DNA of 64,000 bases from Bacteroidales bacterium (GTDB lineage Bacteria > Bacteroidota > Bacteroidia > Bacteroidales > P3). The position numbers and the translations under genes are program-made. The notes under the pieces were generated by a model, which saw only the letters and a list, made by a program, of their open reading frames with translations, ran no database searches and was not told the DNA's origin. The stretch covers positions 1-64,000 of the forward strand of contig JAGCUU010000036.1 of assembly GCA_017962665.1 (NCBI GenBank), in the 5' to 3' direction. Positions 1 to 64,000 of this stretch are shown here, one piece after another. Within the stretch, counting starts at the first letter, position 1, and each line of letters starts with the position of its first letter.

Positions 1-1
1 C

Positions 2-565
2 ACCCACTTCAACCACCCCACCGAGTTCACCCCCGATGCTGAGCAGGCACTCGCCCGTCTTGCCAACGCCGGCATCCCTCTGGGCAACCAGACCGTACTG
101 CTGCGCGGCGTGAACGACTGCGTCCACGTGATGAAGAAACTGATGCACGAGCTGGTGCGCAACCGCGTGCGTCCTTACTATATCTACCAGTGCGACCTGA
201 GCATGGGCTTGGAGCATTTCCGCACCCCCGTCAGCAAGGGTATCGAAATCATCGAGAACCTCCGCGGCCACACCAGCGGCTACGCTGTGCCAACCTTCGT
301 GGTCGACGCCCCCGGTGGCGGCGGCAAGACGCCCGTCATGCCCCAGTATGTCATCTCGCAGAGTCCCGATAAAGTCATTCTCCGCAACTTTGAAGGCGTC
401 ATCACCACCTACACCGAGCCGCGCGAGTACCACGAAGAATGCCACTGCCCGGCATGCGAAGAGAAACGTCGCGTTGACGAAGGTGTAGCCTCACTGCTCG
501 AGACCGACCGCATGGCCCTCGAACCCAGCCACCTCATGCGACATGAGCGTAATAAAAAGAATTAA
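2..565 (+). CDS. kamA: L-lysine 2,3-aminomutase, C-terminal part (5' end outside window)
   Basis: Only the last 187 codons are present; the frame is open back to base 2, so the gene starts upstream of the window. KamA is a radical SAM, PLP-dependent enzyme that converts L-lysine to L-beta-lysine, the first step of lysine fermentation. Visible family marks are the [14 protein letters not shown] stretch, the PGGGGK pyridoxal-phosphate lysine motif near base 310, and the Cys-rich tail (CHCPAC) that binds zinc in this family. The radical SAM CxxxCxxC triad lies outside the window. A GTG at 110 could be mistaken for a start, but the homology continues before it. The kdd gene near 51-52 kb acts later in the same pathway. 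Confidence 0.93.
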
Positions 566-568
566 CAA

Positions 569-1096
569 TTGAGACTTTACAAGTTTTTTGGAAAGAGAGA
601 GTTATGGCGTATCTCCCTATGCGCCATAGCTTTCTTTTTTCTTTTTTCAAATCTCAAAGCCCAAGAGACCTATCCGATGTATTTCCCTTGCCGCTGTGAA
701 ACAGGCGAATGGGGTTATATCGACAAGGATGACGAATGGGTAATAACGCCCAAGTACGATGCCGTACTATATGAGACCAACGGAGGCATGTACCCCGTTT
801 CGGTAGGCGGCAAATGGGGATTTGTAGGTATTAGCGGAGAACCCCTCACCGATATTATTTACGATGCGGCCATCTGTGAGATAGATTACTGCAAAAACAA
901 TTACAAAGTATATTATGCCGCATTGCGAAGCAAAGGGAAATGGGCTTTTATCGACGTACAGGGTAAATTCATTACCGAATTCAAGTACGACGAGGTATTG
1001 ATTCTCGGCGGCAAATATATCATCCGTATTCGTGACGGCAAAAAAATGCGTAGCGGATACCTCTCCGATGACGGCAAAGAGATATGGAACGAATGA
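569..1096 (+). CDS. Exported WG-repeat protein of unknown function
   Basis: A 175-residue protein that begins with a hydrophobic signal sequence ending around residues 28-31 and then carries three WG (KWG) repeats: GEWGYID, GKWGFVG and GKWAFID, each followed by a short beta-hairpin-like segment. WG repeats are common in secreted or periplasmic Bacteroidota proteins and their role is generally unknown. The start chosen is a TTG three bases after the kamA stop; no in-frame ATG retains the signal peptide. It overlaps the next gene by ATGA, so it is probably cotranscribed with kamA upstream and porQ downstream. Confidence 0.75.
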   Translation: MRLYKFFGKRELWRISLCAIAFFFLFSNLKAQETYPMYFPCRCETGEWGYIDKDDEWVITPKYDAVLYETNGGMYPVSVGGKWGFVGISGEPLTDIIYDAAICEIDYCKNNYKVYYAALRSKGKWAFIDVQGKFITEFKYDEVLILGGKYIIRIRDGKKMRSGYLSDDGKEIWNE

Positions 1097-2205
1097 TTTT
1101 TTTGAGGAGACATAGCTGCCCACGATATCGGATCCATAGTATTCCATTATTGAACCGTCTATTTACCATTGCATTTATATGCACTTTTCAGTCAGTGTTT
1201 TTCACCTCTGCATCTGCACAGATAGCAGGGATGAACACCCTCTCCCTTTTAAAGATGCCCTCATCGGCGCGGTCGGCGGCTCTTGGAATGAATTATCTTT
1301 CAATCTATTCTCCCATAGACCTGAACGTTGGCATCGACAATCCATCGCTCATCAACCATGAGTACGACAGACGATTGACTTTGAATTATGTCGGACTGTT
1401 TTCAGGAAGCAACTTCGGTTCGGCCGCTTACGGTTTTGATTCGCACCGCTTCGGGACCTTCCTTTTCGGATTTCATTTTAACAGTTACGGACGATTCGAA
1501 GGTTATGATGAGGAAGAGGTGGAGCAAGGCAGTTTCGGAGCTTCAGACATTGCTCTTTCCGCATCATGGGGATTGGCTGTCGATTCAAACTTTTCAATTG
1601 GTGCATCATTCAAGCCCATCCTTTCACAATATGAATCTTATACCGCATTTGCATTTGCATTGAATGTGGCAGGCAGCTATGTATCCGAAAGCCGTCGCTT
1701 TGCTGCGACAATACAGGCCCGCAATATAGGAGCACAAATAGCGACATTCGACAAGACAACAGAAAAGATACCTTTCGACCTTACAGCATCACTATCGTAT
1801 AAAGCGGCCAATGCACCGTTCCGTATCTTCTTTGCAATGGACAATTTAACGCGATGGAATCTTGGATATGACGATCCCTTAAGACCCGAAAACGTCATTG
1901 ACCCATATACAGGAGAACCGGTAACCAAGCCATGGTATGACGGCATAGGCAATGTTCTCGATGCTGTAGCACGTCACTCCTCATTGGGTGTTGAGTTGGA
2001 CATCAAAAAAATATTCTTTGTCCGCCTCGGCTACCGTTATCGTCAGACAGTGGAGATGGCTGCCGACGACCGCACAAATATCAATCTTAGCGGGTTCTCA
2101 TACGGATTTGGGCTCCACACCAAGAAATTTGATTTTTCCTTTGCCCGACGCAACTACCATTTAGGGCAGGCTCCGAACTATCTATCATTGTCGTTCAAAC
2201 TATGA
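1093..2205 (+). CDS. porQ: Type IX secretion system protein PorQ
   Basis: About 370 residues with a signal peptide ending near SASAQ, then an outer-membrane beta-barrel-like body rich in alternating aromatic strands and ending in a C-terminal aromatic-hydrophobic pattern (LSLSFKL). The opening of the mature protein (NTLSLLKMPSSARSAALG) matches the start typical of PorQ, an outer-membrane partner of the type IX secretion machinery. ATG at 1093 overlaps the previous stop as ATGA and is preferred; an in-frame ATG at 1084 is possible. A T9SS substrate, the protease at 13650, is in the same window. The assignment rests on family resemblance and the T9SS context. Confidence 0.8.
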   Translation: MIFLRRHSCPRYRIHSIPLLNRLFTIAFICTFQSVFFTSASAQIAGMNTLSLLKMPSSARSAALGMNYLSIYSPIDLNVGIDNPSLINHEYDRRLTLNYVGLFSGSNFGSAAYGFDSHRFGTFLFGFHFNSYGRFEGYDEEEVEQGSFGASDIALSASWGLAVDSNFSIGASFKPILSQYESYTAFAFALNVAGSYVSESRRFAATIQARNIGAQIATFDKTTEKIPFDLTASLSYKAANAPFRIFFAMDNLTRWNLGYDDPLRPENVIDPYTGEPVTKPWYDGIGNVLDAVARHSSLGVELDIKKIFFVRLGYRYRQTVEMAADDRTNINLSGFSYGFGLHTKKFDFSFARRNYHLGQAPNYLSLSFKL

Positions 2206-2229
2206 AGTTACAATCTATGAAGTTACAAT
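2200..2229 (+). repeat. 15-bp tandem duplication across the lplA start
   Basis: The 15 bases CTATGAAGTTACAAT occur twice in a row without mismatch (2200-2214 and 2215-2229). The duplication includes the porQ stop/lplA start overlap, so lplA has two in-frame ATG codons, at 2202 and 2217, each followed by the same codons. This reads as a slip duplication that preserved the frame. Confidence 0.9.
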
Positions 2230-3173
2230 TTGTTGTAAGCAACTCTGTTGACCCTTTCTGGAATGTGTCGGTGGAGAACTATTTGGTGTCTCTTCCTGAC
2301 AGCGGCACCGTTGTAATGTACCTGTGGAAAAACCGTCGCACTGTAGTTATCGGTCGCAATCAGAACCCCTTCTCAGAATGCAATGTCGAAATGCTTCTGT
2401 CCGAAGGAGGTCATGTTATGAGGCGAACTACCGGCGGTGGCGCAGTGTATCACGATGACGGCAATATCAATTTCAGCTTTATAGCTCCGTATGGCTTATA
2501 CGATCAGGCTCGCCAGTTTGAGGTGATACGCCAGGCCATAGCCTCGTATGGCCTTGATTGTTGTGTCAGTGGCCGCAACGACATGACAGTTAATGTAGAC
2601 GGTCAACCACGCAAATTCAGCGGAAACGCCTTCTCGAAAGCAAAGCACCAACGTCTACATCATGGCACCCTGTTGATCAAGAGCAATATTGAAGACCTGC
2701 AGCGTTATCTGAAAGTAAAGCCTGCCAAGTTGCAAAAGCACGGCGTCTCTTCAGTGCAGAGCCGTGTAGTGAACCTCTCTGAACTTGCCGACATTAACAG
2801 TGAAAATATTGTACAGCCTTTGCATGATGCCTTTGAGAAAATTTATTGCGGCAAGGCCGTGGATGTGGCATTCGAACAACTAATCGCAGAACCTGAGGTT
2901 CGCAGACTTCACGACATTTATTGCAGCGAGGAGTGGCTATACGGCAACTGGCGAAGTTTCACTGCCACCAGAAATGGACAGTTCGACTGGGGCATGATAG
3001 AATTGCAGATTGCCATTGAAGACGATGTTATTACTGACGTGCAGATTGCCTCCGATGCTCTCGACCTCGATGCACTCGACGATGCCCGTCGCCTGCTGAC
3101 AGGTGCCGACATAAAAAAGCGCCCTCAAACCGAGAGCGCTATTATTGGTGATATCCTGTCGTTGGTCTATTAG
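2202..3173 (+). CDS. lplA: Lipoate-protein ligase A
   Basis: A 323-residue cytoplasmic enzyme that activates lipoate with ATP and attaches it to lysines of lipoyl domains. Family motifs are clear: RRTTGGGAVYHDDGN at residues 74-88, the KFSGNAF lysine motif at 138-144 and HHGTLL at 153-158. The C-terminal 80 residues form the usual LplA accessory domain (DWGMIELQI). The first ATG overlaps the porQ stop (ATGA); a second ATG five codons later lies in the copied 15-bp unit and gives an equally good protein. It ends against a bidirectional terminator shared with the converging M16 protease gene. Confidence 0.95.
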   Translation: MKLQSMKLQFVVSNSVDPFWNVSVENYLVSLPDSGTVVMYLWKNRRTVVIGRNQNPFSECNVEMLLSEGGHVMRRTTGGGAVYHDDGNINFSFIAPYGLYDQARQFEVIRQAIASYGLDCCVSGRNDMTVNVDGQPRKFSGNAFSKAKHQRLHHGTLLIKSNIEDLQRYLKVKPAKLQKHGVSSVQSRVVNLSELADINSENIVQPLHDAFEKIYCGKAVDVAFEQLIAEPEVRRLHDIYCSEEWLYGNWRSFTATRNGQFDWGMIELQIAIEDDVITDVQIASDALDLDALDDARRLLTGADIKKRPQTESAIIGDILSLVY

Positions 3174-3216
3174 AGTTTTAGACCTGTCCGCCCACGTCCT
3201 CGTGGGCACTAAAACT
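3174..3216. terminator. Bidirectional hairpin between lplA and the M16 protease gene
   Basis: Inner stem GCCCACG/CGTGGGC with a TCCT loop (3190-3207), flanked by an outer stem AGTTTTAG/CTAAAACT (3174-3181 with 3209-3216) and an asymmetric bulge. It lies between two converging genes and includes the stop codon of the minus-strand gene. Confidence 0.65.
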
Positions 3217-6079
3217 TAATCATATCCTTATATTTAACCTCCTGCACTTTGCCGTATTGGCCAAGGGACTTGAGGTCGAACTTTTTGGCGTTGCCGCTGA
3301 TGAAAATCATCATGGGACGGCCTTCGACATACTTTTTATGGAAAGCTTTGAGGTCTTCATAGCTCATCTTGGCAATCTCCTCAGTCACCTCGTGGCGATT
3401 GTCGTAGTCGATTTTCTCTTCCTCTAACAAGTATCTATAGTTATATGGCAGAGAACGGAAAGTCAGGTAATTGGAGTTACGTGTTGAGATAAGGTAGTCC
3501 TTGGCGCCGGCGAACTTGCTCTCGCGGTCGGGGAAGTTGACCATCAGGTCACGCATAGCGAAAACTGCGTCGTTGGTTTTGTCGCACTGGGTACTCACAT
3601 AGCCGTAGTAGTTGCTGGGCGTGCGGTTGAAGCGGTCGTAGCTGAAGCGTCCATAGGTGCTGTAAGCCAACGAGCGCATCTCACGGATTTCTTGGAAGAA
3701 GATGCCCGCCATGCTGCCGCTCATGTATTCGTTGAACATGGCGCATGCGGCGCGGTCGGCCTTGTAGTCGAAGTCGGAGGAGCCGATACGGAGGTCAATG
3801 TCGCTCTTAAGGAACTTTTTGTTGGAAGCATAATAGACGGCACCCTTGTCGAAAGTGCGAGGTTTGCGCACACGTTTGGGCATCACGGTGACATCGTCGC
3901 GAACCAGTTTGTTGTCGCGCAGCAGCTGAGCCACATGCTTCGGATCTGCATTGCCCACAAAGGTGACATAACCGTCGCGGAGGAAGATATTGTCTATCAG
4001 TTTCATCAGCTCCTCACCCTTCATTGCTTTGATCTCCTTGATAGTGGCGTGGTTGAGATAATCCGAGCTGTCGCCATACATTATATATTCATAAAGAGCC
4101 GCAGTCCAAATGCTTGCGTCGTTCTTGGCCTCCTTCTTCGAGGCTTCGAGCATCTCCACAAGATTTTTCAACTGCTGTGGGTCGTGGCGCGGGTTGTTGA
4201 GTTTGAACATTGCCAGCTCGAGTATTTTTTCCATATTCTCCTCAGGACCGGAAATTGTGAAATAGCTGTAATCGTTGCCCGAACTGAGACTGAAGGAGCC
4301 ACCCAGGCAGTCCATCTCAATACGGTATTTCTCAGGAGTCATGTCGCCTGCACCGATTGAGGAAAAGTATTCCATAGCCTGTTCGATGTTATGGTTGTCG
4401 AACGAGCCGTAGTGGTAGTAGATATTGAGGCTGAAGAGGTTGTTCTTTGGGTTTTTCGATGCATACAGGTTGCAGTTCTTGCTGACAGGTACAGTTTGTA
4501 CCAATGTCTTATAGTCAAGCGACTGTGGCATTATTTCTTTCACCTTGCGGTCGGCTATGTGCTTGGCGAAATCGGTTTTCTCACCCTGGTTCTGAGCCTC
4601 GAGGTGATCCCAGTCGGGTTTGATGGATTCACCCTTCTTGGGGAAGCCCATTTTTGACCGGATGATGGTGCAGTGGTTGCGGTCATAGTATTTGGCGGCG
4701 ATTTTCATGATGTCCTCACGGGTGATGTTCATAAGACGCTCGTTGTCTTTCAGCCACTCTTCATAGTTCGAGCCTGACAGTTCGAGGCTCTGTAGCAGAT
4801 TAGCAATACCGCTGTAAGTCTCAAGCATTTGCTTGCGGCCGACGAGTGTCTTCATCTTGATGCTTTCCATAAGTTTGTCACTGAATCGACCTGCTTTCAC
4901 CGAGTCGATGGCAGCCCATATAAGATTCTCGGCGGCTTCATGCTTCTGACCTATAAGCTTGGGTACATAGAGAATGATGTTTGTCCCAGCATCTTGCAGC
5001 GAGAAAGGAATCTGCTGTGCGATCATGATTTTTCCTTCGGTGGTCAGTTCGTCCAGTCGTCCATTGCCACCGCTGATGATGCTGCTCATCACATCAAGAG
5101 GCAGCTTGTCGGGGTCGTTTTCCTTGACACCAGGCATAATAATCAAGCCCACCTTGATAGGTGTCTGCTTGACCTCTTTCACCACCCGGCTCTCGAATTT
5201 AGGCAGATTGTATGTAGGTTGTTTGACGGGATCGCCCTTGGGCCAGATGCTGAAGTACTTCTCGGCCATCTTTTTGGCTTCGGCGGTGTTGAAGTCGCCC
5301 ACGAGAATGAGTGTCATGTTAGAGGCCACATAGTATTTGTCATAAAAACGTTTCATGGCGCTGGGCTGGGGATTCTTCAGGTGTTCGTCCAATCCAATAA
5401 CGTCACGGCTGTAGGGGTGCTCGCCGAAACTCTCAGTGAAAAGGTTGCGGGTAAAGGCGTACATCTGCTCGTTGTTGTAGATGTTACGCTCTTCGTAGAC
5501 AGCCTCCAGCTCGCCTTGGAAGAGACGGTAGACGGGGTTGCGGAAACGCTCGGCATACACCTCCATCCAGTTTTCCAGCTGGTTGCTGGGCAATGTGTTA
5601 TAGTATACTGTATAGTCGTAGCTGGTGCCGGCATTGAGTCCGGTGCAACCCATCTGCTGGAGGATGGCGTCAGTCTCGTTGGGAATGGCGTACTTGCTTG
5701 CCGCTATATTCAAACGGTTGATTTCCAGTTGCAGCTGGTGACGCCGCTCGGCATCCTGTGTAGCCTGAATCTGATCATATAGGTCACTGATGCTGTCAAG
5801 CAGAGGCTTTTCCTTGTCCCAGTTGGTGGTGCCTATGCGGTCGGTGCCTTTGAACATGATATGCTCAAAGTAGTGAGCCACACCGGTGGCGGTGGGGTCT
5901 TCGTTCTTCGAGCCGGCGTGCACTACCACTGAACCGTAAATTTTAGGCTGGTCGTGACTTTCACACATGATGACCTTCAGTCCGTTTGAGAGGTGGAAGG
6001 TCTCAACCTTCAGTGGTTGTTGCGCCATCAACGGGAGACAGAAGATGGCTAAAATGAATGCTAGGGAAATTCTTTTCAT
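3209..6079 (-). CDS. M16 family zinc metalloprotease (pitrilysin/insulinase type), two-domain
   Basis: A 956-residue exported protease with a signal peptide ending at LMAQ. The inverted zinc motif HYFEH is at residues 69-73 (HxxEH), and the downstream zinc-binding glutamate fits the LEAVYEERN segment. The chain holds the usual two M16 halves, the second without its own zinc motif, with the substrate-gripping Arg/Tyr region near its end (EIREMRSLAYSTYG). Such proteases cut oligopeptides in the periplasm; the exact substrate cannot be told. The gene stands alone between lplA and glyQS. A second M16 homologue at 15290 lacks the zinc motif. Confidence 0.93.
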   Translation of the reverse strand: MKRISLAFILAIFCLPLMAQQPLKVETFHLSNGLKVIMCESHDQPKIYGSVVVHAGSKNEDPTATGVAHYFEHIMFKGTDRIGTTNWDKEKPLLDSISDLYDQIQATQDAERRHQLQLEINRLNIAASKYAIPNETDAILQQMGCTGLNAGTSYDYTVYYNTLPSNQLENWMEVYAERFRNPVYRLFQGELEAVYEERNIYNNEQMYAFTRNLFTESFGEHPYSRDVIGLDEHLKNPQPSAMKRFYDKYYVASNMTLILVGDFNTAEAKKMAEKYFSIWPKGDPVKQPTYNLPKFESRVVKEVKQTPIKVGLIIMPGVKENDPDKLPLDVMSSIISGGNGRLDELTTEGKIMIAQQIPFSLQDAGTNIILYVPKLIGQKHEAAENLIWAAIDSVKAGRFSDKLMESIKMKTLVGRKQMLETYSGIANLLQSLELSGSNYEEWLKDNERLMNITREDIMKIAAKYYDRNHCTIIRSKMGFPKKGESIKPDWDHLEAQNQGEKTDFAKHIADRKVKEIMPQSLDYKTLVQTVPVSKNCNLYASKNPKNNLFSLNIYYHYGSFDNHNIEQAMEYFSSIGAGDMTPEKYRIEMDCLGGSFSLSSGNDYSYFTISGPEENMEKILELAMFKLNNPRHDPQQLKNLVEMLEASKKEAKNDASIWTAALYEYIMYGDSSDYLNHATIKEIKAMKGEELMKLIDNIFLRDGYVTFVGNADPKHVAQLLRDNKLVRDDVTVMPKRVRKPRTFDKGAVYYASNKKFLKSDIDLRIGSSDFDYKADRAACAMFNEYMSGSMAGIFFQEIREMRSLAYSTYGRFSYDRFNRTPSNYYGYVSTQCDKTNDAVFAMRDLMVNFPDRESKFAGAKDYLISTRNSNYLTFRSLPYNYRYLLEEEKIDYDNRHEVTEEIAKMSYEDLKAFHKKYVEGRPMMIFISGNAKKFDLKSLGQYGKVQEVKYKDMIKF

Positions 6080-6111
6080 AAATGAATGATTAAAAGATGT
6101 ATGATGTCGTT

Positions 6112-6146
6112 AACTATCAACTATCAATTGTCAACTGTCAACTATT
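6112..6146. repeat. Seven-base tandem repeat between glyQS and the M16 protease gene
   Basis: Five consecutive heptads fit AAYTRTC: AACTATC, AACTATC, AATTGTC, AACTGTC, AACTATT. The block lies 12 bases beyond the glyQS stop codon. Comparable heptad blocks occur at 16578, 22117 and 45534. Confidence 0.8.
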
Positions 6147-6158
6147 ATTTATATCCTG

Positions 6159-7691
6159 TCAATCGACCTTAATGGGTTTGATATGTTCGTGAAGGAAAGA
6201 CGATAATTGGTCAATCGATACACGTTCCTGCTGCATTGTATCACGTTCACGGACAGTAACAGTATTGTCGTTAAGGGTGTCGTTGTCGACAGTGATGCAG
6301 AACGGTGTGCCGATGGCGTCCTGACGGCGATAGCGGCGTCCGATAGCGTCCTTCTCGTCGTATTGGACCATGAAGTCGTACTTGAGCATGTCGATGATTT
6401 CGCGTGCCTTCTCGGGAAGGCCGTCTTTCTTGACGAGAGGAAGCACAGCAGCCTTGTAGGGAGCCAGAACTGCTGGCAGGCTAAGCAAGGTGCGTGTAGA
6501 GCCGTCTTCGAGAGTCTCATCCTTGAGGGCATGGCTGAATATAGCCAGGAAGGTACGGTCGACACCTATAGAGGTCTCAATGACATAAGGTGTGTAGCTC
6601 TCGTTGAGCTCGCTGTCGAAATACTGAAGTTTCTTTCCACTGAACTCGCTGTGGCGGCTGAGGTCGAAGTCAGTACGGCTGTGGATACCCTCGAGCTCTT
6701 TAAATCCGAAGGGGAATTCAAACTCTATGTCAGTGGCGGCATTGGCGTAGTGTGCCAGTTTCTCATGGTCGTGATAACGATATTTTTCAGCTGGGATGCC
6801 AAGTGCGAGGTGCCATTTCAGGCGCTCCTCTTTCCAGTGCTTGAACCATTCCAGTTCGCTGCCCGGGCGTACGAAGAACTGCATCTCCATCTGTTCGAAC
6901 TCGCGCATGCGGAAGATAAACTGACGTGCCACAATCTCGTTACGGAAAGCCTTTCCTATCTGTGCGATGCCGAAAGGAATCTTCATACGTCCACTTTTCT
7001 GCACGTTGAGGAAGTTGACGAAAATACCCTGTGCTGTCTCCGGGCGAAGGTAAAGGGTGTCGCTATCGTCGATAACCGACCCCATCTTGGTGGCGAACAT
7101 CAGGTTGAACTGACGCACGTCGGTCCAGTTGCGGGTGCCGCTGACGGGGCAAACAATGCCGAGGTCAAGAATCAATTGTTTCAGACCTGCCAAATCGTTA
7201 GCATTCATCAGTTCCGCATATTTTGCATGAATCTCGTCAATCTGTTTCTGATGTTCCAAGACACGTGCATTGGTAGTGACAAACTGCTGACGGTCGAAAG
7301 CATCGCCGAAACGTTTCTGAGCTTTCTCGCATTCTTTCTTTATTTTTTCCTCAATTTTGGCGATATGGTCTTCAATCAACACATCGGCACGGTAGCGTTT
7401 CTTGCTGTCCTTGTTGTCAATCAGAGGGTCGTTGAATGCATCCACATGGCCGGAGGCTTTCCAAATGCGAGGGTGCATAAATATGGCGGAATCAATACCC
7501 ACGATATTCTCATGGTATTGCACCATAGCTTTCCACCAGTATTGTTTAATATTGTTTTTCAGTTCAGTACCCAGTTGTCCGTAATCATATACAGCACCAA
7601 GGCCGTCATAAATTTCACTTGAAGGGAAAATAAAGCCGTACTCTTTAGCGTGCGATACAACCTTTTTAAATATATCTTCCTGATTTGCCAT
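6159..7691 (-). CDS. glyQS: Glycine-tRNA ligase, single-subunit class II type
   Basis: A 510-residue class II aminoacyl-tRNA synthetase that charges tRNA-Gly. Recognisable segments include KASGHVDAF near residue 79, RPETAQGIFVNF at about 216, the motif 2 region FRNEIVARQFIFRMREFEQ, and a C-terminal anticodon-binding domain (APYKAAVLPLV). This is the homodimeric eukaryote/archaea-like form, usual in Bacteroidota, not the alpha2beta2 form. A possible promoter box lies at 7728-7735, and the gene is followed by a heptad repeat block. Confidence 0.97.
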   Translation of the reverse strand: MANQEDIFKKVVSHAKEYGFIFPSSEIYDGLGAVYDYGQLGTELKNNIKQYWWKAMVQYHENIVGIDSAIFMHPRIWKASGHVDAFNDPLIDNKDSKKRYRADVLIEDHIAKIEEKIKKECEKAQKRFGDAFDRQQFVTTNARVLEHQKQIDEIHAKYAELMNANDLAGLKQLILDLGIVCPVSGTRNWTDVRQFNLMFATKMGSVIDDSDTLYLRPETAQGIFVNFLNVQKSGRMKIPFGIAQIGKAFRNEIVARQFIFRMREFEQMEMQFFVRPGSELEWFKHWKEERLKWHLALGIPAEKYRYHDHEKLAHYANAATDIEFEFPFGFKELEGIHSRTDFDLSRHSEFSGKKLQYFDSELNESYTPYVIETSIGVDRTFLAIFSHALKDETLEDGSTRTLLSLPAVLAPYKAAVLPLVKKDGLPEKAREIIDMLKYDFMVQYDEKDAIGRRYRRQDAIGTPFCITVDNDTLNDNTVTVRERDTMQQERVSIDQLSSFLHEHIKPIKVD

Positions 7692-7727
7692 ATATTATAA
7701 TATTATATAATTTTATATACCAAATGG

Positions 7728-7735
7728 CAAAAATA
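7728..7735 (-). promoter_or_regulatory. Possible Bacteroidota -7 promoter box for glyQS
   Basis: On the minus strand the bases read TATTTTTG, matching the TAnnTTTG box of Bacteroidota primary sigma promoters, about 37 bases before the glyQS ATG. The -33 TTG is not distinct. The rest of the 135-bp gap is AT-rich without other clear features. Confidence 0.4.
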
Positions 7736-7826
7736 CAAATTTTTCGCGAAACGCCAGACACATTTTCGAAATGTACCGCTCAGAAAGTTGCTACAACTGG
7801 CTGCGGTGCATAGGACAATAAAGTCC

Positions 7827-10355
7827 TTACAGCTTTGCAGACACGATGGTCTCCGTAGAAATGGTGCTATCGAACAGGCCCACTTTCTTGGCATCTCCAT
7901 GCTTGTTCACTCCTGTATAAGCAAGAGAGGCATCCTCATAGCGTCGGAATTTCAAGATAGCGTCGTTCATCTGGGCTCGGTTGAAAACACCAACCCGCAG
8001 CAGTAAATCAAAGTCGTCGATAGTAAGACCCGTGACACGCTCGAAGAGCGACGGTTCCAACTTACGGATGACATCCTCCAGACTCTCCTCGCGATAGTCG
8101 GTCAAGTACATGAATATCGGTATTCTGGTGGCGAACTTCATCAACTTTTCCTGCACTTCTCGCCGTTTCGAGCGGTATTCCTTCTCCTCTGCTGATAGTT
8201 CTTTTTTCTTCTTGGGATTTTTGTCAGTATCACCATCACGCTTGAGTTTTTTGATTTTATCGGCTTTATTGACTATGCTTTCGATGATGTCGCCTCCCAA
8301 AGCACGGAATCCTTCAATCTTCATGATAGTGGCCAATGCCTCTGGGTTGTTTAGCACTCGTCGCAGGGTTTCGTTGTCCACATTCACCAACTGGGCACTG
8401 TTCCATCTACGAGCCAACAGGGTACCACTGGTGCCGTTGTCCACAAAGTCGAGTATCTCTGTGGCGTCAACTCGTTTCATGGTGCTGCCGTCGAACTGCA
8501 GTATGGGCAGGAAATTGATAAACTCCTCCACCTTGTCGGTGATGCGGCGGTTGGGATCGACGCTGAGCTGATTGGCGTATGTCACCACCTCACGAAGGGC
8601 GCGGTTGGGGGCGAAGTCGAACACATAGCAGGTGCGTTTCAGTATCTCTTTCTGTGTCGGGTCGTCAACCTTGGGCGCCGTCCAAGGACTCTGCACACGG
8701 AAAGCCGTCTGGAAATAGGTCTCCGGCGACGAGCAGTTGCGCAGCATCAGAATTCCTCCAAGGGGTTTCAGAGTTACACCGGTGGTCAGTTTTCCACAGG
8801 TGAGCGTGATGGTTTTTGTCTTTAATGGATTTTCCCCCATGGCGTGACGCACAGGTTCCAATGCATCAAGCCCTATTCCCGCTTTGCTGCCGCTGCAGTT
8901 TACAACGGTATAGTTTTGATAAAAATTGTTGGCCGGACGAGCAAGCAATGCTTCCATAGCATCGCATGAGGCCACATTGGGCAGGAACCACATGGTGTGG
9001 TTGCACATATCCAGCAGGCGGGTATCTTCGAAAGGCAATGCTGGTTTAATGTTGAGTGGCGAGGAGTTGTCGCCAAAGATAGGTGCTTTGCCTCGGATGA
9101 TATCAAGCCATTTCTGCACAGATTTCTCATGTACAAACTTCATCCCCTCAGCACGGAAGAATTCATTCAAGTCGAACCCGTCCATATCCCATTGCTCTAT
9201 CATGGCTCCGAGGTCCTGCGGCATCTGGTAGGTCATCATCACCATCGTGGGCAGTTCGGCGTAGGGGTTGTTTTCTTCCGCCTCGTGCTTTCGCTTCTCT
9301 TCCTGCTCATCTTGATAGGTCCAGTTAAAAATCTGGTCTTCCATGAATTCGCCTGTGGCGAGGGCTCGGAACGGTGTGCCGCTGAGGTAGAGGAAATGCC
9401 TGCCTGTGATAGGCACCTCCTCGTCGTTCCACATACGGCCACCCTCCACATCGATGCCGCTTTCTGCCAGCACCTCGTCTTCCTCTTTCTGGCGGGCTTT
9501 CTCTTCATCGTCACCGAGGTCTAGCAGGGTTTTTGCACGACTGTTCCAGGCACCGAAGTGGTACTCGTCAAGCACTATCAGGTCCCAGTTGATGGAGTGC
9601 ACCCATTCGTTCTTGGCTTTGATGCCCCCGAGGGCGTTCTTGCCGAGATAATCCTGGAAGGAACCGAATACGACAACCGGTTGCTTGCTGCTCAACTCAC
9701 TGGGCATCGTGTCGCTGTGGCGGCTGTAGAACTGCCAACCCTCGAAGTCGCGGTGGCGCAGCAGGTCGCTGCTCCATGCCTCTTCGACGGCGGGCTTGAA
9801 GGTGAGTACCAGCACTCGTTTGGCTTTCATTCGCTTGGCCAGTTGGTAGGTGGCGAAGGTCTTGCCGAAGCGCATTTTGGCATTCCAAAGGAAGTGACTT
9901 GGACGGTCGGGTTCTTCGCTGTCCATGCGGGCGAAGTAGGAGGCAGCCTTTTCGACGGCATCTTGCTGCTCGGCACGCATGCGGTAGTCGAGGTCGCGTT
10001 CCAGCGAGGCCTGCTGGCGGTAGCGAACCGACTGATAGGCCGCCTGCGCCTCGCGCAGCGAACAGCGGCACCATTCGCCAATAAGTTCTTTGCCCATGCG
10101 GTGCAACAGGTCATGCAGGTCATTGTCGCTGAAAGTGTCGCCGCTGCCGTCGGCATAGAAGGCTGGTGCATGCCACTCCAGATGGTAGGTCTTGTGAGGC
10201 TCGGTGATGGGGTGCTGCTCGTCGATGCGCACGTTCACGTCCTTCCTTGTGGTTTGCCCAATTTTGAGCCACCCAGGGAACGCCTCGTCGCTGTACATGT
10301 AAATCTGCGGCACCATGCGCCGCTCTTCGGGCAGTATCTGTGTTATTGTCTGCAT
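7827..10355 (-). CDS. GIY-YIG nuclease / superfamily II helicase, restriction-modification subunit
   Basis: An 842-residue protein. The N terminus (residues 18-45: IYMY, GWLKIGQT, then an Arg at about 43) has the pattern of a T5orf172/MUG113-type GIY-YIG nuclease. A helicase follows: motif I variant MRFGKT at 161-166, motif II DEYH at 263-266, SGTPFR at 325-330, and a second RecA half around TCGKLTTGVTLKPLGG. A Lys/Glu-rich linker (KKKKELSAEEKEY) precedes a C-terminal helical domain. Nuclease and translocase in one chain beside two methyltransferase genes implies the cutting and translocating part of a restriction-modification system. It lies 51 bases downstream of the Eco57I-type methyltransferase on the same strand. 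Confidence 0.8.
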   Translation of the reverse strand: MQTITQILPEERRMVPQIYMYSDEAFPGWLKIGQTTRKDVNVRIDEQHPITEPHKTYHLEWHAPAFYADGSGDTFSDNDLHDLLHRMGKELIGEWCRCSLREAQAAYQSVRYRQQASLERDLDYRMRAEQQDAVEKAASYFARMDSEEPDRPSHFLWNAKMRFGKTFATYQLAKRMKAKRVLVLTFKPAVEEAWSSDLLRHRDFEGWQFYSRHSDTMPSELSSKQPVVVFGSFQDYLGKNALGGIKAKNEWVHSINWDLIVLDEYHFGAWNSRAKTLLDLGDDEEKARQKEEDEVLAESGIDVEGGRMWNDEEVPITGRHFLYLSGTPFRALATGEFMEDQIFNWTYQDEQEEKRKHEAEENNPYAELPTMVMMTYQMPQDLGAMIEQWDMDGFDLNEFFRAEGMKFVHEKSVQKWLDIIRGKAPIFGDNSSPLNIKPALPFEDTRLLDMCNHTMWFLPNVASCDAMEALLARPANNFYQNYTVVNCSGSKAGIGLDALEPVRHAMGENPLKTKTITLTCGKLTTGVTLKPLGGILMLRNCSSPETYFQTAFRVQSPWTAPKVDDPTQKEILKRTCYVFDFAPNRALREVVTYANQLSVDPNRRITDKVEEFINFLPILQFDGSTMKRVDATEILDFVDNGTSGTLLARRWNSAQLVNVDNETLRRVLNNPEALATIMKIEGFRALGGDIIESIVNKADKIKKLKRDGDTDKNPKKKKELSAEEKEYRSKRREVQEKLMKFATRIPIFMYLTDYREESLEDVIRKLEPSLFERVTGLTIDDFDLLLRVGVFNRAQMNDAILKFRRYEDASLAYTGVNKHGDAKKVGLFDSTISTETIVSAKL

Positions 10356-10406
10356 GGGTTCTTTGTGGGTTATATGATGCTTCTATGATCCTTCGGTGAT
10401 GGTGGC

Positions 10407-11987
10407 TTACTCCATCGGGCGGATCATGCTCTCGATAAAGGCAATCTCCTTGTCGTCCAAACCATATTTCTTATACAGCATCTCGTCCGTCCACGGGTGG
10501 GAGAAGTCTTGAAGAGGAACAAACTGGTAAACTTTGGATGTGGCATCTTGTGAGATTTTTCTTAAAGACACCAAAAATCTAAAAAACTTAGTTTGTATAT
10601 ATGATTTAACATTAATAGATTCCTCCTTCTTATCAAAAGGGCCTATTAATATATATGTTTCCGAACAGCAAGTATCCTTGCCACCCAAAATTGGCTTATT
10701 TAATATTTGATGAGGAAAATCATCACCTGCATTATATGCTTTTGAAATGTATATTTTGAATTTTGATACCCACTCTTTATTTCTCTCTATCCTTGATCTC
10801 TTTATAAAAGCCGTTCCTCCCCTCTGATATATAACTATATCTTCTGACTCCTTGCAACAGTGACTTTCAATATTTGTTGGCAAACCAAATGGTTTTCTAG
10901 AACTTACAATGCAATCAAACGTATGCTCCTTCTTTTGAAGTACCTTGTCTAGTATTGATACAGCTTCATTTCTGCGAATGAAAACATCATTGTCCCCAAT
11001 TTTCATAAAACGTGTAGATTCTGACAACTCTCCATTCGTTGTATGTGTGATTATATGACAGGCACCATTATAATCCCTATCCCATAAGAAGAAACATACT
11101 CCACCTTTTATTTCCACACCATTCCCAAAACAATCAGATGCGTTTAAATAATCTTCCAAATGCTTGAGTCGTGTGTCAGAAATCATAGTCGCTCTAAAAT
11201 CATCTAATCCTTTCCCTCCGGCAAACCATCTGGCAGGGATAATCATGATTAAATATCTAGGATTAAGGTGTTTCGAATGCTCAATAAAATATTGGTATAT
11301 GGGAGTAGCGCTTGCACTATTTCCTCCATCACTCATTTGGTATGGCGGGTTTCCTATGATCACGTCGAATTGCATACTTTTACTAAAAATTTCTTTTATG
11401 GGTTTATGGATAAAGGGGTAGGCATAGCTCTCGCGGGTGTCGGTGCGAAGGTACTCGCCTTTGCTGGCACCGCAATGTTCACAGCGGCCTTGGGCGTTCC
11501 ATTTGTGCTGGCAGCGCTGATACCACACATTGCCGGAGTCGCTCTTAAAAGCCTCGCTGACGCTGTATTTGCCGTCGGCATGCTTGGAGCAGTAGAGCGT
11601 GCGGCGACTCATCTCGGCGGTGAGGTCGGTGCAGGCGATGCCGAACAATTGCTTGGTCATGATGTGGTCGATGCGCTGCTGCAGGTCGGGTATCTGCTGC
11701 TCCAATCCAGCCAACAGCCGCTTGGCGGCCTCGCGTAGGAAGACACCACTCTTGCAACAGGGGTCAAGGATGCGTGTCTTGGGACTGCTGAACAACTCCT
11801 GCGGCAACAGGTCGAGCATTCGGCTGGCCAATTCGGGCGAGGTGAAGACCTCGTCGCTGCTCAGATTGGCTAGACAATTGAGAATATCAGGGCTATAGGT
11901 CCCCACACTGCGCGACTTCGTCGCTTGTATGGGGTTATTGAGATTTGCTCTCTTCGAGAGCTTTAAGGAATTACTCTCGTTACTCAT
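10407..11987 (-). CDS. Eco57I-type N6-adenine DNA methyltransferase
   Basis: A 526-residue DNA methyltransferase. The SAM-binding motif I is DPCCKSGVF at residues 75-83 and the catalytic motif IV is NPPY at 213-216, followed by the Eco57I-family segment ending in IPARWFAGGKGLDDFR. A CxxC pair (CEHCGASKG) before the catalytic motif could bind metal. The last third, which lacks methylase motifs, probably recognises DNA. Its ATG overlaps the stop of the upstream short methyltransferase (ATGA), so the two are likely translationally coupled. Base composition falls in the C-terminal half, which has many AT-rich codons, a pattern seen in exchanged specificity regions. The recognition sequence cannot be read from the protein. 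Confidence 0.88.
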   Translation of the reverse strand: MSNESNSLKLSKRANLNNPIQATKSRSVGTYSPDILNCLANLSSDEVFTSPELASRMLDLLPQELFSSPKTRILDPCCKSGVFLREAAKRLLAGLEQQIPDLQQRIDHIMTKQLFGIACTDLTAEMSRRTLYCSKHADGKYSVSEAFKSDSGNVWYQRCQHKWNAQGRCEHCGASKGEYLRTDTRESYAYPFIHKPIKEIFSKSMQFDVIIGNPPYQMSDGGNSASATPIYQYFIEHSKHLNPRYLIMIIPARWFAGGKGLDDFRATMISDTRLKHLEDYLNASDCFGNGVEIKGGVCFFLWDRDYNGACHIITHTTNGELSESTRFMKIGDNDVFIRRNEAVSILDKVLQKKEHTFDCIVSSRKPFGLPTNIESHCCKESEDIVIYQRGGTAFIKRSRIERNKEWVSKFKIYISKAYNAGDDFPHQILNKPILGGKDTCCSETYILIGPFDKKEESINVKSYIQTKFFRFLVSLRKISQDATSKVYQFVPLQDFSHPWTDEMLYKKYGLDDKEIAFIESMIRPME

Positions 11988-12634
11988 AAATCATATTTAT
12001 ATAGTTGGGTATAATGGACAGGAGGATACGACTTGACAGGTTCGTCAAAGTGCTGCGCTTCGCCTTGCTCATCGAAGAGGCTGTACTGATGGCTTTGCGT
12101 GACGAGGAAGTCGAACTGGAAATCGCGCCGTGCGAACTGCATGCTTCCGGCAATGGGAGTCCACTCGCTGAAGGTGATAGGACGATTGTCGAGTGTGCGG
12201 TAAGTCAGCGCATCACCACAGACAATGTTGCAATGCAACATATAGACAAGAGATTTGTAATAAGGAGTGTCGGCATCAACAGAACCATGATGCTGGGAAA
12301 TGACATAATCAAGCAGCCTTTTGCGGCAGGCTTCCGCGTTGTCAGGCAGGATGTCTATCCCATAGCAGGAGCCTACCGCAATAAGACTCTGAAATTCCCA
12401 TTCGGTTTGTGATTTGACAGAAGAAAGCAAGGATAGTTTGCGCCGCAGTATCTCAATTAGGAAATTGCCGTCGCCACAGGCGGGTTCAAGGAAACGGCTA
12501 TCGAGTCTGAACGACTCGTCGCGCACCAGGTCGAGCATGGCGTTCACCTCGCGTGGATTGGTGAAAACCTCGCCATGGTCGGCCACCCGCTGGCGGCTTT
12601 TGATTTGTGATTTGTTTTCTTCAGATTTGGACAT
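11984..12634 (-). CDS. Short SAM-binding DNA methyltransferase-like subunit without catalytic NPPY
   Basis: A 216-residue protein from the ATG at 12634. It has a methylase-type N-terminal motif (HGEVFTNPREV) and SAM motif I EPACGDGNF at residues 50-58, then YGIDILPDNAEACRKRLLD. The chain ends where a catalytic domain would continue, and no N/D-PP-Y tetrapeptide is present; the matching place reads DFLVTQSHQYSLF. It is the first gene of the restriction-modification operon and overlaps the full methyltransferase by 4 bases. It may be an accessory subunit. An upstream in-frame TTG at 12694 lies inside the hairpin region and is less likely to be the start. Confidence 0.75.
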   Translation of the reverse strand: MSKSEENKSQIKSRQRVADHGEVFTNPREVNAMLDLVRDESFRLDSRFLEPACGDGNFLIEILRRKLSLLSSVKSQTEWEFQSLIAVGSCYGIDILPDNAEACRKRLLDYVISQHHGSVDADTPYYKSLVYMLHCNIVCGDALTYRTLDNRPITFSEWTPIAGSMQFARRDFQFDFLVTQSHQYSLFDEQGEAQHFDEPVKSYPPVHYTQLYKYDL

Positions 12635-12772
12635 AAAAAAACCGCGAACTTTTTGTTGAGTTCGAGGTCCTAGGAAAACCTTTAGTGCAAACAAGAAAGC
12701 TCACGGTAAACTCCGCGAGCGTTTCTGCTTTCAATGTGCACTAAATGAACGAAATTTCCTAGGTTTCGAACT
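12635..12772 (-). promoter_or_regulatory. Putative attenuator or structured leader RNA of the restriction-modification operon
   Basis: On the minus strand a long imperfect hairpin spans 12772 to 12659. Paired parts are AGTTCGA with TCGAACT, CCTAGGAAA with TTTCCTAGG, TTTAGTGCA with TGCACTAAA, GAAAGC with GCTTTC, and a tip GCTCGCGG with CCGTGAGC. The last element, CGAACT, can instead pair with AGTTCG at 12650-12645, giving a small hairpin followed by CGG and seven T that directly abut the ATG at 12634. Two mutually exclusive foldings, one terminator-like, are the layout of an attenuator. No match to a named RNA family can be claimed. Confidence 0.55.
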
Positions 12773-12906
12773 GCCAATGAAAAGCGAAAACGCTTTATCT
12801 ATGTATGTCTATTATTCTAAACTACTTTCTATTTCAGTCAATTATGTTTTAATCCAACATTTGTTTCATCGCTGCAAATATAAAAAATATTTTCCACATT
12901 TATTAT

Positions 12907-12927
12907 AACGTGCATTTTTTGCACGTT
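12907..12927. promoter_or_regulatory. Palindrome in the divergent gap, possible operator
   Basis: AACGTGCA and TGCACGTT form a perfect 8-bp inverted repeat around a five-T spacer. It lies between the restriction-modification operon and the exonuclease gene, about 17 bases upstream of a -7-like box, where a regulator could bind. It could also be a small hairpin. Confidence 0.4.
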
Positions 12928-12943
12928 AATCGTGGGAATTGCT

Positions 12944-12951
12944 TATTTTTG
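12944..12951 (+). promoter_or_regulatory. Possible -7 promoter box for the exonuclease gene
   Basis: TATTTTTG fits TAnnTTTG and lies 43 bases before the ATG at 12994. No good -33 TTG is seen at the expected distance. Confidence 0.35.
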
Positions 12952-12993
12952 TAATCGAAAAACAGGCAAGATGCCTTTCGCAACAGAAAGAAG

Positions 12994-13488
12994 ATGAATG
13001 ACTTTGCGGCTATAGACTTTGAAACGGCCAACGGGCAACGGTCGAGCGTGTGCAGCGTGGGCGTTGTTGTGGTGCGCGGAGGCGTTGTTACGGACTCCTT
13101 CTACAGCCTTATTCAGCCGGAGCCCAACTACTACAGCTGGTTTTGCCAGCAGGTGCATGGCCTCGGGCATGAGGATACCGACGACGCTGAGGTGTTCCCG
13201 CGGGTGTGGCAAAAAATCGAACCGCTGATAGAAGGGCTCCCATTGGTGGCACACAACGCCATGTTCGACGAGGGTTGTCTGCGGGCGGTGATGCAGGTGT
13301 ACCAGATGGATTGGCCCGATTACCAGTTCTACGATACCCTCCGTGCTTCGCGCCGCCATTTCGGCAAACGTCTCCCCAACCACCAGCTGCACACCGTCTC
13401 CGAAGCCTGCGGCTACTGCCTCGAGCGGCATCACCACGCACTTGCCGACGCCGAAGCCTGCGCAGCGATAGCGTTAAAGATTCTCTGA
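12994..13488 (+). CDS. DnaQ-like DEDDh 3'-5' exonuclease
   Basis: A compact 164-residue exonuclease domain. The three Exo motifs are visible: DFE at residues 8-10, HNAMFD at 87-92, and an Exo III His-x4-Asp pair at about 147-152 in HHHALADAEA. The family removes nucleotides from 3' ends with two metal ions; stand-alone copies of this size are seen in DNA repair or as polymerase epsilon-like proteins. It diverges from the restriction-modification operon, but no shared function is evident. The codons are GC-rich compared with the flanking spacers. Confidence 0.88.
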   Translation: MNDFAAIDFETANGQRSSVCSVGVVVVRGGVVTDSFYSLIQPEPNYYSWFCQQVHGLGHEDTDDAEVFPRVWQKIEPLIEGLPLVAHNAMFDEGCLRAVMQVYQMDWPDYQFYDTLRASRRHFGKRLPNHQLHTVSEACGYCLERHHHALADAEACAAIALKIL

Positions 13489-13556
13489 GCCCGCTGAAAA
13501 TCAACCATTAATCAACAAGGGGAGAATTCTAATCCGACAAACGAACGGATTTATTG

Positions 13557-13586
13557 TTGCCAATTCAAAAAAAACACATATATTTG
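13557..13586 (+). promoter_or_regulatory. Probable promoter of the secreted protease gene
   Basis: TTG at 13557-13559 and TATATTTG at 13579-13586 fit the Bacteroidota -33/-7 pattern with about 22 bases between the box starts. The protease ATG is at 13650, leaving a leader of roughly 55 bases. Confidence 0.5.
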
Positions 13587-13649
13587 CATTTTACCAACCT
13601 GTATAACACACAGGTCATAATACTAATATAGTCAAATTATTAATACGAT

Positions 13650-15317
13650 ATGAAAAAAGTATTTTCAACTGTCTTTTTCGCATTGGCAATACTATTTTGC
13701 AGTAATGCCTCAGCGCAGATAAGCCATGGCGGAGAGCCTCTTTTTAACCAAGGCATTCAAAGAATAAAGGCACCCATTGTGACACTTGCCACGTTGGACA
13801 ACGACAAATATCTTCAAGAAGACCTAAACCAGGTCAAAGGTGCAAGTCCTCTTCGTGTTGCCATAGCTCAGCAATGCGATATTGATGTGCTCGCCGAGTC
13901 GAAAGTAACCAAAGACAACAACGGAACACACTACACACTGGCAATCAATTCTCCGGGAGCGACATTCGTTTCATTTGACTTTTCTGTTTTTGAACTTGCC
14001 GAAGGCGCAACCCTTTTCTTCTACGACCAAAGCGGCGAATTTGTCCTTGGCTCATTCAACAAAAGCGACGTAAAGGACGATGGAACATTTTATACTCAGG
14101 CCATTCCCGGCAGTGTAGCATATATTGAATATAATGTTCCCCTCGATACAGAGCCCGGAAAAATCATCCTCAGCGAGGTCAGTCACGGTTACAAGAACAT
14201 TTTTCAAACCATAAGCAATATTTATGACGATGCCGAGTCTCAACTGAAAGGTTCACATGGTCATGCAGAAGGCGATTGCCATATCAACGTTGTATGCCCC
14301 GAAGGTGATGACTGGCGTGACCAGATTCGCTCAGTAGTTGCTATTGAAATCAAATCATCAATAGGCTCATTCATGTGCAGCGGTGCACTTATCAACAATA
14401 CCGCACTCGACCGCACGCCATATGTTCTTTCCGCATACCACTGCCAAGACGAGGGAGAAATCGGCACACTGCGTGGCTTTGTGTCCTATTTCCTTTACCA
14501 GACCAATTATTGCAACGGCGCCTCTGGATCGGGAAACAAATCTGTAACAGGAGCTCAAATTAAAGCAAAATACAGCTACAGTACAGGATCCGACTTCCTC
14601 TTGCTTCTACTCGACTCCAGTGTCCCCGACAATTACACGCCTTATTATGCCGGATGGGACCGCAACAATGTCGCCTCACCTGAACCCGGTGTATGCATAC
14701 ACCATCCCGGCGGTGACTATAAAAAATTATCTTTCCCACGTACCATCTCACGTTTAATGGGCTCATACATCAACTTCTATCAAGTAAACTGGTATACCGG
14801 CACTGCGAACAAAGGTGTAACAGAGCAGGGCTCCTCCGGATCTCCCCTGTTCAATGCCAGCAAACGTATCATCGGCCAACTTTATGCAGGATCAAGTGCC
14901 TGCGACAATATGGGTGGAGCTGACCTCTATGGACGTCTCTACATTTCATGGACTGGGAACAACGCCGACAATAACAGTCTCAGACCTTGGCTTGACCCTG
15001 AGAACACAGGCGTCTCGGTTCTTGATGGACTCAACTACACCGACAATACCGGAATTGACGATGTACAAACAAGCCGCAACAAAAGCCTGAAAGTTTATCC
15101 CAACCCTTGCAAAGGAACCGTACGTTTTGACATTGACGCCATAGGAGATGCCAACTATAAAGTATTCGACCTGAACGGTCACTGCGTAAAAGAGGGACGT
15201 ACCATCCTTACGTCGACAGTACAAGGTATAGACCTGAGCACTCTTTCAAAAGGAAGCTATATACTTAAGATTTACACCTCGGCAAATATCTATTCGGCAA
15301 CGATAGTATTATTATAG
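13650..15317 (+). CDS. Secreted lysyl-endopeptidase-like serine protease with T9SS sorting tail
   Basis: A 555-residue secreted protease. It has a signal peptide (to NASAQ), a propeptide of about 200 residues, then an S1-family catalytic domain like lysyl endopeptidase. CSGALINN and SAYHC give the catalytic His264, SDFLLLLLD gives Asp315, and QGSSGSPLF gives Ser396. The early cysteines (CHINVVC) also match that family. The last 80 residues (KVYPNPCKG, GSYILKIYT) are a type A Por secretion tail, so the protein should leave through the type IX system and be anchored or released at the cell surface. Preference for lysine is inferred from the family. Its 3' end overlaps the opposing M16-like gene by 28 bases. 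Confidence 0.88.
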   Translation: MKKVFSTVFFALAILFCSNASAQISHGGEPLFNQGIQRIKAPIVTLATLDNDKYLQEDLNQVKGASPLRVAIAQQCDIDVLAESKVTKDNNGTHYTLAINSPGATFVSFDFSVFELAEGATLFFYDQSGEFVLGSFNKSDVKDDGTFYTQAIPGSVAYIEYNVPLDTEPGKIILSEVSHGYKNIFQTISNIYDDAESQLKGSHGHAEGDCHINVVCPEGDDWRDQIRSVVAIEIKSSIGSFMCSGALINNTALDRTPYVLSAYHCQDEGEIGTLRGFVSYFLYQTNYCNGASGSGNKSVTGAQIKAKYSYSTGSDFLLLLLDSSVPDNYTPYYAGWDRNNVASPEPGVCIHHPGGDYKKLSFPRTISRLMGSYINFYQVNWYTGTANKGVTEQGSSGSPLFNASKRIIGQLYAGSSACDNMGGADLYGRLYISWTGNNADNNSLRPWLDPENTGVSVLDGLNYTDNTGIDDVQTSRNKSLKVYPNPCKGTVRFDIDAIGDANYKVFDLNGHCVKEGRTILTSTVQGIDLSTLSKGSYILKIYTSANIYSATIVLL

Positions 15318-16573
15318 TCCATCGTCATTCCTGCCGAAACAGTCAACAAATCGCCCTCGCTGAAAATGCGGGAGGCGATTTGTTGTAATTGCACCGGTGT
15401 AACCGATTCCACCGCGGAGATATAGTTCTCTGTGAACTGTTCCGTGACGCCCGTGACAAACTGTTGACGGAAACGCTCGGAGCGTTCAAATATGCCGTCA
15501 ATACTCCTCATAAAGTCACCCATCATGCAGCTACGCACCAGCTCCAGTTCGTCGGCAGATATATGTTCTTTTCGCAGACACTCCAGTTCATGCATTATCT
15601 CCTCCAAGGCCGGCTTTACCTTACTTGAAGAGACATCGCTGACAATATAAAACGCTATACTGTCACGGAAAATCCTCGTCTGCGAATAAATGCCATAAGT
15701 ATAGCCCTTATCTTCACGGATGTTTGTCATCAGACGTGAACCGAAATAGCCGCCAAGGACTGTCGACAGAACCATAAAACGGGCATACTCCATATCATCC
15801 CATTTGTAAGGAAGCCGCCGCCCAACGCAGAGTGTGTTCTGCACCGCACCTTCCACCTGCTCCTCTATCAGGCCTGTAGCCGACTTTGACGGGGCAGGTA
15901 TACTGAAATTCCATGGTTGTGGTGACTCTCCGCAGCCAAACGTTGTTCCAAAAAGAGCAAGGACCTCGTCTGTGACATTGCCACTGAGAACAAAAACAGC
16001 ATTGCGTAGATGATGGAACCGGCTATGAAAGCTGCGTACATCGTCGACCGTCAGACTGTCGATGTCTGAAAGGGTGGCAAAACGTCCCTGAGGATGATCC
16101 TTTCCATAGAGGCCTCTGTAAAAGAGTTTACGGGACACATACGAAGTCTTCTGCATGGCCGTCTGTATCTTCTGTCTGTACTTATTGATATAGACCGCGA
16201 ATTCCTCATCAGGGTAAGTCGCCTCGGTTATCATTTCGTGTAGCAACGGCAACAGTTGAGCGATATAGCGTGAGAGTGTATAAACAGTCACTGTCGCCGA
16301 GACCTCATCATTGTTTTTTTCGATGACGATGCCGCGAAAATCCATAAACTCAGCAATCTCACGAGCGGTATGCCGGCTTGTCCCTTCGGTAATCAACTGA
16401 ATAGAGGCAGCCGATTGCATCAATTTGTCTTGCATTACCGTTCCGGCATTGAAAAGTATATCTATCTTAACAATATCAATATGACTGTCAGGAAAATAAT
16501 ATAATATATTGCCATTGGGCATCGTATATTGTAGCGGGACAAGGCCGTCGCGATCGATAGAGAAAGTGGACAT
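15290..16573 (-). CDS. M16-family protein lacking the zinc motif (probably inactive peptidase homologue)
   Basis: A 427-residue single M16B unit with no signal peptide. Fold landmarks are present: an N-terminal beta sheet (GNILYYFPDSHIDIVKIDI), the glycine-rich turn, and the C-terminal R/Y region (RLMTNIREDKGYTYGIYS). Where active members have HxxEH this one reads QSAASIQLITEG, so it cannot bind zinc in the usual way. Non-catalytic M16 partners are known that pair with an active subunit, so it may be a substrate-binding subunit for a peptidase encoded elsewhere. It is close enough to the upstream TonB receptor gene (same strand, about 50 bases with a heptad repeat) to be cotranscribed. Confidence 0.85.
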   Translation of the reverse strand: MSTFSIDRDGLVPLQYTMPNGNILYYFPDSHIDIVKIDILFNAGTVMQDKLMQSAASIQLITEGTSRHTAREIAEFMDFRGIVIEKNNDEVSATVTVYTLSRYIAQLLPLLHEMITEATYPDEEFAVYINKYRQKIQTAMQKTSYVSRKLFYRGLYGKDHPQGRFATLSDIDSLTVDDVRSFHSRFHHLRNAVFVLSGNVTDEVLALFGTTFGCGESPQPWNFSIPAPSKSATGLIEEQVEGAVQNTLCVGRRLPYKWDDMEYARFMVLSTVLGGYFGSRLMTNIREDKGYTYGIYSQTRIFRDSIAFYIVSDVSSSKVKPALEEIMHELECLRKEHISADELELVRSCMMGDFMRSIDGIFERSERFRQQFVTGVTEQFTENYISAVESVTPVQLQQIASRIFSEGDLLTVSAGMTMDYNNTIVAE

Positions 16574-16577
16574 GGGT

Positions 16578-16612
16578 GATGTAAGATGTATGAGGTATGA
16601 GGTTTGATGTGT
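16578..16612. repeat. Seven-base tandem repeat after the TonB receptor gene
   Basis: Five heptads GATGTAA, GATGTAT, GAGGTAT, GAGGTTT, GATGTGT fill the short spacer downstream of the receptor stop at 16625 and before the M16-like start. The period matches the blocks at 6112, 22117 and 45534, though the bases differ. Confidence 0.7.
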
Positions 16613-16624
16613 TTTGTATATTGC

Positions 16625-19198
16625 CTAAAAATTCACTGTCAACTTGAAATTAAGCTGTCGGGCGGTGAGGTAGTTCGGAACTGGATAATATTGGTTCGAA
16701 TAGTCGGCCACCCAAATGTAAGACACCACGTTTTTGTAGTCAAACAGGTTGAATACCTCCACAGAGACCAAAATATCGTCGAGGTAACGCATTATTCGGC
16801 TGTCCTTGACACGCATAATCCTGGACAATTGGATCGTATTGCCCCAATCGACACGGAAATAAGGTGGATAGCGATGGCTTTCAGAAAAGTCACGCTGTGT
16901 GGGATAAGTAAACGGCAAACCGCTGCCCACAATGAAATTAAGTGACATTCGCCAGAACGGAAGATTGGGCAGATAGTCCTGAAAGAAAAGTTTGAAATTA
17001 ATGCGTTGGTCAGTAGGCCTGTTGAGCCATCCGTATTCGTCGCCGACAATATCCTCTTGCGTTTTCATCAGGGTGAGCGATGCCCATGACTCAAGTCCTT
17101 CAACAACTTCACCGCTGAGGCGCATAGAGAGGCCAGTGGCATAACCGACAGCGCTGTTGGCTGCATCGTAGCGTATTCTCAGATTTTCAATACGGTATGG
17201 AATGAGGTCGGTCAAGTACTTATAATAGATATCGGCAGTAAACTTGAACGGGCTGTCTCCAATACGAAAATTCCAGTCCATGGTGCCGGAAGTCTGGTAG
17301 GAGCGTTGGCTGCAGATGGCATGATTGAGAGTACCGTCATCATAGCGGTATTCGCGATAGAATGGAGGCTGACTGTACACACCGGCGGCAAGACGGAAAA
17401 GGATATCGCGTTTGAGTTTGGGCTTGTAGTTGAAACTCAAACGAGGCGAAAGGAGTATTTTGCGATTATGCGGAGAGGTTACATCAAAAGCAGAGGAGAC
17501 GGCGTAGTTGGAATAATTTCCATTTGGATTATCTTTCGAGAAATCAATATCGTACCAGTGTGCCCTGATGCCGGCAACAAGCGAAAAGAAATCGTCACGC
17601 TTGTTATAGAAGTCGATATTACGCTGAAGAAATGCCGTGATTCTATATGTCGAAACAGTGTGGTTTGTACGGCAGAAAAGCTGCAAGACTGGAGCCTGCG
17701 GCATATTGGCAGAATCGCCCGGAACGGGTATTACTATCGGCACCGCATATCCCGCCGAGTCGACCCACTTCCATTCTCTCATCCGGTCGCGCACCTGCTC
17801 ATATTGAAATTTTGCACCCCAGTTCCAATTGCCCATCCTGGCATAACGGGAACCCTTTAATTCCGATGAAAAAATGTTTGTATTGAGATAATTCCTGGCA
17901 TGTTCAAGAAATGAACCTATTCCTCTGTCGAAACGCTCGGTCGTGCCGTCTTCGGAGATGTTGCCAACATTCAATTCATAAAGCATGAACTGGGCAAGGA
18001 TATCATACAATTCCGCTTCGCGATTAGTTTGAAACGAGTTGGTCCATCTCAATCTGAGGTCGCTGTTGGGATGCCAGTCTGCAGTAAGTGCCGCCAAGGC
18101 TGTGCGGTAGCTGTCACGCTCCTCACCCTCATAGTATACATCGAACTGCATAACCTCCATAAAGCCACCAAACGTAGTGGTTTGCGATTCCGGCACAAGA
18201 CCATACAAGTTACGGGTTGCGACAGAGAGGAGCTGCAAATCAAGGGCTTCGTTGACCTTATACGAGAGCAGTGCCTGGATATCAGTATACGAAGTGGTAT
18301 AGTTGCCTTTCGTGTCAAGAGATCGGAATATATAGCGGTTTGAGTGCTGGCGGGCACCGACGGCATAGGAGAGCCTGCGTCCGACCAAGCCTTTGAGAGT
18401 AAGCGATGCACCCAAGAAAGATGCAGAGAACTGTCCCGATGTAGAATGGAAAAGAGGTCGGACAACAGTGTCCTCTATCGGGTATGGGATGCCATAAGTA
18501 ATGTCAAGCACCGAGGCCATACGGTCACCGTATGTAGCGTCGAATCCGCCCGGGGAAAAGAGGATATTGCTTACCAGGTCAGGGTTGATTATCGAGACAC
18601 CCTCCTGCTGTCCATTGCGGACAAGCATCGGCCTATAGACCTCCACATTGTTAATATACACAAGGTTTTCGTCGAACGAACCGCCACGCACCGAATACTG
18701 CGACGACATCTCGTTGCTTGAACTCACGTCAGGCAATGTCTTGAGAAGCGACTCCACCCCACCCTGCGGCCCTACAGTATTTTCCAGACGTTCCACATCA
18801 ATAGAAGTAAAAGTGGTCGTTCTGGTTTTCTCGTTAGTGATAGTAACCTTATCGAGTTGTCTTGATGACTGCCGCAGAATAAAATTCATCCTCACGCTCC
18901 CCCCTTGTGGAACACTGATACGAATCAGGGTATCTATGGAGGCGTAACCAGTATAGCGTACGTTAATCGCCAACAGGCTGTCTTTCGGCAGACGCAGAGA
19001 ATAGTTTCCTCCTTCATCAGTTGTTGCCCCCCTCACAGGGTCAAGACTGGTTGCAGCGACAGTTGCATACTGGATGGGGGTCCCGTCGGAAGACAAGACC
19101 TGGCCATGCAGCATAGTCCACTCCTGGGCATGTATTTCGAAAGGCAATACCCAAAGGACGAAGAGAGCAATTAAGGCGACGTGTCTTGAAAAATTCAT
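16625..19198 (-). CDS. TonB-dependent outer-membrane receptor
   Basis: An 857-residue outer-membrane receptor. The order is signal peptide (to EIHAQ), a carboxypeptidase-regulatory-like beta-sandwich at about residues 29-110 (LHGQVLSSDGTPIQYATV), a plug domain (about 120-230; QYSVRGGSFDENLVYINNVEVYRP), and a long 22-strand-type barrel ending in KLTVNF, a typical C-terminal aromatic signature. These receptors import ligands with energy from TonB-ExbBD. No SusD partner is adjacent, so a glycan role is not supported and the ligand is unknown. Confidence 0.93.
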   Translation of the reverse strand: MNFSRHVALIALFVLWVLPFEIHAQEWTMLHGQVLSSDGTPIQYATVAATSLDPVRGATTDEGGNYSLRLPKDSLLAINVRYTGYASIDTLIRISVPQGGSVRMNFILRQSSRQLDKVTITNEKTRTTTFTSIDVERLENTVGPQGGVESLLKTLPDVSSSNEMSSQYSVRGGSFDENLVYINNVEVYRPMLVRNGQQEGVSIINPDLVSNILFSPGGFDATYGDRMASVLDITYGIPYPIEDTVVRPLFHSTSGQFSASFLGASLTLKGLVGRRLSYAVGARQHSNRYIFRSLDTKGNYTTSYTDIQALLSYKVNEALDLQLLSVATRNLYGLVPESQTTTFGGFMEVMQFDVYYEGEERDSYRTALAALTADWHPNSDLRLRWTNSFQTNREAELYDILAQFMLYELNVGNISEDGTTERFDRGIGSFLEHARNYLNTNIFSSELKGSRYARMGNWNWGAKFQYEQVRDRMREWKWVDSAGYAVPIVIPVPGDSANMPQAPVLQLFCRTNHTVSTYRITAFLQRNIDFYNKRDDFFSLVAGIRAHWYDIDFSKDNPNGNYSNYAVSSAFDVTSPHNRKILLSPRLSFNYKPKLKRDILFRLAAGVYSQPPFYREYRYDDGTLNHAICSQRSYQTSGTMDWNFRIGDSPFKFTADIYYKYLTDLIPYRIENLRIRYDAANSAVGYATGLSMRLSGEVVEGLESWASLTLMKTQEDIVGDEYGWLNRPTDQRINFKLFFQDYLPNLPFWRMSLNFIVGSGLPFTYPTQRDFSESHRYPPYFRVDWGNTIQLSRIMRVKDSRIMRYLDDILVSVEVFNLFDYKNVVSYIWVADYSNQYYPVPNYLTARQLNFKLTVNF

Positions 19199-19322
19199 CG
19201 CTGCATTAACGAAAAGAGAAAAACTTTATTGTTATCCAAACAATAAATAAAGTGAAACAACGTTTTTGTAAACCAGATGGCCAATGTGAACAATTTCCCA
19301 TTGGCATGGGGGAAACAGGCTA

Positions 19323-19814
19323 ATGAAAAAAACAACACTTATCATAATGCTTTTGTCGTTCTTCGGGATGGTGTCTGCACAAGGGTTGAGGCTGACATTC
19401 ACCTCTATGTCCGATGCCAAATTTTTCGTGTACATTAACGGCAAACTGCAAAACGAGCGTGCGTCCGGCATGGTCACAATAAACGACCTTGAAGACAAGG
19501 ACTATCATGTGCGTATAGTCATCGACGACCCCTTCGAGATAGCTGTGACGCAGACAATTCGTCCTGCCCCCAAACGCAGTGACTACACCGTGCAGTTCAA
19601 CGCAGTACGCGAAAGGGTGTACCTGAAACTCGCCAAAGTGCAACGCGACGAACCCTTATGGCAACCGGAAGAGACCGAACAAAGCACTACCGTTGACAAC
19701 AACAGCGAAGAGAAGCCAAAGAGCCGAAGCCGCACCACTATAAAACGTACAAGTTTTGAAGACACTGCCACCCAACAAGTAATCAACAAAATAAGGACAA
19801 AGACACTACAGTGA
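19323..19814 (+). CDS. Exported protein of unknown function
   Basis: A 163-residue protein with a clear signal peptide (to MVSAQ) and a beta-rich N-terminal domain of about 90 residues (LRLTFTSMSDAKFFVYINGK, then an FNAVRERVYLKL strand), similar in style to short Bacteroidota domains that precede DUF4476-like regions. The C-terminal part is polar and low in complexity (EETEQSTTVDNNSEEKPKSR). Function is not recognised. It lies immediately before the MORN-like protein gene on the same strand and is probably in one operon with it and mtaB. Confidence 0.7.
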   Translation: MKKTTLIIMLLSFFGMVSAQGLRLTFTSMSDAKFFVYINGKLQNERASGMVTINDLEDKDYHVRIVIDDPFEIAVTQTIRPAPKRSDYTVQFNAVRERVYLKLAKVQRDEPLWQPEETEQSTTVDNNSEEKPKSRSRTTIKRTSFEDTATQQVINKIRTKTLQ

Positions 19815-19835
19815 TTGAAACATAAAGTAAGCATC

Positions 19836-20849
19836 ATGAAATACCGCTTTTTATTACTCGCATTGCTTTGCATGGGTTTTGTCTGCAACGCGCAGAACAG
19901 AATCGACAGCCAAGGTCGTCGTCAAGGTCATTGGATCAAGACCGACAAAGACGGCAGCCGCATCTTTGAAGGAGACTTCCAGGACGGCAAAGAGATTGGA
20001 ACGTTCAACTACTACTACCCTGACGGGACATTGAAGATCCGCAATACTTTTATTATCCCCGGCCGCTATTGCCGTCACGAAGCCTTCAACGCCAAAGGGA
20101 AACTTCTGGCGACAGGCTATTACGACCAGAAAAACCGCGACAGCGTATGGAACTACTATAACGAAGAGGGCCAGCTCATCAAGATAGCAAGCTACCGAAT
20201 GGGAATAAAACATGGCAACCATGTAATCTTCAAAGCAAACGGCGACACCGCCGAGGTCTCCGGCTGGGCCGACAACCACCGTCATGGACGCTGGTGGAAA
20301 CGTATAGGAGAAAAAGGATATATTACAGGACACTATGAGAAGGGCCTGATGCAGGGAGTCCTTGTAGAATACGACTCCGACGGACGACTGGCTCGCAAAG
20401 GAAACTATAACGGTGGACTACGCGACGGGAAACAGCTCTATTACGAGAGAGGAAACCTTACAGTGGAAGAGATATGGGATAAAGACATCATGATCGACCG
20501 TAAGATACTGCTTCACTGCCCCAACGCCCGAATGCAGTCCATTCACAGCATAGCATACATAATTCCCAAAGGGACAGGAAACACATTGGTTTACCTGAAC
20601 GACGGCACAAAGCTTTCATGCGACGAAAGCCTCGAAACACTTAACGAACGTGTTGGACACGACACATTTGTCATCATCGACCGCAAGGCGCGCATCCTCG
20701 CCAACACAGGCAGCATCATTGGATTTGACAAAGACAGCGACGGACGCATCATTTTGGATTTGTCTCCCAAGCCCCCATTCACAATCTTCCCCGACGAGGA
20801 ATGCATAAAGATGGTTCGCTCGTTGAAACGTCTTGACCAGCTTGACTGA
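19836..20849 (+). CDS. Exported MORN/YwqK-like repeat protein
   Basis: About 337 residues from the ATG at 19836, chosen because it opens directly into a signal peptide (KYRFLLLALLCMGFVCNAQ); an earlier in-frame TTG at 19815 adds only seven residues. The body has repeated GxWxxYYxDGxL-like units (GTFNYYYPDGTLK, SVWNYYNEEGQLI, GVLVEYDSDGRLA, DGKQLYYERGNL), the pattern of YwqK/MORN_2 repeats. The last 120 residues form a separate non-repeat domain. Such proteins are often labelled antitoxin-like by similarity, but nothing here supports a toxin-antitoxin role. Confidence 0.75.
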   Translation: MKYRFLLLALLCMGFVCNAQNRIDSQGRRQGHWIKTDKDGSRIFEGDFQDGKEIGTFNYYYPDGTLKIRNTFIIPGRYCRHEAFNAKGKLLATGYYDQKNRDSVWNYYNEEGQLIKIASYRMGIKHGNHVIFKANGDTAEVSGWADNHRHGRWWKRIGEKGYITGHYEKGLMQGVLVEYDSDGRLARKGNYNGGLRDGKQLYYERGNLTVEEIWDKDIMIDRKILLHCPNARMQSIHSIAYIIPKGTGNTLVYLNDGTKLSCDESLETLNERVGHDTFVIIDRKARILANTGSIIGFDKDSDGRIILDLSPKPPFTIFPDEECIKMVRSLKRLDQLD

Positions 20850-20868
20850 GGATAAAGAAAAAACTGGA

Positions 20869-22122
20869 GTGAAGACCATTGCGTCACACACATTAGGTTG
20901 CAAACTCAACTTTGCTGAAAGTTCGTCGATAGTACGATCATTCACCCTCGCAGGATGGGAGCATGTGGAGTTCGACCAACGCGCCGACCTATACGTTATA
21001 AACACCTGTACTGTTACGGCCATTGCTGAAAAAAAATGCCGGACAGCGATACGTCAGGCCGTCTCGAAGAACCCCGATGCCATCGTGGCCGTTATCGGTT
21101 GTTTCGCACAAAACACAGCTGACGAGATAGCCAAAATCGAAGGAGTTGATATCATCCTCGGCAACGACAAGAAACATGACCTGCTGCACTACGTCAACGA
21201 CTATTTGGAAAAGAAACAGGCTTTGTCCTCCACTCAGATATCCACACCCAAGTCGTTCTGTCTTGCCTACTCTCACGCAGACCGTACAAGGACATTCTTT
21301 AAGATTCAGGATGGATGCGACTATTTCTGTACCTACTGTGCCATACCCTTTGCTCGTGGCAGGTCCCGCAGTGCCACGGTAGAAGAGACCGTAATGATGG
21401 CTCATGAGATAGCAAGCAGCGGAGCGAAAGAGGTGGTACTGACAGGAGTGAACACCGGCACTTTCGGACAACAGAACGGAGAAACATTCCTGCAACTGCT
21501 GTTAAAACTGGATGACATCGACGGCATTGAGCGCTACCGCATATCAAGCATCGAGCCGAACTTGCTGACCGAGGAGATAATACGCTTTGTCGCACATTCA
21601 AAAAAATTCCTTCCCCATTTCCACATCCCTCTTCAGGCAGGGAGCGACAACGTGCTGAAGCTAATGCACAGGCGTTACGATACGGCGTTTTACTCACACC
21701 TACTCGAGACAATAAAAGGTCTGATGCCCGATGCCTGTATCGCCGCCGACATTATGGCAGGTTTCAATGGTGAGACCGACGAGGAGTTCGAGAAAGTAAA
21801 AACCTTTGTAAACAGCCTTCCGATATCATACCTGCATGTTTTCACATTCAGTGAAAGACCCAATACCGCAGCCCTGAAAATGGACGGTCGCATAGATATC
21901 CATCACCGTCGTGAACACAGCCGACAGCTGCAGGTGATATCCGACGAAAAGAAACGGCTGTTTTACATGAGCCAGAAAGGGAAGACACGACCCGTACTTT
22001 GGGAAAGCGACGTCAAAGCCGGATACATGTACGGTTTTACCGACAACTATATTCGTGTTCGCCGCCCATACGACCCATCTTTGGTCAACACAATTACCGA
22101 ATTCACTATAAGTAACGGTTAA
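20869..22122 (+). CDS. mtaB: tRNA t6A37 methylthiotransferase MtaB
   Basis: A radical SAM methylthiotransferase that turns t6A37 into ms2t6A37 in tRNAs reading ANN codons. The N-terminal iron-sulfur cysteines appear as TLGCKLNFAES, NTCTVT and GCFAQ; the radical SAM triad is in GCDYFCTYCAIP; a TRAM-like tail follows (GKTRPVLWES). The GTG at 20869 gives the usual N terminus right before HTLGCKLN. A TTG at 20833, overlapping the previous gene, would add 12 unconserved residues. The stop codon lies inside the first copy of the 164-bp repeat. Confidence 0.92.
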   Translation: MKTIASHTLGCKLNFAESSSIVRSFTLAGWEHVEFDQRADLYVINTCTVTAIAEKKCRTAIRQAVSKNPDAIVAVIGCFAQNTADEIAKIEGVDIILGNDKKHDLLHYVNDYLEKKQALSSTQISTPKSFCLAYSHADRTRTFFKIQDGCDYFCTYCAIPFARGRSRSATVEETVMMAHEIASSGAKEVVLTGVNTGTFGQQNGETFLQLLLKLDDIDGIERYRISSIEPNLLTEEIIRFVAHSKKFLPHFHIPLQAGSDNVLKLMHRRYDTAFYSHLLETIKGLMPDACIAADIMAGFNGETDEEFEKVKTFVNSLPISYLHVFTFSERPNTAALKMDGRIDIHHRREHSRQLQVISDEKKRLFYMSQKGKTRPVLWESDVKAGYMYGFTDNYIRVRRPYDPSLVNTITEFTISNG

Positions 22123-22439
22123 AGGTTAACGGTTAAAGATTAAAGAGAGAAGTTAAATGGAGATGGTGGGGAGTTAAGGGGAGTTAAGGACAAATGTATC
22201 TGGTCGAATTGTATTGTCCCTTTAACTTCCAGCGCGAAGCGCGATAACTTCCCTTAACTTCTTTGACTCCACATTGTAACGGTTAAAGGTTAACGGTTAA
22301 AGATTAAAGAGAGAAGTTAAATGGAGATGGTGTGGAGTTAAGGGGAGTTAAGGACAAATGTATCTATTCGAATTGTATTGTCCCTTTAACTTCCAGCGCG
22401 AAGCGCGATAACTTCCCTTAACTTCTTTGACTTACCATT
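22112..22439 (+). repeat. Tandem 164-bp repeat, two copies, about 96% identical
   Basis: Copy 1 is 22112-22275 and copy 2 is 22276-22439, with six mismatches. Each copy begins with a seven-base-period stretch (GGTTAAA, GGTTAAC, GGTTAAA, GATTAAA), then holds inverted segments (GAGTTAAGGACAA against TTGTCCCTTTAACTTC) and a GCGCGAAGCGC palindrome, so a transcript could fold into long hairpins. The mtaB stop is in copy 1. The rest of the 483-base gap up to 22605 is AT-rich and carries the promoter of the next gene. Confidence 0.9.
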
Positions 22440-22526
22440 GTAATAAAAGAAGCTTTTTTACTCATAGTCAGCATAATATTTTATCGCATCGCTACAGCTT
22501 ATTTATTATTTGTTTCTAAAATAATC

Positions 22527-22553
22527 TTGATATTATTTTTTTTCTTAAATTTG
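22527..22553 (+). promoter_or_regulatory. Probable promoter of the PurF-like gene
   Basis: TTG at 22527-22529 and TAAATTTG at 22546-22553 fit the Bacteroidota promoter pattern with 19 bases between box starts. The ATG at 22606 is about 46 bases beyond the expected start of transcription. Confidence 0.55.
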
Positions 22554-22605
22554 CAATTTATTCTTTTCATCATATACCAATTATCATTTTAAAAAACACA
22601 AAATT

Positions 22606-24051
22606 ATGAGCGGACTATTCGGAGTCGTCACACAAAAACCATGTGCCACCGATCTTTTTTACGGCACAGACTATCACTCCCATCTCGGTACACGCCGTGC
22701 CGGTATCAGCACCAACGACAACGGTGTAATGCACCTTAACATCCACAATATCCAAAACTCATATTTCCGTACAAAGTTCAGCAGCGACCTGCACGAAATG
22801 TTAGGAAACATGGGTATAGGAGTCATTAGCGACACCGACCCTCAACCGATTGTAGTCAACTCTCACTTAGGACGTTTTGCAGTATGCACCGTCAGCAAAA
22901 TAAGCAACATCGGAGACCTTGAGCAGTACTGTTTGAAACAACGTCAACAATTCACCGAGCTAAGTATGGGTGGCACCAACCCTACGGAACTCATTGCGCT
23001 TCTAATCACTCAAGGGAAAGACTTTGCAGACGGCATCAACAACGTATACCGCCATGTCAAAGGAAGTGTGTCGATGCTTATTCTTACCGACCACGGCATC
23101 ATCGCAGCCCGCGACTACCTTGGACGTACCCCTCTCGTCATCGGACGACGTGGAACGGACTATGCCGTTGCCTCTGAGAGTCATTCCTATATCAACCTCG
23201 GTTACCAAACCGTACGTTATGTCGGTCCCGGAGAAGCCGTTCTGATTTCTCCTGAAGGTCTCACGCAGCTAATTGCACCGTCCGAAAAAATGCAGATATG
23301 CTCATTCCTGTGGATTTATTACGGCAATCCCGTGGCTCAGTACGAAGACATCAATGCCGAAGAGGTGCGCTACCAGCTCGGACTTGCAATGGGGCAAAAT
23401 GATGATGTTGAAGCCGACTATGTATCTGCCATCCCCGATTCCGGTATCGGAATGGCTTTAGGTTATTCTGCAGGTAAAGGTATACCTTACAAACGAGGCA
23501 TCTTGAAATACACTCCGACCTGGTCTCGCAGCTTCATGCCCGTCAACCAGGAATCGCGTAACCTGGTGGCAAAGATGAAACTTATTCCCAGCCGCAAGGT
23601 TCTCGAGGGAAAGGATGTTGTCTTCTGTGACGACTCGATAGTGCGTGGCACACAGCTTAAAGACCAGGTTAAAATGCTTTACAGCTCCGGAGTTAAACAT
23701 GTACACATACGTATTAGCTGTCCTCCTCTGATACACGGATGCACCTATCTGAATTTTTCCGCCTCCAAGACAGACATGGAACTTATCGCACGACGCTGCA
23801 TCGAAGAACTTGAAGGCGGACAGATTCGCAACCTCGAGGCTTACCGCGACGATACCACGCCACAGTATGCTGCCATGGTTGAGAAAATACGCCAGCATGT
23901 AGGTGTCGACACTTTGAAATTCAACAGTCTCAAAACAGTGGCAGACGCCATTGGCCTTCCTAAAGACCGCATCTGCACACACTGCTTCGACGGTTCAAGT
24001 TACGACATCAGCTGCCCAGACCTCAACCAGTTGTCCATACAAATGGATTGA
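22606..24051 (+). CDS. PurF-like amidophosphoribosyltransferase homologue without the glutaminase cysteine
   Basis: A 481-residue PurF homologue. The phosphoribosyltransferase half is intact, with the PRPP loop VFCDDSIVRGTQ at residues 339-350. Cysteines at 232 (ICSFLWIYYG), 379 (IHGC), 457 and 460 (ICTHC) match the four iron-sulfur ligands of Bacillus-type PurF. The N terminus reads Met-Ser-Gly-Leu-Phe-Gly, so the Cys1 nucleophile of the class II glutamine amidotransferase is Ser, and no propeptide is present. It may use free ammonia, act on another substrate, or serve a regulatory role beside a normal PurF elsewhere. Its own promoter is visible; the unknown 610-residue gene follows after 8 bases. 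Confidence 0.85.
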   Translation: MSGLFGVVTQKPCATDLFYGTDYHSHLGTRRAGISTNDNGVMHLNIHNIQNSYFRTKFSSDLHEMLGNMGIGVISDTDPQPIVVNSHLGRFAVCTVSKISNIGDLEQYCLKQRQQFTELSMGGTNPTELIALLITQGKDFADGINNVYRHVKGSVSMLILTDHGIIAARDYLGRTPLVIGRRGTDYAVASESHSYINLGYQTVRYVGPGEAVLISPEGLTQLIAPSEKMQICSFLWIYYGNPVAQYEDINAEEVRYQLGLAMGQNDDVEADYVSAIPDSGIGMALGYSAGKGIPYKRGILKYTPTWSRSFMPVNQESRNLVAKMKLIPSRKVLEGKDVVFCDDSIVRGTQLKDQVKMLYSSGVKHVHIRISCPPLIHGCTYLNFSASKTDMELIARRCIEELEGGQIRNLEAYRDDTTPQYAAMVEKIRQHVGVDTLKFNSLKTVADAIGLPKDRICTHCFDGSSYDISCPDLNQLSIQMD

Positions 24052-24059
24052 ACTGACAA

Positions 24060-25892
24060 ATGGTTAAAAGATACATACTGCTGATTCTCGCCTTAGGTGC
24101 GTTTACAGCGTGGGGACAAAAACCCCATGTCAAGGAATCGGTAGTGCGTATCAGCGCACGATATCTCTGCTCCAGCTATAATGTCGACGGAAGAATTTTC
24201 GATAGCGACGAAAGCCTGACAGCCATACTTGACAGCCTTCAAAAAGTGCAGCCGGACTCCTACCCCATCATGGGACAGTGGTGTCGAGTACAACGAATGC
24301 GTATCAACCGCATGAAAAACAGTCTGGAAGAATACCAACGAGACGGCGAATTGATATGGCTTGACTCCACCCACTGCGTCATCGATGCCCCTGCATTCAT
24401 TACCCAACTTGGGGAGATGGCGACCCTGCTGCAAACCAAGTCAGAGGAATTCGAACAACTTGAGAAAGAACGCATTGAGGCCGAACGTAAAGCGGCTGAG
24501 GAACGGGCACGTGCTGAGGCACTACGCATACAACGTGAGAAGGACAGTCAACTGGCTTTGATAAAAGACACCATACGCAACCTACACCGTTCCGTCACAA
24601 CCATCTGCGATGCCCGAGGCGAAAGTGACAAAATCCGCGTAAAAGAGCTCAAGGAGATCTACTACGCCTACCTCTCGGTATACAACCGCTACGACCTCAC
24701 AGACGTGACAACCACCGATTTGCATTTCAAACAACTAACGGAGTTATGCCAATTCCAGCACCATCTGCTTGACAGCGTACTTGGTCCCAACTCATACGCC
24801 GAGAGGATGGAGGAATTCAAAAACACCTTACACCTGCATGCAGGTAAAGACCATGCCGATGTAAACAAGTCGTATCTACGCGTTTTCAAGAAAATTCAAA
24901 TACCCATAAATTTCAAATCCATAGCTGAATACAACACCTATGTGTCGCAGCTACGTGAACTGATGGCAGTACAGCAAAGCTATCTCGAAGTCATCCGTCT
25001 ACGGGACACTATCTCAAAAAACAGCACAACGCTAGCCTTGCAGTGTTCCAAAGGGCACAAAGAAATACTAAACTCTTACAAGGAAATCCTCAGCGAACAA
25101 AACACGGTGCCTGCATACGCAACGCTGGTCTCTGCGAATAAATTCATCGACAACCTAAACGATTTTATCGAGATACAGCATCTGTACAGCGGAGCCATTG
25201 TGAGAATGGAAACAATCGATAAACGAGGAGACTCCATTGTATCGCTATGTACCAAAAATATCAGCGATATTGGCAATGCATACAAAGAGCTTCGTACAAA
25301 CACCGACCTTGTACCCCGCTTCATTAACAGAGCCAGTGCGGAGCGATACCATGAAATCCTTGACCAGTTTGAAGAGTTGCAAAGCCTCTACGTGACTGTT
25401 ATTGATATCAGGAAAAAAATTGACAAACGCGGGGTGACAATAACATCCAACAAAAACGCACCGCATGGACTTATAGCAGGCTACAAGCAGATGGTCGCCT
25501 ATACAGACTTCACACCGCGCTTCACAACCGCACGAGGAGGAAACGACTTTATCAAGACGTTGAACCATTTTATCGAGCTACAAGAAAAATTTGTCGAAGT
25601 CAGCAGTCGAAATAGCACTATTGTCAACAATACCAGACAATTCAAGACAGCCTTTAAGGATTACCACAACATTTACAAAGCTTACGAAAGGCTGATGAAG
25701 AGCTACGACTACGAGTTAAACATTATTAATGAGGCCGACATCAACAGCTATCTGAAACACCAAGAGATGGTGCTCGCAATGCAGAAACGATTCTTAGTTC
25801 TTGCCAACTCTCTGGAAAAAGAGGATTACGACAACCGCCTGAAACGAGTGCGGGACCCAGAGAAGATTAAACTGATTATGGGCGTGAATTAA
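24060..25892 (+). CDS. Exported helical repeat protein of unknown function
   Basis: A 610-residue protein with a signal peptide (to FTAWGQ). A charged coiled coil lies at about residues 125-170 (EEFEQLEKERIEAERKAAEE). From about residue 290 onward there are at least three diverged units of roughly 75 residues, each holding a YK segment, a TD..PRF or similar turn, an FIELQ-type helix, and a DKRGxxI/SKNSTT-type turn (for example FIEIQHLYSGAIVRMETIDK, then FEELQSLYVTVIDIRKKIDK). It looks like a periplasmic all-helical protein. No enzyme motif is visible. It converges on the acyltransferase gene of the polyene cluster and overlaps it by 17 bases. Confidence 0.65.
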   Translation: MVKRYILLILALGAFTAWGQKPHVKESVVRISARYLCSSYNVDGRIFDSDESLTAILDSLQKVQPDSYPIMGQWCRVQRMRINRMKNSLEEYQRDGELIWLDSTHCVIDAPAFITQLGEMATLLQTKSEEFEQLEKERIEAERKAAEERARAEALRIQREKDSQLALIKDTIRNLHRSVTTICDARGESDKIRVKELKEIYYAYLSVYNRYDLTDVTTTDLHFKQLTELCQFQHHLLDSVLGPNSYAERMEEFKNTLHLHAGKDHADVNKSYLRVFKKIQIPINFKSIAEYNTYVSQLRELMAVQQSYLEVIRLRDTISKNSTTLALQCSKGHKEILNSYKEILSEQNTVPAYATLVSANKFIDNLNDFIEIQHLYSGAIVRMETIDKRGDSIVSLCTKNISDIGNAYKELRTNTDLVPRFINRASAERYHEILDQFEELQSLYVTVIDIRKKIDKRGVTITSNKNAPHGLIAGYKQMVAYTDFTPRFTTARGGNDFIKTLNHFIELQEKFVEVSSRNSTIVNNTRQFKTAFKDYHNIYKAYERLMKSYDYELNIINEADINSYLKHQEMVLAMQKRFLVLANSLEKEDYDNRLKRVRDPEKIKLIMGVN

Positions 25893-27000
25893 GTGACGAA
25901 GACACCGAATTGGCATAGATATCGATCATCAATGACCTGATTTTTCCGTCGTCGTATCTGGACAAATGCTCCAAAAATTTCTCTTTGGCAGCATTGTCAT
26001 ATTTATCGGCAAAAGCATTTTTTCCTGCCCTAATATCGTAGGCTATATAGTTGTTCGGCATATTTTTATAGCCCTGATGTATTCGCCCGTCGATAAGTGC
26101 AGCAAGCCATTTGAAGAAATCGCCGTCATCCTTTTTGTATTGTTTCAGATCTTCTGCATCGATTGGTTTACATATAGAGATATGTACATCGCCCTTAGGT
26201 TGCATAATGCCGGTGATGACACTGTTGAGGTCCTCGTTTTCCGATTTATGGTAGACCCCGTCGACAGTCAATGAAAGCTCCCTGGCTTTCAAATAATCAC
26301 ATGGTTCCCATTCGTATGATATAGAAACAGGGACAATATGGAGTTCCTCTATATTAGATATGAGGTCGCCCTTACCGCTGTGGGCGAACATTTTCAGCAA
26401 CGACGGCTCCGTCTGGTCATATCCGTTCTTGGTACGACCGTTACGCTGGGCAATCCATACCGATTCATGACGGGCGGTTATGACATATCGCATATAGGCT
26501 GACACCAATGCCATGCTTGAATAAAAACTGCGAAGAGAGCCACCGCGTTCCACCTTGAACATTTTGTTTATACGCCCCAACTCAATAACCAAAGGATGAC
26601 TCATCAAGTTGGCACCGAATGTGATATGGCATGTCTGCAAACCCATGTTATGCAGCACCTGCTGCAGCAAGAAAGCGTCAAGCGTAATGTCTCTGTGATT
26701 TGAAACGAAAAGCGAAGGCTTGCCGGATTGAATGTTTTCAGTGCCGCAATATGCAAATTTGCCCACCGAGAGCTCCTCTATCCTATGAATTGCGTCGTAC
26801 ATAAACGATTTTTGCAGCTCGTCCACCGTCTTCATAGACAAAAGACGGCTCTTGACAGCCTCAACATCAGTGTCGGGATATACAAATGAGGCAAGCTTAG
26901 GGAAAGAGGCATCGCCCACAAGCCTGTCCAATGCTGCGGGCAACTCGTCCTGTGTATAAGGTCTTATTGTATCAAACTCTTGCGGATAATAGTCTGGCAT
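25876..27000 (-). CDS. PlsC-like glycerol-phosphate acyltransferase, last gene of the polyene cluster
   Basis: A 374-residue acyltransferase of the PlsC/LPLAT type without an obvious signal peptide. The catalytic block SNHRDITLD is at residues 100-108, giving a His-x5-Asp spacing, one residue longer than the textbook His-x4-Asp. A lipid-binding segment follows (FGANLMSHPLVIELGRINKMF, VERGGSLRSFY). The likely reaction is transfer of an acyl chain to a glycerophosphate-type acceptor; in this position it may attach the polyene acid to a lipid. It is 18 bases downstream of the ligase gene, and its end overlaps the converging gene by 17 bases. Confidence 0.78.
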   Translation of the reverse strand: MPDYYPQEFDTIRPYTQDELPAALDRLVGDASFPKLASFVYPDTDVEAVKSRLLSMKTVDELQKSFMYDAIHRIEELSVGKFAYCGTENIQSGKPSLFVSNHRDITLDAFLLQQVLHNMGLQTCHITFGANLMSHPLVIELGRINKMFKVERGGSLRSFYSSMALVSAYMRYVITARHESVWIAQRNGRTKNGYDQTEPSLLKMFAHSGKGDLISNIEELHIVPVSISYEWEPCDYLKARELSLTVDGVYHKSENEDLNSVITGIMQPKGDVHISICKPIDAEDLKQYKKDDGDFFKWLAALIDGRIHQGYKNMPNNYIAYDIRAGKNAFADKYDNAAKEKFLEHLSRYDDGKIRSLMIDIYANSVSSSLNSRP

Positions 27001-27018
27001 GATCGGGATTTGGGTAAT

Positions 27019-28320
27019 TCAGTTTTTCTTTCTTAAGTCAATAAATTTCACAGGCTTTCTACTCTTCTCAGGGAAATTGATACGGTGTATTTCGTCGGAA
27101 GGGAGGATTTCAATCTTTGGAGCTACGCGAATACGTGAACGGAAACGGTCCTTGAGCTCCTTGACGACATTATCCTCATTCATATCCGCATTTCTAAGTC
27201 CCACTTTTACAACCACATCATCTGTGCCTGTATCATTCGTGTCTACATATATCACGTAATTTTCCACATAGTCGGTATTGTCAAGAACATCATTGATAGC
27301 CGGCGGGTAAAGTGTGGTTCCTTTCAGCTTAATCATGTTGTTCTTTCTTCCAATCAGAGGTGTCAGACGATATGAATAACGCCCGCATTTACACTGGGAA
27401 GTGCATTTAGCTGCGACATCGCCGGTGCGGAAACGCAAGAGAGGCATACCTTCAACGCCAAGGGTGGTGACGACAATCTCACCTGGCTCACCGTCGGGTA
27501 CAGGCTTATCGTCTTCGCCAATTATCTCAACAATAATAAGTTCAGGATGCACATGGCCACCCATACCATATTCACACTCGGAGAATGTGGCCGACATCTC
27601 CGTCGACGAGTAAGTGGCAAAAAGCTTCACTTCAGGCCATTTCTCTGTGATACGACATCCCAACAGGTTAAGTTGGAAATTCTGGTCGCGCAGACCCTCG
27701 CCGATACCAATAATACGACGTACGCTGGAGTTACGGTAGTCTATGCCGTGCGACTCAGCATATTCTATCAGCCTCAGTATAAACGACGGAACGCACATGA
27801 TGGTATCAGGATGAATACGCTGGATAGTGTCCCATTGCAATTCAGGAATGCCGTTGCCCACCCTTATGATTGAAGCGCCCAGCTCTCTTATTCCCAAAAA
27901 ATAGGCCAGACCAGCCATGAAACGCTTGTCTATGGTAGTCATCAGCTGCAGTATATTGCCAGGATGAAGACCGGCGCAGGCAAACGATTTCTTTTCGTTA
28001 TATGCAAGACGCTGAAGATCAAGCTCGGTACAGGCGAAGGTAACAGGGTCGCCCAACGTTCCTGAAGTGGTGATATAGTCTATTATTTTTTCTTTGGGGC
28101 AACAGAGTATATCCTGGCTGTGAAGCTGGAGGTCTCGTTTTGTCGTGAAGGGTATTCGCGTCAAGTCTTCAAGATGCTTGATAGTGGAGATATCTATGTG
28201 CTCCCTTTCGAACATCCGACTGTAAAAAGGGGATTTTTCCTGAAGATATTGCAGGGCTTTCTGCAACAGTTTCTCCTGAAACTCTTTTATTTCCTGAGGC
28301 GACTTATATTCTATATCCAT
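27019..28320 (-). CDS. PaaK-like adenylate-forming acid-CoA (or ACP) ligase
   Basis: A 433-residue enzyme of the phenylacetate-CoA ligase branch of the AMP-forming superfamily. The ATP-binding P-loop-like motif is TTSGTLGDP near residue 84-92, then FATYSSTEMSATFSE, and RFRTGDVAA near the hinge to a small C-terminal domain (IGRKNNMIKLKG). It would activate an aromatic or polyene acid as an acyl adenylate and pass it to CoA or an ACP. In this cluster the natural partner is the arylacrylic acid made by the ammonia-lyase at the other end. It sits between the esterase and acyltransferase genes, with gaps of 15 and 18 bases. Confidence 0.85.
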   Translation of the reverse strand: MDIEYKSPQEIKEFQEKLLQKALQYLQEKSPFYSRMFEREHIDISTIKHLEDLTRIPFTTKRDLQLHSQDILCCPKEKIIDYITTSGTLGDPVTFACTELDLQRLAYNEKKSFACAGLHPGNILQLMTTIDKRFMAGLAYFLGIRELGASIIRVGNGIPELQWDTIQRIHPDTIMCVPSFILRLIEYAESHGIDYRNSSVRRIIGIGEGLRDQNFQLNLLGCRITEKWPEVKLFATYSSTEMSATFSECEYGMGGHVHPELIIVEIIGEDDKPVPDGEPGEIVVTTLGVEGMPLLRFRTGDVAAKCTSQCKCGRYSYRLTPLIGRKNNMIKLKGTTLYPPAINDVLDNTDYVENYVIYVDTNDTGTDDVVVKVGLRNADMNEDNVVKELKDRFRSRIRVAPKIEILPSDEIHRINFPEKSRKPVKFIDLRKKN

Positions 28321-28335
28321 ATCCAGAATACCAAA

Positions 28336-29190
28336 TTAATATTCAACAATAAAAAGGTTTTTCAGCCATTTCAAGAACGACCATTTCCATTCGCGGCTTT
28401 GCGAGGAGCCTTTCGATTCGTTGACACCGAAGCCGTGACCTCCTGTCTGGAATAATTGATAGAAATGAGGTACATTGTTGGCTGTCAACGAAGAGTCAAG
28501 CAAAGGGTAGTTGCGATAATCTACAACGGGGTCATCGACACATCCTATAAGGAACACCGGCGGACATTTGTCTGTCACCTGACGCTCAATAGACCACCTG
28601 TCCATCCGCGAAGCTGTCTGCATATGTCTCTCTCCAAGAAGTCCGCGCCGCGAACGTTTATGAACACACTCCTCTGTCATCGTGACGACGGGGTAAATGG
28701 CACCGACAAAGGCAGGCTTTATGCCGTTCTTTGTCACTGCCTGACTCAACACGAGGTGTCCTCCTGCCGAAAAGCCGACCATGCCTATATGGTCTGGGGT
28801 CAACCCATATTCTGCGGCATTGTCCCGAAGCCACCTCAAGGCCGCCTGGCCGTCGTTATACATGTCTGGAGCGACATTCCCACGGAAACAGATACGGGCG
28901 TGAGAGAACCACGACCACCATCCGGCGACACGATAGCGAAGGACAAAGGCACTAATACCATTCTCTTGAAAAAACTTGGCCACCTCCACACCTTCATTCT
29001 CATAATCAAGCCAGCAATAACTGCCTCCCGGACATACAATCACAGCGACATCAGAACCCTGCACAGGATATAACTCAAGAGTGACCTTTCTGCATTGACT
29101 CGAATCATCAGGATAGAGACGAACGACAGCCTGTCCCTCTACAGAAAGGACAAACACAAGGAAAAGACTAATGACGACAAACCGTTTCAC
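28336..29190 (-). CDS. Exported alpha/beta-hydrolase (esterase-like)
   Basis: A 284-residue hydrolase with a signal peptide (to VEGQA). The oxyanion motif PGGSYCW lies at about residues 54-60, the nucleophile motif GFSAGGH gives Ser141, a late Asp in CVDDPVVDY and a final His in GGHGFGV complete the triad. This is the BD-FAE/esterase-lipase pattern common in Bacteroidota carbohydrate esterases. Inside the polyene cluster it may cut or exchange an ester of the product at the cell surface. The start is GTG. The gap to the ligase gene is 15 bases. Confidence 0.8.
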   Translation of the reverse strand: MKRFVVISLFLVFVLSVEGQAVVRLYPDDSSQCRKVTLELYPVQGSDVAVIVCPGGSYCWLDYENEGVEVAKFFQENGISAFVLRYRVAGWWSWFSHARICFRGNVAPDMYNDGQAALRWLRDNAAEYGLTPDHIGMVGFSAGGHLVLSQAVTKNGIKPAFVGAIYPVVTMTEECVHKRSRRGLLGERHMQTASRMDRWSIERQVTDKCPPVFLIGCVDDPVVDYRNYPLLDSSLTANNVPHFYQLFQTGGHGFGVNESKGSSQSREWKWSFLKWLKNLFIVEY

Positions 29191-29211
29191 TGGGATTTTG
29201 CTATATAAATA

Positions 29212-29574
29212 TCAATCGTCAAAAATCTTTTTCACCTCCTCGGAAGTGAGTTGGCGATACATCTTGCCCTTTTCAGCCTTGAAGTCAACCTCGAAATACT
29301 CTTCATCATAAAACGAGAGTTTTGAGTTAGTGTCGGGATTGCATTCGATGTACTTAATATTGGAAATATCCAAACCTTTAGCCTTGCATATCTGTTCGGC
29401 GAGGGATTGTCCCGCATAAGTCACGGATGTACCTGGGTTATCTTGATACAATTCAGTCACAATGACATACGTCACACCGTCACGCTGCCTAATCTTAAGG
29501 CCACAACAGGAGGGCATATCCCATTGGCCGTTAAATTGGAATATCTCGTCGTAATATTTTTCTGAAACCCGCAT
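29212..29574 (-). CDS. Small protein of unknown function in the polyene cluster
   Basis: A 120-residue acidic protein with no signal peptide or membrane segment. It has a PSCCG motif near residue 21-25 followed by a predicted beta-rich stretch (LKIRQRDGVTYVIVTELY). I do not recognise a family. It lies between the radical SAM gene (33 bases upstream) and the esterase gene (21 bases downstream) on the same strand, so it is probably expressed with them. Confidence 0.65.
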   Translation of the reverse strand: MRVSEKYYDEIFQFNGQWDMPSCCGLKIRQRDGVTYVIVTELYQDNPGTSVTYAGQSLAEQICKAKGLDISNIKYIECNPDTNSKLSFYDEEYFEVDFKAEKGKMYRQLTSEEVKKIFDD

Positions 29575-29607
29575 TTGATTAATATTAATACACCATGATT
29601 CTGTTAC

Positions 29608-30903
29608 TTACTTTTGAGACGCACCTATATTGCGGACCACATCGTGACCAAACGATTTGTTTGCCAGTGCCCTGTTGCGTGGGCGGTAAGTACCCTCCTC
29701 CATTTCACGGAGAGCGACATTGCAAAACAGGCGGAACATCTTCTGCTCCTGGCTCTCGGAAGCATAGAAATGCTTCCATGCATAGTCATATACGTCCTGC
29801 AGCTTTTCAGGGGTCATGTGTTTGGGCTGGAAAACCACTTGACCGGCATTATAATGATCCCAATCAAAGTCGAAGATACGACCCTGACGAAGGAGATCGT
29901 CATACGATTTGGTGTGGGGGAAAGGAGTGAGAACCGTGAATTCCGCAAGGTCAAGGTCTATCTCGCCGAGGAAATCGATAAGACGCTTGCAGTCATCTTC
30001 TGTCTGGTTGTCGAGGCCGAGAAGTATGGTGCCTTCCACACCTATGCCATAGTCATGATAGCGTTTCACGCGCTCCTTGATATAGTCAGATGTGTCGTAA
30101 ACAGCTTGATAAACATACCAGGCTCCAGCTTTGGCAGCCAAATCGAGCACTTCTGGATCGTCCTCTATGGTATGGCTTATCCATTTTTTCTTTAGAGGAG
30201 CTATTGCCCTGAAGAGTTCTTTTTCCCATTCTTTGTTCTGAGCCAATGAATTATCGACAATAAACAACCTGTTATTATCGATGGCAGCCATATCCTCAAC
30301 CACTTTGTCTATAGGACGAGGACGGAACTTGCGCCCACCCAGATAGGAGACAGCACAGGGATAGCAGCTGAAACGGCATCCGCGGGAGGCATGGAAAAGG
30401 TCTACCATCTGTACACCTTTATGGTTGTAAAGATCACGTTTGTAAAGATCGCGTCTACAAGGTCCCACACTTTCAATGGGAGGTTGATTGCCCATAAAAT
30501 TGTAGACCTTCTTGAGACAACCGTTTTGCCAATCAATGATCTGCTGTTCCGAACGTCCTTCCGATTCACCCAGCAACACACTATCCATGTGGTTCACCAT
30601 CTCATCGGCATGAAGCATGGTGGATATTCCACCTGCCAGCACCTGCTTGCCTCTGCGATGATACTCGTCGGCAATAGCCCACGAGCGCTTCACCTGTGTG
30701 CTTAGCATAACCGAAACGGCTACGAGATCGCAATCCTCATCAAAGTCAATCTCCTCAACATTCTCGTCAGTAAACGAAATATCGACATAATCCGGCAGGG
30801 TTGCTGCATAGGCGACAGGCCCATGAGGCGGAAGATTGAAGGTAGTTTGGCCTCTCAACTTCTGCCATTTGGGATATATCAGTTTCAGTTTCAACCTGTT
30901 CAT
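29608..30903 (-). CDS. B12-binding-domain radical SAM protein
   Basis: A 431-residue protein. The first 130 residues have the Rossmann-like layout of cobalamin-binding radical SAM proteins (DLVAVSVMLSTQ, KQVLAGGIS), but the classical DxHxxG cobalamin ligand motif is not seen. The radical SAM triad is C176, C180, C183 in SRGCRFSCYPCAV. The core continues through DNSLAQNKEWEKELF and GTILLGLDNQTEDD, with a helical tail. Such enzymes methylate unactivated carbons, form C-C bonds or rearrange rings. It is the first gene behind a probable internal promoter. A role in tailoring the polyene or its head group is inference. Confidence 0.85.
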   Translation of the reverse strand: MNRLKLKLIYPKWQKLRGQTTFNLPPHGPVAYAATLPDYVDISFTDENVEEIDFDEDCDLVAVSVMLSTQVKRSWAIADEYHRRGKQVLAGGISTMLHADEMVNHMDSVLLGESEGRSEQQIIDWQNGCLKKVYNFMGNQPPIESVGPCRRDLYKRDLYNHKGVQMVDLFHASRGCRFSCYPCAVSYLGGRKFRPRPIDKVVEDMAAIDNNRLFIVDNSLAQNKEWEKELFRAIAPLKKKWISHTIEDDPEVLDLAAKAGAWYVYQAVYDTSDYIKERVKRYHDYGIGVEGTILLGLDNQTEDDCKRLIDFLGEIDLDLAEFTVLTPFPHTKSYDDLLRQGRIFDFDWDHYNAGQVVFQPKHMTPEKLQDVYDYAWKHFYASESQEQKMFRLFCNVALREMEEGTYRPRNRALANKSFGHDVVRNIGASQK

Positions 30904-30934
30904 TGCATTTTTATAATATTGTATAAAAATGCAA
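30903..30934. promoter_or_regulatory. 13-bp inverted repeat in the leader of the radical SAM gene
   Basis: TTGCATTTTTATA and TATAAAAATGCAA form a perfect inverted repeat with the six-base spacer ATATTG. The left arm touches the start codon (30901-30903) and the right arm enters the -7 box, so bound protein or a hairpin here could control transcription or translation. Confidence 0.5.
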
Positions 30935-30960
30935 AATTACAAAATAATTTTAATACCCAA
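30932..30960 (-). promoter_or_regulatory. Probable internal promoter of the polyene cluster
   Basis: On the minus strand TTG (30960-30958) and TAATTTTG (30939-30932) fit the Bacteroidota promoter consensus with about 21 bases between box starts. Transcription would start near 30925, shortly before the radical SAM ATG. The -33 part lies inside the end of the FAD-enzyme gene. Confidence 0.45.
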
Positions 30961-33900
30961 AACCTTCTCCACAGTAAACAACGATGTAATAGCCACTCCG
31001 CACATTCCATGGAGGTTTACGTTCTGTCCGGTAAGAAACAGATTCTTCACTTTGGTGTTTACCGAAAGCCTTGTCTCCATCGGATGGTTACAGTCGTTAT
31101 GGAAACCATACATTGCACCGTATGGAACTCCGTAAAAATCCCTTATTGTAAGTGGAGAGGATGAATACACAGACTCGATGCCATCTGAAATTGCCACGTC
31201 GAAATGACTGAGACTATCGACAACTATCGACTGCAATTCACTCTTCAATTTATAGTAAGCCTCTGGACGACGCCCCGTATGGCTATCAGCCCATTGCTCA
31301 AACCATTCGTATGGAGCTGGTGAGAGCACTGTCATCGAGCTTGCGAAAACACTATTTTCTGAATCCGGTTCAGTAACAGCCATCATACAGCGTGGCCACT
31401 CCTCACGACCCACCGGAGCAGCATCCCATGCGTTGTTAGGCATAGATGACGACAATGTTCCATGAGTCTTTGCCATGAAATATAGTGGATGGGCATAATG
31501 CCTTACTGTCTCTGTCTTGAATTTTATATAGACTTTAAACGCCGAGTAACTATAAGGAGCCTCATTGATTCTGTTTCTAAAAGAGGGTGGGAATGCTCCT
31601 GCACTGGAGATGGCTACAAGTCTGCGTGGGTCGATGTCTGAAATATAGTGCTCCGCTGTATAGTGCTGTCCCGATGAGGTTTGCAAATCAACCACCCGAC
31701 GATCTTCGACATTGAGCGAAACCACCTCTTCACCGGTAATGATCTCACCCCCTGCGCCACGTATCACATTGGCGAGTGCATCGGCCATACACTGGCTACC
31801 GTTGCGGAACATATAAGAACCTTCGATATGAAGGACATTAACCATTGCATGCTCATAGGCTGGGGTCTCCCCTTTCTTGCCGGCATACAGGGGTGCAAGA
31901 TAGGACAACAGTGCCTTTAGCTGATTGTCATGTATAAAATGTCCGACAAAGACATCGGCAGGCCAAAGGAAATCATCGGAAAACGACGGTAGCTCCATAC
32001 TTGTGTTTTTTAAGGCCGACATCTCTTCGTCGTACAGCCTGTAAATTGCATCAACATAAGCTTCTATGCCTTCCCTCTCGTGTGGAAACAGCGAGATTAG
32101 ATACTCCGTATATCTTTTTCTCCCACGTGGGAGTCTGATACTCTTTCCGTTTACCTCTATTCCAAATATCTCGTCAAAGCAGTCTTCATCCGTCGGCACT
32201 GCCGATATCTCTTCAGTGATGCCCAGGTAATCGCATATACCACGCAGCACACCGCCAACCTGCATTCCTCCGAAGACATGCATTCCCGTGGGGAATCGCA
32301 CTCCACCACGGACAAACGTCTGAAGTCCGCCGCCGAGAATGCGGTTCTTTTCAATCACCGTCACCTTCTTCCCAGCCTTTGCGAGCAGGGCTCCTGTGAA
32401 GAGTCCGCCAAGACCCCCGCCAAGAATAACGACATTATGTGATGGCTTATCAATGTTTTTTTGTACAGGTATACATGTCTTGCACACCTGCTTGTCTCTC
32501 TGCTCCAATAGGGTTTTACAGACATTCATCGAACCGATGAGGACGCCAAGAATTCCATGCGAATTGATGTTTTGTCCCACAAGGAGCAGATTTGGTAGCT
32601 TTGTACGATACGACACCCTTGATGTAAAACCTTTAGTGACGTCGGGCATTATGCCATACATTGAACCGTCAGGTGTACACGTATAGTCACGGTATGTAAG
32701 CGGCGTTGCCGTATAATATGATTCGATTTTGTCACCTATTCCAGGAAACTCCTCTTCAAGTGCGACAAGCATCTGCAGGGCTTTTTTATGTTTAAACGCC
32801 TCATACCCATTGCCTCTACACATCAGCGAGGTATTTGTCCATCGCTCCAATTCTCCCGCCTCCATATAAGAAAGCATCACCCCACTTTTTGCAAAACGGG
32901 GTTCCTGTTCATGACAATGGTGCATATAAAGATAGCCGACAGGCCAAGACTCATCGGTATACTCACCAAGCGTCCACGGGTTGCCTCTCCTGTAGCAGAA
33001 GAAATTGGAATTGATATAAGGGACCTGATTCTCTTTGAACTTGATGAATAGTGAAAACACCGAAGTGGTATTCTGCAACGACTTTATTCTATCAGAATAG
33101 GAATTCCTGAAAGCCCCTTCATCAACCAAATCCACCATACGTGCCGGATGAATATCCGAGATAAAGATATCGCCTTCATAGTTGCGTTCCTCCCTGTCTG
33201 TAACAAATCTTACCCTGCCGTTCTCACACCTTATCTTTGTCACCATTCTGTTCGTCAATATCCTTCCTCCGTTTTCAACTATCACCTCACGTAATGCCTT
33301 AGCGATATTGTCGCTTCCCCCAACAACACGGTATGTCCCTCTGTTGTAGAAGTCCCTGATAAAGGCATGCAGGGCAAACGGCGTTTTGTCCTTGACACCT
33401 GCATAAAGCGGCATGTTTCCGACCAAAACGGCACGCAAAAGCGAGTCGTCAATCAATTCGTTCAATTTTTCATTAAGACTGCAAGTCAACAGACTTTGGT
33501 ATAGACTATTCGGAAGACCTGATTTCGACTCGATGCTATATCCTTTTTCCCTTTCACCGCCATAATACGGAGCAACCGAAGCCACGGCGTCCACCATCTG
33601 CCAATATTGTTTTAGCGCTTCACCTTGCGATGGGAACCGTTCAAGGAAAGACTCTGACATCTTCTCCCTGCCATTGGCGAACGGGAAGCGTTCCCCTCCT
33701 ATTGAGACGACATCGTATGCCTCCTCGTTCAGCTTAGAAAAACGCAGTTTTTCCTTGATGCCGAAAAGTTCCAGATAGTTTGACAATATCTCACCCTTGC
33801 CCACACTGCCTACTATATGCATCCCCGTCTCGAATTTTACACCATCGCGCTCAAAGCATTGTAAACATCCTCCTATCTGGGCACCCTGTTCGAGAACAGT

Positions 33901-33996
33901 CACATCGAATCCCTCTTTCGACAGCATAGCCCCTGCCGATAAACCTCCGAGTCCGCCACCTATAATGACAACCGTGTGCAATCCGTTCTGCCCCAT
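30937..33996 (-). CDS. Tandem fused FAD-dependent oxidoreductase (two CrtI/retinol-saturase-like units)
   Basis: A 1019-residue cytoplasmic or membrane-associated protein made of two full-length homologous halves. Each starts with a dinucleotide-binding motif: GGGLGGLSAGAML near residue 13 and GGGLGGLFTGALL near 523. Each then shows GG(C/G)LQ(C/T)F, GxxFxTGMH, a central substrate part (LPLYAGVKDKTPFALH against LAPLYAGKKGETPAYEH) and the C-terminal FAD motif (LLVGQNINSHGILGVLIGS against LFLTGQNVNLHGMCGVAITS). The family includes phytoene desaturases and all-trans-retinol 13,14-reductases, which add or remove hydrogens on conjugated chains. A duplicated copy in an aryl polyene cluster suggests saturation, desaturation or isomerisation of the polyene. 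It follows the exporter gene after 4 bases. Confidence 0.88.
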   Translation of the reverse strand: MGQNGLHTVVIIGGGLGGLSAGAMLSKEGFDVTVLEQGAQIGGCLQCFERDGVKFETGMHIVGSVGKGEILSNYLELFGIKEKLRFSKLNEEAYDVVSIGGERFPFANGREKMSESFLERFPSQGEALKQYWQMVDAVASVAPYYGGEREKGYSIESKSGLPNSLYQSLLTCSLNEKLNELIDDSLLRAVLVGNMPLYAGVKDKTPFALHAFIRDFYNRGTYRVVGGSDNIAKALREVIVENGGRILTNRMVTKIRCENGRVRFVTDREERNYEGDIFISDIHPARMVDLVDEGAFRNSYSDRIKSLQNTTSVFSLFIKFKENQVPYINSNFFCYRRGNPWTLGEYTDESWPVGYLYMHHCHEQEPRFAKSGVMLSYMEAGELERWTNTSLMCRGNGYEAFKHKKALQMLVALEEEFPGIGDKIESYYTATPLTYRDYTCTPDGSMYGIMPDVTKGFTSRVSYRTKLPNLLLVGQNINSHGILGVLIGSMNVCKTLLEQRDKQVCKTCIPVQKNIDKPSHNVVILGGGLGGLFTGALLAKAGKKVTVIEKNRILGGGLQTFVRGGVRFPTGMHVFGGMQVGGVLRGICDYLGITEEISAVPTDEDCFDEIFGIEVNGKSIRLPRGRKRYTEYLISLFPHEREGIEAYVDAIYRLYDEEMSALKNTSMELPSFSDDFLWPADVFVGHFIHDNQLKALLSYLAPLYAGKKGETPAYEHAMVNVLHIEGSYMFRNGSQCMADALANVIRGAGGEIITGEEVVSLNVEDRRVVDLQTSSGQHYTAEHYISDIDPRRLVAISSAGAFPPSFRNRINEAPYSYSAFKVYIKFKTETVRHYAHPLYFMAKTHGTLSSSMPNNAWDAAPVGREEWPRCMMAVTEPDSENSVFASSMTVLSPAPYEWFEQWADSHTGRRPEAYYKLKSELQSIVVDSLSHFDVAISDGIESVYSSSPLTIRDFYGVPYGAMYGFHNDCNHPMETRLSVNTKVKNLFLTGQNVNLHGMCGVAITSLFTVEKVLGIKIIL

Positions 33997-34000
33997 AAGT

Positions 34001-37000
34001 CTAAGTCCTGAATTTATACAACCTATCGTATTTCTCCTTGGGGCGGCGGTAATCCTCGTCCTCTATTCTCTCTCTCATTTCCTCGTAGTGATCTACAAAA
34101 GATGCATGCATCTCCTTTGTTAATTGCAAGGTCTCCTTGTCCTTGAACTGTTCTGAACAAACACGGCTGCCCACCTCCACAGAAAGCTGGCCTTCACGCA
34201 GGATGATATCCTTTTTCGGCATCACGTCGCTTCCGCCGTGAAGGTATACAGGCAAAAGATCCACTCCCAACTCCTGAGCAAGCAGGAACGCCCCCTTGTG
34301 GAAACGTCCTATCGCACCCGTCTCCGACCGTGTGCCTTCCGGAAAAACAACAATGGAATAGCCTCTTTCCACAAGGGAACGCAGTTTCGGGGCGAGGGTC
34401 TCATAACCGTCATGTACAGGATAGAACTCTGCATAGCGGATTATTGCTCCATACACAGGGTTACGCCAAACCCAGTCGTTAGTCAATATCACCAGCCTTG
34501 GGGTGAGCTGTAACATACACAGCAGGTCAAGATGCGAATGATGATTAGCCACAATCACCGCCGGCTTTGAGAAATCCTCTCCATTTTTCTCCATTCTGAA
34601 CTTCACCCCGGGCAAATGTCTTACAGCAATTCCGTTAAAATTCTGTATCATCCTATGGAACCTCAAACGCTTGCGTTCGCTGTCGCGTCCTATTAGTCGA
34701 TAAATAAATGTATATGGAGTGATGACCACTAATGCAGCCACAATGAATACCAACAAGATGACGAATGTCCGCAAAAGGCGCATCAGCGTTATCGGTACAT
34801 CGCGTTTTCTGCCTCCCTTTTCAGTAAGCCAACGGAACACCAACGGAGGCAGATAGCAGGCCATGAGTACAACAACAGCCATACCTATTATTGCCACCTC
34901 CGCAAGCGAACGCATGGCAGGATGTTTGGCGAATATCAACGTACCTATTCCGGCAAACATCAAGAGTGCAGAGACTATGACACTGCGTCTGTAGCTTTTT
35001 AGCCTTCGCTTGCCGTAGGTGTTTTCAAAGACCAGTCCTTCGGTAATAAAAATGGTATAGTCATCTCCCTGGCCGAAAATAAATGTTGCAAGTATGACAT
35101 TCACAATGTTGAACTTCACCGATGCTATATCCATGATTCCCAGAATCCACAACCATGCCACCGCCAACGGGAGAAACGAAAGCAACGCCAGTTCAATCTG
35201 CCTGAAAGAGAGCCACAAAAAGACAAAGACAACAAAGCCGCAAAGGTAGAGCAGGTAATTGAAATCAACATTCAACGACTTTACCAGGTTGTTGCCGACG
35301 TCATTCTGGTCGAACACATAGCCGGCAGTACCATATACCTTTCTTGTTTTCTCCTTGAAAGCCTGAGCCTCTTCCGCATCGACATTAGCCAAGGCAACCA
35401 CCCTGACCTCTCCACTATCATACATGATATAGTTTCCTGCCAAGTCTGTCAGTGCTCCCATTTCTGCAGGGTCAACAGGGCTATAGTCTGACTCCAGCCG
35501 GCGTTCGAAAGGTTCAAAGGCATCGGATGCGAACCCTCGCCGTAAAGCCTTGCTCTTAACCTCTTCAGCCAGATTCCCATGCCTCTCTTTAAACTCATGC
35601 CAGAGCTTTATTCTTTCCCTTTGTGCCTCTGTCGACGGCAATATCCCATAGGCTCCGCCATAGACTCCGTCTTTCAGCCGTTCCTGCTGCCGCAACGCCT
35701 CGTCGAGGGTCTTTCCACATGACACCAGATACTCCACGCAATGCGACGTATCGCCCATAGCGGAACTCAGAAGCGCCAAATCCTCCTTTTGACCGTCGGT
35801 CATATAGTTGATATTGTGCAGGTCGTCATCAAAAGCGGGATTCATGCTCCTGATTCCAAGCCATATTGTCAATGCCAACACCGACAAGGCTGTTACAGAC
35901 TTGAACAGCCTCGAATCCATTATTCCGTCTCTTGACCTCACCTCCGGCATAGCCTCATCCTCTTGCTCCTTCAGATTCTTTCTGCCGCCTTTGGCCATGA
36001 GCGGAAGGATTATCATCACAAACAAAATTGTGCCAACCAGCATCAGCGAACCAAAAAGTCCAAGGTCGCGCATTGCGTCAGAGTCCATAAAGACAAGGCA
36101 GGCAAAAGCACTCACAGTAGTAATATTGCCTGTCACCAACGGCTCGACCATCTCTTTCAGCGTTTCCCTCCTGTCGGGATGCTCTTCGAGATGTTCAAGG
36201 AAATGCAGCGGATAATTCACCGCTATGCCTATCAGCACCGATCCGATTCCTATTACAATTACCGACACTGTAGTGCTCAGTATCGATACCGCAGCCAGTG
36301 CAAAGAGCCATCCAGCAGCCACAGAGACACCCAGAAGCAGTATGTTCCGTTTTCTTTTTATTGCCACTAACAGGATAATGGAAATAAGCACTATCGAAAG
36401 CAGCATGGCAAAAAAGCTGTCTTTCTTTATCTGGCTTGCGTTGCCAACAGCAATAAGGGGTGCACCCACTGCCGAGATACGCACATCCTCGTTAAGAGCC
36501 ATCGTCTGATTCATGGCATCATCCAGTAATTTGGCTATCTTGGAATTGCCTTTCGTGTCATTGCCTTCATACGGACTCTCTACAAATGCATAGCCATTCC
36601 CGTCGATATCAAAAAGCACCTCGTCGTCCACCTCGAAATTAGACGATGGTCCCAGACCGTCGAGTCTGCGCAGCGCCGGCGAAAAGAGATTCAACGGATC
36701 TGCCGCAATAGCCTCCTGCGCTATCGCCCCCATAGGGAAAGAAAGCAAGCGACGGACATTGTCGAGACAACTGTCGACATAGTAAGGCTTTTCAAGCAGA
36801 GACTCCATCCTGTCATAATCATCCTCGTTCAGGAAAAGGGCAATATTTCCCCTTATAAAAGCCATAGCATCCAATGCCGAAGACTCGTCGACATGACATT
36901 TCAGGACAATCTCTTCGCACCGTTCTTGAGCCAACGAATCGCATATCGTCTCGAAATTCTCCACAGCATCCTGTATCGCCAACGCGTCACTGTCCTCTTT

Positions 37001-37225
37001 GTTACGGAATATCACCGTAATCCTGTTCTGGCCCGCCATGCTTTCATATACCGACATATAACGCCTGCCATCCTCGTCTTTGGGCAGAAAATCCGAGACA
37101 TTCTCCTTGTATCCTATACGAAGGCTTAAGAGCAATTCCACCACAATAATTACGCCCAACGCCACAAACGCCATTGCCTTATGCCGCACCAAGTAATCGT
37201 ATATTCCTACAATAATTCGCTGCAT
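34001..37225 (-). CDS. MMPL/RND-family exporter fused to a lysophospholipid acyltransferase domain
   Basis: A 1074-residue inner-membrane protein. Residues about 1-820 form an MMPL (RND-type) transporter with two repeats: a first membrane helix, a large periplasmic loop (ENVSDFLPKDEDGRRYM), five more helices (IVLISIILLVAIKRKRNILL and on), then the same layout again with GQGDDYTIFI in the second half. Residues about 865-1040 form a PlsC/LPLAT domain with NHHSHLD at 894-900 (His-x4-Asp) and FPEGTRSETG. Export and acylation may thus be linked in one chain. MMPL exporters are standard in aryl polyene clusters, and fusions to acyltransferases occur in Bacteroidota flexirubin-type clusters. Confidence 0.9.
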   Translation of the reverse strand: MQRIIVGIYDYLVRHKAMAFVALGVIIVVELLLSLRIGYKENVSDFLPKDEDGRRYMSVYESMAGQNRITVIFRNKEDSDALAIQDAVENFETICDSLAQERCEEIVLKCHVDESSALDAMAFIRGNIALFLNEDDYDRMESLLEKPYYVDSCLDNVRRLLSFPMGAIAQEAIAADPLNLFSPALRRLDGLGPSSNFEVDDEVLFDIDGNGYAFVESPYEGNDTKGNSKIAKLLDDAMNQTMALNEDVRISAVGAPLIAVGNASQIKKDSFFAMLLSIVLISIILLVAIKRKRNILLLGVSVAAGWLFALAAVSILSTTVSVIVIGIGSVLIGIAVNYPLHFLEHLEEHPDRRETLKEMVEPLVTGNITTVSAFACLVFMDSDAMRDLGLFGSLMLVGTILFVMIILPLMAKGGRKNLKEQEDEAMPEVRSRDGIMDSRLFKSVTALSVLALTIWLGIRSMNPAFDDDLHNINYMTDGQKEDLALLSSAMGDTSHCVEYLVSCGKTLDEALRQQERLKDGVYGGAYGILPSTEAQRERIKLWHEFKERHGNLAEEVKSKALRRGFASDAFEPFERRLESDYSPVDPAEMGALTDLAGNYIMYDSGEVRVVALANVDAEEAQAFKEKTRKVYGTAGYVFDQNDVGNNLVKSLNVDFNYLLYLCGFVVFVFLWLSFRQIELALLSFLPLAVAWLWILGIMDIASVKFNIVNVILATFIFGQGDDYTIFITEGLVFENTYGKRRLKSYRRSVIVSALLMFAGIGTLIFAKHPAMRSLAEVAIIGMAVVVLMACYLPPLVFRWLTEKGGRKRDVPITLMRLLRTFVILLVFIVAALVVITPYTFIYRLIGRDSERKRLRFHRMIQNFNGIAVRHLPGVKFRMEKNGEDFSKPAVIVANHHSHLDLLCMLQLTPRLVILTNDWVWRNPVYGAIIRYAEFYPVHDGYETLAPKLRSLVERGYSIVVFPEGTRSETGAIGRFHKGAFLLAQELGVDLLPVYLHGGSDVMPKKDIILREGQLSVEVGSRVCSEQFKDKETLQLTKEMHASFVDHYEEMRERIEDEDYRRPKEKYDRLYKFRT

Positions 37226-37233
37226 TGTGATTA

Positions 37234-37959
37234 CTATGGTTTAATTATTTTCGTTCTTATCCTCATAAAAACAGCCGCCAAACTCAAAAAGGTATTCAGT
37301 ATTGTTATCCTTACAAAATCCCACACAGGTCTGAAATGGCTTACTCGTTCACCCTCTGGCGGATAGTACACCCTTATCGGAACCTGGCTCAACGTCACGC
37401 CATTCCATGCCGAGAAAACCAGCAACTCCAATTCCGACTCATAGCGGTTTGTCACCCACCCGAACCATGGCAGCTTTCCAAGATCATATAATCTAAATCC
37501 AGACTGAGTGTCGTCAAGCCTGATACCAGTCTGTAGCCTGAACCAAAAATTGGAGAATCTGTTTGCAAAACTGTTTTTTGATGGCATCCCGTCGGCATTG
37601 AGGTTGCGACAGCCCACAACAAGGATTGGCTTGTCGGAGCCGGAGTTGTCTATTGGCTCCAATAGTCGAACGATATCCTCCGGATAATGCTGCCCGTCGG
37701 AATCCATCGTCACCGCATAGCGGAAACCACATTTGCGTGCTTTCTCAAAACCTCGTTTCAACGCATATCCTTTTCCTCTGTTGCGTTGATAGGCAACCAG
37801 CTGAATCCTTTCACCAAACGATGACAGGATTTCGTCGCTGCCATCCGTGCTGCCGTCATTTACAACAATGACATTCCTGCACACCGAAAGCGTACGCTCC
37901 AGCACCTGTTTCAAGGTGCCACTGTTGTTGTATGTCGGTATTATTACACAGTAGTTCAC
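37234..37959 (-). CDS. Family 2 glycosyltransferase
   Basis: A 241-residue GT-A fold glycosyltransferase. The nucleotide-sugar segments are VVNDGSTDGS near residue 35 and TMDSDGQHYP near 90, the latter holding the Asp-Ser-Asp metal site; DDTQSGFRLYDL fits the acceptor side. A hydrophobic helix lies near the C terminus (ITILNTFLSLAAVFM). The start is GTG, overlapping the dehydratase stop by 4 bases. Polyprenol-phosphate or lipid-directed sugar transfer is typical of relatives; here it may glycosylate the polyene lipid or its anchor. Confidence 0.85.
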   Translation of the reverse strand: MNYCVIIPTYNNSGTLKQVLERTLSVCRNVIVVNDGSTDGSDEILSSFGERIQLVAYQRNRGKGYALKRGFEKARKCGFRYAVTMDSDGQHYPEDIVRLLEPIDNSGSDKPILVVGCRNLNADGMPSKNSFANRFSNFWFRLQTGIRLDDTQSGFRLYDLGKLPWFGWVTNRYESELELLVFSAWNGVTLSQVPIRVYYPPEGERVSHFRPVWDFVRITILNTFLSLAAVFMRIRTKIIKP

Positions 37960-38327
37960 GCCAACTTCAGTTTCACACAGGTTTTACCTTTATAGCAAAC
38001 TGTTCCTGACACGGACAGATTCTTTTCCGCTTCCACAATATTCAATTCAATATTGACCAGCTCACCCTCTTCAGGCTCTATCAAAGAGACAAACTTCACA
38101 TTCTTAATCTCGTTGACCAGATAATGTTGTCCCGTAGCTCTGCCTACCATCTCTCCAACGGCACCCACAAGACAGGCTCCCGGCACAACGGGCTTGTCTG
38201 GGAAATGAGCCTTGAACACCACGCTGTCCATTTTTGGAAGCAATTCCGCCTTGCACAGCATGCTCCCATCTGCAACACCTTCCGTTTGCAACGACACCAC
38301 CTTGAACAGATCTTCCAAAATCTTCAT
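37956..38327 (-). CDS. Hot-dog 3-hydroxyacyl-ACP dehydratase (FabZ/ApeI-like)
   Basis: About 123 residues from the ATG at 38327; a TTG two codons earlier is possible and would overlap the LolA-like gene. The hot-dog helix motif KAHFPDKPVVPGACLVG resembles the FabZ motif with its catalytic His. It should remove water from 3-hydroxyacyl-ACP to extend a conjugated chain. A second dehydratase in the cluster is at 43944, which agrees with aryl polyene clusters having two. Confidence 0.8.
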   Translation of the reverse strand: MKILEDLFKVVSLQTEGVADGSMLCKAELLPKMDSVVFKAHFPDKPVVPGACLVGAVGEMVGRATGQHYLVNEIKNVKFVSLIEPEEGELVNIELNIVEAEKNLSVSGTVCYKGKTCVKLKLA

Positions 38328-38329
38328 AT

Positions 38330-38923
38330 TCAATCATCAAATTTTATTGTCGTCACGGAACCGTCACTCTCCTGCAATTCCAATCCTGATATCCGCTTCT
38401 TTGATTTATCAAAAATCAACTCCACCTTGTCGAACATCCTCTTCACATTCTTGTTTTTAGGGACCATCTCCACCTTATAGCTCTTGTTGTTTCCATAGAG
38501 CTTCCAATCAAAGTTGCGGTCGTCGAAGAGGCTCGTCCCGCTGCTCATCCCCACAATCATCTTCATCATGCTTTTCAGCCCCATCTGTTGTTTTTTACCC
38601 ATCTGCTGTACCTGTCCGTCACGCTTCATCGCTACGGCGTCACCCTTGATTTCTATGGCGAAGCTGTACGGATGCTCATATTCCCAATTCATCACATCTG
38701 GGCTCTCATAGTGCATGCGTCCGTCCATAGCCACAGGCTCGCTGACCATCTTGCTATGCTTTGTCTGCACAAAGCGACGGTCCATCTTCTTGACTTTCTT
38801 CACTTCCGTCATTATGCTCGACGCCACCGACGTAGCCTCATCACCCTTTATCTCGCTCCATTTCTGGCACCATCCGGTACTAGCGAAAGCGATGAAAGTC
38901 AATATCAACATTATCTGTTTCAT
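38330..38923 (-). CDS. LolA-like periplasmic lipid carrier
   Basis: A 197-residue periplasmic protein with a signal peptide (to TGWCQ). The pattern of a basic, beta-rich LolA-type half barrel is visible: RFVQTKHSKMVSEPVAMDGR, MHYESPDVMNWEYEHPYSF, then a central MGKKQQMGLKSMMKM helix and terminal strands. LolA-like proteins of aryl polyene clusters are thought to move the lipidated product to the outer membrane. It lies 9 bases after the small transporter gene. Confidence 0.82.
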   Translation of the reverse strand: MKQIMLILTFIAFASTGWCQKWSEIKGDEATSVASSIMTEVKKVKKMDRRFVQTKHSKMVSEPVAMDGRMHYESPDVMNWEYEHPYSFAIEIKGDAVAMKRDGQVQQMGKKQQMGLKSMMKMIVGMSSGTSLFDDRNFDWKLYGNNKSYKVEMVPKNKNVKRMFDKVELIFDKSKKRISGLELQESDGSVTTIKFDD

Positions 38924-38932
38924 AGTTACTGA

Positions 38933-39286
38933 TTATCTCATTACAAAAAGACATCCCAAAACTATCAATGCCACTCCAAGCCACCTCCATGCCGTAACTG
39001 TCTCACCGAAGATCAGTATCGCCGCCACCACGCCAAAAACGTAGCCTATGGCTGTCAACGGATAGGCCTGGCTGAAAGGGAAATGGCGTAAGATATAAAG
39101 CCACAAGACAGTCGCCACACCGAAACTCGCGCCACAACCCAAAAGCCACCAGTCTGTAAGTACAGCCTTGAAATAGTCCCAACTCCACGAGAATTTGGGC
39201 AACTGCAACATTGCCTGCTTCAACAGCACCTGTCCTCCAGTAAGAAACATGGTCTGTACGACAACCAATAACAGCAATCTAAACAT
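38933..39286 (-). CDS. Small four-helix transporter (EamA/SMR-like)
   Basis: A 117-residue membrane protein with four hydrophobic helices and no soluble domain: LLLLVVVQTMFLTGGQVLLK, a middle pair ending in SQAYPLTAIGYVFGVVAAILIFGE, and LGVALIVLGCLFVM. The GYVFG...FGE arrangement is the EamA/DMT half-unit or SMR pattern, as in ArnE-like flippases that work as dimers. A role in flipping a lipid carrier or sugar-lipid for the polyene is inference. Confidence 0.8.
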   Translation of the reverse strand: MFRLLLLVVVQTMFLTGGQVLLKQAMLQLPKFSWSWDYFKAVLTDWWLLGCGASFGVATVLWLYILRHFPFSQAYPLTAIGYVFGVVAAILIFGETVTAWRWLGVALIVLGCLFVMR

Positions 39287-39313
39287 TTTTCGTTTTTTTT
39301 ACCAACAATAATA

Positions 39314-40339
39314 CTATTTCAACAAAGTTATCGCACAGTTCTTCTCATCATCAAAATTCACCACGAGTATGGATTTGCACGGCTTAGTCCCTCTGACATC
39401 CATACGCATCACTTCGGGAATCGCACCTGCAGCCATGCAACATACGCTGGCATAAAATGCCAAAGCCGACGCGGTATAGCATTCACCAAAAATAGACTTG
39501 AAATGCAATGGCTCAAATTCTCCGAGAGCACCCTTTCTCAATCCGTCGTACAACACACGTGACCTCTCCGAACCGTTATAGCCCAGCAACACTCCTCCAA
39601 CTTCCTCAGCCTTGACACCTGCCGATTCCAACATCTGGGACACGGCACTACGCATCTGAGAGTAATCCGGACAATAAAGCATCTTCAATCCCGCAATACT
39701 GCAAATTGCTTTTTCCCCTTCCTGTTTTCCACCTATAACAACGGCAACGGCGCTTTCTCCAGAGGCCTCTCCTTCCCTGCCGAGAAAACCGATTTTCTTC
39801 AACAATCCATAGTATGAAGGGGTAACCTCATCAAAACCGCACACCATAGCAGTGCCAATACTCTCCTCCTCTACCTGCATTACCGCATCTTTCAACGCAC
39901 TCTCAAACGATATGCTCTTGTGTGCGTATGTAGCGTTGTAACCATGGCAACGCAGTCTGATAGCCAACGATGAACTTATAGTATTGTGTGTAGACTGCAT
40001 GAAATAAGTCGGTTTCAGCAGCGATTCTCCTTCGCGGCACATGGCGTCGAGAAAGAACTCTGTGCTTTCGACACATCCTAAACCAGTACCAGTGACTATG
40101 GCATCGGGCATCGTAACTCCTGCACGGGTTAAGGCATCGCCCGCAACAACCACAGCCCTCTTCAACAGCTTGCCCATCCTGCGAGCCTCAAGCGGCTGGA
40201 TATACTGCCTGTAGTCTGGCTCTACACTGCGGTTGTAGCCTGCCTCCAAAACTATCGGCTCTTTCATCCAGTCCTCACTCAACGGCTGCTGCACCGACAA
40301 CTGGCTCGCCCCATACACATATACTCGGTTTGCTGTCAT
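39314..40339 (-). CDS. Ketosynthase-like chain-length factor
   Basis: A 341-residue protein with the short ketosynthase N-terminal fold of aryl polyene chain-length factors. It keeps QSTHNTISSSLA and a thiolase-like layout, but the position of the nucleophilic Cys reads HKSISFESAL, so it cannot carry an acyl chain. The first 25 residues are unlike condensing ketosynthases. It would pair with the active ketosynthase directly upstream (gap 23 bases) and set the polyene length, as ApeC does with ApeO in E. coli. Confidence 0.82.
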   Translation of the reverse strand: MTANRVYVYGASQLSVQQPLSEDWMKEPIVLEAGYNRSVEPDYRQYIQPLEARRMGKLLKRAVVVAGDALTRAGVTMPDAIVTGTGLGCVESTEFFLDAMCREGESLLKPTYFMQSTHNTISSSLAIRLRCHGYNATYAHKSISFESALKDAVMQVEEESIGTAMVCGFDEVTPSYYGLLKKIGFLGREGEASGESAVAVVIGGKQEGEKAICSIAGLKMLYCPDYSQMRSAVSQMLESAGVKAEEVGGVLLGYNGSERSRVLYDGLRKGALGEFEPLHFKSIFGECYTASALAFYASVCCMAAGAIPEVMRMDVRGTKPCKSILVVNFDDEKNCAITLLK

Positions 40340-40362
40340 ATATTTAGAAAGTTGTTTTTTGC

Positions 40363-41565
40363 TTAATAATTCGCAATATCGTTGTTTTTCAACAACAATG
40401 ACGTGTCATTACCTCCAAAACCGAACGAGTTGCACAGGACATACCGCAGATCGACATTCTCTTTCGTTTCGGTCACCGGTACAACACATCCGTCACTACC
40501 CTTATAGTTAAGATTTGCCGGCAAGAAACGGTGTTGCATGGCGAGAAGGCATATCGCACATTCTATAGAGCCCGACGCACTTGTAGTGTGTCCCGTGAAT
40601 GCTTTGGTCGACGACACGGGAGGCACTGCATCGCCAAAGACACGACGCATCGCGGCGCTCTCGCTGCTATCGTTGTCACGAGTGCCTGTACCATGGGCGT
40701 TGACATAATCCACCTGACCTGCACCGATGCCTCCCATAGCAATAGCTTTCTGCATTGCCAGAAAGGCACCGTCGCCATCGGGGGACGAGGCGGTCTGATG
40801 ATATGCGTCGCAGGCATTACCATAGCCTGCAAGTTGTGCATACGGCTTCACTCCTCTGCCACGTGCATGGTCAGCATTCTCCAGCACCAGAAAGGCGGCA
40901 CCCTCGCCGAGATTGATTCCGGCACGCCCAGCATCGAAAGGACGACAGAAATCCCTGTCGAGTATCATCAACGAATTGAAACCGTTGAGATGGAACTTGG
41001 TAATACACTCACTGCCTCCAACCACAACAATATCCGCCTCTCCGCTCTTTATCAGCCTTGCACCGTAAATTATTGCATTTGCGGCAGAGGAACAGGCGGT
41101 CGACAAAGTGGTAACCGATGCAAATCGACCAAAATGGTCAGCTATCATCTCCGTACATGCACCACAGTCATGCGTAGCTATATAGGCATTACGGTCATCA
41201 TTCTCAAGGAAATCGAGATAGTACTGCTCACTTTTGTCCATGCCTCCCACTGTTGTGCCAGACACAAAAGCCACTTGCCGCAGGTCGTCTCCGACAAGCC
41301 TACTGTCTTCAAGTGCCTCGCGCAATGCCAGCATACCCAACAGTGATGTCCTCGTCGTAGGGACATCGCCGCGGATGCCAAGCATCGCCTTCATCTCGTC
41401 GTTGCTCAGCTTCACTTCCCCTACCGGGAATTCATCGTGTGCCGTTTTGAGGTAGGCAATCTTTCCCAAGCCGCTTCGCTTCTGCTTCAGCGCACCCAGG
41501 GTCTCATCCTTGCCAACTCCAATGGCCGACACCACCCCGTAGCCTGTCATCCAAAGTTCCGGCAT
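40363..41565 (-). CDS. Beta-ketoacyl-ACP synthase (condensing, FabF/ApeO-like)
   Basis: A 400-residue ketosynthase with the complete triad: Cys158 in STACSSA, His291 in NAHGTGTRDND, and His326 in KAFTGHTTSASG, followed by a C-terminal FGFGGND. It adds malonyl-derived C2 units to the growing chain. It overlaps the ACP stop by one base (TAATG), and the chain-length factor gene follows, so the three are likely translated together. It probably forms the KS half of a KS-CLF heterodimer. Confidence 0.92.
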   Translation of the reverse strand: MPELWMTGYGVVSAIGVGKDETLGALKQKRSGLGKIAYLKTAHDEFPVGEVKLSNDEMKAMLGIRGDVPTTRTSLLGMLALREALEDSRLVGDDLRQVAFVSGTTVGGMDKSEQYYLDFLENDDRNAYIATHDCGACTEMIADHFGRFASVTTLSTACSSAANAIIYGARLIKSGEADIVVVGGSECITKFHLNGFNSLMILDRDFCRPFDAGRAGINLGEGAAFLVLENADHARGRGVKPYAQLAGYGNACDAYHQTASSPDGDGAFLAMQKAIAMGGIGAGQVDYVNAHGTGTRDNDSSESAAMRRVFGDAVPPVSSTKAFTGHTTSASGSIECAICLLAMQHRFLPANLNYKGSDGCVVPVTETKENVDLRYVLCNSFGFGGNDTSLLLKNNDIANY

Positions 41566-41822
41566 TATTTTGTACGGTGTTGCTCTATATATTCAGCCAT
41601 CACACGGACAGACTTGAAAATCTCTTTTCCCTCGTTGGGATCTTTTATCTTTATTCCATAGTTCTTCTCCATAAGTACTATCAACTCCAATGCGTCGATA
41701 GAGTCCAGAGCCAATCCCTCTCCGAAAAGGGGGGCGTTCTCGTCGATATCCTCTGGCTTGATTTCTTCCAGGTTCAACACTTCGATGATTTGTTTCTTAA
41801 GGTTTAAAATCAATTCTTCCAT
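41565..41822 (-). CDS. Acyl carrier protein (second ACP of the cluster)
   Basis: An 85-residue acidic helical protein. The phosphopantetheine attachment site is Ser41 in LALDSIDALEL. It differs clearly from the other ACP of the cluster (GVDSLDFVD), so each may serve different ketosynthases or the lipid-transfer step. It abuts the ketosynthase gene by a one-base overlap. Confidence 0.93.
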   Translation of the reverse strand: MEELILNLKKQIIEVLNLEEIKPEDIDENAPLFGEGLALDSIDALELIVLMEKNYGIKIKDPNEGKEIFKSVRVMAEYIEQHRTK

Positions 41823-41835
41823 TATTATTGTTTTT

Positions 41836-42411
41836 TTAATATTTTATCTCTTTTTCAAACAATGCTGCTATCTCTTCTGCCAGTTCGGCTCTCCTGCCAC
41901 ATACGGTGCGATTGGCGATAAACATCAGTGCGTCATAGTGTTCTTCGTCCTCACAGTCAATCCAACCCGTAAGCAACGACTGCAACTTGTCATCGCAGAA
42001 ACTCATCTCTATCACCTTTGACATCTGCTCCGGGTCCGCACCTGGAAGCACAAAGAAATTGGTCTCGCCATAGTAGCGGTTACGTATCGCTATCTCTCCT
42101 GTGACAACATTGGGCAGAGTGTATACAAACAGCGACGGGCTTGGGAATGCATCATCTCCAACGATGGTGCGCTGATAGTTGCGGTCGTCGGCAAGCGAGC
42201 TTGTGGCATTCATCAGTACCACACCCCTGGTCTCGCCCCATTCTCTGTCCCGACTTCCTTCGGCGTCGAGCAACAGCTCTGATGCTACGAATCCCAACCT
42301 GCTGAGAGGATCCATCTTATAGAACTTGGCATAACTGCCTATCCTGTCCTTGTAGATTTCCTCAACCGAAGGTCCATATCCACTTTTTATTCTAACCCAA
42401 TTATTTATCAT
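41836..42411 (-). CDS. Ketosynthase-like short protein without active-site residues
   Basis: A 191-residue protein with stretches that resemble part of a ketosynthase (VVLMNATSSLADDRNY, FPSPSLFVYTLPNVVTGEIA) but without Cys, the catalytic histidines or the C-terminal half. The Asn-Val-Val-Thr-Gly-Glu-Ile-Ala segment is similar to the chain-length-factor STHNTI place. It is not a broken gene: both ends are set among tightly packed neighbours and the frame is open. It may be a third KS-fold partner or a scaffold. Function is unknown. Confidence 0.65.
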   Translation of the reverse strand: MINNWVRIKSGYGPSVEEIYKDRIGSYAKFYKMDPLSRLGFVASELLLDAEGSRDREWGETRGVVLMNATSSLADDRNYQRTIVGDDAFPSPSLFVYTLPNVVTGEIAIRNRYYGETNFFVLPGADPEQMSKVIEMSFCDDKLQSLLTGWIDCEDEEHYDALMFIANRTVCGRRAELAEEIAALFEKEIKY

Positions 42412-42427
42412 CTCCCAACCTCTCCTT

Positions 42428-43540
42428 TTATTTGTCTATCCTCCTGAATCCTGCTGCTGCATTGCAGCCTCCGAAACCCGAAATCAGCTTGATGAATGCT
42501 TTCTTTTCTGTACTTCCGTTCCTGTTGCTTACCTGCAAGGCATGTGACACTCCAAGTTGTTCGTAATTCCTCGTGGCCAGCACAGTATTGTCGTCGACAG
42601 CATTCATCGAAATCAATGTCTCCACAATTCCCGCCGCGCCCATAGTGTGGCCATAATAACCTTTAAGGCTGTTTACAGGGATGTCGGCAAGACCAGCTCT
42701 GCTTATCGCTATTGACTCCATCTCGTCATTATAGAGCGTGGCTGTACCATGGGCGTTCACAAAAGCCAACTCGTCAATATCCAGATGACGCATCACATCG
42801 CGAAGCACAAGCCATGACCCTTCGCCTGTCCTTGAAGGTCCTGAGATATGATTTGCATCGTTACGCACCGCTCCACATACCATATTCCATCGCGCCTCAG
42901 GTGCTTTGTCACTCTTCGTGTAGATTATCGTAGCTGCCGCTTCGCCGAGATTCAAGCCTTTACGATGTGCATCGAATGGCTTGCAGGCTTCGTCTGACAG
43001 CGCTTTGAGTGACTGGAATCCGGTGATGATAAAGTCTGACTGCACATCGGCACCCACCACAACCACATAGTCATAAAGACCAAGTTCCAATGCCCTCATG
43101 GCGGCAATCTGAGCACAGACTCCAGATATGCAGGCATTCGACACCACCATCGGTGGCACCGTGTTCCCAAAATAACCGGCAACAACCTTCGCCGAGTCAC
43201 CCAGCAGAGGGCTTTCTTCGGTACCAATGCGGTGAACATTTCCCTTGGTCGTCGACAGGATAAAGAGCACCCTGTCCGACGCTGCATCAAGGTCTGTCTG
43301 CGCAAGTGCTGTTTCCACAGACTGTATACACATACGCTCGAACTTAGTATAGGATTCTCCAACCCTGAGCTTGTCCTCATCTATTATCGACGCATAGAAT
43401 GGTTGTGTTACAGCACCTCGGCAATCATGAAGACGCAAAGCACTCTTACCGGACTTCAAAGCCTGGTAGTTCTCTGCGGTAGTGACGCCAAGTGGTGATA
43501 ATATGTTGTCTGCTATCTTTACAACCATTTCTTTTTCCAT
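42428..43540 (-). CDS. Beta-ketoacyl-ACP synthase
   Basis: A 370-residue ketosynthase with Cys137 in SNACISG, His263 in NAHGTATLYND and His298 in KGYYGHTMGAAG. The N-terminal part is short compared with FabF. It could start the chain by condensing the aryl starter or share elongation with the other active ketosynthases. Its first 22 bases overlap the end of the thioesterase gene. Confidence 0.9.
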   Translation of the reverse strand: MEKEMVVKIADNILSPLGVTTAENYQALKSGKSALRLHDCRGAVTQPFYASIIDEDKLRVGESYTKFERMCIQSVETALAQTDLDAASDRVLFILSTTKGNVHRIGTEESPLLGDSAKVVAGYFGNTVPPMVVSNACISGVCAQIAAMRALELGLYDYVVVVGADVQSDFIITGFQSLKALSDEACKPFDAHRKGLNLGEAAATIIYTKSDKAPEARWNMVCGAVRNDANHISGPSRTGEGSWLVLRDVMRHLDIDELAFVNAHGTATLYNDEMESIAISRAGLADIPVNSLKGYYGHTMGAAGIVETLISMNAVDDNTVLATRNYEQLGVSHALQVSNRNGSTEKKAFIKLISGFGGCNAAAGFRRIDK

Positions 43541-43926
43541 TCTTCATAAAACGTCGGATTAACCCACACCAACTGGTATTCTCTGTCCATAAACACCTGC
43601 ACCGAATGTCCAGTAGCCAACAGCTGGCCGCTCTCGGTGTCCCGTATCTCGTAGTCGAACACTATCTTTGCCGCATCCGTAGGTTTGTATGTTATCGTTA
43701 TTTCGGGCTTCATGCCGTAGACTATAGGCCGCTTGTAGCTGAAACTGATATCCACCAACGGCGCATAGTAGCCCTCACCAAATATTGTAAGATAGTCTAT
43801 GCCATATTTGCGTCCAAAGGCCTCGCGGGCATCCTCGAAATAAAGCATATAACTACCGTGCCACACTATATTCATTGAGTCCACCTCGCTGAATCTGACT
43901 TCAAATGGTTTCGTTATACTTAACAT
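43519..43926 (-). CDS. Hot-dog acyl-CoA/acyl-ACP thioesterase
   Basis: A 135-residue hot-dog protein of the 4-hydroxybenzoyl-CoA thioesterase group. The catalytic segment RFSEVDSMNIVWHGSYMLYF holds the Asp, followed by the YFEDAREAFGRKYG helix. It would release or edit aryl or polyene thioesters. Comparable thioesterases (ApeK) occur in aryl polyene clusters. It is 17 bases from the dehydratase gene upstream and overlaps the ketosynthase gene downstream. Confidence 0.88.
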   Translation of the reverse strand: MLSITKPFEVRFSEVDSMNIVWHGSYMLYFEDAREAFGRKYGIDYLTIFGEGYYAPLVDISFSYKRPIVYGMKPEITITYKPTDAAKIVFDYEIRDTESGQLLATGHSVQVFMDREYQLVWVNPTFYEEWKKKWL

Positions 43927-43943
43927 CCTGTTTGTTCTTTATT

Positions 43944-44363
43944 TCAGTTCAACAACGCTATCTTCATCTTTGCTGTTGCCAAAGTTTCCTCTCCTCTCCT
44001 AATCTCGGCGCTTATCAGCGTTAGATTCAACACCTCTTCTTCGACCTTTATCCTTGTTTCAATCCGTTCTCCCGTGCGCGCCATTGCCTCAATCTTCATA
44101 TCCGTCACCGCACCGATCACACCTAGTTTGACCTCACCGCCTTTCGCCAACGACAGGTATCCTATGCGGGCTGCACATGTCTGGGCTATGTTCTCCATCA
44201 TCCCCCAAGGCTGCAAGACACCTTCATCGCTCAGCAGACAATCCTCTGTCACGGTAAACTCCGTCACAGTCTCTTTCACGTCGCACATCACCATCTTGTC
44301 TATCAAGATGAACGGTGGCCGCTGTGGCAACAAAGTCAGTATTTCATACTCCGAAGGATTCAT
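43944..44363 (-). CDS. Hot-dog 3-hydroxyacyl-ACP dehydratase (ApeP-like)
   Basis: About 139 residues from the ATG at 44363, which overlaps the acyltransferase stop as ATGA; a TTG three codons earlier is possible. It carries LLPQRPPFILIDKMV and GVLQPWGMMENIAQTCAARIGY, the hot-dog helix of FabZ/FabA-like dehydratases of polyene clusters, where the His of FabZ is replaced in this segment. Acts in the dehydration step after ketoreduction. Confidence 0.8.
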   Translation of the reverse strand: MNPSEYEILTLLPQRPPFILIDKMVMCDVKETVTEFTVTEDCLLSDEGVLQPWGMMENIAQTCAARIGYLSLAKGGEVKLGVIGAVTDMKIEAMARTGERIETRIKVEEEVLNLTLISAEIRRGEETLATAKMKIALLN

Positions 44364-45202
44364 TGGTTCCAAAAATCAAAATAGTTAAACCACTGATATG
44401 GATACTGTTTGACAACGTTCTCCAATATTCCCGCATAACTCTTTGCCATAATTGCCGCCCTGCCGCGTACAGACGATTCGCTCCTGCTTTCCTCGTTGTC
44501 CACTCGACGGACAATAAGAGTATACCGTGTTGCTTTCTTTTTCATCACAAAAACAGCAAATACTGGTATTTCCTTCTGTGCGGCAAAAACAAAGGGGCCG
44601 GCGGGCAGAGCCGCCTCTGATCCCATGAAAATGCAAGGGAGGTTTTTTTTAGAACCCAGAAGGCGGTCGGCAGGCATACTCACAGCATCACCATCGTCAA
44701 TGGCTGCATTCATCATAAATATGTGCGACATATCATTCTTTACAGGTATCATGTCTGTGCTATGCCCACCCAGCACGCGACCACGGTTTTCCATGATGGC
44801 TTCCGTCTCGCCGGCATAGACAAGCGCATGCACGCGCTTGTTGTCGGACTTGAGCGTACATCCTGCAAGCTCATAATTACCAGTATGCGAGCTGAGCATA
44901 AGGAATCCGCCGGGCTCTGAGAAGCAGGCATCCACCTGTTCTTTGCCATCGTGTTCGAAATCAAAACCACGTCCGGCATAAACGGCAAAACGGTCTATAA
45001 TCACCTGTCCAAAGACGAAATGGTTGCGAAATATATACCATACTATTCGCAAACCTCTGGCACCTCGACGCACAAAGAAATCGCGCATAGCACGATAACC
45101 TTTCCTATTGAAAATCATATAGAAAGGAATAGCGAAAGCCATAAAGAAATAGATCACACGGACATCAGTCCAGCGTAATAGCCCTATCAGCCTTCGTTGC
45201 AT
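44360..45202 (-). CDS. LpxL/HtrB-like acyltransferase of the polyene cluster
   Basis: A 280-residue lipid acyltransferase from the ATG at 45202; a GTG at 45244 would add 14 residues (MGREWSGKTHGGTF) that look unlike the family start. It has an N-terminal membrane helix (VIYFFMAFAIPFYMIF) and the catalytic HTGNYE (His-x4-Glu, residues 106-111). Such enzymes use acyl-ACP to acylate lipid acceptors. Here it probably transfers the ACP-bound aryl polyene to a membrane lipid. Confidence 0.83.
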   Translation of the reverse strand: MQRRLIGLLRWTDVRVIYFFMAFAIPFYMIFNRKGYRAMRDFFVRRGARGLRIVWYIFRNHFVFGQVIIDRFAVYAGRGFDFEHDGKEQVDACFSEPGGFLMLSSHTGNYELAGCTLKSDNKRVHALVYAGETEAIMENRGRVLGGHSTDMIPVKNDMSHIFMMNAAIDDGDAVSMPADRLLGSKKNLPCIFMGSEAALPAGPFVFAAQKEIPVFAVFVMKKKATRYTLIVRRVDNEESRSESSVRGRAAIMAKSYAGILENVVKQYPYQWFNYFDFWNQ

Positions 45203-45263
45203 GAATGTGCCACCATGCGTCTTTCCTGACCATTCTCGTCCCACCTGGCTATTTGCGTTTTTG

Positions 45264-45506
45264 TTAGCTTATCTTCAATTCAATATAGTCGCAGAACTGG
45301 CCGAAGGTCTTTACCTGTTGCATCTCTTCAGGCTTGATCTTGAATCCGAACTTCTTTTCAACTATGACAACGATGTCGACAAAATCGAGACTGTCAACTC
45401 CAATATCTTCTTTCAGTCGTGCTTCGGGTTTTATTTTTTCCTCGTCCAGTTCAAGGTCTTCTACCAAAAAATCCTTTACTGTTGCTTCTATTTCTGTTCT
45501 TGTCAT
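45264..45506 (-). CDS. Acyl carrier protein (first ACP of the cluster)
   Basis: An 80-residue acidic protein with phosphopantetheine site Ser39 in GVDSLDFVD. Helix pattern and charge are those of FabF-interacting ACPs. It lies between the methyltransferase and acyltransferase genes, and a heptad repeat block fills the gap to the former. Confidence 0.94.
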   Translation of the reverse strand: MTRTEIEATVKDFLVEDLELDEEKIKPEARLKEDIGVDSLDFVDIVVIVEKKFGFKIKPEEMQQVKTFGQFCDYIELKIS

Positions 45507-45533
45507 ATATTTTTAGTTTTTTCGTTTTTCTAG

Positions 45534-45568
45534 AATTGTCAATTATCAATTGTCAATTATCAATTACC
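45534..45568. repeat. Seven-base tandem repeat at the methyltransferase stop
   Basis: Heptads AATTGTC, AATTATC, AATTGTC, AATTATC, AATTACC cover 45534-45568 and include the stop codon of the minus-strand methyltransferase gene (45560-45562). The consensus AATTRTC is close to the block near glyQS. Confidence 0.8.
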
Positions 45569-46663
45569 AACTCTCCTGCAGACCATTATGCTGTGACCGT
45601 ATCCGAGGTTGTCGACTATCGATTCTACCTCGAGACCTGACTTATTCACTACTCGCTCCATATCCTCAGAATGATACATCTTGCTATTGCCATTGGCAAT
45701 AGCAGTAAAGTACAAACTGGTCATCGTCAGGCAGAATGCAGCCAAATCATGACGCTGACGATCCCAGAATGTCTCCATGATGCAGAGCCTGCTACCTTCA
45801 TCCATAATGGCAGCGGCACGCGTCAGGATGCTCTCTATTTCATCCTCGCCGAAACAGTCAAGAAATTGGCTCATCCAGATGATGTCATAGTGTTTGTCCG
45901 TCGGGAATGGTGCCTTGGAGTCAAGCAGGTTGATTCCACATCCGTCAATACGGTCAGCGCCCTTCTTACCCTCTGTGAACTTTCGCATCATGCTTATCTG
46001 CTGAGGAAGATCCATGATAGTGACATGTACATCGTCATTGTAGTCGACACAACGCAATGCCCAACGTCCAGTGTTGCCACCAACATCAAGCAATGTCCGC
46101 GGTTTCCTATCGAAAACAACAGCGAGTGCCTCATCAAAAGAGTTGTCGGAATAAAAATGGTCGAATCCAAACCAGCTGTCCTGCACCTGTTTTGGAAGAC
46201 TGGAAAGTCCCTCATACACAGTCGGCCAGTCACCAAAATGTTCCAAACCTACGGGACGTCCCTCGTCGAGTGATTCCTCCAACCGAAACCATCCTTCATA
46301 GTTGACATCGTGATTGAAAGCCATGTTCACCTGTGTAAGTCTGTCAGCCAACAGACACCAACCGGTCTTAGTGAGAAGGAAATGCTCGCGGTCGTCGGCA
46401 AGCATAACGGTGCCGATGCATAGCGAAGCCTCCATCAAGACCTTGATAGCGTAAGAAGTCTTGCCCGTACGCTCAACGATTTCACTCATCGTCATGCCGT
46501 TATCGCTGTTACGCAACATCTCAAGGATGCCCCATTTGACCATTATGCGTGATGCCTGAAACACCACAGGGCCAAAAGCAATCCATTCGGCTCTGCGCTG
46601 CGCCTCTCTCGCCGTAAGGTGTTCTTTGGTATAGGCCGTTTCTAAGTTTTTTGACAGATTCAT
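45560..46663 (-). CDS. SAM-dependent methyltransferase with winged-helix N-terminal domain
   Basis: A 367-residue methyltransferase of the plant-type O-methyltransferase arrangement: a winged-helix dimerisation domain (about 25-110; WGILEMLRNSDNGMTMSEIV) and a C-terminal SAM domain with LDVGGNTGRW near residue 192. The motif ISMSQFLDCF-like segment IWMSQFLDCFGEDE matches the catalytic region. In E. coli aryl polyenes a cluster methyltransferase modifies the aryl ring; here ring C- or O-methylation of a hydroxyaryl head is likely. Confidence 0.86.
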   Translation of the reverse strand: MNLSKNLETAYTKEHLTAREAQRRAEWIAFGPVVFQASRIMVKWGILEMLRNSDNGMTMSEIVERTGKTSYAIKVLMEASLCIGTVMLADDREHFLLTKTGWCLLADRLTQVNMAFNHDVNYEGWFRLEESLDEGRPVGLEHFGDWPTVYEGLSSLPKQVQDSWFGFDHFYSDNSFDEALAVVFDRKPRTLLDVGGNTGRWALRCVDYNDDVHVTIMDLPQQISMMRKFTEGKKGADRIDGCGINLLDSKAPFPTDKHYDIIWMSQFLDCFGEDEIESILTRAAAIMDEGSRLCIMETFWDRQRHDLAAFCLTMTSLYFTAIANGNSKMYHSEDMERVVNKSGLEVESIVDNLGYGHSIMVCRRVGN

Positions 46664-46692
46664 CTGTTGTCTTTAAAAGTTTATGTGTCTAT

Positions 46693-47910
46693 TCAGATTT
46701 TTTTCACAATCAACGCACTGTTCGTGCCGCCAAAGCCAAAGGAGTTGCTCAGTACGGTTTCCACTTTGGTCTCCACGGTCTTTGCTGCTATCTTCAGCCT
46801 TGCACTGGCCTCGTCGGGATTCTCAAAGTTGATATTCGGTGCCACGAAGCCGTTCTGCATCATCAGCGTACAATAGACTATCTCGCTTGCACCTGCCATC
46901 CAGCATTCATGTCCTGTCATGCTCTTCGTCGAACTGATCCATGCTCTCTGACCTTCAAACAGACGTCCCAAAGCCTCTGCCTCGTTCATGTCGCCCTGCT
47001 GGGTTGATGTAGCATGGGCATTGACATAGTCGATATCACCGACGCCTACTCCCGCATCTTTCAATGCACGTTGCATAGCCAACACCGAACCGTCTGCGCT
47101 TGCCTGCGATATTCCGCCGCCATTCGACGAGAAGCCGTAACCTGCCACTTCGCAGATTATCTTCGCCCCACGTGCCATAGCATGGTCATAGTCCTCCAAA
47201 ACAAGTGCCGCCGCTCCTCCCGAAGGTACAAGACCGTCTCGATTGCGATCGAAAGGTCGTGAAGCCTTGGTGGGTTCTTCCATACGTTTCGAGAAAGCTC
47301 CCAATGCGTCGAACGACGCCATGCTGTAATAATTAGTCTCTTGCGCACCGCCACAGATAACCATGTCCTGCAATCCTTGCTTGATAAACATGTATCCAAG
47401 CCCTATGGCATGTGAGCCACTGGCACAGGCAGCACTGACGCTGAAATTGATGCCCCTCAGGTGGAAAATGGTGCTCATATTCATATTAACCGTAGAGTTC
47501 ATTGACTGGAATATCCAGCCTGAACCTAACAGCATAGAGTCCCTCTTCTCCGCCATGATGTTGGCCGACTCCACCACCGCCTTTGCAGAGGAGTCGTTGC
47601 CGAACAGCACGCCCACCTCATTTTTCAGCAAGTAATATTCGTCTATTCCTGCATTCGCGACGGCCTCTCTCGTAGCCATGTATGCATACTCTGCCTCTTC
47701 CGAAAGACCCACTCTCAGTCTGCGGTCCAATACCCCCTTCAATACAGGCTTCTTAACGATTCCGGTCAGCGACGACTGGTATCCGTAGCCTATCCTTTCA
47801 GGCTCCACACCAATTCCCGACCGCCCTGCATAGAGGCTGTCGCGCACTTCATCAAGCCCGCACCCTATACATGACCATATTCCTGTTCCGGTAACTACTA
47901 CTCGTCTCAT
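46693..47910 (-). CDS. Beta-ketoacyl-ACP synthase (FabB/ApeR-like)
   Basis: A 405-residue ketosynthase with Cys162 in SAACASGSHA, His299 in NAHATSTQQGD, and His334 in TKSMTGHECWMAGA. The Ala in place of Gly after His299 and the CWMAGA stretch set it apart from the other two active ketosynthases. It probably has a separate condensing role, for instance the first condensation on the aryl starter. The outer-membrane protein gene lies 4 bases upstream. Confidence 0.9.
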   Translation of the reverse strand: MRRVVVTGTGIWSCIGCGLDEVRDSLYAGRSGIGVEPERIGYGYQSSLTGIVKKPVLKGVLDRRLRVGLSEEAEYAYMATREAVANAGIDEYYLLKNEVGVLFGNDSSAKAVVESANIMAEKRDSMLLGSGWIFQSMNSTVNMNMSTIFHLRGINFSVSAACASGSHAIGLGYMFIKQGLQDMVICGGAQETNYYSMASFDALGAFSKRMEEPTKASRPFDRNRDGLVPSGGAAALVLEDYDHAMARGAKIICEVAGYGFSSNGGGISQASADGSVLAMQRALKDAGVGVGDIDYVNAHATSTQQGDMNEAEALGRLFEGQRAWISSTKSMTGHECWMAGASEIVYCTLMMQNGFVAPNINFENPDEASARLKIAAKTVETKVETVLSNSFGFGGTNSALIVKKI

Positions 47911-47914
47911 ATTT

Positions 47915-48454
47915 CTACCATTCGATTCCTATCCTCAATCCTATGCTTGACGGATGCATCTCTTCGAAAGTCTGGTCGTACGAATGTGTAGCTGTATTAT
48001 AAACCTCCGTTATAACAGTCTTGTACTTGGAAAAATAGGATGCTGTCAGCATCAGGTTGATGGCGAAATCCCTGCTCGATCCAAAACGGACACCGAAGGC
48101 AGCATCAGCATAGGCTCCTGTATTCTCCGAAAGATATGAACCCAACCTCATCTGAATGGTCGGGGTCACCTTGCCGCTATAGCAGAAGTTATATTTCAAG
48201 GCCGTGTAGATAGGCATGGCAAAGAAGTCGTTGCCCCCCTCCAAGGCGACACCTATTCCGATAAAGGTATTGCTGTTGAAATAGAAACCGTGTGTGGTTG
48301 AAAACGACACCGATGTGTTGCCATCATCCCATAGTCTCACGCTCGGACCTTGTTCCAAAAAGCCCTGATATCCCGAAGGAATCTTAATACCCTCTTGAGC
48401 ATTTATTATTCCAGCGACTGCAACCGCAATAAGCAATAAAGAAATTTTTTTCAT
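47915..48454 (-). CDS. Outer-membrane beta-barrel protein of the polyene cluster
   Basis: A 179-residue protein with a signal peptide (to GIINAQ) and alternating hydrophobic strands (TSVSFSTTHGFYFN, FIGIGVALEGG, ALKYNFCYSG, GLRIGIEW at the end). It looks like an eight-strand barrel of the porin/OmpW type common in Bacteroidota. Its place between the ketoreductase and ketosynthase genes suggests an outer-membrane role in polyene placement, but no specific function can be given. Confidence 0.75.
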   Translation of the reverse strand: MKKISLLLIAVAVAGIINAQEGIKIPSGYQGFLEQGPSVRLWDDGNTSVSFSTTHGFYFNSNTFIGIGVALEGGNDFFAMPIYTALKYNFCYSGKVTPTIQMRLGSYLSENTGAYADAAFGVRFGSSRDFAINLMLTASYFSKYKTVITEVYNTATHSYDQTFEEMHPSSIGLRIGIEW

Positions 48455-48482
48455 AATAGTATTTTTTTGATGTTTTTAATTT

Positions 48483-49208
48483 TTATAAAACTCCACCATT
48501 GATTGATATGACCTCACCTGTAATATAGGCAGCCTCTTTCGATGCCAGGAAAGCCACCAGTGCTGCCACCTCTTCAGGCTTGCCCATGCGTCCCAGTGGC
48601 ACCATCTTCTCTATCTCTTTCTTGTCCAATCCCGCCACCATGTCGGTCTCGACAAAGCCTGGAGCCACCACATTCACAGTCACTTTTCGTTTTGCCACCT
48701 CCTGTGCCAAAGCCTTGCTGGCGCCTATCAACCCCGCCTTCGCAGCCGAATAATTGCACTGGCCGGGCATTCCCTTTATACCGGAGACCGACGACACATT
48801 GACTATCCTGCCGTTGCGGTGTACCATCATGTTCTTCACCACCCTGCGGGTGAGATAGAAAAAGCCGTCCAGAGTTGTCTCCAACACCTTATGCCACTGC
48901 CCTTCGTCCATAAAGACTAGCAGGTTGTCCTCCCTGATACCGGCATTGTTCACCAACACCGACACATAGTCGTCCGTATGCTCGTTCTCCCATGTTTCCA
49001 AAGCTGCGTCCACCGCTTTGCCGTCCGACACGTCGAAACGCATCAGCTCGGCTCTTCCGCCAGCGGACTCTATCTCTTTGACCACCTCATGCGCCGATTC
49101 CTCGCTTCTATTGTAGTTCACTATCACCGGCCATCCTTCACATGCCAACCTAATGGCTATCGCTCTCCCCAAGCCTCTCGACGCACCCGTCACCATTGCA
49201 TATTCCAT
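48483..49208 (-). CDS. fabG: 3-oxoacyl-ACP reductase, FabG type
   Basis: A 241-residue short-chain dehydrogenase. NADPH motif GASRGLG is at residues 8-14 and NNAG near 87; the active site is Ser140 (NVSSVSG), Tyr153 and Lys157 in NYSAAK. It reduces the 3-keto group made by the ketosynthases before the dehydratases act. It is the second gene of the operon, 34 bases after the ammonia-lyase gene. It is likely cluster-specific rather than the housekeeping FabG. Confidence 0.92.
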   Translation of the reverse strand: MEYAMVTGASRGLGRAIAIRLACEGWPVIVNYNRSEESAHEVVKEIESAGGRAELMRFDVSDGKAVDAALETWENEHTDDYVSVLVNNAGIREDNLLVFMDEGQWHKVLETTLDGFFYLTRRVVKNMMVHRNGRIVNVSSVSGIKGMPGQCNYSAAKAGLIGASKALAQEVAKRKVTVNVVAPGFVETDMVAGLDKKEIEKMVPLGRMGKPEEVAALVAFLASKEAAYITGEVISINGGVL

Positions 49209-49242
49209 AGATAATACTCTTTTGTAAAAACCACTATTGACT

Positions 49243-50760
49243 TTATTTCCTCAAATATTTTTCCACTGACGCTATTCTGTCGTAAAACGGCTCATCTTCG
49301 ACAAACATGGGCACCAACGACCTGATCTCATCATATATCTTGCGTGTTGCAGGAGCCAACTTGTCAGCCTTTTTCAGACAATCCGTTGCTTGTGCCAATG
49401 CTATCATCAGTATCGACATAACTTCATAGCAGTTGTCTATCACCGTCTTGCAGAGCAAGGCGGTATTGGTACCCATGCTGACGATATCCTGGTTATCGTT
49501 GTTGTTGGGTATGCTATGTACATAGTTTGGCATCGCCAAAGTCTGACATTCCGCCGTAGTCGATGTCGCCGTGAACTGGCAGGCCTGCATTCCGTAGTTC
49601 AACCCCAACACTCCCATATTAAGGAATGGTGGCAGTATGCCGTTGATGCGGTCATGGAAAAGGTAGTTCAGCTGTCTTTCTGCCACCATGGCCACCCTCA
49701 CCATACCGATTTTTACCTTGTCCTCTTCAAGCGAGATATAGTCGCCGTGGAAGTTTCCTCCATGATACACATTCCTGGTCTCCGGATCAACAATAGGGTT
49801 ATCGCTTGCCGACCGCAATTCCTCTTCTATCACCCGTCCTGAATTCTCCAAAGTCTCCAGTATCGGACCAAGTATCTGCGGCGTACAACGCAACGAATAG
49901 TACGGCTGCACCTTGTGGCCGAAAGTGACATCGCATAAATGGCCGCCATTATACAATTCGTGTTCCCTGTCCAACAGGCATCCGCTGCCCGCGGAGAGCT
50001 CTCTCATTCGCCTTGCTATCTCTATCTGTCCTGCATGACGGCGACAGGCATTGAGCGGCTCCGCCATCAGGTCGTTATAACTTGATGCCACCTCGTTCAT
50101 CCACACACTTGCCAAAACCGACCAGTCAAGCAGCTTCTTTGCATAATGTTGGTTGACAGCCGCAATTCCGGTCATGACCGACGTCCCATTGGTTATCGAC
50201 AATCCTTCACGGATATGTATACCTATCGGCTTCAATTTCTTCTCTTCTAACACTTCCGTAGTATTGCGCCACTGGCCCTTGTAATGCACCTTTCCTTCTC
50301 CTATCAGCGTCAACGCTATATGTGCCAACTGCACCAAATCCCCACTGGCACCTACACTTCCATGTTTTGGCACAAACGGTATGATGCTCTCGTTGATGAA
50401 TTCGGTCAACAGCAGCGCCACCTCGGGATGCACACCTGAACGGCACTGAAGTATCGACCCCAGGCGAGCCACCATAGCAGCACGGACATATATATCATCC
50501 AATGGTTCTCCGGCACCAGTGGAATGGCTACGTATGATGTTGTACTGCAAATCGGACAGGTGTTTGTCGTCTACACGCCACTGCGCCATAGGGCCAAAAC
50601 CGGTATTAATGCCGTAGATAATCTTCTCGGCGGAAAAATTCTTCAAAAACAAATGGCATTTTTCTATCTCTGCCATCTTTTCAGGTTCAACGGAGAACTT
50701 CTCATTTCCGAAAAGAATCTTCTCTAACGCCTCTATGGAAAAATTGGATATTTGCAACAT
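49243..50760 (-). CDS. Aromatic amino-acid ammonia-lyase (HAL/TAL family)
   Basis: A 505-residue MIO-dependent lyase, first gene of the cluster. The self-cyclising Ala-Ser-Gly is at 138-140 (SVGASGDLVQLAH), the catalytic Tyr at 49 (IYGINTGFG). The selectivity position after the Gln carries Ser78-His79 (NIIRSHSTG), as in histidine and some bacterial tyrosine lyases, not the His-Leu of Rhodobacter TAL. In flexirubin and related clusters such enzymes make 4-coumarate from tyrosine to start the chain; that role is inferred from context. A good promoter is at 50814-50838. Confidence 0.88.
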   Translation of the reverse strand: MLQISNFSIEALEKILFGNEKFSVEPEKMAEIEKCHLFLKNFSAEKIIYGINTGFGPMAQWRVDDKHLSDLQYNIIRSHSTGAGEPLDDIYVRAAMVARLGSILQCRSGVHPEVALLLTEFINESIIPFVPKHGSVGASGDLVQLAHIALTLIGEGKVHYKGQWRNTTEVLEEKKLKPIGIHIREGLSITNGTSVMTGIAAVNQHYAKKLLDWSVLASVWMNEVASSYNDLMAEPLNACRRHAGQIEIARRMRELSAGSGCLLDREHELYNGGHLCDVTFGHKVQPYYSLRCTPQILGPILETLENSGRVIEEELRSASDNPIVDPETRNVYHGGNFHGDYISLEEDKVKIGMVRVAMVAERQLNYLFHDRINGILPPFLNMGVLGLNYGMQACQFTATSTTAECQTLAMPNYVHSIPNNNDNQDIVSMGTNTALLCKTVIDNCYEVMSILMIALAQATDCLKKADKLAPATRKIYDEIRSLVPMFVEDEPFYDRIASVEKYLRK

Positions 50761-50813
50761 TACCTTATCGTTACTATATATATTTTGTTCTTTAATTTAT
50801 ATCTACAAAAATG

Positions 50814-50838
50814 CAAAAATACACTTTTTTTTTCACAA
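50814..50838 (-). promoter_or_regulatory. Main promoter of the polyene operon
   Basis: On the minus strand TTG (50838-50836) and TATTTTTG (50821-50814) match the Bacteroidota -33/-7 pattern with about 17 bases from TTG to the -7 box, separated by a run of A. The ammonia-lyase ATG follows after a leader of about 45 bases. Confidence 0.6.
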
Positions 50839-50937
50839 TCCGTCTTTTTTTTACTTTTTCATTTGCATTGTATTATATAGGCACATTCGGCATATAAACC
50901 AAATGTCACTTCTGAGCAACACCCCAAACAAAAAAAA

Positions 50938-50966
50938 AGGATGTCCCATGGGTTTGGGAACATCCT
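50938..50966 (-). terminator. Terminator of kdd
   Basis: A GGATGT..CCC stem (one bulged base) with an eight-base loop, followed on the minus strand by a run of nine T. It begins 27 bases after the kdd stop. A T run is also present on the plus side. Confidence 0.7.
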
Positions 50967-50992
50967 CTTTTTTATTCAAATCAGGGTTTCGC

Positions 50993-52066
50993 TTATGCGT
51001 AGAGCTCTTCGAAAATCTTACGCAGCTTCGGGCTTTCGCGGAGTTCCTGCAGAGTGAACTCTGCATGGCCCTTGGTGTAGCCGTTACCCATGATCATGTT
51101 GACATCGCTTCCGATACCTTCAGCACCAAGGCTGGCCTTGGTAAAGCTGGTGGCCATCGAGAAGAAATAGACGATACCGTCATCTTTGGTAATGAGGACT
51201 GCTGTCATCTCCTGGTCTGGTACATTGACGCAGTTGATGGTGACATCGGCCATCTTGCCGTCAGTGAGACGCTCAATCATTTCATAGACCTGGACTGGAG
51301 TCATGCCTGCGGCACTTTCCACGATATCGCAGAAGCCAAGGTCTTTGATTCTCTGGGTCGACTTCGGACTGTTGGCAATACCAATAACCTTACCAGTTAC
51401 ACCAACACGTTTCTTTGCCTCATAGCAGCAGAGCATACCGCTCTTGCCACCGGCACCGAGAATGACTACGGTCTGGCCATACTGGCAGAGCTTTGCGGTC
51501 TGAGCAGGAGCACCAGCGACATCGAGTGCACTGAGGGCCAGCTTCTCGGGCATATCATCAGGAATCTTGGCATAAATACCGCTCTCGAACAGAATGGCTT
51601 TACCCTTGATGTCGACCTGGTCAATCTCAGGACGAATCTCGCCAAACGAATCAATACGGAGCGGAGTGAGCGACAAGCTCACCAGGGTAGCAATACGATC
51701 GCCCTCTTTCAGGTCAATCTTTCCCTTCAATGCATCACCGATTTTCTCAACCTTGCCAAGCAGCATACCGCCTGATCCAGTACGACGATTGCGGTGCTTG
51801 CCCTGCAACTCGACATTGAGCAGCATCTCTTTCTTCACCTCCTCGAGTATCTTCTCCTGGCTTGCACCCTCTCCTGCCTGACTCTTGGCATAGTTCATAA
51901 TATCGGTAAACGACGCAGAGTCGACATTCAATGTCTGCACATCGATAAGAATCTCATTGTCGTAAAGAACGTCCATGTTGTTGTCAAGTTTGTTGGCCGG
52001 CTGCGGAAGCACTCCCTTCGGCTCTAATACACGGTGGACACCGTATTTGTTTCCTTTTGGTTGCAT
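50993..52066 (-). CDS. kdd: L-erythro-3,5-diaminohexanoate dehydrogenase
   Basis: A 357-residue NAD-dependent dehydrogenase of lysine fermentation, converting 3,5-diaminohexanoate to 5-amino-3-oxohexanoate with release of ammonia. Features: NVDSASFTDI near the N terminus, the Rossmann motif VVILGAGGKSGMLCCYEA, and ALDVAGAPAQTAKL. No MutL/KamDE or kce/kal genes are beside it; kamA lies 50 kb away. It has its own terminator and sits directly upstream of the polyene operon, which has a separate promoter. Confidence 0.92.
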   Translation of the reverse strand: MQPKGNKYGVHRVLEPKGVLPQPANKLDNNMDVLYDNEILIDVQTLNVDSASFTDIMNYAKSQAGEGASQEKILEEVKKEMLLNVELQGKHRNRRTGSGGMLLGKVEKIGDALKGKIDLKEGDRIATLVSLSLTPLRIDSFGEIRPEIDQVDIKGKAILFESGIYAKIPDDMPEKLALSALDVAGAPAQTAKLCQYGQTVVILGAGGKSGMLCCYEAKKRVGVTGKVIGIANSPKSTQRIKDLGFCDIVESAAGMTPVQVYEMIERLTDGKMADVTINCVNVPDQEMTAVLITKDDGIVYFFSMATSFTKASLGAEGIGSDVNMIMGNGYTKGHAEFTLQELRESPKLRKIFEELYA

Positions 52067-52305
52067 AAAAATAAATTATTTAGTTGTTTATTAATTATTT
52101 ATTATTACCATTAACTTTCAAAAGAACTTTCAAAAGTAGTATTTTCTCGCAATATGTGCAAATTTTTTTCTGCCTACCACTCTTTTCTCAAAATAAAAAT
52201 CCCTTTATTGTGTTATCTTCATAGCGACAGATAAAAAAAAGTCATCGCCAACACCACACCTAATCAACCAATTATAAACAACACCTATAACCAACAATCA
52301 TCAAT

Positions 52306-52698
52306 ATGTCCAACCAATATCTGCGCAAGGCCAAACGGAATCTTTTCCATCCTCTCTTTCTCACCGTCGCAATCATCGCAGTTCTTGCCCTCGGCGCATA
52401 CGCCTTATGGGATGGCAACAAACACAGCGACCTCCTTGGCTCTTGGGTTACCACTGTGGACGGCATGGAAACAGGCTTCCAGTGTGGCAAACAAGGTATC
52501 GCCGCCTCTATCAACAACTCCACACGCCAATACAACAGCTGGAAGCTTCACAAAAAAAACCTCCTTCTCAAGGGAAAGCTATTCTCAGACGGAGTCATTA
52601 CGGATTTCTGCGACACCTTGAAAATAAACAAACTGAATTCAAAAAGCCTGAACGTCACACAACACGGGGAAACAATTTCTTTCCATAAAATCCGCTGA
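52306..52698 (+). CDS. Membrane-anchored lipocalin-like protein
   Basis: A 130-residue protein with an N-terminal membrane helix (PLFLTVAIIAVLALGAYALW) and a small beta domain: GSWVTTVDGMETGFQC, then ASINNSTRQYNSWKLHK and a DTLKINKL strand, the pattern of the Lipocalin_3/DUF-type family in Bacteroidota. The function is unknown. The 239-base spacer to kdd is AT-rich with a possible divergent promoter for kdd (TACTTTTG on the minus strand at 52138-52131). Confidence 0.7.
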   Translation: MSNQYLRKAKRNLFHPLFLTVAIIAVLALGAYALWDGNKHSDLLGSWVTTVDGMETGFQCGKQGIAASINNSTRQYNSWKLHKKNLLLKGKLFSDGVITDFCDTLKINKLNSKSLNVTQHGETISFHKIR

Positions 52699-52772
52699 CA
52701 TTCCTCAAATCGTTTTTCCCGACACAATACTTAGTCACTTTTTACGTTTTTACTATAATTAAACACTACGAC

Positions 52773-54320
52773 ATGAAACGTATATCTTTATTTGTCATCA
52801 TCTTACTATCGGCCATCGCTCTCGCGCCGGCCACCCAGTCACAGAATTCAAAGGACAAGCACCTCACTGCGGTCTTCTCATACGCCACCTTCTACCATCC
52901 ACAAGCCGGCTCATACCTCGAAACCTATATCTCTTTCGACGCATGGAACCTCAACTTCGTAAAGAACGCAGACAAATACCAAGCCGTTGTCGAAGTGATT
53001 GTCACCGTCTCCCAGAACGACTCGCTCGAGATAGTGAAAAAATACGACCTTGCAAGCCCCAAAGCCGACTCCCAAAACCCTGACAAATTCAACTTCATCG
53101 ACGTCCAACGTTTCGCCATAGCCAACGGCATCCATACTCTCAAGATACAGCTCCGCGATGTCAACAGCGACGACGAGCCGACATTGGTCGAGCAACAACT
53201 GGCCATCTATTATGACAAGAAACGTCCAGCGCTGTCCAGCGTCCAGATGATGGCTAACATCAAGCCTACCACTTCCGAGAATATCCTCTCCCGCAACGGC
53301 TACGACATGGAACCCTACATCAACGACTTCCTTCCTGAACAGATAAACCAAATCAACTACTACTGCGAGCTCTACAACATCAATCGTGAAACCAGGCAAC
53401 AATACATCTATGTAGCCTCCTACATCGAAACCCTCGAGACAGGAAAGACCATAGAATCTACAATGACCATAAAACGCCACGAAACCGACACCCTCGTTCC
53501 TATCTTCGGCACCATCGATATCAGCGACCTCCCATCAGGCAACTACAACCTCGTCGTCGATATACGCAACAAACAAGACGACAAAATGCTCTTCAAAAAA
53601 GTGCCCTTCTTCCGCAGCAATCCCTCTGTTGTCAACTCACAAGACAACACCAAGGTTTCCCTTACCTTCGCAGCCGAAATCAACGACGAGACCCAACTAA
53701 ACGACTATATCGAAGCCCTCGCTCCCATCGCCAACGAAATCGAACGCCGCGACATCTACTCACTCATCAATCGCCCTGGTATCGAGGAAAAGCAGATATT
53801 CCTCTACCGCTTCTGGCAGCGTCGCCATCCCCTCAATCCCGACGGCGCCTGGCGCGAATACCGCCAACGTGTGGACTATGTGAACAAAAACTTCTCCTGG
53901 CCCAAAACCAAAGGCATCCAGACCGACCGCGGACGCGTATACCTCCAATACGGTCCTCCTGACTTCGTACGCGACGAGAAGAACTTCGTCTCTACCCGTA
54001 ACCTCGGCGGCGGCGTGACCATCCATCAAAGCAACGACCCATCCGAACGTGCCGTAGACCTCCAGAACCACACCGTGGCAAAACAGGGACAGATATTCTA
54101 TCTTCCATATCAACTATGGCGCTACAACACCCTGCCGGGCGACGATGCCAACCGCTGCTTTATCTTTTGGGACGAATTTCGTTCCGGTTTTTATAAACTG
54201 CTTCACTCCAATGCCAAAGGCGAAGTGCGCGACCCTCTCTGGGAACAGCGTCTCTCCGGCCAACAGCTCAACGAGGATATGCAGGGCGAAGTGGGTGATC
54301 AATTCCAAAGAGGCTACTAA
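52773..54320 (+). CDS. Exported GWxTD-domain protein
   Basis: A 515-residue protein with a signal peptide (to TQSQN) and a beta-rich first half with repeated Ig-like strands. The C-terminal third is a GWxTD domain: YLINRPG-like lead-in, FWQRRHPLNP, DRGRVYLQYGPPD, and a terminal WEFFW-like stretch (FIFWDEFRSGFYKLLH). GWxTD proteins are common in Bacteroidota, and their role is undefined. It is 8 bases from the acyltransferase gene, so it may act in envelope lipid handling. Confidence 0.82.
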   Translation: MKRISLFVIILLSAIALAPATQSQNSKDKHLTAVFSYATFYHPQAGSYLETYISFDAWNLNFVKNADKYQAVVEVIVTVSQNDSLEIVKKYDLASPKADSQNPDKFNFIDVQRFAIANGIHTLKIQLRDVNSDDEPTLVEQQLAIYYDKKRPALSSVQMMANIKPTTSENILSRNGYDMEPYINDFLPEQINQINYYCELYNINRETRQQYIYVASYIETLETGKTIESTMTIKRHETDTLVPIFGTIDISDLPSGNYNLVVDIRNKQDDKMLFKKVPFFRSNPSVVNSQDNTKVSLTFAAEINDETQLNDYIEALAPIANEIERRDIYSLINRPGIEEKQIFLYRFWQRRHPLNPDGAWREYRQRVDYVNKNFSWPKTKGIQTDRGRVYLQYGPPDFVRDEKNFVSTRNLGGGVTIHQSNDPSERAVDLQNHTVAKQGQIFYLPYQLWRYNTLPGDDANRCFIFWDEFRSGFYKLLHSNAKGEVRDPLWEQRLSGQQLNEDMQGEVGDQFQRGY

Positions 54321-54328
54321 TCCTTGAC

Positions 54329-55222
54329 ATGTACAATTTCCTCCTCCCCGTCGCCTTCCTGCCCCTGTGGCTGCACCTAACCATTGCTTCCCTGTTCTGG
54401 CCTGTAGTCTACTATATTCTGCGCTACAGACTCAAGGTGGTGCGTTCCAACCTCAAAAGGTGCTTCCCCGACATTGACACACGCACCCTCCGCAAGACCG
54501 AACGCCGTTTCTATCGCCACCTTGCAGACCTCCTCGCTGAAGGATTATACAACATAGGTGCCCCTCTTAACAACATCAAGAAACACTACATTTTTGAGAA
54601 CAGCGAAATCCTCGATTCTTACTATCTCTCAGGCCGCAGTGTCGTGCTTATGTCGGCACACTACAACAACTGGGAGTTCATGATTACCACCCTCAACAGC
54701 CGCATCCATCACCACGCCATCGGTGTCGGCAAACCTCTTGACAACAAGGGATTCGGTCGTTTCATCACTGCTCGCCGCGCCCGCTTCGGCACCGAAATCG
54801 TCGACCAGACAAACGTGCGACAAGTCATGGAATACTACAACCGGTGGAAAGTCCCCGTCGCATACATGATGCTGTCCGACCAGTCTCCCAGCAACCCACA
54901 CCGTAGTTTCTGGACAGATTTCCTCGGACAGGACACCCCCTTCCTCTTCGGCGCCGAACACTTCGCTCGCAAATACGACATGCCAGTGTTCCTATACGAC
55001 GTACGCAAACTGAAACGCGGCAAATACAGCGTCCATTTCACCCTTCTCACCGATACCCCGAACCAATTGCCCAATGGCGACATCACCCGCCGCTACGCAC
55101 AACATCTGGAACAACTGGTACGCGAAAAACCGGAATACTGGCTTTGGAGCCATCGCCGCTGGAAACTTACTCACAACGGAAGAATAATGAAAGACGGCAC
55201 AATCAAGATAATTGAGAAATGA
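54329..55222 (+). CDS. LpxL-like lipid A acyltransferase
   Basis: A 297-residue inner-membrane acyltransferase with an N-terminal helix (WLHLTIASLFWPVVYYILRY), NLKRCFPD, and the catalytic HYNNWE (His-x4-Glu) in SAHYNNWEF. DQSPSNPHRS and EYWLWSHRRW near the C terminus are typical of LpxL/LpxM-type enzymes. It adds a secondary acyl chain to lipid A from acyl-ACP. It overlaps the following glycosyltransferase gene by ATGA. Confidence 0.88.
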   Translation: MYNFLLPVAFLPLWLHLTIASLFWPVVYYILRYRLKVVRSNLKRCFPDIDTRTLRKTERRFYRHLADLLAEGLYNIGAPLNNIKKHYIFENSEILDSYYLSGRSVVLMSAHYNNWEFMITTLNSRIHHHAIGVGKPLDNKGFGRFITARRARFGTEIVDQTNVRQVMEYYNRWKVPVAYMMLSDQSPSNPHRSFWTDFLGQDTPFLFGAEHFARKYDMPVFLYDVRKLKRGKYSVHFTLLTDTPNQLPNGDITRRYAQHLEQLVREKPEYWLWSHRRWKLTHNGRIMKDGTIKIIEK

Positions 55223-56232
55223 AAACCGCAATAGTCATACTAAACTGGAACGGGCGTAAAATGCTCGAACGCTTTCTACCATCGGTAACAGCTCACTGCC
55301 CGTCAGACGCAGAGGTTGTCATTGCCGACAACGGATCCACCGACGACAGCATCGCCTTCCTAAAAGAGAAATACCCTTCCCTCCGCACTATTCTCCTCGA
55401 CAAGAACTACGGCTTTGCAGAAGGATATAACAAAGCCATATCCCAGATAGATGCAGAATACTATGTCCTATTGAACGACGACGTAGAGGTAACAGCCGGC
55501 TGGGTCGACTCTGTGGTGCAGATGATGGATAAAAATCCTTCCGCTGCCATAGTTCAACCCAAACTGCTTATGTTCGACCAGCGCGACACCTTTGAATATG
55601 CCGGTGGTGCTGGCGGATTCATTGACAAACACGGATATCCTTTCTGTCGAGGACGCCTATTCAGCACCCTTGAACAAGATCATGGCCAATACGACGACCA
55701 ACGGGAAATATTCTGGGCTTCCGGCGCCGCCATGTTCGTAAAATCCTCCGCATGGAAAGAACTCGGCGGACTCGACGGCGATTTCTTCGCACACATGGAG
55801 GAGATTGATTTTTGCTGGCGCGCCAGAAACAAAGGTTACAAAGTATTCTATTGCCCCGACTCCGTAATATACCATGTCGGGGGCGGAACATTGCCCAAGA
55901 GCTCACCTTTCAAGACTCAGCTCAATTTCCGCAACAATCTGGCTATGCTTTATAAAAACCTGTCAGACAAGAGGCTCTACAGAGTTCTTGTTTTGCGCAT
56001 CCTCCTCGACTGGGTTGCCGCCTTTAGCTTCCTACTCAAAGGCAATGCCGGTGAATTTATCGCTGTCTTCAAAGCCCACAGAGAATACCGTCGTTGGAAG
56101 CCTTCGCTCAAAGAAAAACGCAAAAAAATCATTCCCCACAACGTCTCCTGCATTTACCCCCATTCTATTCTCATCGACTACCACCTGAAAGGGAAAAAGC
56201 ACTTTTCCGAATTAGATAAATCCTCATTTTGA
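55219..56232 (+). CDS. Family 2 glycosyltransferase (rhamnosyltransferase-like)
   Basis: A 337-residue GT2 enzyme like WbbL-type transferases. It has IVILNWNGRKMLERFLP, IADNGSTDDS, LLNDDVEV with the metal-binding Asp pair, and EEIDFCWRARNKGYKV as the acceptor-side motif. Membrane contacts are possible near the C terminus. Coupled to the LpxL-like gene, it may work on lipopolysaccharide or another envelope glycan. Confidence 0.87.
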   Translation: MKTAIVILNWNGRKMLERFLPSVTAHCPSDAEVVIADNGSTDDSIAFLKEKYPSLRTILLDKNYGFAEGYNKAISQIDAEYYVLLNDDVEVTAGWVDSVVQMMDKNPSAAIVQPKLLMFDQRDTFEYAGGAGGFIDKHGYPFCRGRLFSTLEQDHGQYDDQREIFWASGAAMFVKSSAWKELGGLDGDFFAHMEEIDFCWRARNKGYKVFYCPDSVIYHVGGGTLPKSSPFKTQLNFRNNLAMLYKNLSDKRLYRVLVLRILLDWVAAFSFLLKGNAGEFIAVFKAHREYRRWKPSLKEKRKKIIPHNVSCIYPHSILIDYHLKGKKHFSELDKSSF

Positions 56233-56383
56233 CACTTTAGAATAAAAGAGAATAAAAGAGAATTTCTACAAATTGTCCGATTTCTAAAAAAACGATTAAT
56301 AGAACACAAATTTATAAAATCACAATAATAAGCTAAAAAAAGCGTTGTAGATTAATTAAGAATACAAAACTAAATATATAATA

Positions 56384-57949
56384 ATGTCAAGAGAAGTAAG
56401 AGTACGATTTGCTCCAAGTCCAACCGGACCGCTACACATCGGAGGTGTCCGCACCGCCCTATACAACTACCTATTCGCCAAACAGAACGGTGGCAAGATG
56501 ATTCTCCGCATCGAGGATACAGACCAAACCCGCTTTGTCCCTGGCGCAGAGGATTATATTATAGAAGCCCTTACATGGTTGGGCATCCAGTTCGACGAAG
56601 GCGTCCATATCGGAGGCCCCTTTGGTCCCTATCGCCAGAGCGACCGCAAACCGATGTACAAACAATATGCCGACCAGCTTATTCGCGACGGATGGGCATA
56701 TTACGCCTTCGACCACCCCGATGAACTTGAGGCCAAACGCAAAGAATACGAAGCCCAGAAGAAGACGTTCCAATACGACTGCAACACTCGCGGCATGATG
56801 CAGAACAGTCTCAGTCTCAGCGAAGATGAAGTCAAACAACGCCTCAATAACGGCGAGCCTTACGTTGTCAGATTTAAATTCCCTGCCGACACCGAGATCA
56901 CTGTACATGACCTCATAAGAGGAGATGTAACCATGAACTCCAACCTCCTCGACGACAAAGTCCTCTTCAAATCTGACGGGATGCCGACCTACCACCTCGC
57001 CAATATCGTCGACGACCATACTATGGAGATAAGCCATGTCATCCGCGGCGAAGAGTGGCTGCCCTCAGCACCGCTTCACGTCATGCTTTACCGTGCTTTC
57101 GGATGGGAAGAGACCATGCCTCAGTTTGCACACCTGCCACTGTTGCTCAAACCCGAAGGCAACGGCAAGCTCAGCAAACGCGACGGCGACCGTCTCGGAT
57201 TCCCTGTTTTCCCTCTCGATTGGCACGACCCCAAGAGCGGAGAGATCAGTAGCGGTTACCGCGAACGCGGCTACTTTCCCGAAGCTGTCGTCAACATCCT
57301 TGCCCTTCTTGGATGGAACCCGGGCAAACGGGAAGGCGACAACGGAGCCAACCCCGTTTATCAAGAAATACTATCAATGAATGACCTTATTAAGCTATTC
57401 AATATCAGCCACATCAGCAAGAGCGGCGCCAAATTCAATGTTGAGAAAGCCAAATGGTTCAACCACGAATATATGCAGATGCACAGCGATGAGGATATCG
57501 CTGCAATGTTCCAGCCAATTCTCGACAGCCATAACGTCAAAGCTGACCACGACTATGTAGTTAAAGTGTGCGGAATGATGAAGGAACGCATCAATTTCAT
57601 CAGCGAGATGTGGGATACCACAAGCTATTTCTTTGTTGCTCCAACTGAATACGATCCCGCCGCCATCAAGAAACGCTGGAAAGCAGGCATGACCACCCAT
57701 ATGGCCAAAGTCATCGAAATACTAAACACCGTCCCATTCGAATACGACGCCATTCATAAGGCACTGCTTGACGACTACATCGTCGGCAACCAGCTCAACA
57801 TGGGACAGGTGATGAACTCCCTGCGTCTTGCTGTAGTAGGCAAAACGGTAGGTCCGGACATGCTGACCCTCGTCATGATGCTCGGCAAGGACGAGACCAT
57901 ACGTCGCGTACAGCGTGCAATCGACACCATCGGAGAAGTCGAGAATTGA
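56384..57949 (+). CDS. gltX: Glutamate-tRNA ligase
   Basis: A 521-residue class I synthetase that charges tRNA-Glu (or Gln). Signature motifs are [11 protein letters not shown] near residue 10, [18 protein letters not shown], and KLSKRDG. A helical anticodon-binding C-terminal domain follows. The 150-base spacer upstream is AT-rich with a short AGAATAAAAG repeat. The gene is followed closely by the OmpH-like gene. Confidence 0.97.
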
Positions 57950-57963
57950 AATAATGTTACAAA

Positions 57964-58737
57964 ATGGAAATAATAAAAAAAATGGAAGAAAACAAATTTG
58001 ATGAAAGTGCTGTAACCTTTGAAGCTACGGAGACTGCAAACGTGTCGGCAGAGGCACAGCCAACCCCGGAACCGCCTACACAAAGTTGCGAGTGCGAAAA
58101 AGAGAAGAAATGCAAATGCCATTGTTTGCCAATCCTAAACGGCATACTGCTGGTTGGACTTATTTTAATTTACATTTTCCACTTCACCGGTATCGGTGCC
58201 AAAGGCAAAAGCCTCACTAATGCCGATGCAAAACCTCCCATCGCCACAACCGATGGCGGCCTCAAGATAGCCTACATCAACACAGACACCCTCATGGCTA
58301 AATACCAGTACGCCCTCGACCTTCAAAAAGAGATCGAGAAGTACCGCACTGCCAAAGAGAACAGCTACAAACAGCAGATGGCCCAGTTCCAGAAAGACTA
58401 CGAAACCTACGTCAAAGGCGGTGGCGAAAACATGACCCTCAGCCAACAACAAGCCAAAGAAAAAGAGTTGCAGGAACGTGCCAACCGTCTCCAAGGTCTC
58501 GAAGCCGAATACACACAGCAGATAGCAGAAAAGACCCTTACTGAAAGCGAGAAGATGACCAAAGCCGTATACAACTTCATACGCGAATACAACGCTGCAA
58601 ACCAGCAGTTCGACCTCATCCTCTCACGCTCTTTCAGCAGCAGTCCCATCCTCTACGGCAACGAAGGCATGGACATCACCGATGAAATCGTCAAAGGCCT
58701 AAACGAAGAATATAAAAACGTAAAAGCCGAGAAATAG
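57964..58737 (+). CDS. OmpH/Skp-like protein with N-terminal membrane anchor and cysteine cluster
   Basis: A 257-residue protein. A proline-rich cytosolic-side stretch is followed by five Cys within 13 residues (42, 44, 50, 52, 54), then one membrane helix (about 56-74). The periplasmic part is an OmpH/Skp fold: KIAYINTDTLMAKYQYALDL followed by a long coiled coil (QQAKEKELQERANRLQ). OmpH proteins hold outer-membrane proteins in transit. An ATG at 57982 is an alternative start. A strong hairpin follows the gene. Confidence 0.85.
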   Translation: MEIIKKMEENKFDESAVTFEATETANVSAEAQPTPEPPTQSCECEKEKKCKCHCLPILNGILLVGLILIYIFHFTGIGAKGKSLTNADAKPPIATTDGGLKIAYINTDTLMAKYQYALDLQKEIEKYRTAKENSYKQQMAQFQKDYETYVKGGGENMTLSQQQAKEKELQERANRLQGLEAEYTQQIAEKTLTESEKMTKAVYNFIREYNAANQQFDLILSRSFSSSPILYGNEGMDITDEIVKGLNEEYKNVKAEK

Positions 58738-58758
58738 CAAGTCACTCTGCCATTGCAA

Positions 58759-58797
58759 CAAACAAAGCCCGCGAGCATTGCTCGCGGGCTTTGTTTG
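58759..58797. terminator. Strong bidirectional terminator
   Basis: A perfect 18-bp stem (arms 58759-58776 and 58780-58797) with an ATT loop, GC-rich in the middle, and A/T tracts outside on both strands. It lies between the converging OmpH-like and outer-membrane protein genes. Confidence 0.85.
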
Positions 58798-58855
58798 TCT
58801 TCTTAACAATAAATGCCATAAACAATGGCCCTCTATTTCTTTTGTAGAATATTAT

Positions 58856-59647
58856 TTATCGGTTAATCGGAATCTGGTAGCCGATGGCAAGCATAAAGGC
58901 ATGGTTTGTGCCGGTATATGCATTGCGATCCTTCGGTTTGGTTGTATTCGTTGTTGTTCCACCTGTTGTAGTCGTTGTCGTGCCGACCTGCGTTTGGTCA
59001 AGATTAGCAAGCACGTCTTCACGCTTCATCAGTGCCACGAATCCGTGATCCATAAAGAAGTCAAAGGTAAAATTATGCCATTGATAGCCTACACCAAGGA
59101 TAAGACTGGCATCCAAACGACGAATGTGCTTGAATGAGCGTCTGTCGTCCTTGCTTCCAGTAACATAAGTGTCGTAGTTATACGAATACTGAGCCATACC
59201 CGGTGTAACCTGTCTATCCCACAATCTTCCAAAGAGACCCACGTTGAAGGTTGGACCAAAATAGAAGCTGACGATATTGCCGGCAGGCAACGAAGCAATC
59301 TCAAACCTATAGCCCGCAATGACAGGAATCTGAGCATACCAGTTGTGATAGAATCCGCGACGGATAGAGTGCTGATTGGCCAGAATCTGACGGAAATTGG
59401 TACCTCTACGGTTGATATTCAATCCAAACTGCAGATAAATATTCTCCGACCAGGGGTTCTTCCAATCGGTGAACATGTAATCAGCATAGGCGCCAAGATT
59501 GAAGCCAAAAATGGGGCTGTGTGTCAACAAGTCATCAGAGACATACGAGATACCGTTACCCAGACGCACGCCATAGTCAACAAACTGGGCCTTGGCGGCA
59601 GACTGCATCATGAACACAAGAGCTAACAGGAGTAGTATTTTTTTCAT
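58856..59647 (-). CDS. Outer-membrane beta-barrel protein
   Basis: About 263 residues from the ATG at 59647, where the signal peptide (KKILLLLALVFMMQSAAKAQ) begins; in-frame ATG codons at 59650 and 59665 are alternatives. The body has repeated amphipathic strands with long loops and a low-complexity Thr loop (TTTTTTGGTTTNTT). It ends AIGYQIPI, a usual barrel terminus. This is the porin-family/PorT-like barrel group of Bacteroidota; no specific substrate is known. Confidence 0.82.
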   Translation of the reverse strand: MKKILLLLALVFMMQSAAKAQFVDYGVRLGNGISYVSDDLLTHSPIFGFNLGAYADYMFTDWKNPWSENIYLQFGLNINRRGTNFRQILANQHSIRRGFYHNWYAQIPVIAGYRFEIASLPAGNIVSFYFGPTFNVGLFGRLWDRQVTPGMAQYSYNYDTYVTGSKDDRRSFKHIRRLDASLILGVGYQWHNFTFDFFMDHGFVALMKREDVLANLDQTQVGTTTTTTGGTTTNTTKPKDRNAYTGTNHAFMLAIGYQIPINR

Positions 59648-59721
59648 CATACGATTATTTTTCATTTTAACAAACAAGCATACAATACTTTGAGCTACAA
59701 ACAACCCAAAATATCAATTTA

Positions 59722-59729
59722 CAAAAATA
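59722..59729 (-). promoter_or_regulatory. Possible -7 promoter box of the barrel protein gene
   Basis: On the minus strand TATTTTTG fits TAnnTTTG, about 75 bases before the chosen ATG. The spacing to a TTG is not clear. Confidence 0.35.
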
Positions 59730-59804
59730 CAAAAAATTCTCGAACATTTCATTTTTTTACAAAAAAAACAAAAGTAAAATCTCCTGCATACCCAACACAA
59801 AGCA

Positions 59805-59836
59805 CATCGGCGTCTCCCGATGGGGAGACGCCGATG
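59805..59836 (-). terminator. Hairpin after the lipoprotein gene
   Basis: A perfect 14-bp GC-rich stem (59805-59818 with 59823-59836) and a GATG loop, downstream of the lipoprotein gene ending at 59872. The T-run is weak. Confidence 0.6.
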
Positions 59837-59871
59837 CATGTTATATATATTCCAGCTTATGTCGTGGAATA

Positions 59872-60273
59872 TTAAAACTCTTCAGGTTCAATCCTTATTG
59901 TTGCAGTAATGCCTGTCTCGGAACCTACATAGCGGTATGCTATACCGTATCCTGCCGATTTGCAAGCTTTCTTGAAAGAATTAATATCTTCAGTATTATG
60001 GCTCCTGATATCAGCCAAAATATTAGCTTTTACCTCGTCATAATTCTCTTCTATCAAACTCACATCATAATACAACTCATTGGTAATAACATTATATGTA
60101 AAATAGTTACCATCGAGTTCCACACGATCGACCACCATGCCTTCGGCGATGACATTCGGCATTTGTTTATTAGTCTCTTTGACAACATCATCCATATTGA
60201 CTTTAGGAGTGCAACCAATGAATGCTAAACTTGCGCTCACAAGAGCAATTGCTAAAAATAATTTTTTCTTCAT
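59872..60273 (-). CDS. Lipoprotein of unknown function (paralogue 2)
   Basis: A 133-residue protein with a lipoprotein signal: hydrophobic segment and lipobox FIGC, with the lipidated Cys at 21. The mature part ends with FKKACKSAGYGIAYRYVGSE, nearly matched by FLRLCKKLKYGIAYKYIGAY in the neighbouring gene at 60302, so the two are tandem paralogues. Function unknown. Confidence 0.78.
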   Translation of the reverse strand: MKKKLFLAIALVSASLAFIGCTPKVNMDDVVKETNKQMPNVIAEGMVVDRVELDGNYFTYNVITNELYYDVSLIEENYDEVKANILADIRSHNTEDINSFKKACKSAGYGIAYRYVGSETGITATIRIEPEEF

Positions 60274-60301
60274 AACATCTATATTTTAATAATAAAAAAA
60301 C

Positions 60302-60745
60302 TCATAGCTTATCGCTTCCAATATAAATGGTAAACGAATATGCCGAATAGGCACCGATATACTTGTAGGCAATACCATATTTTAATTTCTTGCACAATCT
60401 GAGAAATTTCTTCACATCTGAATCACCGTTGCGCAAGTCCCTTATAATATCAGCCTTGGAGGCCTCTTTTGAATTGTCCATCTCAACAATATCGTAATAC
60501 TCATCATCCACAAGAATAGTATAGGTCACCCACGTGCCTATTCCGTTCTCAATAGAAACCATTTCGATATTCATGCCCGGTGCAATCTGCTGTGGAAGGG
60601 ATCTGTTCACTTCAGCCAAAGCACTGTTGAGCCGTTGTTCAGGCGTCGTGCACGAGGTAAACAACAACAAGGTTACCGCTGACAGCATAATACAGCTAAA
60701 AGCGGCTTTTTTTAAAGTCGGAAAAAAATCTAAAACGTTTTTCAT
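60302..60745 (-). CDS. Lipoprotein of unknown function (paralogue 1)
   Basis: A 147-residue protein with a lipobox LFTSC (Cys32). It shares with the gene downstream the layout NRSLPQQIAPGMNIEMV against NKQMPNVIAEGMVVDRV, a D-I-I-R-D-L-R / D-I-R-S segment, and the YGIAYKYIGA end. The two genes are 28 bases apart, same strand, so probably one transcript. Confidence 0.78.
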   Translation of the reverse strand: MKNVLDFFPTLKKAAFSCIMLSAVTLLLFTSCTTPEQRLNSALAEVNRSLPQQIAPGMNIEMVSIENGIGTWVTYTILVDDEYYDIVEMDNSKEASKADIIRDLRNGDSDVKKFLRLCKKLKYGIAYKYIGAYSAYSFTIYIGSDKL

Positions 60746-60802
60746 AAGTATTTGGTATGTGTTAAACTATGACTAACAATTAATCGGCAACTGGAAGCCG
60801 TT

Positions 60803-63031
60803 TCAGAGTTTCCGCTCGATGAAATCCGTCATCAACTTATACAGGTTGAGGCGTGTGTTGCCACCATAGATACCATGGTTCTTGTTGGGATAGACACGCA
60901 TCTCAAACTGCTTGTCGGCCTTCTCCAGGGCTGTCGCCAGATCCAAAGCGTTCTGGAAATGCACATTGTCGTCCCCTGTGCCATGTACAAGGAGATAGTT
61001 GCCCTTCAGACGGTCAGCGAAATTGATGGGAGAATTGTTATCGTATCCGTCGGGATTCTCCTGCGGACGCTGGAGGAAACGTTCGGTGTAGATATTGTCG
61101 TAGTAACGCCACGTAGTTACAGGAGCCACAGCGATGGCACTCTTGAACACGTCGTTGCCCTTCAGTATGCAGAGTGACGAGAGGTAACCGCCAAAACTCC
61201 AGCCAAAGATGCCTATGCGATTCTCGTCGATCCAAGGCTTGCCACCAAACCACTTGGCAGCCTCTATGGCATCAATGCATTCGTAATGTCCCAGATTGCG
61301 ATACGTCATCTTCTTGAAGTCGGCACCACGTCCGCCAGTGCCACGTCCATCGAAGCACACAACGACATAGCCTTTCTGTGCCAGCATGCGGAACCAGTTG
61401 TAGTCGCTGTAGCCATAACTGTTGGTTACCTGCTGGTTACCAGGGCCACCATACACATAGAAGAAAAGTGGATACTGCTTGTTCTCGTCAAAGTCGGAAG
61501 GCTTGATGATATAGTAGTTCAATTCGACACCCTCAGAGGTCTTCAGAACGCCGAACTCTTTTTTCTCTCGTCCATATTCTGCCAAGTGCTGCTGCAACTG
61601 GGCGTTGTCCTGCAGCATCTTTATCTGTTTGCCCTTGCTGTCATGCAACGTGTATATAGGAGCCTTATTGGCATTGCTGTAAATGCAGATATAATATTTG
61701 CAGCCGTTGCTGAACAAGGCGTTATAGGTGCCCAGCACACGGTTCGACGACGACACTCCACCATTGTAATCCTGATACAACTTGTTGCCGGCATCAAAGT
61801 TAAGACACTCTTTCTTTTTGCCCTTGAAATCAATCACGTAAAGGTCGGTATTGATAGGACTGCTCTCATGGCTGCGGTAATATATCTTTTGGTTTTTCTC
61901 GTCTATGCCGCAGATGTTCACCACGTCGTATGCGCCTGTCGTAATCTGACGGATCAATGTGCCGTCCATACCATAGAGATAGATATGGTTGTAGCCATCC
62001 TTCTCGCTGGTGATAAGAAAACCGTTGCCGTCGTTCAGGAACTTCCACGTATCGGGGACCTCGACATAGGCCTTGTCCTCCTCGCTGTAAAGGAGTCTAA
62101 TCTTGCCCGTTGTTGCATTTGCAGTGAGCAGCTCCATCTTGTTCTGCAGGCGGTTCATTCGCATGAATGCAAGCAGGTTGGCATCCTTGGTCCACTGCAT
62201 GCGCGGCAGGTACTGGTCGTTCTCGCTGCCGGTATTGAGACGCATCGATTGGCCGTTCTCCAAGTTGAAGATATAGATGTCCACCACCGAGTTGTCCTCG
62301 CCGGCTTTGGGGTATTTGTAGTTGTAGTTTTCCGGATAGAGGCCTCCCCAGGTCTGCATGGTGAACTCGCGTACCTTGCTCTCGTCGAAACGGTAGTAGG
62401 CTATCTTGCGGCTGTCAGGACTCCAGTAAAATCCCTGAGTGATGGCAAACTCCTCCTCGTAAACCCAGTCGGTAGTGCCGTTGATGATGGAGTTGATCTT
62501 GCCGTCAGTGGTTATCTGGTGCTCTGTCATGTTGTCGAGCTCCATGTAGTAGAGGTTGTTGTCCCTCACGTATGCCACCTTTGTACCGTCGGGCGACAGG
62601 GTCGTCAGGCGCTGCTTACCCTCCTTGGATATCTTAGTAAAGCTGCCGTCGGCAACATTGTAGATGTAATAGTCCGACACTCCGCTATGTCTGTATATGG
62701 GCTCGAAGCCACTGCTCAGTAGTATTTTCTGTTCGTCGGCAGAGAACTCATACTCTTCGATTGGAGGCAGGGGCTTTGCCTTTTTTGTCTGACCACCGAA
62801 CGAACAGACCATACCCTCCTTTTCACCGGTCTTGTAGGAGTATTTCTCTATGCCCGTACGGGTAAGCACACAATAGTGCTCGCCATCCTGCATCGAGCGT
62901 ATAGACTGGATGCCACGTGGAGAGAAAGTACCCTTTGCCCAAATGTCTTCAAGGGTAATCTGTTTTGTAGGCTGTGCCATCATGCAGCCAATGGCAGCAA
63001 ACAATGAAATCAAGATAGTTATGCGTTTCAT
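60803..63031 (-). CDS. Dipeptidyl peptidase IV (S9B)
   Basis: A 742-residue exported serine peptidase that removes X-Pro or X-Ala dipeptides. Signal peptide to MMAQ; an eight-blade propeller with the N-terminal-binding double Glu in DWVYEEEF; alpha/beta-hydrolase domain with Ser612 in GWSFGG, Asp688 in GTGDDNVH and His719 in NHGIYGG. FYVYGGPGNQ is the usual oxyanion strand. It probably feeds peptide fermentation together with the M16 and lysyl-endopeptidase-like proteases in this window. Confidence 0.95.
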   Translation of the reverse strand: MKRITILISLFAAIGCMMAQPTKQITLEDIWAKGTFSPRGIQSIRSMQDGEHYCVLTRTGIEKYSYKTGEKEGMVCSFGGQTKKAKPLPPIEEYEFSADEQKILLSSGFEPIYRHSGVSDYYIYNVADGSFTKISKEGKQRLTTLSPDGTKVAYVRDNNLYYMELDNMTEHQITTDGKINSIINGTTDWVYEEEFAITQGFYWSPDSRKIAYYRFDESKVREFTMQTWGGLYPENYNYKYPKAGEDNSVVDIYIFNLENGQSMRLNTGSENDQYLPRMQWTKDANLLAFMRMNRLQNKMELLTANATTGKIRLLYSEEDKAYVEVPDTWKFLNDGNGFLITSEKDGYNHIYLYGMDGTLIRQITTGAYDVVNICGIDEKNQKIYYRSHESSPINTDLYVIDFKGKKKECLNFDAGNKLYQDYNGGVSSSNRVLGTYNALFSNGCKYYICIYSNANKAPIYTLHDSKGKQIKMLQDNAQLQQHLAEYGREKKEFGVLKTSEGVELNYYIIKPSDFDENKQYPLFFYVYGGPGNQQVTNSYGYSDYNWFRMLAQKGYVVVCFDGRGTGGRGADFKKMTYRNLGHYECIDAIEAAKWFGGKPWIDENRIGIFGWSFGGYLSSLCILKGNDVFKSAIAVAPVTTWRYYDNIYTERFLQRPQENPDGYDNNSPINFADRLKGNYLLVHGTGDDNVHFQNALDLATALEKADKQFEMRVYPNKNHGIYGGNTRLNLYKLMTDFIERKL

Positions 63032-63061
63032 ATCAATAAAGTGTTTCTGTTATTTGAATTG

Positions 63062-63091
63062 CAAAAATAATAAAAAATCCCGTTACCACAA
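63062..63091 (-). promoter_or_regulatory. Probable promoter of the DPP-IV gene
   Basis: Minus-strand TTG (63091-63089) and TATTTTTG (63069-63062), with about 22 bases between, lie just after the stop of the winged-helix gene. The DPP-IV ATG is 31 bases beyond the -7 box. Confidence 0.5.
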
Positions 63092-63093
63092 AA

Positions 63094-63762
63094 CTACCCT
63101 ATCAGTTTCTTTATATCTCTAAGGGAGGCTTTGGGAAGTACGCTTTGCATGTGGGCCATGATGCGTGAATACGAATCCCCTGCGCTGCAATTCGCACAAC
63201 ACACCTCACGACCGAACAGATCCTCTGGGGTGGTAAGCAACGCCCATCCCCATCCATACTGCCTACCATGACGGTCACGGGGATAGACAAAGTCCTCTGT
63301 CACGATCCTGCACATCATCTGCAGCCGCGTGACATAGCTGTCGAAACGGCCACGCATCTTTGGACCGTCAAAGCCACATGCCGCACGTAAATCGCGTGTC
63401 ACCATGCTGCCATTGGCGCGCAACACCGACAATATTGTGCCTTCGATGCTTTCCTCCTTCGGTTCGGGAGTACGCGACCGCCGGTAGTTGCAGAAATCCG
63501 ACCACCATTCCCGACTGACAAAGCCCGCTTTTGAGGCGAAAAACTTGCCGTATGCACAACCGCTCTCAGTGACTATGGAACCTTTCCATCTCCAAAGAGG
63601 CCAGTCCCACCCTCCGTCGGGCAACAGATGATAACGACAGCGGGGATGTACAGCCTCGTCAGCTGAAAAACCTGGTATTCCACTGTCAAGCAGTGGCAAA
63701 AAGCCTACCTCTTCAATCAACTCCATAAGCTGCGGGCAGTCTTCAATATTGTTTTTGGACAT
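63094..63762 (-). CDS. Winged-helix protein, AlkZ-related
   Basis: A 222-residue protein from the ATG at 63762; a GTG two codons earlier is possible. The first half has GFLPLL, DWPLWRWKG and CAYGKFFASKAGFVSREWWSDFCNYRR, the second a winged-helix segment (GSMVTRDLRAACGF, RGRFDSYVTRLQMMC) and YGWGWALLTTPEDLFG. This resembles Bacteroidota proteins named AlkZ-related, distant kin of a DNA glycosylase. The catalytic state cannot be judged. A tRNA-Ser gene lies upstream. Confidence 0.6.
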   Translation of the reverse strand: MSKNNIEDCPQLMELIEEVGFLPLLDSGIPGFSADEAVHPRCRYHLLPDGGWDWPLWRWKGSIVTESGCAYGKFFASKAGFVSREWWSDFCNYRRSRTPEPKEESIEGTILSVLRANGSMVTRDLRAACGFDGPKMRGRFDSYVTRLQMMCRIVTEDFVYPRDRHGRQYGWGWALLTTPEDLFGREVCCANCSAGDSYSRIMAHMQSVLPKASLRDIKKLIG

Positions 63763-63837
63763 GCTCACTTCTACAATAATAATGTTTTTTCGCCTTAACG
63801 AATCTCTTTAATTTTTATTGCCAAACCCATATAAATA

Positions 63838-63864
63838 CAAAAACCGCGTTGAATGACAACGCGG
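63838..63864 (-). terminator. Terminator of tRNA-Ser
   Basis: CCGCGTTG/CAACGCGG stem with a five-base loop, followed on the minus strand by TTTTTG, directly after the tRNA 3' end. Confidence 0.8.
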
Positions 63865-63865
63865 C

Positions 63866-63955
63866 TGGCGGAGAGACAGGGATTCGAACCCTGGGACCAG
63901 CAAGCTGGTCAACGGTTTTCGAGACCGCCCCGATCGACCACTCCGGCATCTCTCC
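63866..63955 (-). tRNA. tRNA-Ser (anticodon CGA)
   Basis: On the minus strand the acceptor arm GGAGAGA/TCTCTCC, the anticodon loop CTCGAAA (anticodon CGA, reads UCG), a long class II variable arm (TGACCAGCTTGCTGGTC), and the T arm CAGGGTTCGAATCCCTG are clear. The 3' CCA is encoded (63868-63866). Confidence 0.97.
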
Positions 63956-64000
63956 TTGTATATCAAACTATTATAAAGGTTTTATTCTTTATCCAAGCCC

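Follow-up and report, generated by a model that had tools for sequence, protein, structure and literature searches.

What does the 25-kb gene cluster encoded on the minus strand at 25876-50760 of the window (the whole stretch of Bacteroidales DNA analysed here, 64,000 nucleotides in length) produce: a generic aryl polyene, a flexirubin or a related lipid? The cluster itself was confirmed, with every gene named in an earlier note, which had described an aryl-polyene-type cluster at this place, being located there and on this strand. The catalytic assignments made then also hold: the three ketosynthases described as active (g4, g9, g12) contain Cys-His-His motifs, the two ACPs each exhibit a DS motif, the ammonia-lyase carries GASGDL and exceeds the cut-off of the FlxA model, and the chain-length factor matches PF13723/PF00109 with none of the three triad motifs present. 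We take these motifs to be signs of ketosynthase, ACP and ammonia-lyase, respectively. Five further genes had been missing from the earlier list (g3, g10, g14, g21 and g22), and the full content, starting from flxA, is as follows:

49243..50760, minus: g1, flxA, tyrosine ammonia-lyase (NF053541, 822 bits, cut-off 700; GASGDL)
48483..49208, minus: g2, flxB, SDR ketoreductase (NF053542, 383 bits, cut-off 340)
47915..48454, minus: g3, small protein with no family match; by eye secreted, outer-membrane-like
46693..47910, minus: g4, ketosynthase with Cys-His-His (PF00109/PF02801; motifs)
45560..46663, minus: g5, FlxJ-family methyltransferase (NF053543, 583 bits, cut-off 560)
45264..45506, minus: g5b, acyl carrier protein 2 (DSL motif; same place in relatives)
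44360..45244, minus: g6, LpxL-like acyltransferase (PF03279)
43944..44372, minus: g7, FabZ-like dehydratase (NF000582, 32.5 bits, below cut-off)
43519..43926, minus: g8, 4HBT thioesterase (PF13279)
42428..43540, minus: g9, ketosynthase with Cys-His-His (domain match; motifs)
41836..42411, minus: g10, probable ketosynthase-like fragment, catalytic motifs absent (weak match to a ketosynthase chain, E 0.13)
41565..41822, minus: g11, acyl carrier protein 1 (NF006617, 88 bits, cut-off 70)
40363..41565, minus: g12, ketosynthase with Cys-His-His (domain match; motifs)
39314..40339, minus: g13, chain-length-factor-like ketosynthase, triad motifs absent (PF13723/PF00109)
38933..39286, minus: g14, EmrE/ArnF-like small membrane protein (PF00892 over cut-off; ArnF model below cut-off)
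38330..38923, minus: g15, LolA2 carrier of flexirubin type (NF053544, 138 bits, cut-off 125)
37956..38333, minus: g16, FabA/FabZ-like dehydratase (PF07977)
37234..37959, minus: g17, family 2 glycosyltransferase (PF00535)
34001..37225, minus: g18, fusion of MMPL exporter and PlsC-type acyltransferase (PF03176 and PF01553)
30937..33996, minus: g19, two CrtI/CrtISO-like FAD oxidoreductases in one chain (family matches; tree)
29608..30903, minus: g20, radical-SAM (rSAM) protein, N-terminal B12-type fold below cut-off (PF04055 over cut-off, PF02310 below)
29212..29574, minus: g21, 120 aa, no family match, partner of g20 (conserved beside g20)
28336..29190, minus: g22, alpha/beta-hydrolase (domain match; GFSAG), by eye with signal peptide
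27019..28320, minus: g23, flxY, 4-coumarate-CoA ligase (NF053551, 693 bits, cut-off 520)
25876..27000, minus: g24, PlsC-type acyltransferase (PF01553)

From flxA to flxY, these genes represent the polyene half of the flexirubin pathway: five proteins (FlxA, FlxB, FlxJ, LolA2 and FlxY) exceed the flexirubin-specific cut-offs of the NCBI equivalog models, and the view of the cluster as generic aryl-polyene genes, with flexirubins standing apart, is thus not upheld. The gene order matches that of DarB-bearing clusters from genomes G173, G205 and G255, while two further DarB-bearing clusters (G358 and G400) are partly rearranged; the fragment g10 is conserved in the clusters of relatives, and g3 had no match in the relatives' stretches compared. 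FlxA and FlxY of Chitinophaga pinensis have reportedly been assayed by others.

The dialkylresorcinol (DAR) branch, comprising DarA, DarB and the C45 acyltransferase, presents a different picture. DarA and DarB, already noted as not seen, are indeed absent from the cluster; this proves little in itself, because darB-darA of C. pinensis (Cpin_6850-51) lie apart from flxA-flxY in the portion of PMC3992019 available, and hence whole genomes were searched. Neither protein was found elsewhere in the window's own genome (76.6% complete), in which the best DarB score was 38 bits against a model cut-off of 550. Three rSAM-bearing relatives of 93-99% completeness (G101, 99%; G034, 96%; G148, 93%) gave the same result as the own genome: no DarB match at E 1e-20, no DarA match at E 1e-5 and no C45 acyltransferase. 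The C45 gene, presumed to be FlxW from its position and from the "ligase-like" wording in the same portion of PMC3992019, was found in 28 of 37 genomes searched, and C45-less G106, G003 and G001 lack DarA and DarB as well. The arrangement of the cluster agrees with this: in G205, darA-darB come after the counterpart of g6, whilst in the window g7 comes next and overlaps g6, so that the darAB slot is closed. Between the FAD gene and FlxY, where other clusters have the C45 gene, the window contains the rSAM gene, g21 and the hydrolase. Hydrolases of the g22 type were seen only in C45-less genomes among those compared (5 of the 17 genomes for which the retrieved DNA covers FlxY, all five C45-less).

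Presence of the rSAM gene does not coincide with loss of the DAR branch. Five of the 13 rSAM-bearing genomes of the order have DarA together with DarB over cut-off (G123, G097, G129, G046 and G141), which indicates that rSAM gain and DAR loss are separate events; four of the five also keep C45, the exception being G123, which combines DarAB with the hydrolase, and C45 is hence maybe not the sole route to a DAR ester. Conversely, FlxA-bearing, C45-less G106 and G003 have no rSAM gene, so clusters of the C45-less kind exist without it. The idea that rSAM substitutes for DarAB was rejected, with DarB over cut-off in 5/13 order genomes with rSAM versus 5/18 FlxA-bearing ones without it. It could be argued that we are dealing with an ordinary flexirubin cluster, its DAR genes lying in the quarter that the assembly lacks and rSAM being a minor decoration: the incompleteness of the genome, the distant darAB of C. 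pinensis (PMC3992019, same portion) and the five DarAB-retaining rSAM genomes, including C45-less G123, would fit. However, the cluster-borne C45 gene is absent from a cluster that is otherwise complete, and the three far more complete rSAM-bearing relatives are also devoid of DarA and DarB; we regard this explanation as unlikely.

We next turn to g20, which had been singled out as an uncommon, B12-type radical SAM protein. Its rarity is borne out by the 296-genome phylum sample, in which none of the 24 other FlxA-bearing genomes has the rSAM gene, and within the literature searched no account was found of an aryl-polyene or flexirubin cluster that contains a radical-SAM gene (in the part of PMC12453396 available, the radical-SAM mention stands in the reference list). 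The radical-SAM assignment stood, with a PF04055 match and a CxxxCxxC motif whose three Cys are invariant across 13 aligned sequences; the B12-binding domain (PF02310) reached only 24.0 bits, under the Pfam cut-off of 32.1, and the designation "B12-type" is for this reason plausible rather than established. In public genomes, a tblastn scan (E 1e-3) yielded at least 551 stretches, the best 80 of which were analysed. The locus is more than a chance assembly, as at least 551 public stretches encode a g20 relative and the gene order is conserved in most of the best 80. Median identity to the window among these 80, which were picked by rSAM likeness so that the ranking is biased toward rSAM, was 88% for rSAM, 78% for ACP, 77% for FlxY and 70% for g21, compared with 43-50% for CLF, FAD, AT, hydrolase and MMPL. 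In G034, rSAM (77%) ranks behind the short ACP (79%) in identity to the window.

The partner g21 is present in 80/80 Bacteroidota rSAM loci (best 80 of at least 551), and the pair is unbroken in the rearranged clusters of G466 and G496. In the order sample, g21 occurs in 9/149 genomes, each of them rSAM-bearing and with g21 adjoining rSAM; G129, G141 and G027 have rSAM and no g21 match. Comparison of g21 with families and solved structures returned just weak, dissimilar matches. Judged from sequence, the new element of the cluster is a highly conserved radical-SAM protein together with a family-less 120-aa partner. Should this pair be a mere neighbour that plays no part in making the pigment, loci such as those of G141 and G027, where no other cluster gene was matched around rSAM, G129 (only TAL and DarA) or G540 and G472 would be expected: the last two encode the rSAM closest to the window's (92%), with g21, hydrolase, FlxY and AT on the fetched stretch and no polyene-assembly genes. 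Against this, FlxY lies within 10 kb of rSAM in 76/80 and FAD in 75/80 of the best 80 of at least 551 loci; rSAM co-occurs with FlxA across 149 order genomes (rSAM orthologue 13, FlxA 28, both 10; Fisher p 2.4e-6); and 19 stretches around rSAM paralogues of 25-31% identity, a subset of such paralogues, gave no match to KS, ACP, FAD or FlxY at E 1e-6. A neighbour without function in the pathway is thus a quite improbable account. Distribution of rSAM is patchy (30/190 genomes of the window's own family), and its presence showed no clear association with that of the FlxJ methyltransferase in the genomes compared. Among the best 80 of at least 551 loci, one belongs to an isolate with the rSAM unit, Caecibacteroides pullorum AN421. 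Its locus L240 encodes a FAD pair, rSAM, g21, hydrolase and AT, and neither FlxY nor TAL had a match in the 10 kb covered.

The FAD oxidoreductase g19 had likewise been put forward as an uncommon tailoring enzyme, which we reject given both its phylogeny and its position: DarB-bearing clusters carry a FAD gene in the same place, and special in g19 is only the fusion to an in-cluster paralogue, with four same-genus clusters having a single FAD gene each. In a midpoint-rooted tree of 53 FAD sequences, the C half shares a clade (99/97) with the second, separately encoded FAD gene of G106, and the N half is placed with FAD enzymes from DarB-bearing clusters (larger group 89/85). The best 80 of at least 551 loci comprise 28 with the fused pair, 9 with a separate pair on the rSAM strand, 33 with only the C type, 3 with only the N type on the rSAM strand (in L255 the C type is on the opposite strand) and 7 without a match, some of these ended by contig ends. 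These results also bear on whether rSAM and FAD enzymes turn the polyene into rings, as has been proposed for anammox ladderane clusters. According to the portion of PMC2649909 available, the anammox/Desulfotalea FASII clusters combine radical-SAM, phytoene-desaturase-like, phenylacetyl-CoA ligase and glycosyltransferase genes, and the "ladder" model TIGR04072 does touch g20. Its score is 34.2 bits against a cut-off of 360, however, and TIGR04013, HpnJ and BchE all score higher; moreover, the FAD enzyme is a standard part of DarB-bearing flexirubin clusters, and ring formation is itself a proposal in that portion of PMC2649909. Ladderane-like rings thus appear very improbable.

We favour, and consider likely from the gene content, the reading that gut and rumen Bacteroidales possess here a pathway to a flexirubin-type polyene that lacks the DAR branch, with another anchor and a predicted radical modification. 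By orthology, FlxA would convert tyrosine to 4-coumarate, which FlxY would activate and which the ketosynthases, chain-length factor, ACPs, reductase and dehydratases would elongate to an aryl polyene. Like CrtI and CrtISO, the FAD enzyme probably sets or alters double bonds. With DarA, DarB and C45 absent, the polyene acid probably becomes an ester of a different carrier, such as a glycolipid or glycerolipid; the LpxL- and PlsC-type acyltransferases, or else hydrolase g22 acting as a transacylase, would catalyse this step, and MMPL and LolA2 would carry the esterified polyene outward. The rSAM protein and g21 may form one functional unit and alter the aryl polyene through radical reactions that fit anoxic life, C-methylation or another change to chain or ring being the likeliest kind of reaction; from the rumen and gut titles of relatives, we infer that the host lives without oxygen. 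It is conceivable, albeit doubtful, that rSAM-g21 and FAD enzymes rebuild the aryl polyene anaerobically (rings, new C-C bonds, methyl groups along the chain) and that, the resorcinol branch being lost, a new class of outer-membrane polyene lipid results, present in gut and rumen Bacteroidales and maybe in hundreds of their species.

The cluster thus points to an undescribed yellow lipid of intestinal and rumen bacteria. In an antiSMASH analysis of 8,160 rumen genomes, only one class outnumbers the aryl-polyene clusters (2,800/14,814), according to the portion of PMC8241843 available, and a split into clusters with flexirubin genes and clusters with the rSAM unit in which DarA, DarB and C45 were not found is testable. 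Calling the product of a gut bacterium a "flexirubin" because its cluster resembles a known one may mislead unless DarA, DarB and C45 are checked; an example is pBGC-12 of Bacteroides xylanisolvens, an arylpolyene cluster called flexirubin-similar in the accessible part of PMC12940132.

Several known systems resemble parts of this pathway. Among solved sequences, the g20 profile matched only AprD4 of the apramycin pathway (PDB 6fd2; E 9e-6), which shares the radical-SAM domain; the match is limited to profile positions 167-366. The ladderane candidate clusters, as far as covered by the available portion of PMC2649909, also place radical-SAM and phytoene-desaturase-like enzymes in a fatty-acid cluster, although their radical-SAM family differs from g20 by score (TIGR04072 below cut-off). 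Clusters of the E. coli type likewise encode polyene assembly, acyltransferases and a Lol-like route to the outer membrane, but start from 4-hydroxybenzoate via ApeH (PMC8253772, seen in part) rather than from tyrosine via FlxA/FlxY. A further one is pBGC-12, a gut Bacteroides cluster syntenic with the flexirubin cluster of C. pinensis in the part of PMC12940132 available. The C. pinensis flxA-flxY cluster itself, as presented in the available portion of PMC3992019, shares with the window the FlxA/FlxY start chemistry, the KS/KR/DH/TE logic, and an exporter, LolA, glycosyltransferase and acyltransferase; compared with this flexirubin system, the window's genome is without detected DarA, DarB and C45 acyltransferase, whilst its cluster adds rSAM, g21, the hydrolase, the ArnF-like protein and the FAD paralogue.

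The gene cluster and two neighbouring features of the window are as follows:

25876 to 50760, minus strand: the cluster, 25 genes in a single run
50993 to 52066, directly beside flxA: L-erythro-3,5-diaminohexanoate dehydrogenase gene (lysine fermentation), above the NF052381 cut-off and overlapped by a 346-aa plus-strand ORF
22606 to 24051: PurF-like protein (209 bits against a cut-off of 350), adjoined by a 610-aa protein without family

Pfam and NCBIfam naming largely agrees with the gene identities that the earlier note had proposed, and five proteins (FlxA, FlxB, FlxJ, LolA2 and FlxY) score above NCBI flexirubin-specific cut-offs. A motif check found the catalytic-triad motifs retained by three ketosynthases and missing in the chain-length factor (CLF) and in a probable ketosynthase (KS) fragment, with a DS motif in each of the two ACPs. 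We regard the cluster as probably a flexirubin-type polyene pathway without the dialkylresorcinol branch, equipped with a radical modification unit: the radical-SAM protein g20 (rSAM) and the adjoining 120-aa protein g21.

The genes of the dialkylresorcinol branch are DarA, DarB and, presumably, a C45 acyltransferase gene: DarB was above cut-off in 26 of the 38 genomes searched, DarA matched in 9 of 21 and C45 in 28 of 37. Neither DarA nor DarB (at E 1e-20 for the latter) was matched in our own genome, which is 76.6% complete, or in G101, G034 and G148; among the 37 genomes searched, C45 was missing from these four and from G079, G123, G106, G003 and G001, the case of G079 being uninformative as this genome is without FlxA. 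DarA and DarB were not found in the C45-less G106, G003 and G001 either, but G123 has both with C45 missing, which counts against a reading as loss of the resorcinol branch. At locus L045 of G129 (contig C91, 39873–43685), DarA lies between the ammonia-lyase and rSAM genes on one strand, with DarB on a different contig.

Given an assembly of 1.88 Mb in 41 contigs at this completeness, the resorcinol genes of an ordinary flexirubin pathway could simply lie in the part of the genome that is missing, an alternative that we consider unlikely. Nine stretches from the same genus or a same-family genus were compared: in each of four (G514, G518, G537, G544), 24 of the window's 25 genes from the cluster are present in unchanged order, with DarA, DarB and C45 unmatched, and G551 keeps that order from FlxJ onward up to its contig end. 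In G466 and G496 the cluster is rearranged with rSAM and g21 still together, and the G540 and G472 stretches hold only rSAM, g21, the hydrolase g22, FlxY and a PlsC-type acyltransferase (AT). A scan of named genomes with rSAM (tblastn, E 1e-3) gave at least 551 coding stretches, and the best 80 contain no match to DarA, DarB or C45; as these loci extend at most 10 kb each side of rSAM, very few reach the DarAB slot (LpxL near it matched in 2, the dehydratase g7 in 3), and most span the interval from the FAD enzyme to FlxY.

That interval holds the hydrolase, an alpha/beta-hydrolase with a GFSAG motif and, by eye, a signal peptide, placed between g21 and FlxY. It occurs in 5 of the 17 genomes with FlxY in the DNA compared (G101, G034, G123, G148, G003), all without C45, and the ten with C45 in that DNA are all without the hydrolase; G106 is missing both, and in G247 C45 was unseen in the stretch around FlxY. 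This exclusion fits our guess that the hydrolase may be a replacement transacylase. A reduced flexirubin-like cluster at L163 (G003, contig C36, 46000–65999) contains TAL, LpxL, KS, KS fragment, ACP, KS, CLF, GT2, hydrolase, FlxY and AT; the queries for ketoreductase, dehydratase, MMPL, FAD and rSAM all went unmatched there.

Another reading to be weighed, which we hold to be improbable, is that rSAM-g21 is a mere neighbour of the pigment cluster. Among 149 genomes of the order, rSAM orthologues (at least 65% identity; next matches at most 34%) occur in 13, our own counted, FlxA in 28 (27 above cut-off) and both in 10 (Fisher p 2.4e-6, a guide only, the genomes being related). g21 is found in nine of the 149, every time adjoining rSAM, and is unmatched in the rSAM-bearing G129, G141 and G027; in G047 the contig terminates within rSAM. 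The best 80 of the at least 551 loci all match g21; 76 of them also match FlxY, 75 the hydrolase, 75 the FAD enzyme and 73 MMPL. Their titles name Bacteroidales, Bacteroidaceae, Muribaculaceae, Bacteroidia or Bacteroidetes, often of rumen or gut origin, with one isolate, Caecibacteroides pullorum AN421 (Bacteroidaceae). Median identities to the window in these 80, a ranking that favours rSAM because the loci were picked by rSAM likeness, are rSAM 88%, ACP 78%, FlxY 77%, g21 70%, KS g12 64%, GT2 57%, CLF, FAD, AT, hydrolase and MMPL 43–50%, and LolA 30%. In G034 the values are 77% for rSAM, 60% for FlxY and 79% for the 85-aa ACP; in G123, 76% for rSAM and 60% for FlxY. Because of the G540 and G472 stretches and the ACP comparison, we place slightly less weight on a polyene pathway with its own radical unit and slightly more on both alternatives.

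Our own family has rSAM in 30 of 190 genomes. In the phylum sample of 296 genomes, FlxA is above cut-off in 25 and rSAM (E 1e-100) in our own alone; 21 of the 24 other FlxA-bearing genomes have DarB above cut-off. Tandem pairs or triplets of radical-SAM paralogues, 25–30% identical to g20, occur at L300 (G134, C23), L297 (G130, C142) and L303 (G046, C30), where KS, ACP, FAD and FlxY were unmatched beside them.

The FAD enzyme g19 is a fusion of two FAD oxidoreductases, and single FAD genes occupy the same place in DarB-bearing clusters. In a midpoint-rooted tree of 53 sequences its C half and G106's second FAD gene share a clade (support 99/97), and its N half falls among the remaining sequences, including those of DarB-bearing clusters (89/85); the second FAD match of G400 has a very long branch and an unsure position. 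G106 reads FAD, FAD, FlxY where others read FAD, C45, FlxY. The fusion is one of several FAD arrangements: 28 fused, 9 separate, 33 C half only, 3 N half only and 7 none in the best 80 of at least 551 loci.

By orthology with FlxA and FlxY of Chitinophaga pinensis, assayed according to passages of PMC3992019, tyrosine would be converted to 4-coumarate and 4-coumaroyl-CoA. Iterative extension would then give an aryl polyene, FlxJ would methylate it, the FAD enzyme may adjust double bonds, the acyltransferases or the hydrolase may attach the polyene to a lipid, and MMPL with LolA2 would export the product. The rSAM-g21 unit would contribute a radical step. The closest curated models for rSAM (TIGR04013, HpnJ, BchE) are each far under cut-off, and AprD4 is the sole solved sequence matched; family and solved-structure searches with g21 returned neither a family nor a solved relative.

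For comparison, the gene order in G205, a DarB-bearing genome of our class, is TAL, KR, KS, ACP, LpxL, DarA, DarB, DH and, farther on, TE, KS, KS fragment, ACP, KS, CLF, LolA, DH, GT2, MMPL, FAD, C45, FlxY. G173 and G255 share this order, and the DarB-bearing clusters of G358 and G400 are partly rearranged. The window has the order of G205 minus DarA, DarB and the C45 gene (PF03417/NF040521, about 555 aa), whose start in G205 resembles, by eye, a lipoprotein signal. We tentatively take C45 to be FlxW, proposed in passages of PMC3992019 as the ligase joining polyene to resorcinol, because the G400 run (MMPL, FAD, C45, an AcpS-like ORF by eye, FlxY) would fit flxU to flxY of C. pinensis. Excerpts of the literature report flexirubin clusters in five of the six classes of Bacteroidetes under analysis (PMC9248904), a flexirubin-like cluster in gut Bacteroides xylanisolvens (PMC12940132), rumen aryl-polyene clusters in thousands (PMC8241843) and aryl-polyene pigments of another kind in an anaerobic Clostridium (PMC11839114); the titles, abstract openings and passages searched held no description of a radical-SAM gene in a flexirubin or aryl-polyene cluster. 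In the control genome Bacteroides ihuae FlxA is above cut-off, possibly marking a flexirubin-type cluster in a named Bacteroides. C. pinensis itself carries flxA–flxY at one locus and darAB at another, as passages of PMC3992019 state. The cluster is the polyene half of flexirubin: a known kind in a widespread variant, in which the resorcinol branch was not found and a conserved rSAM-g21 unit is present.
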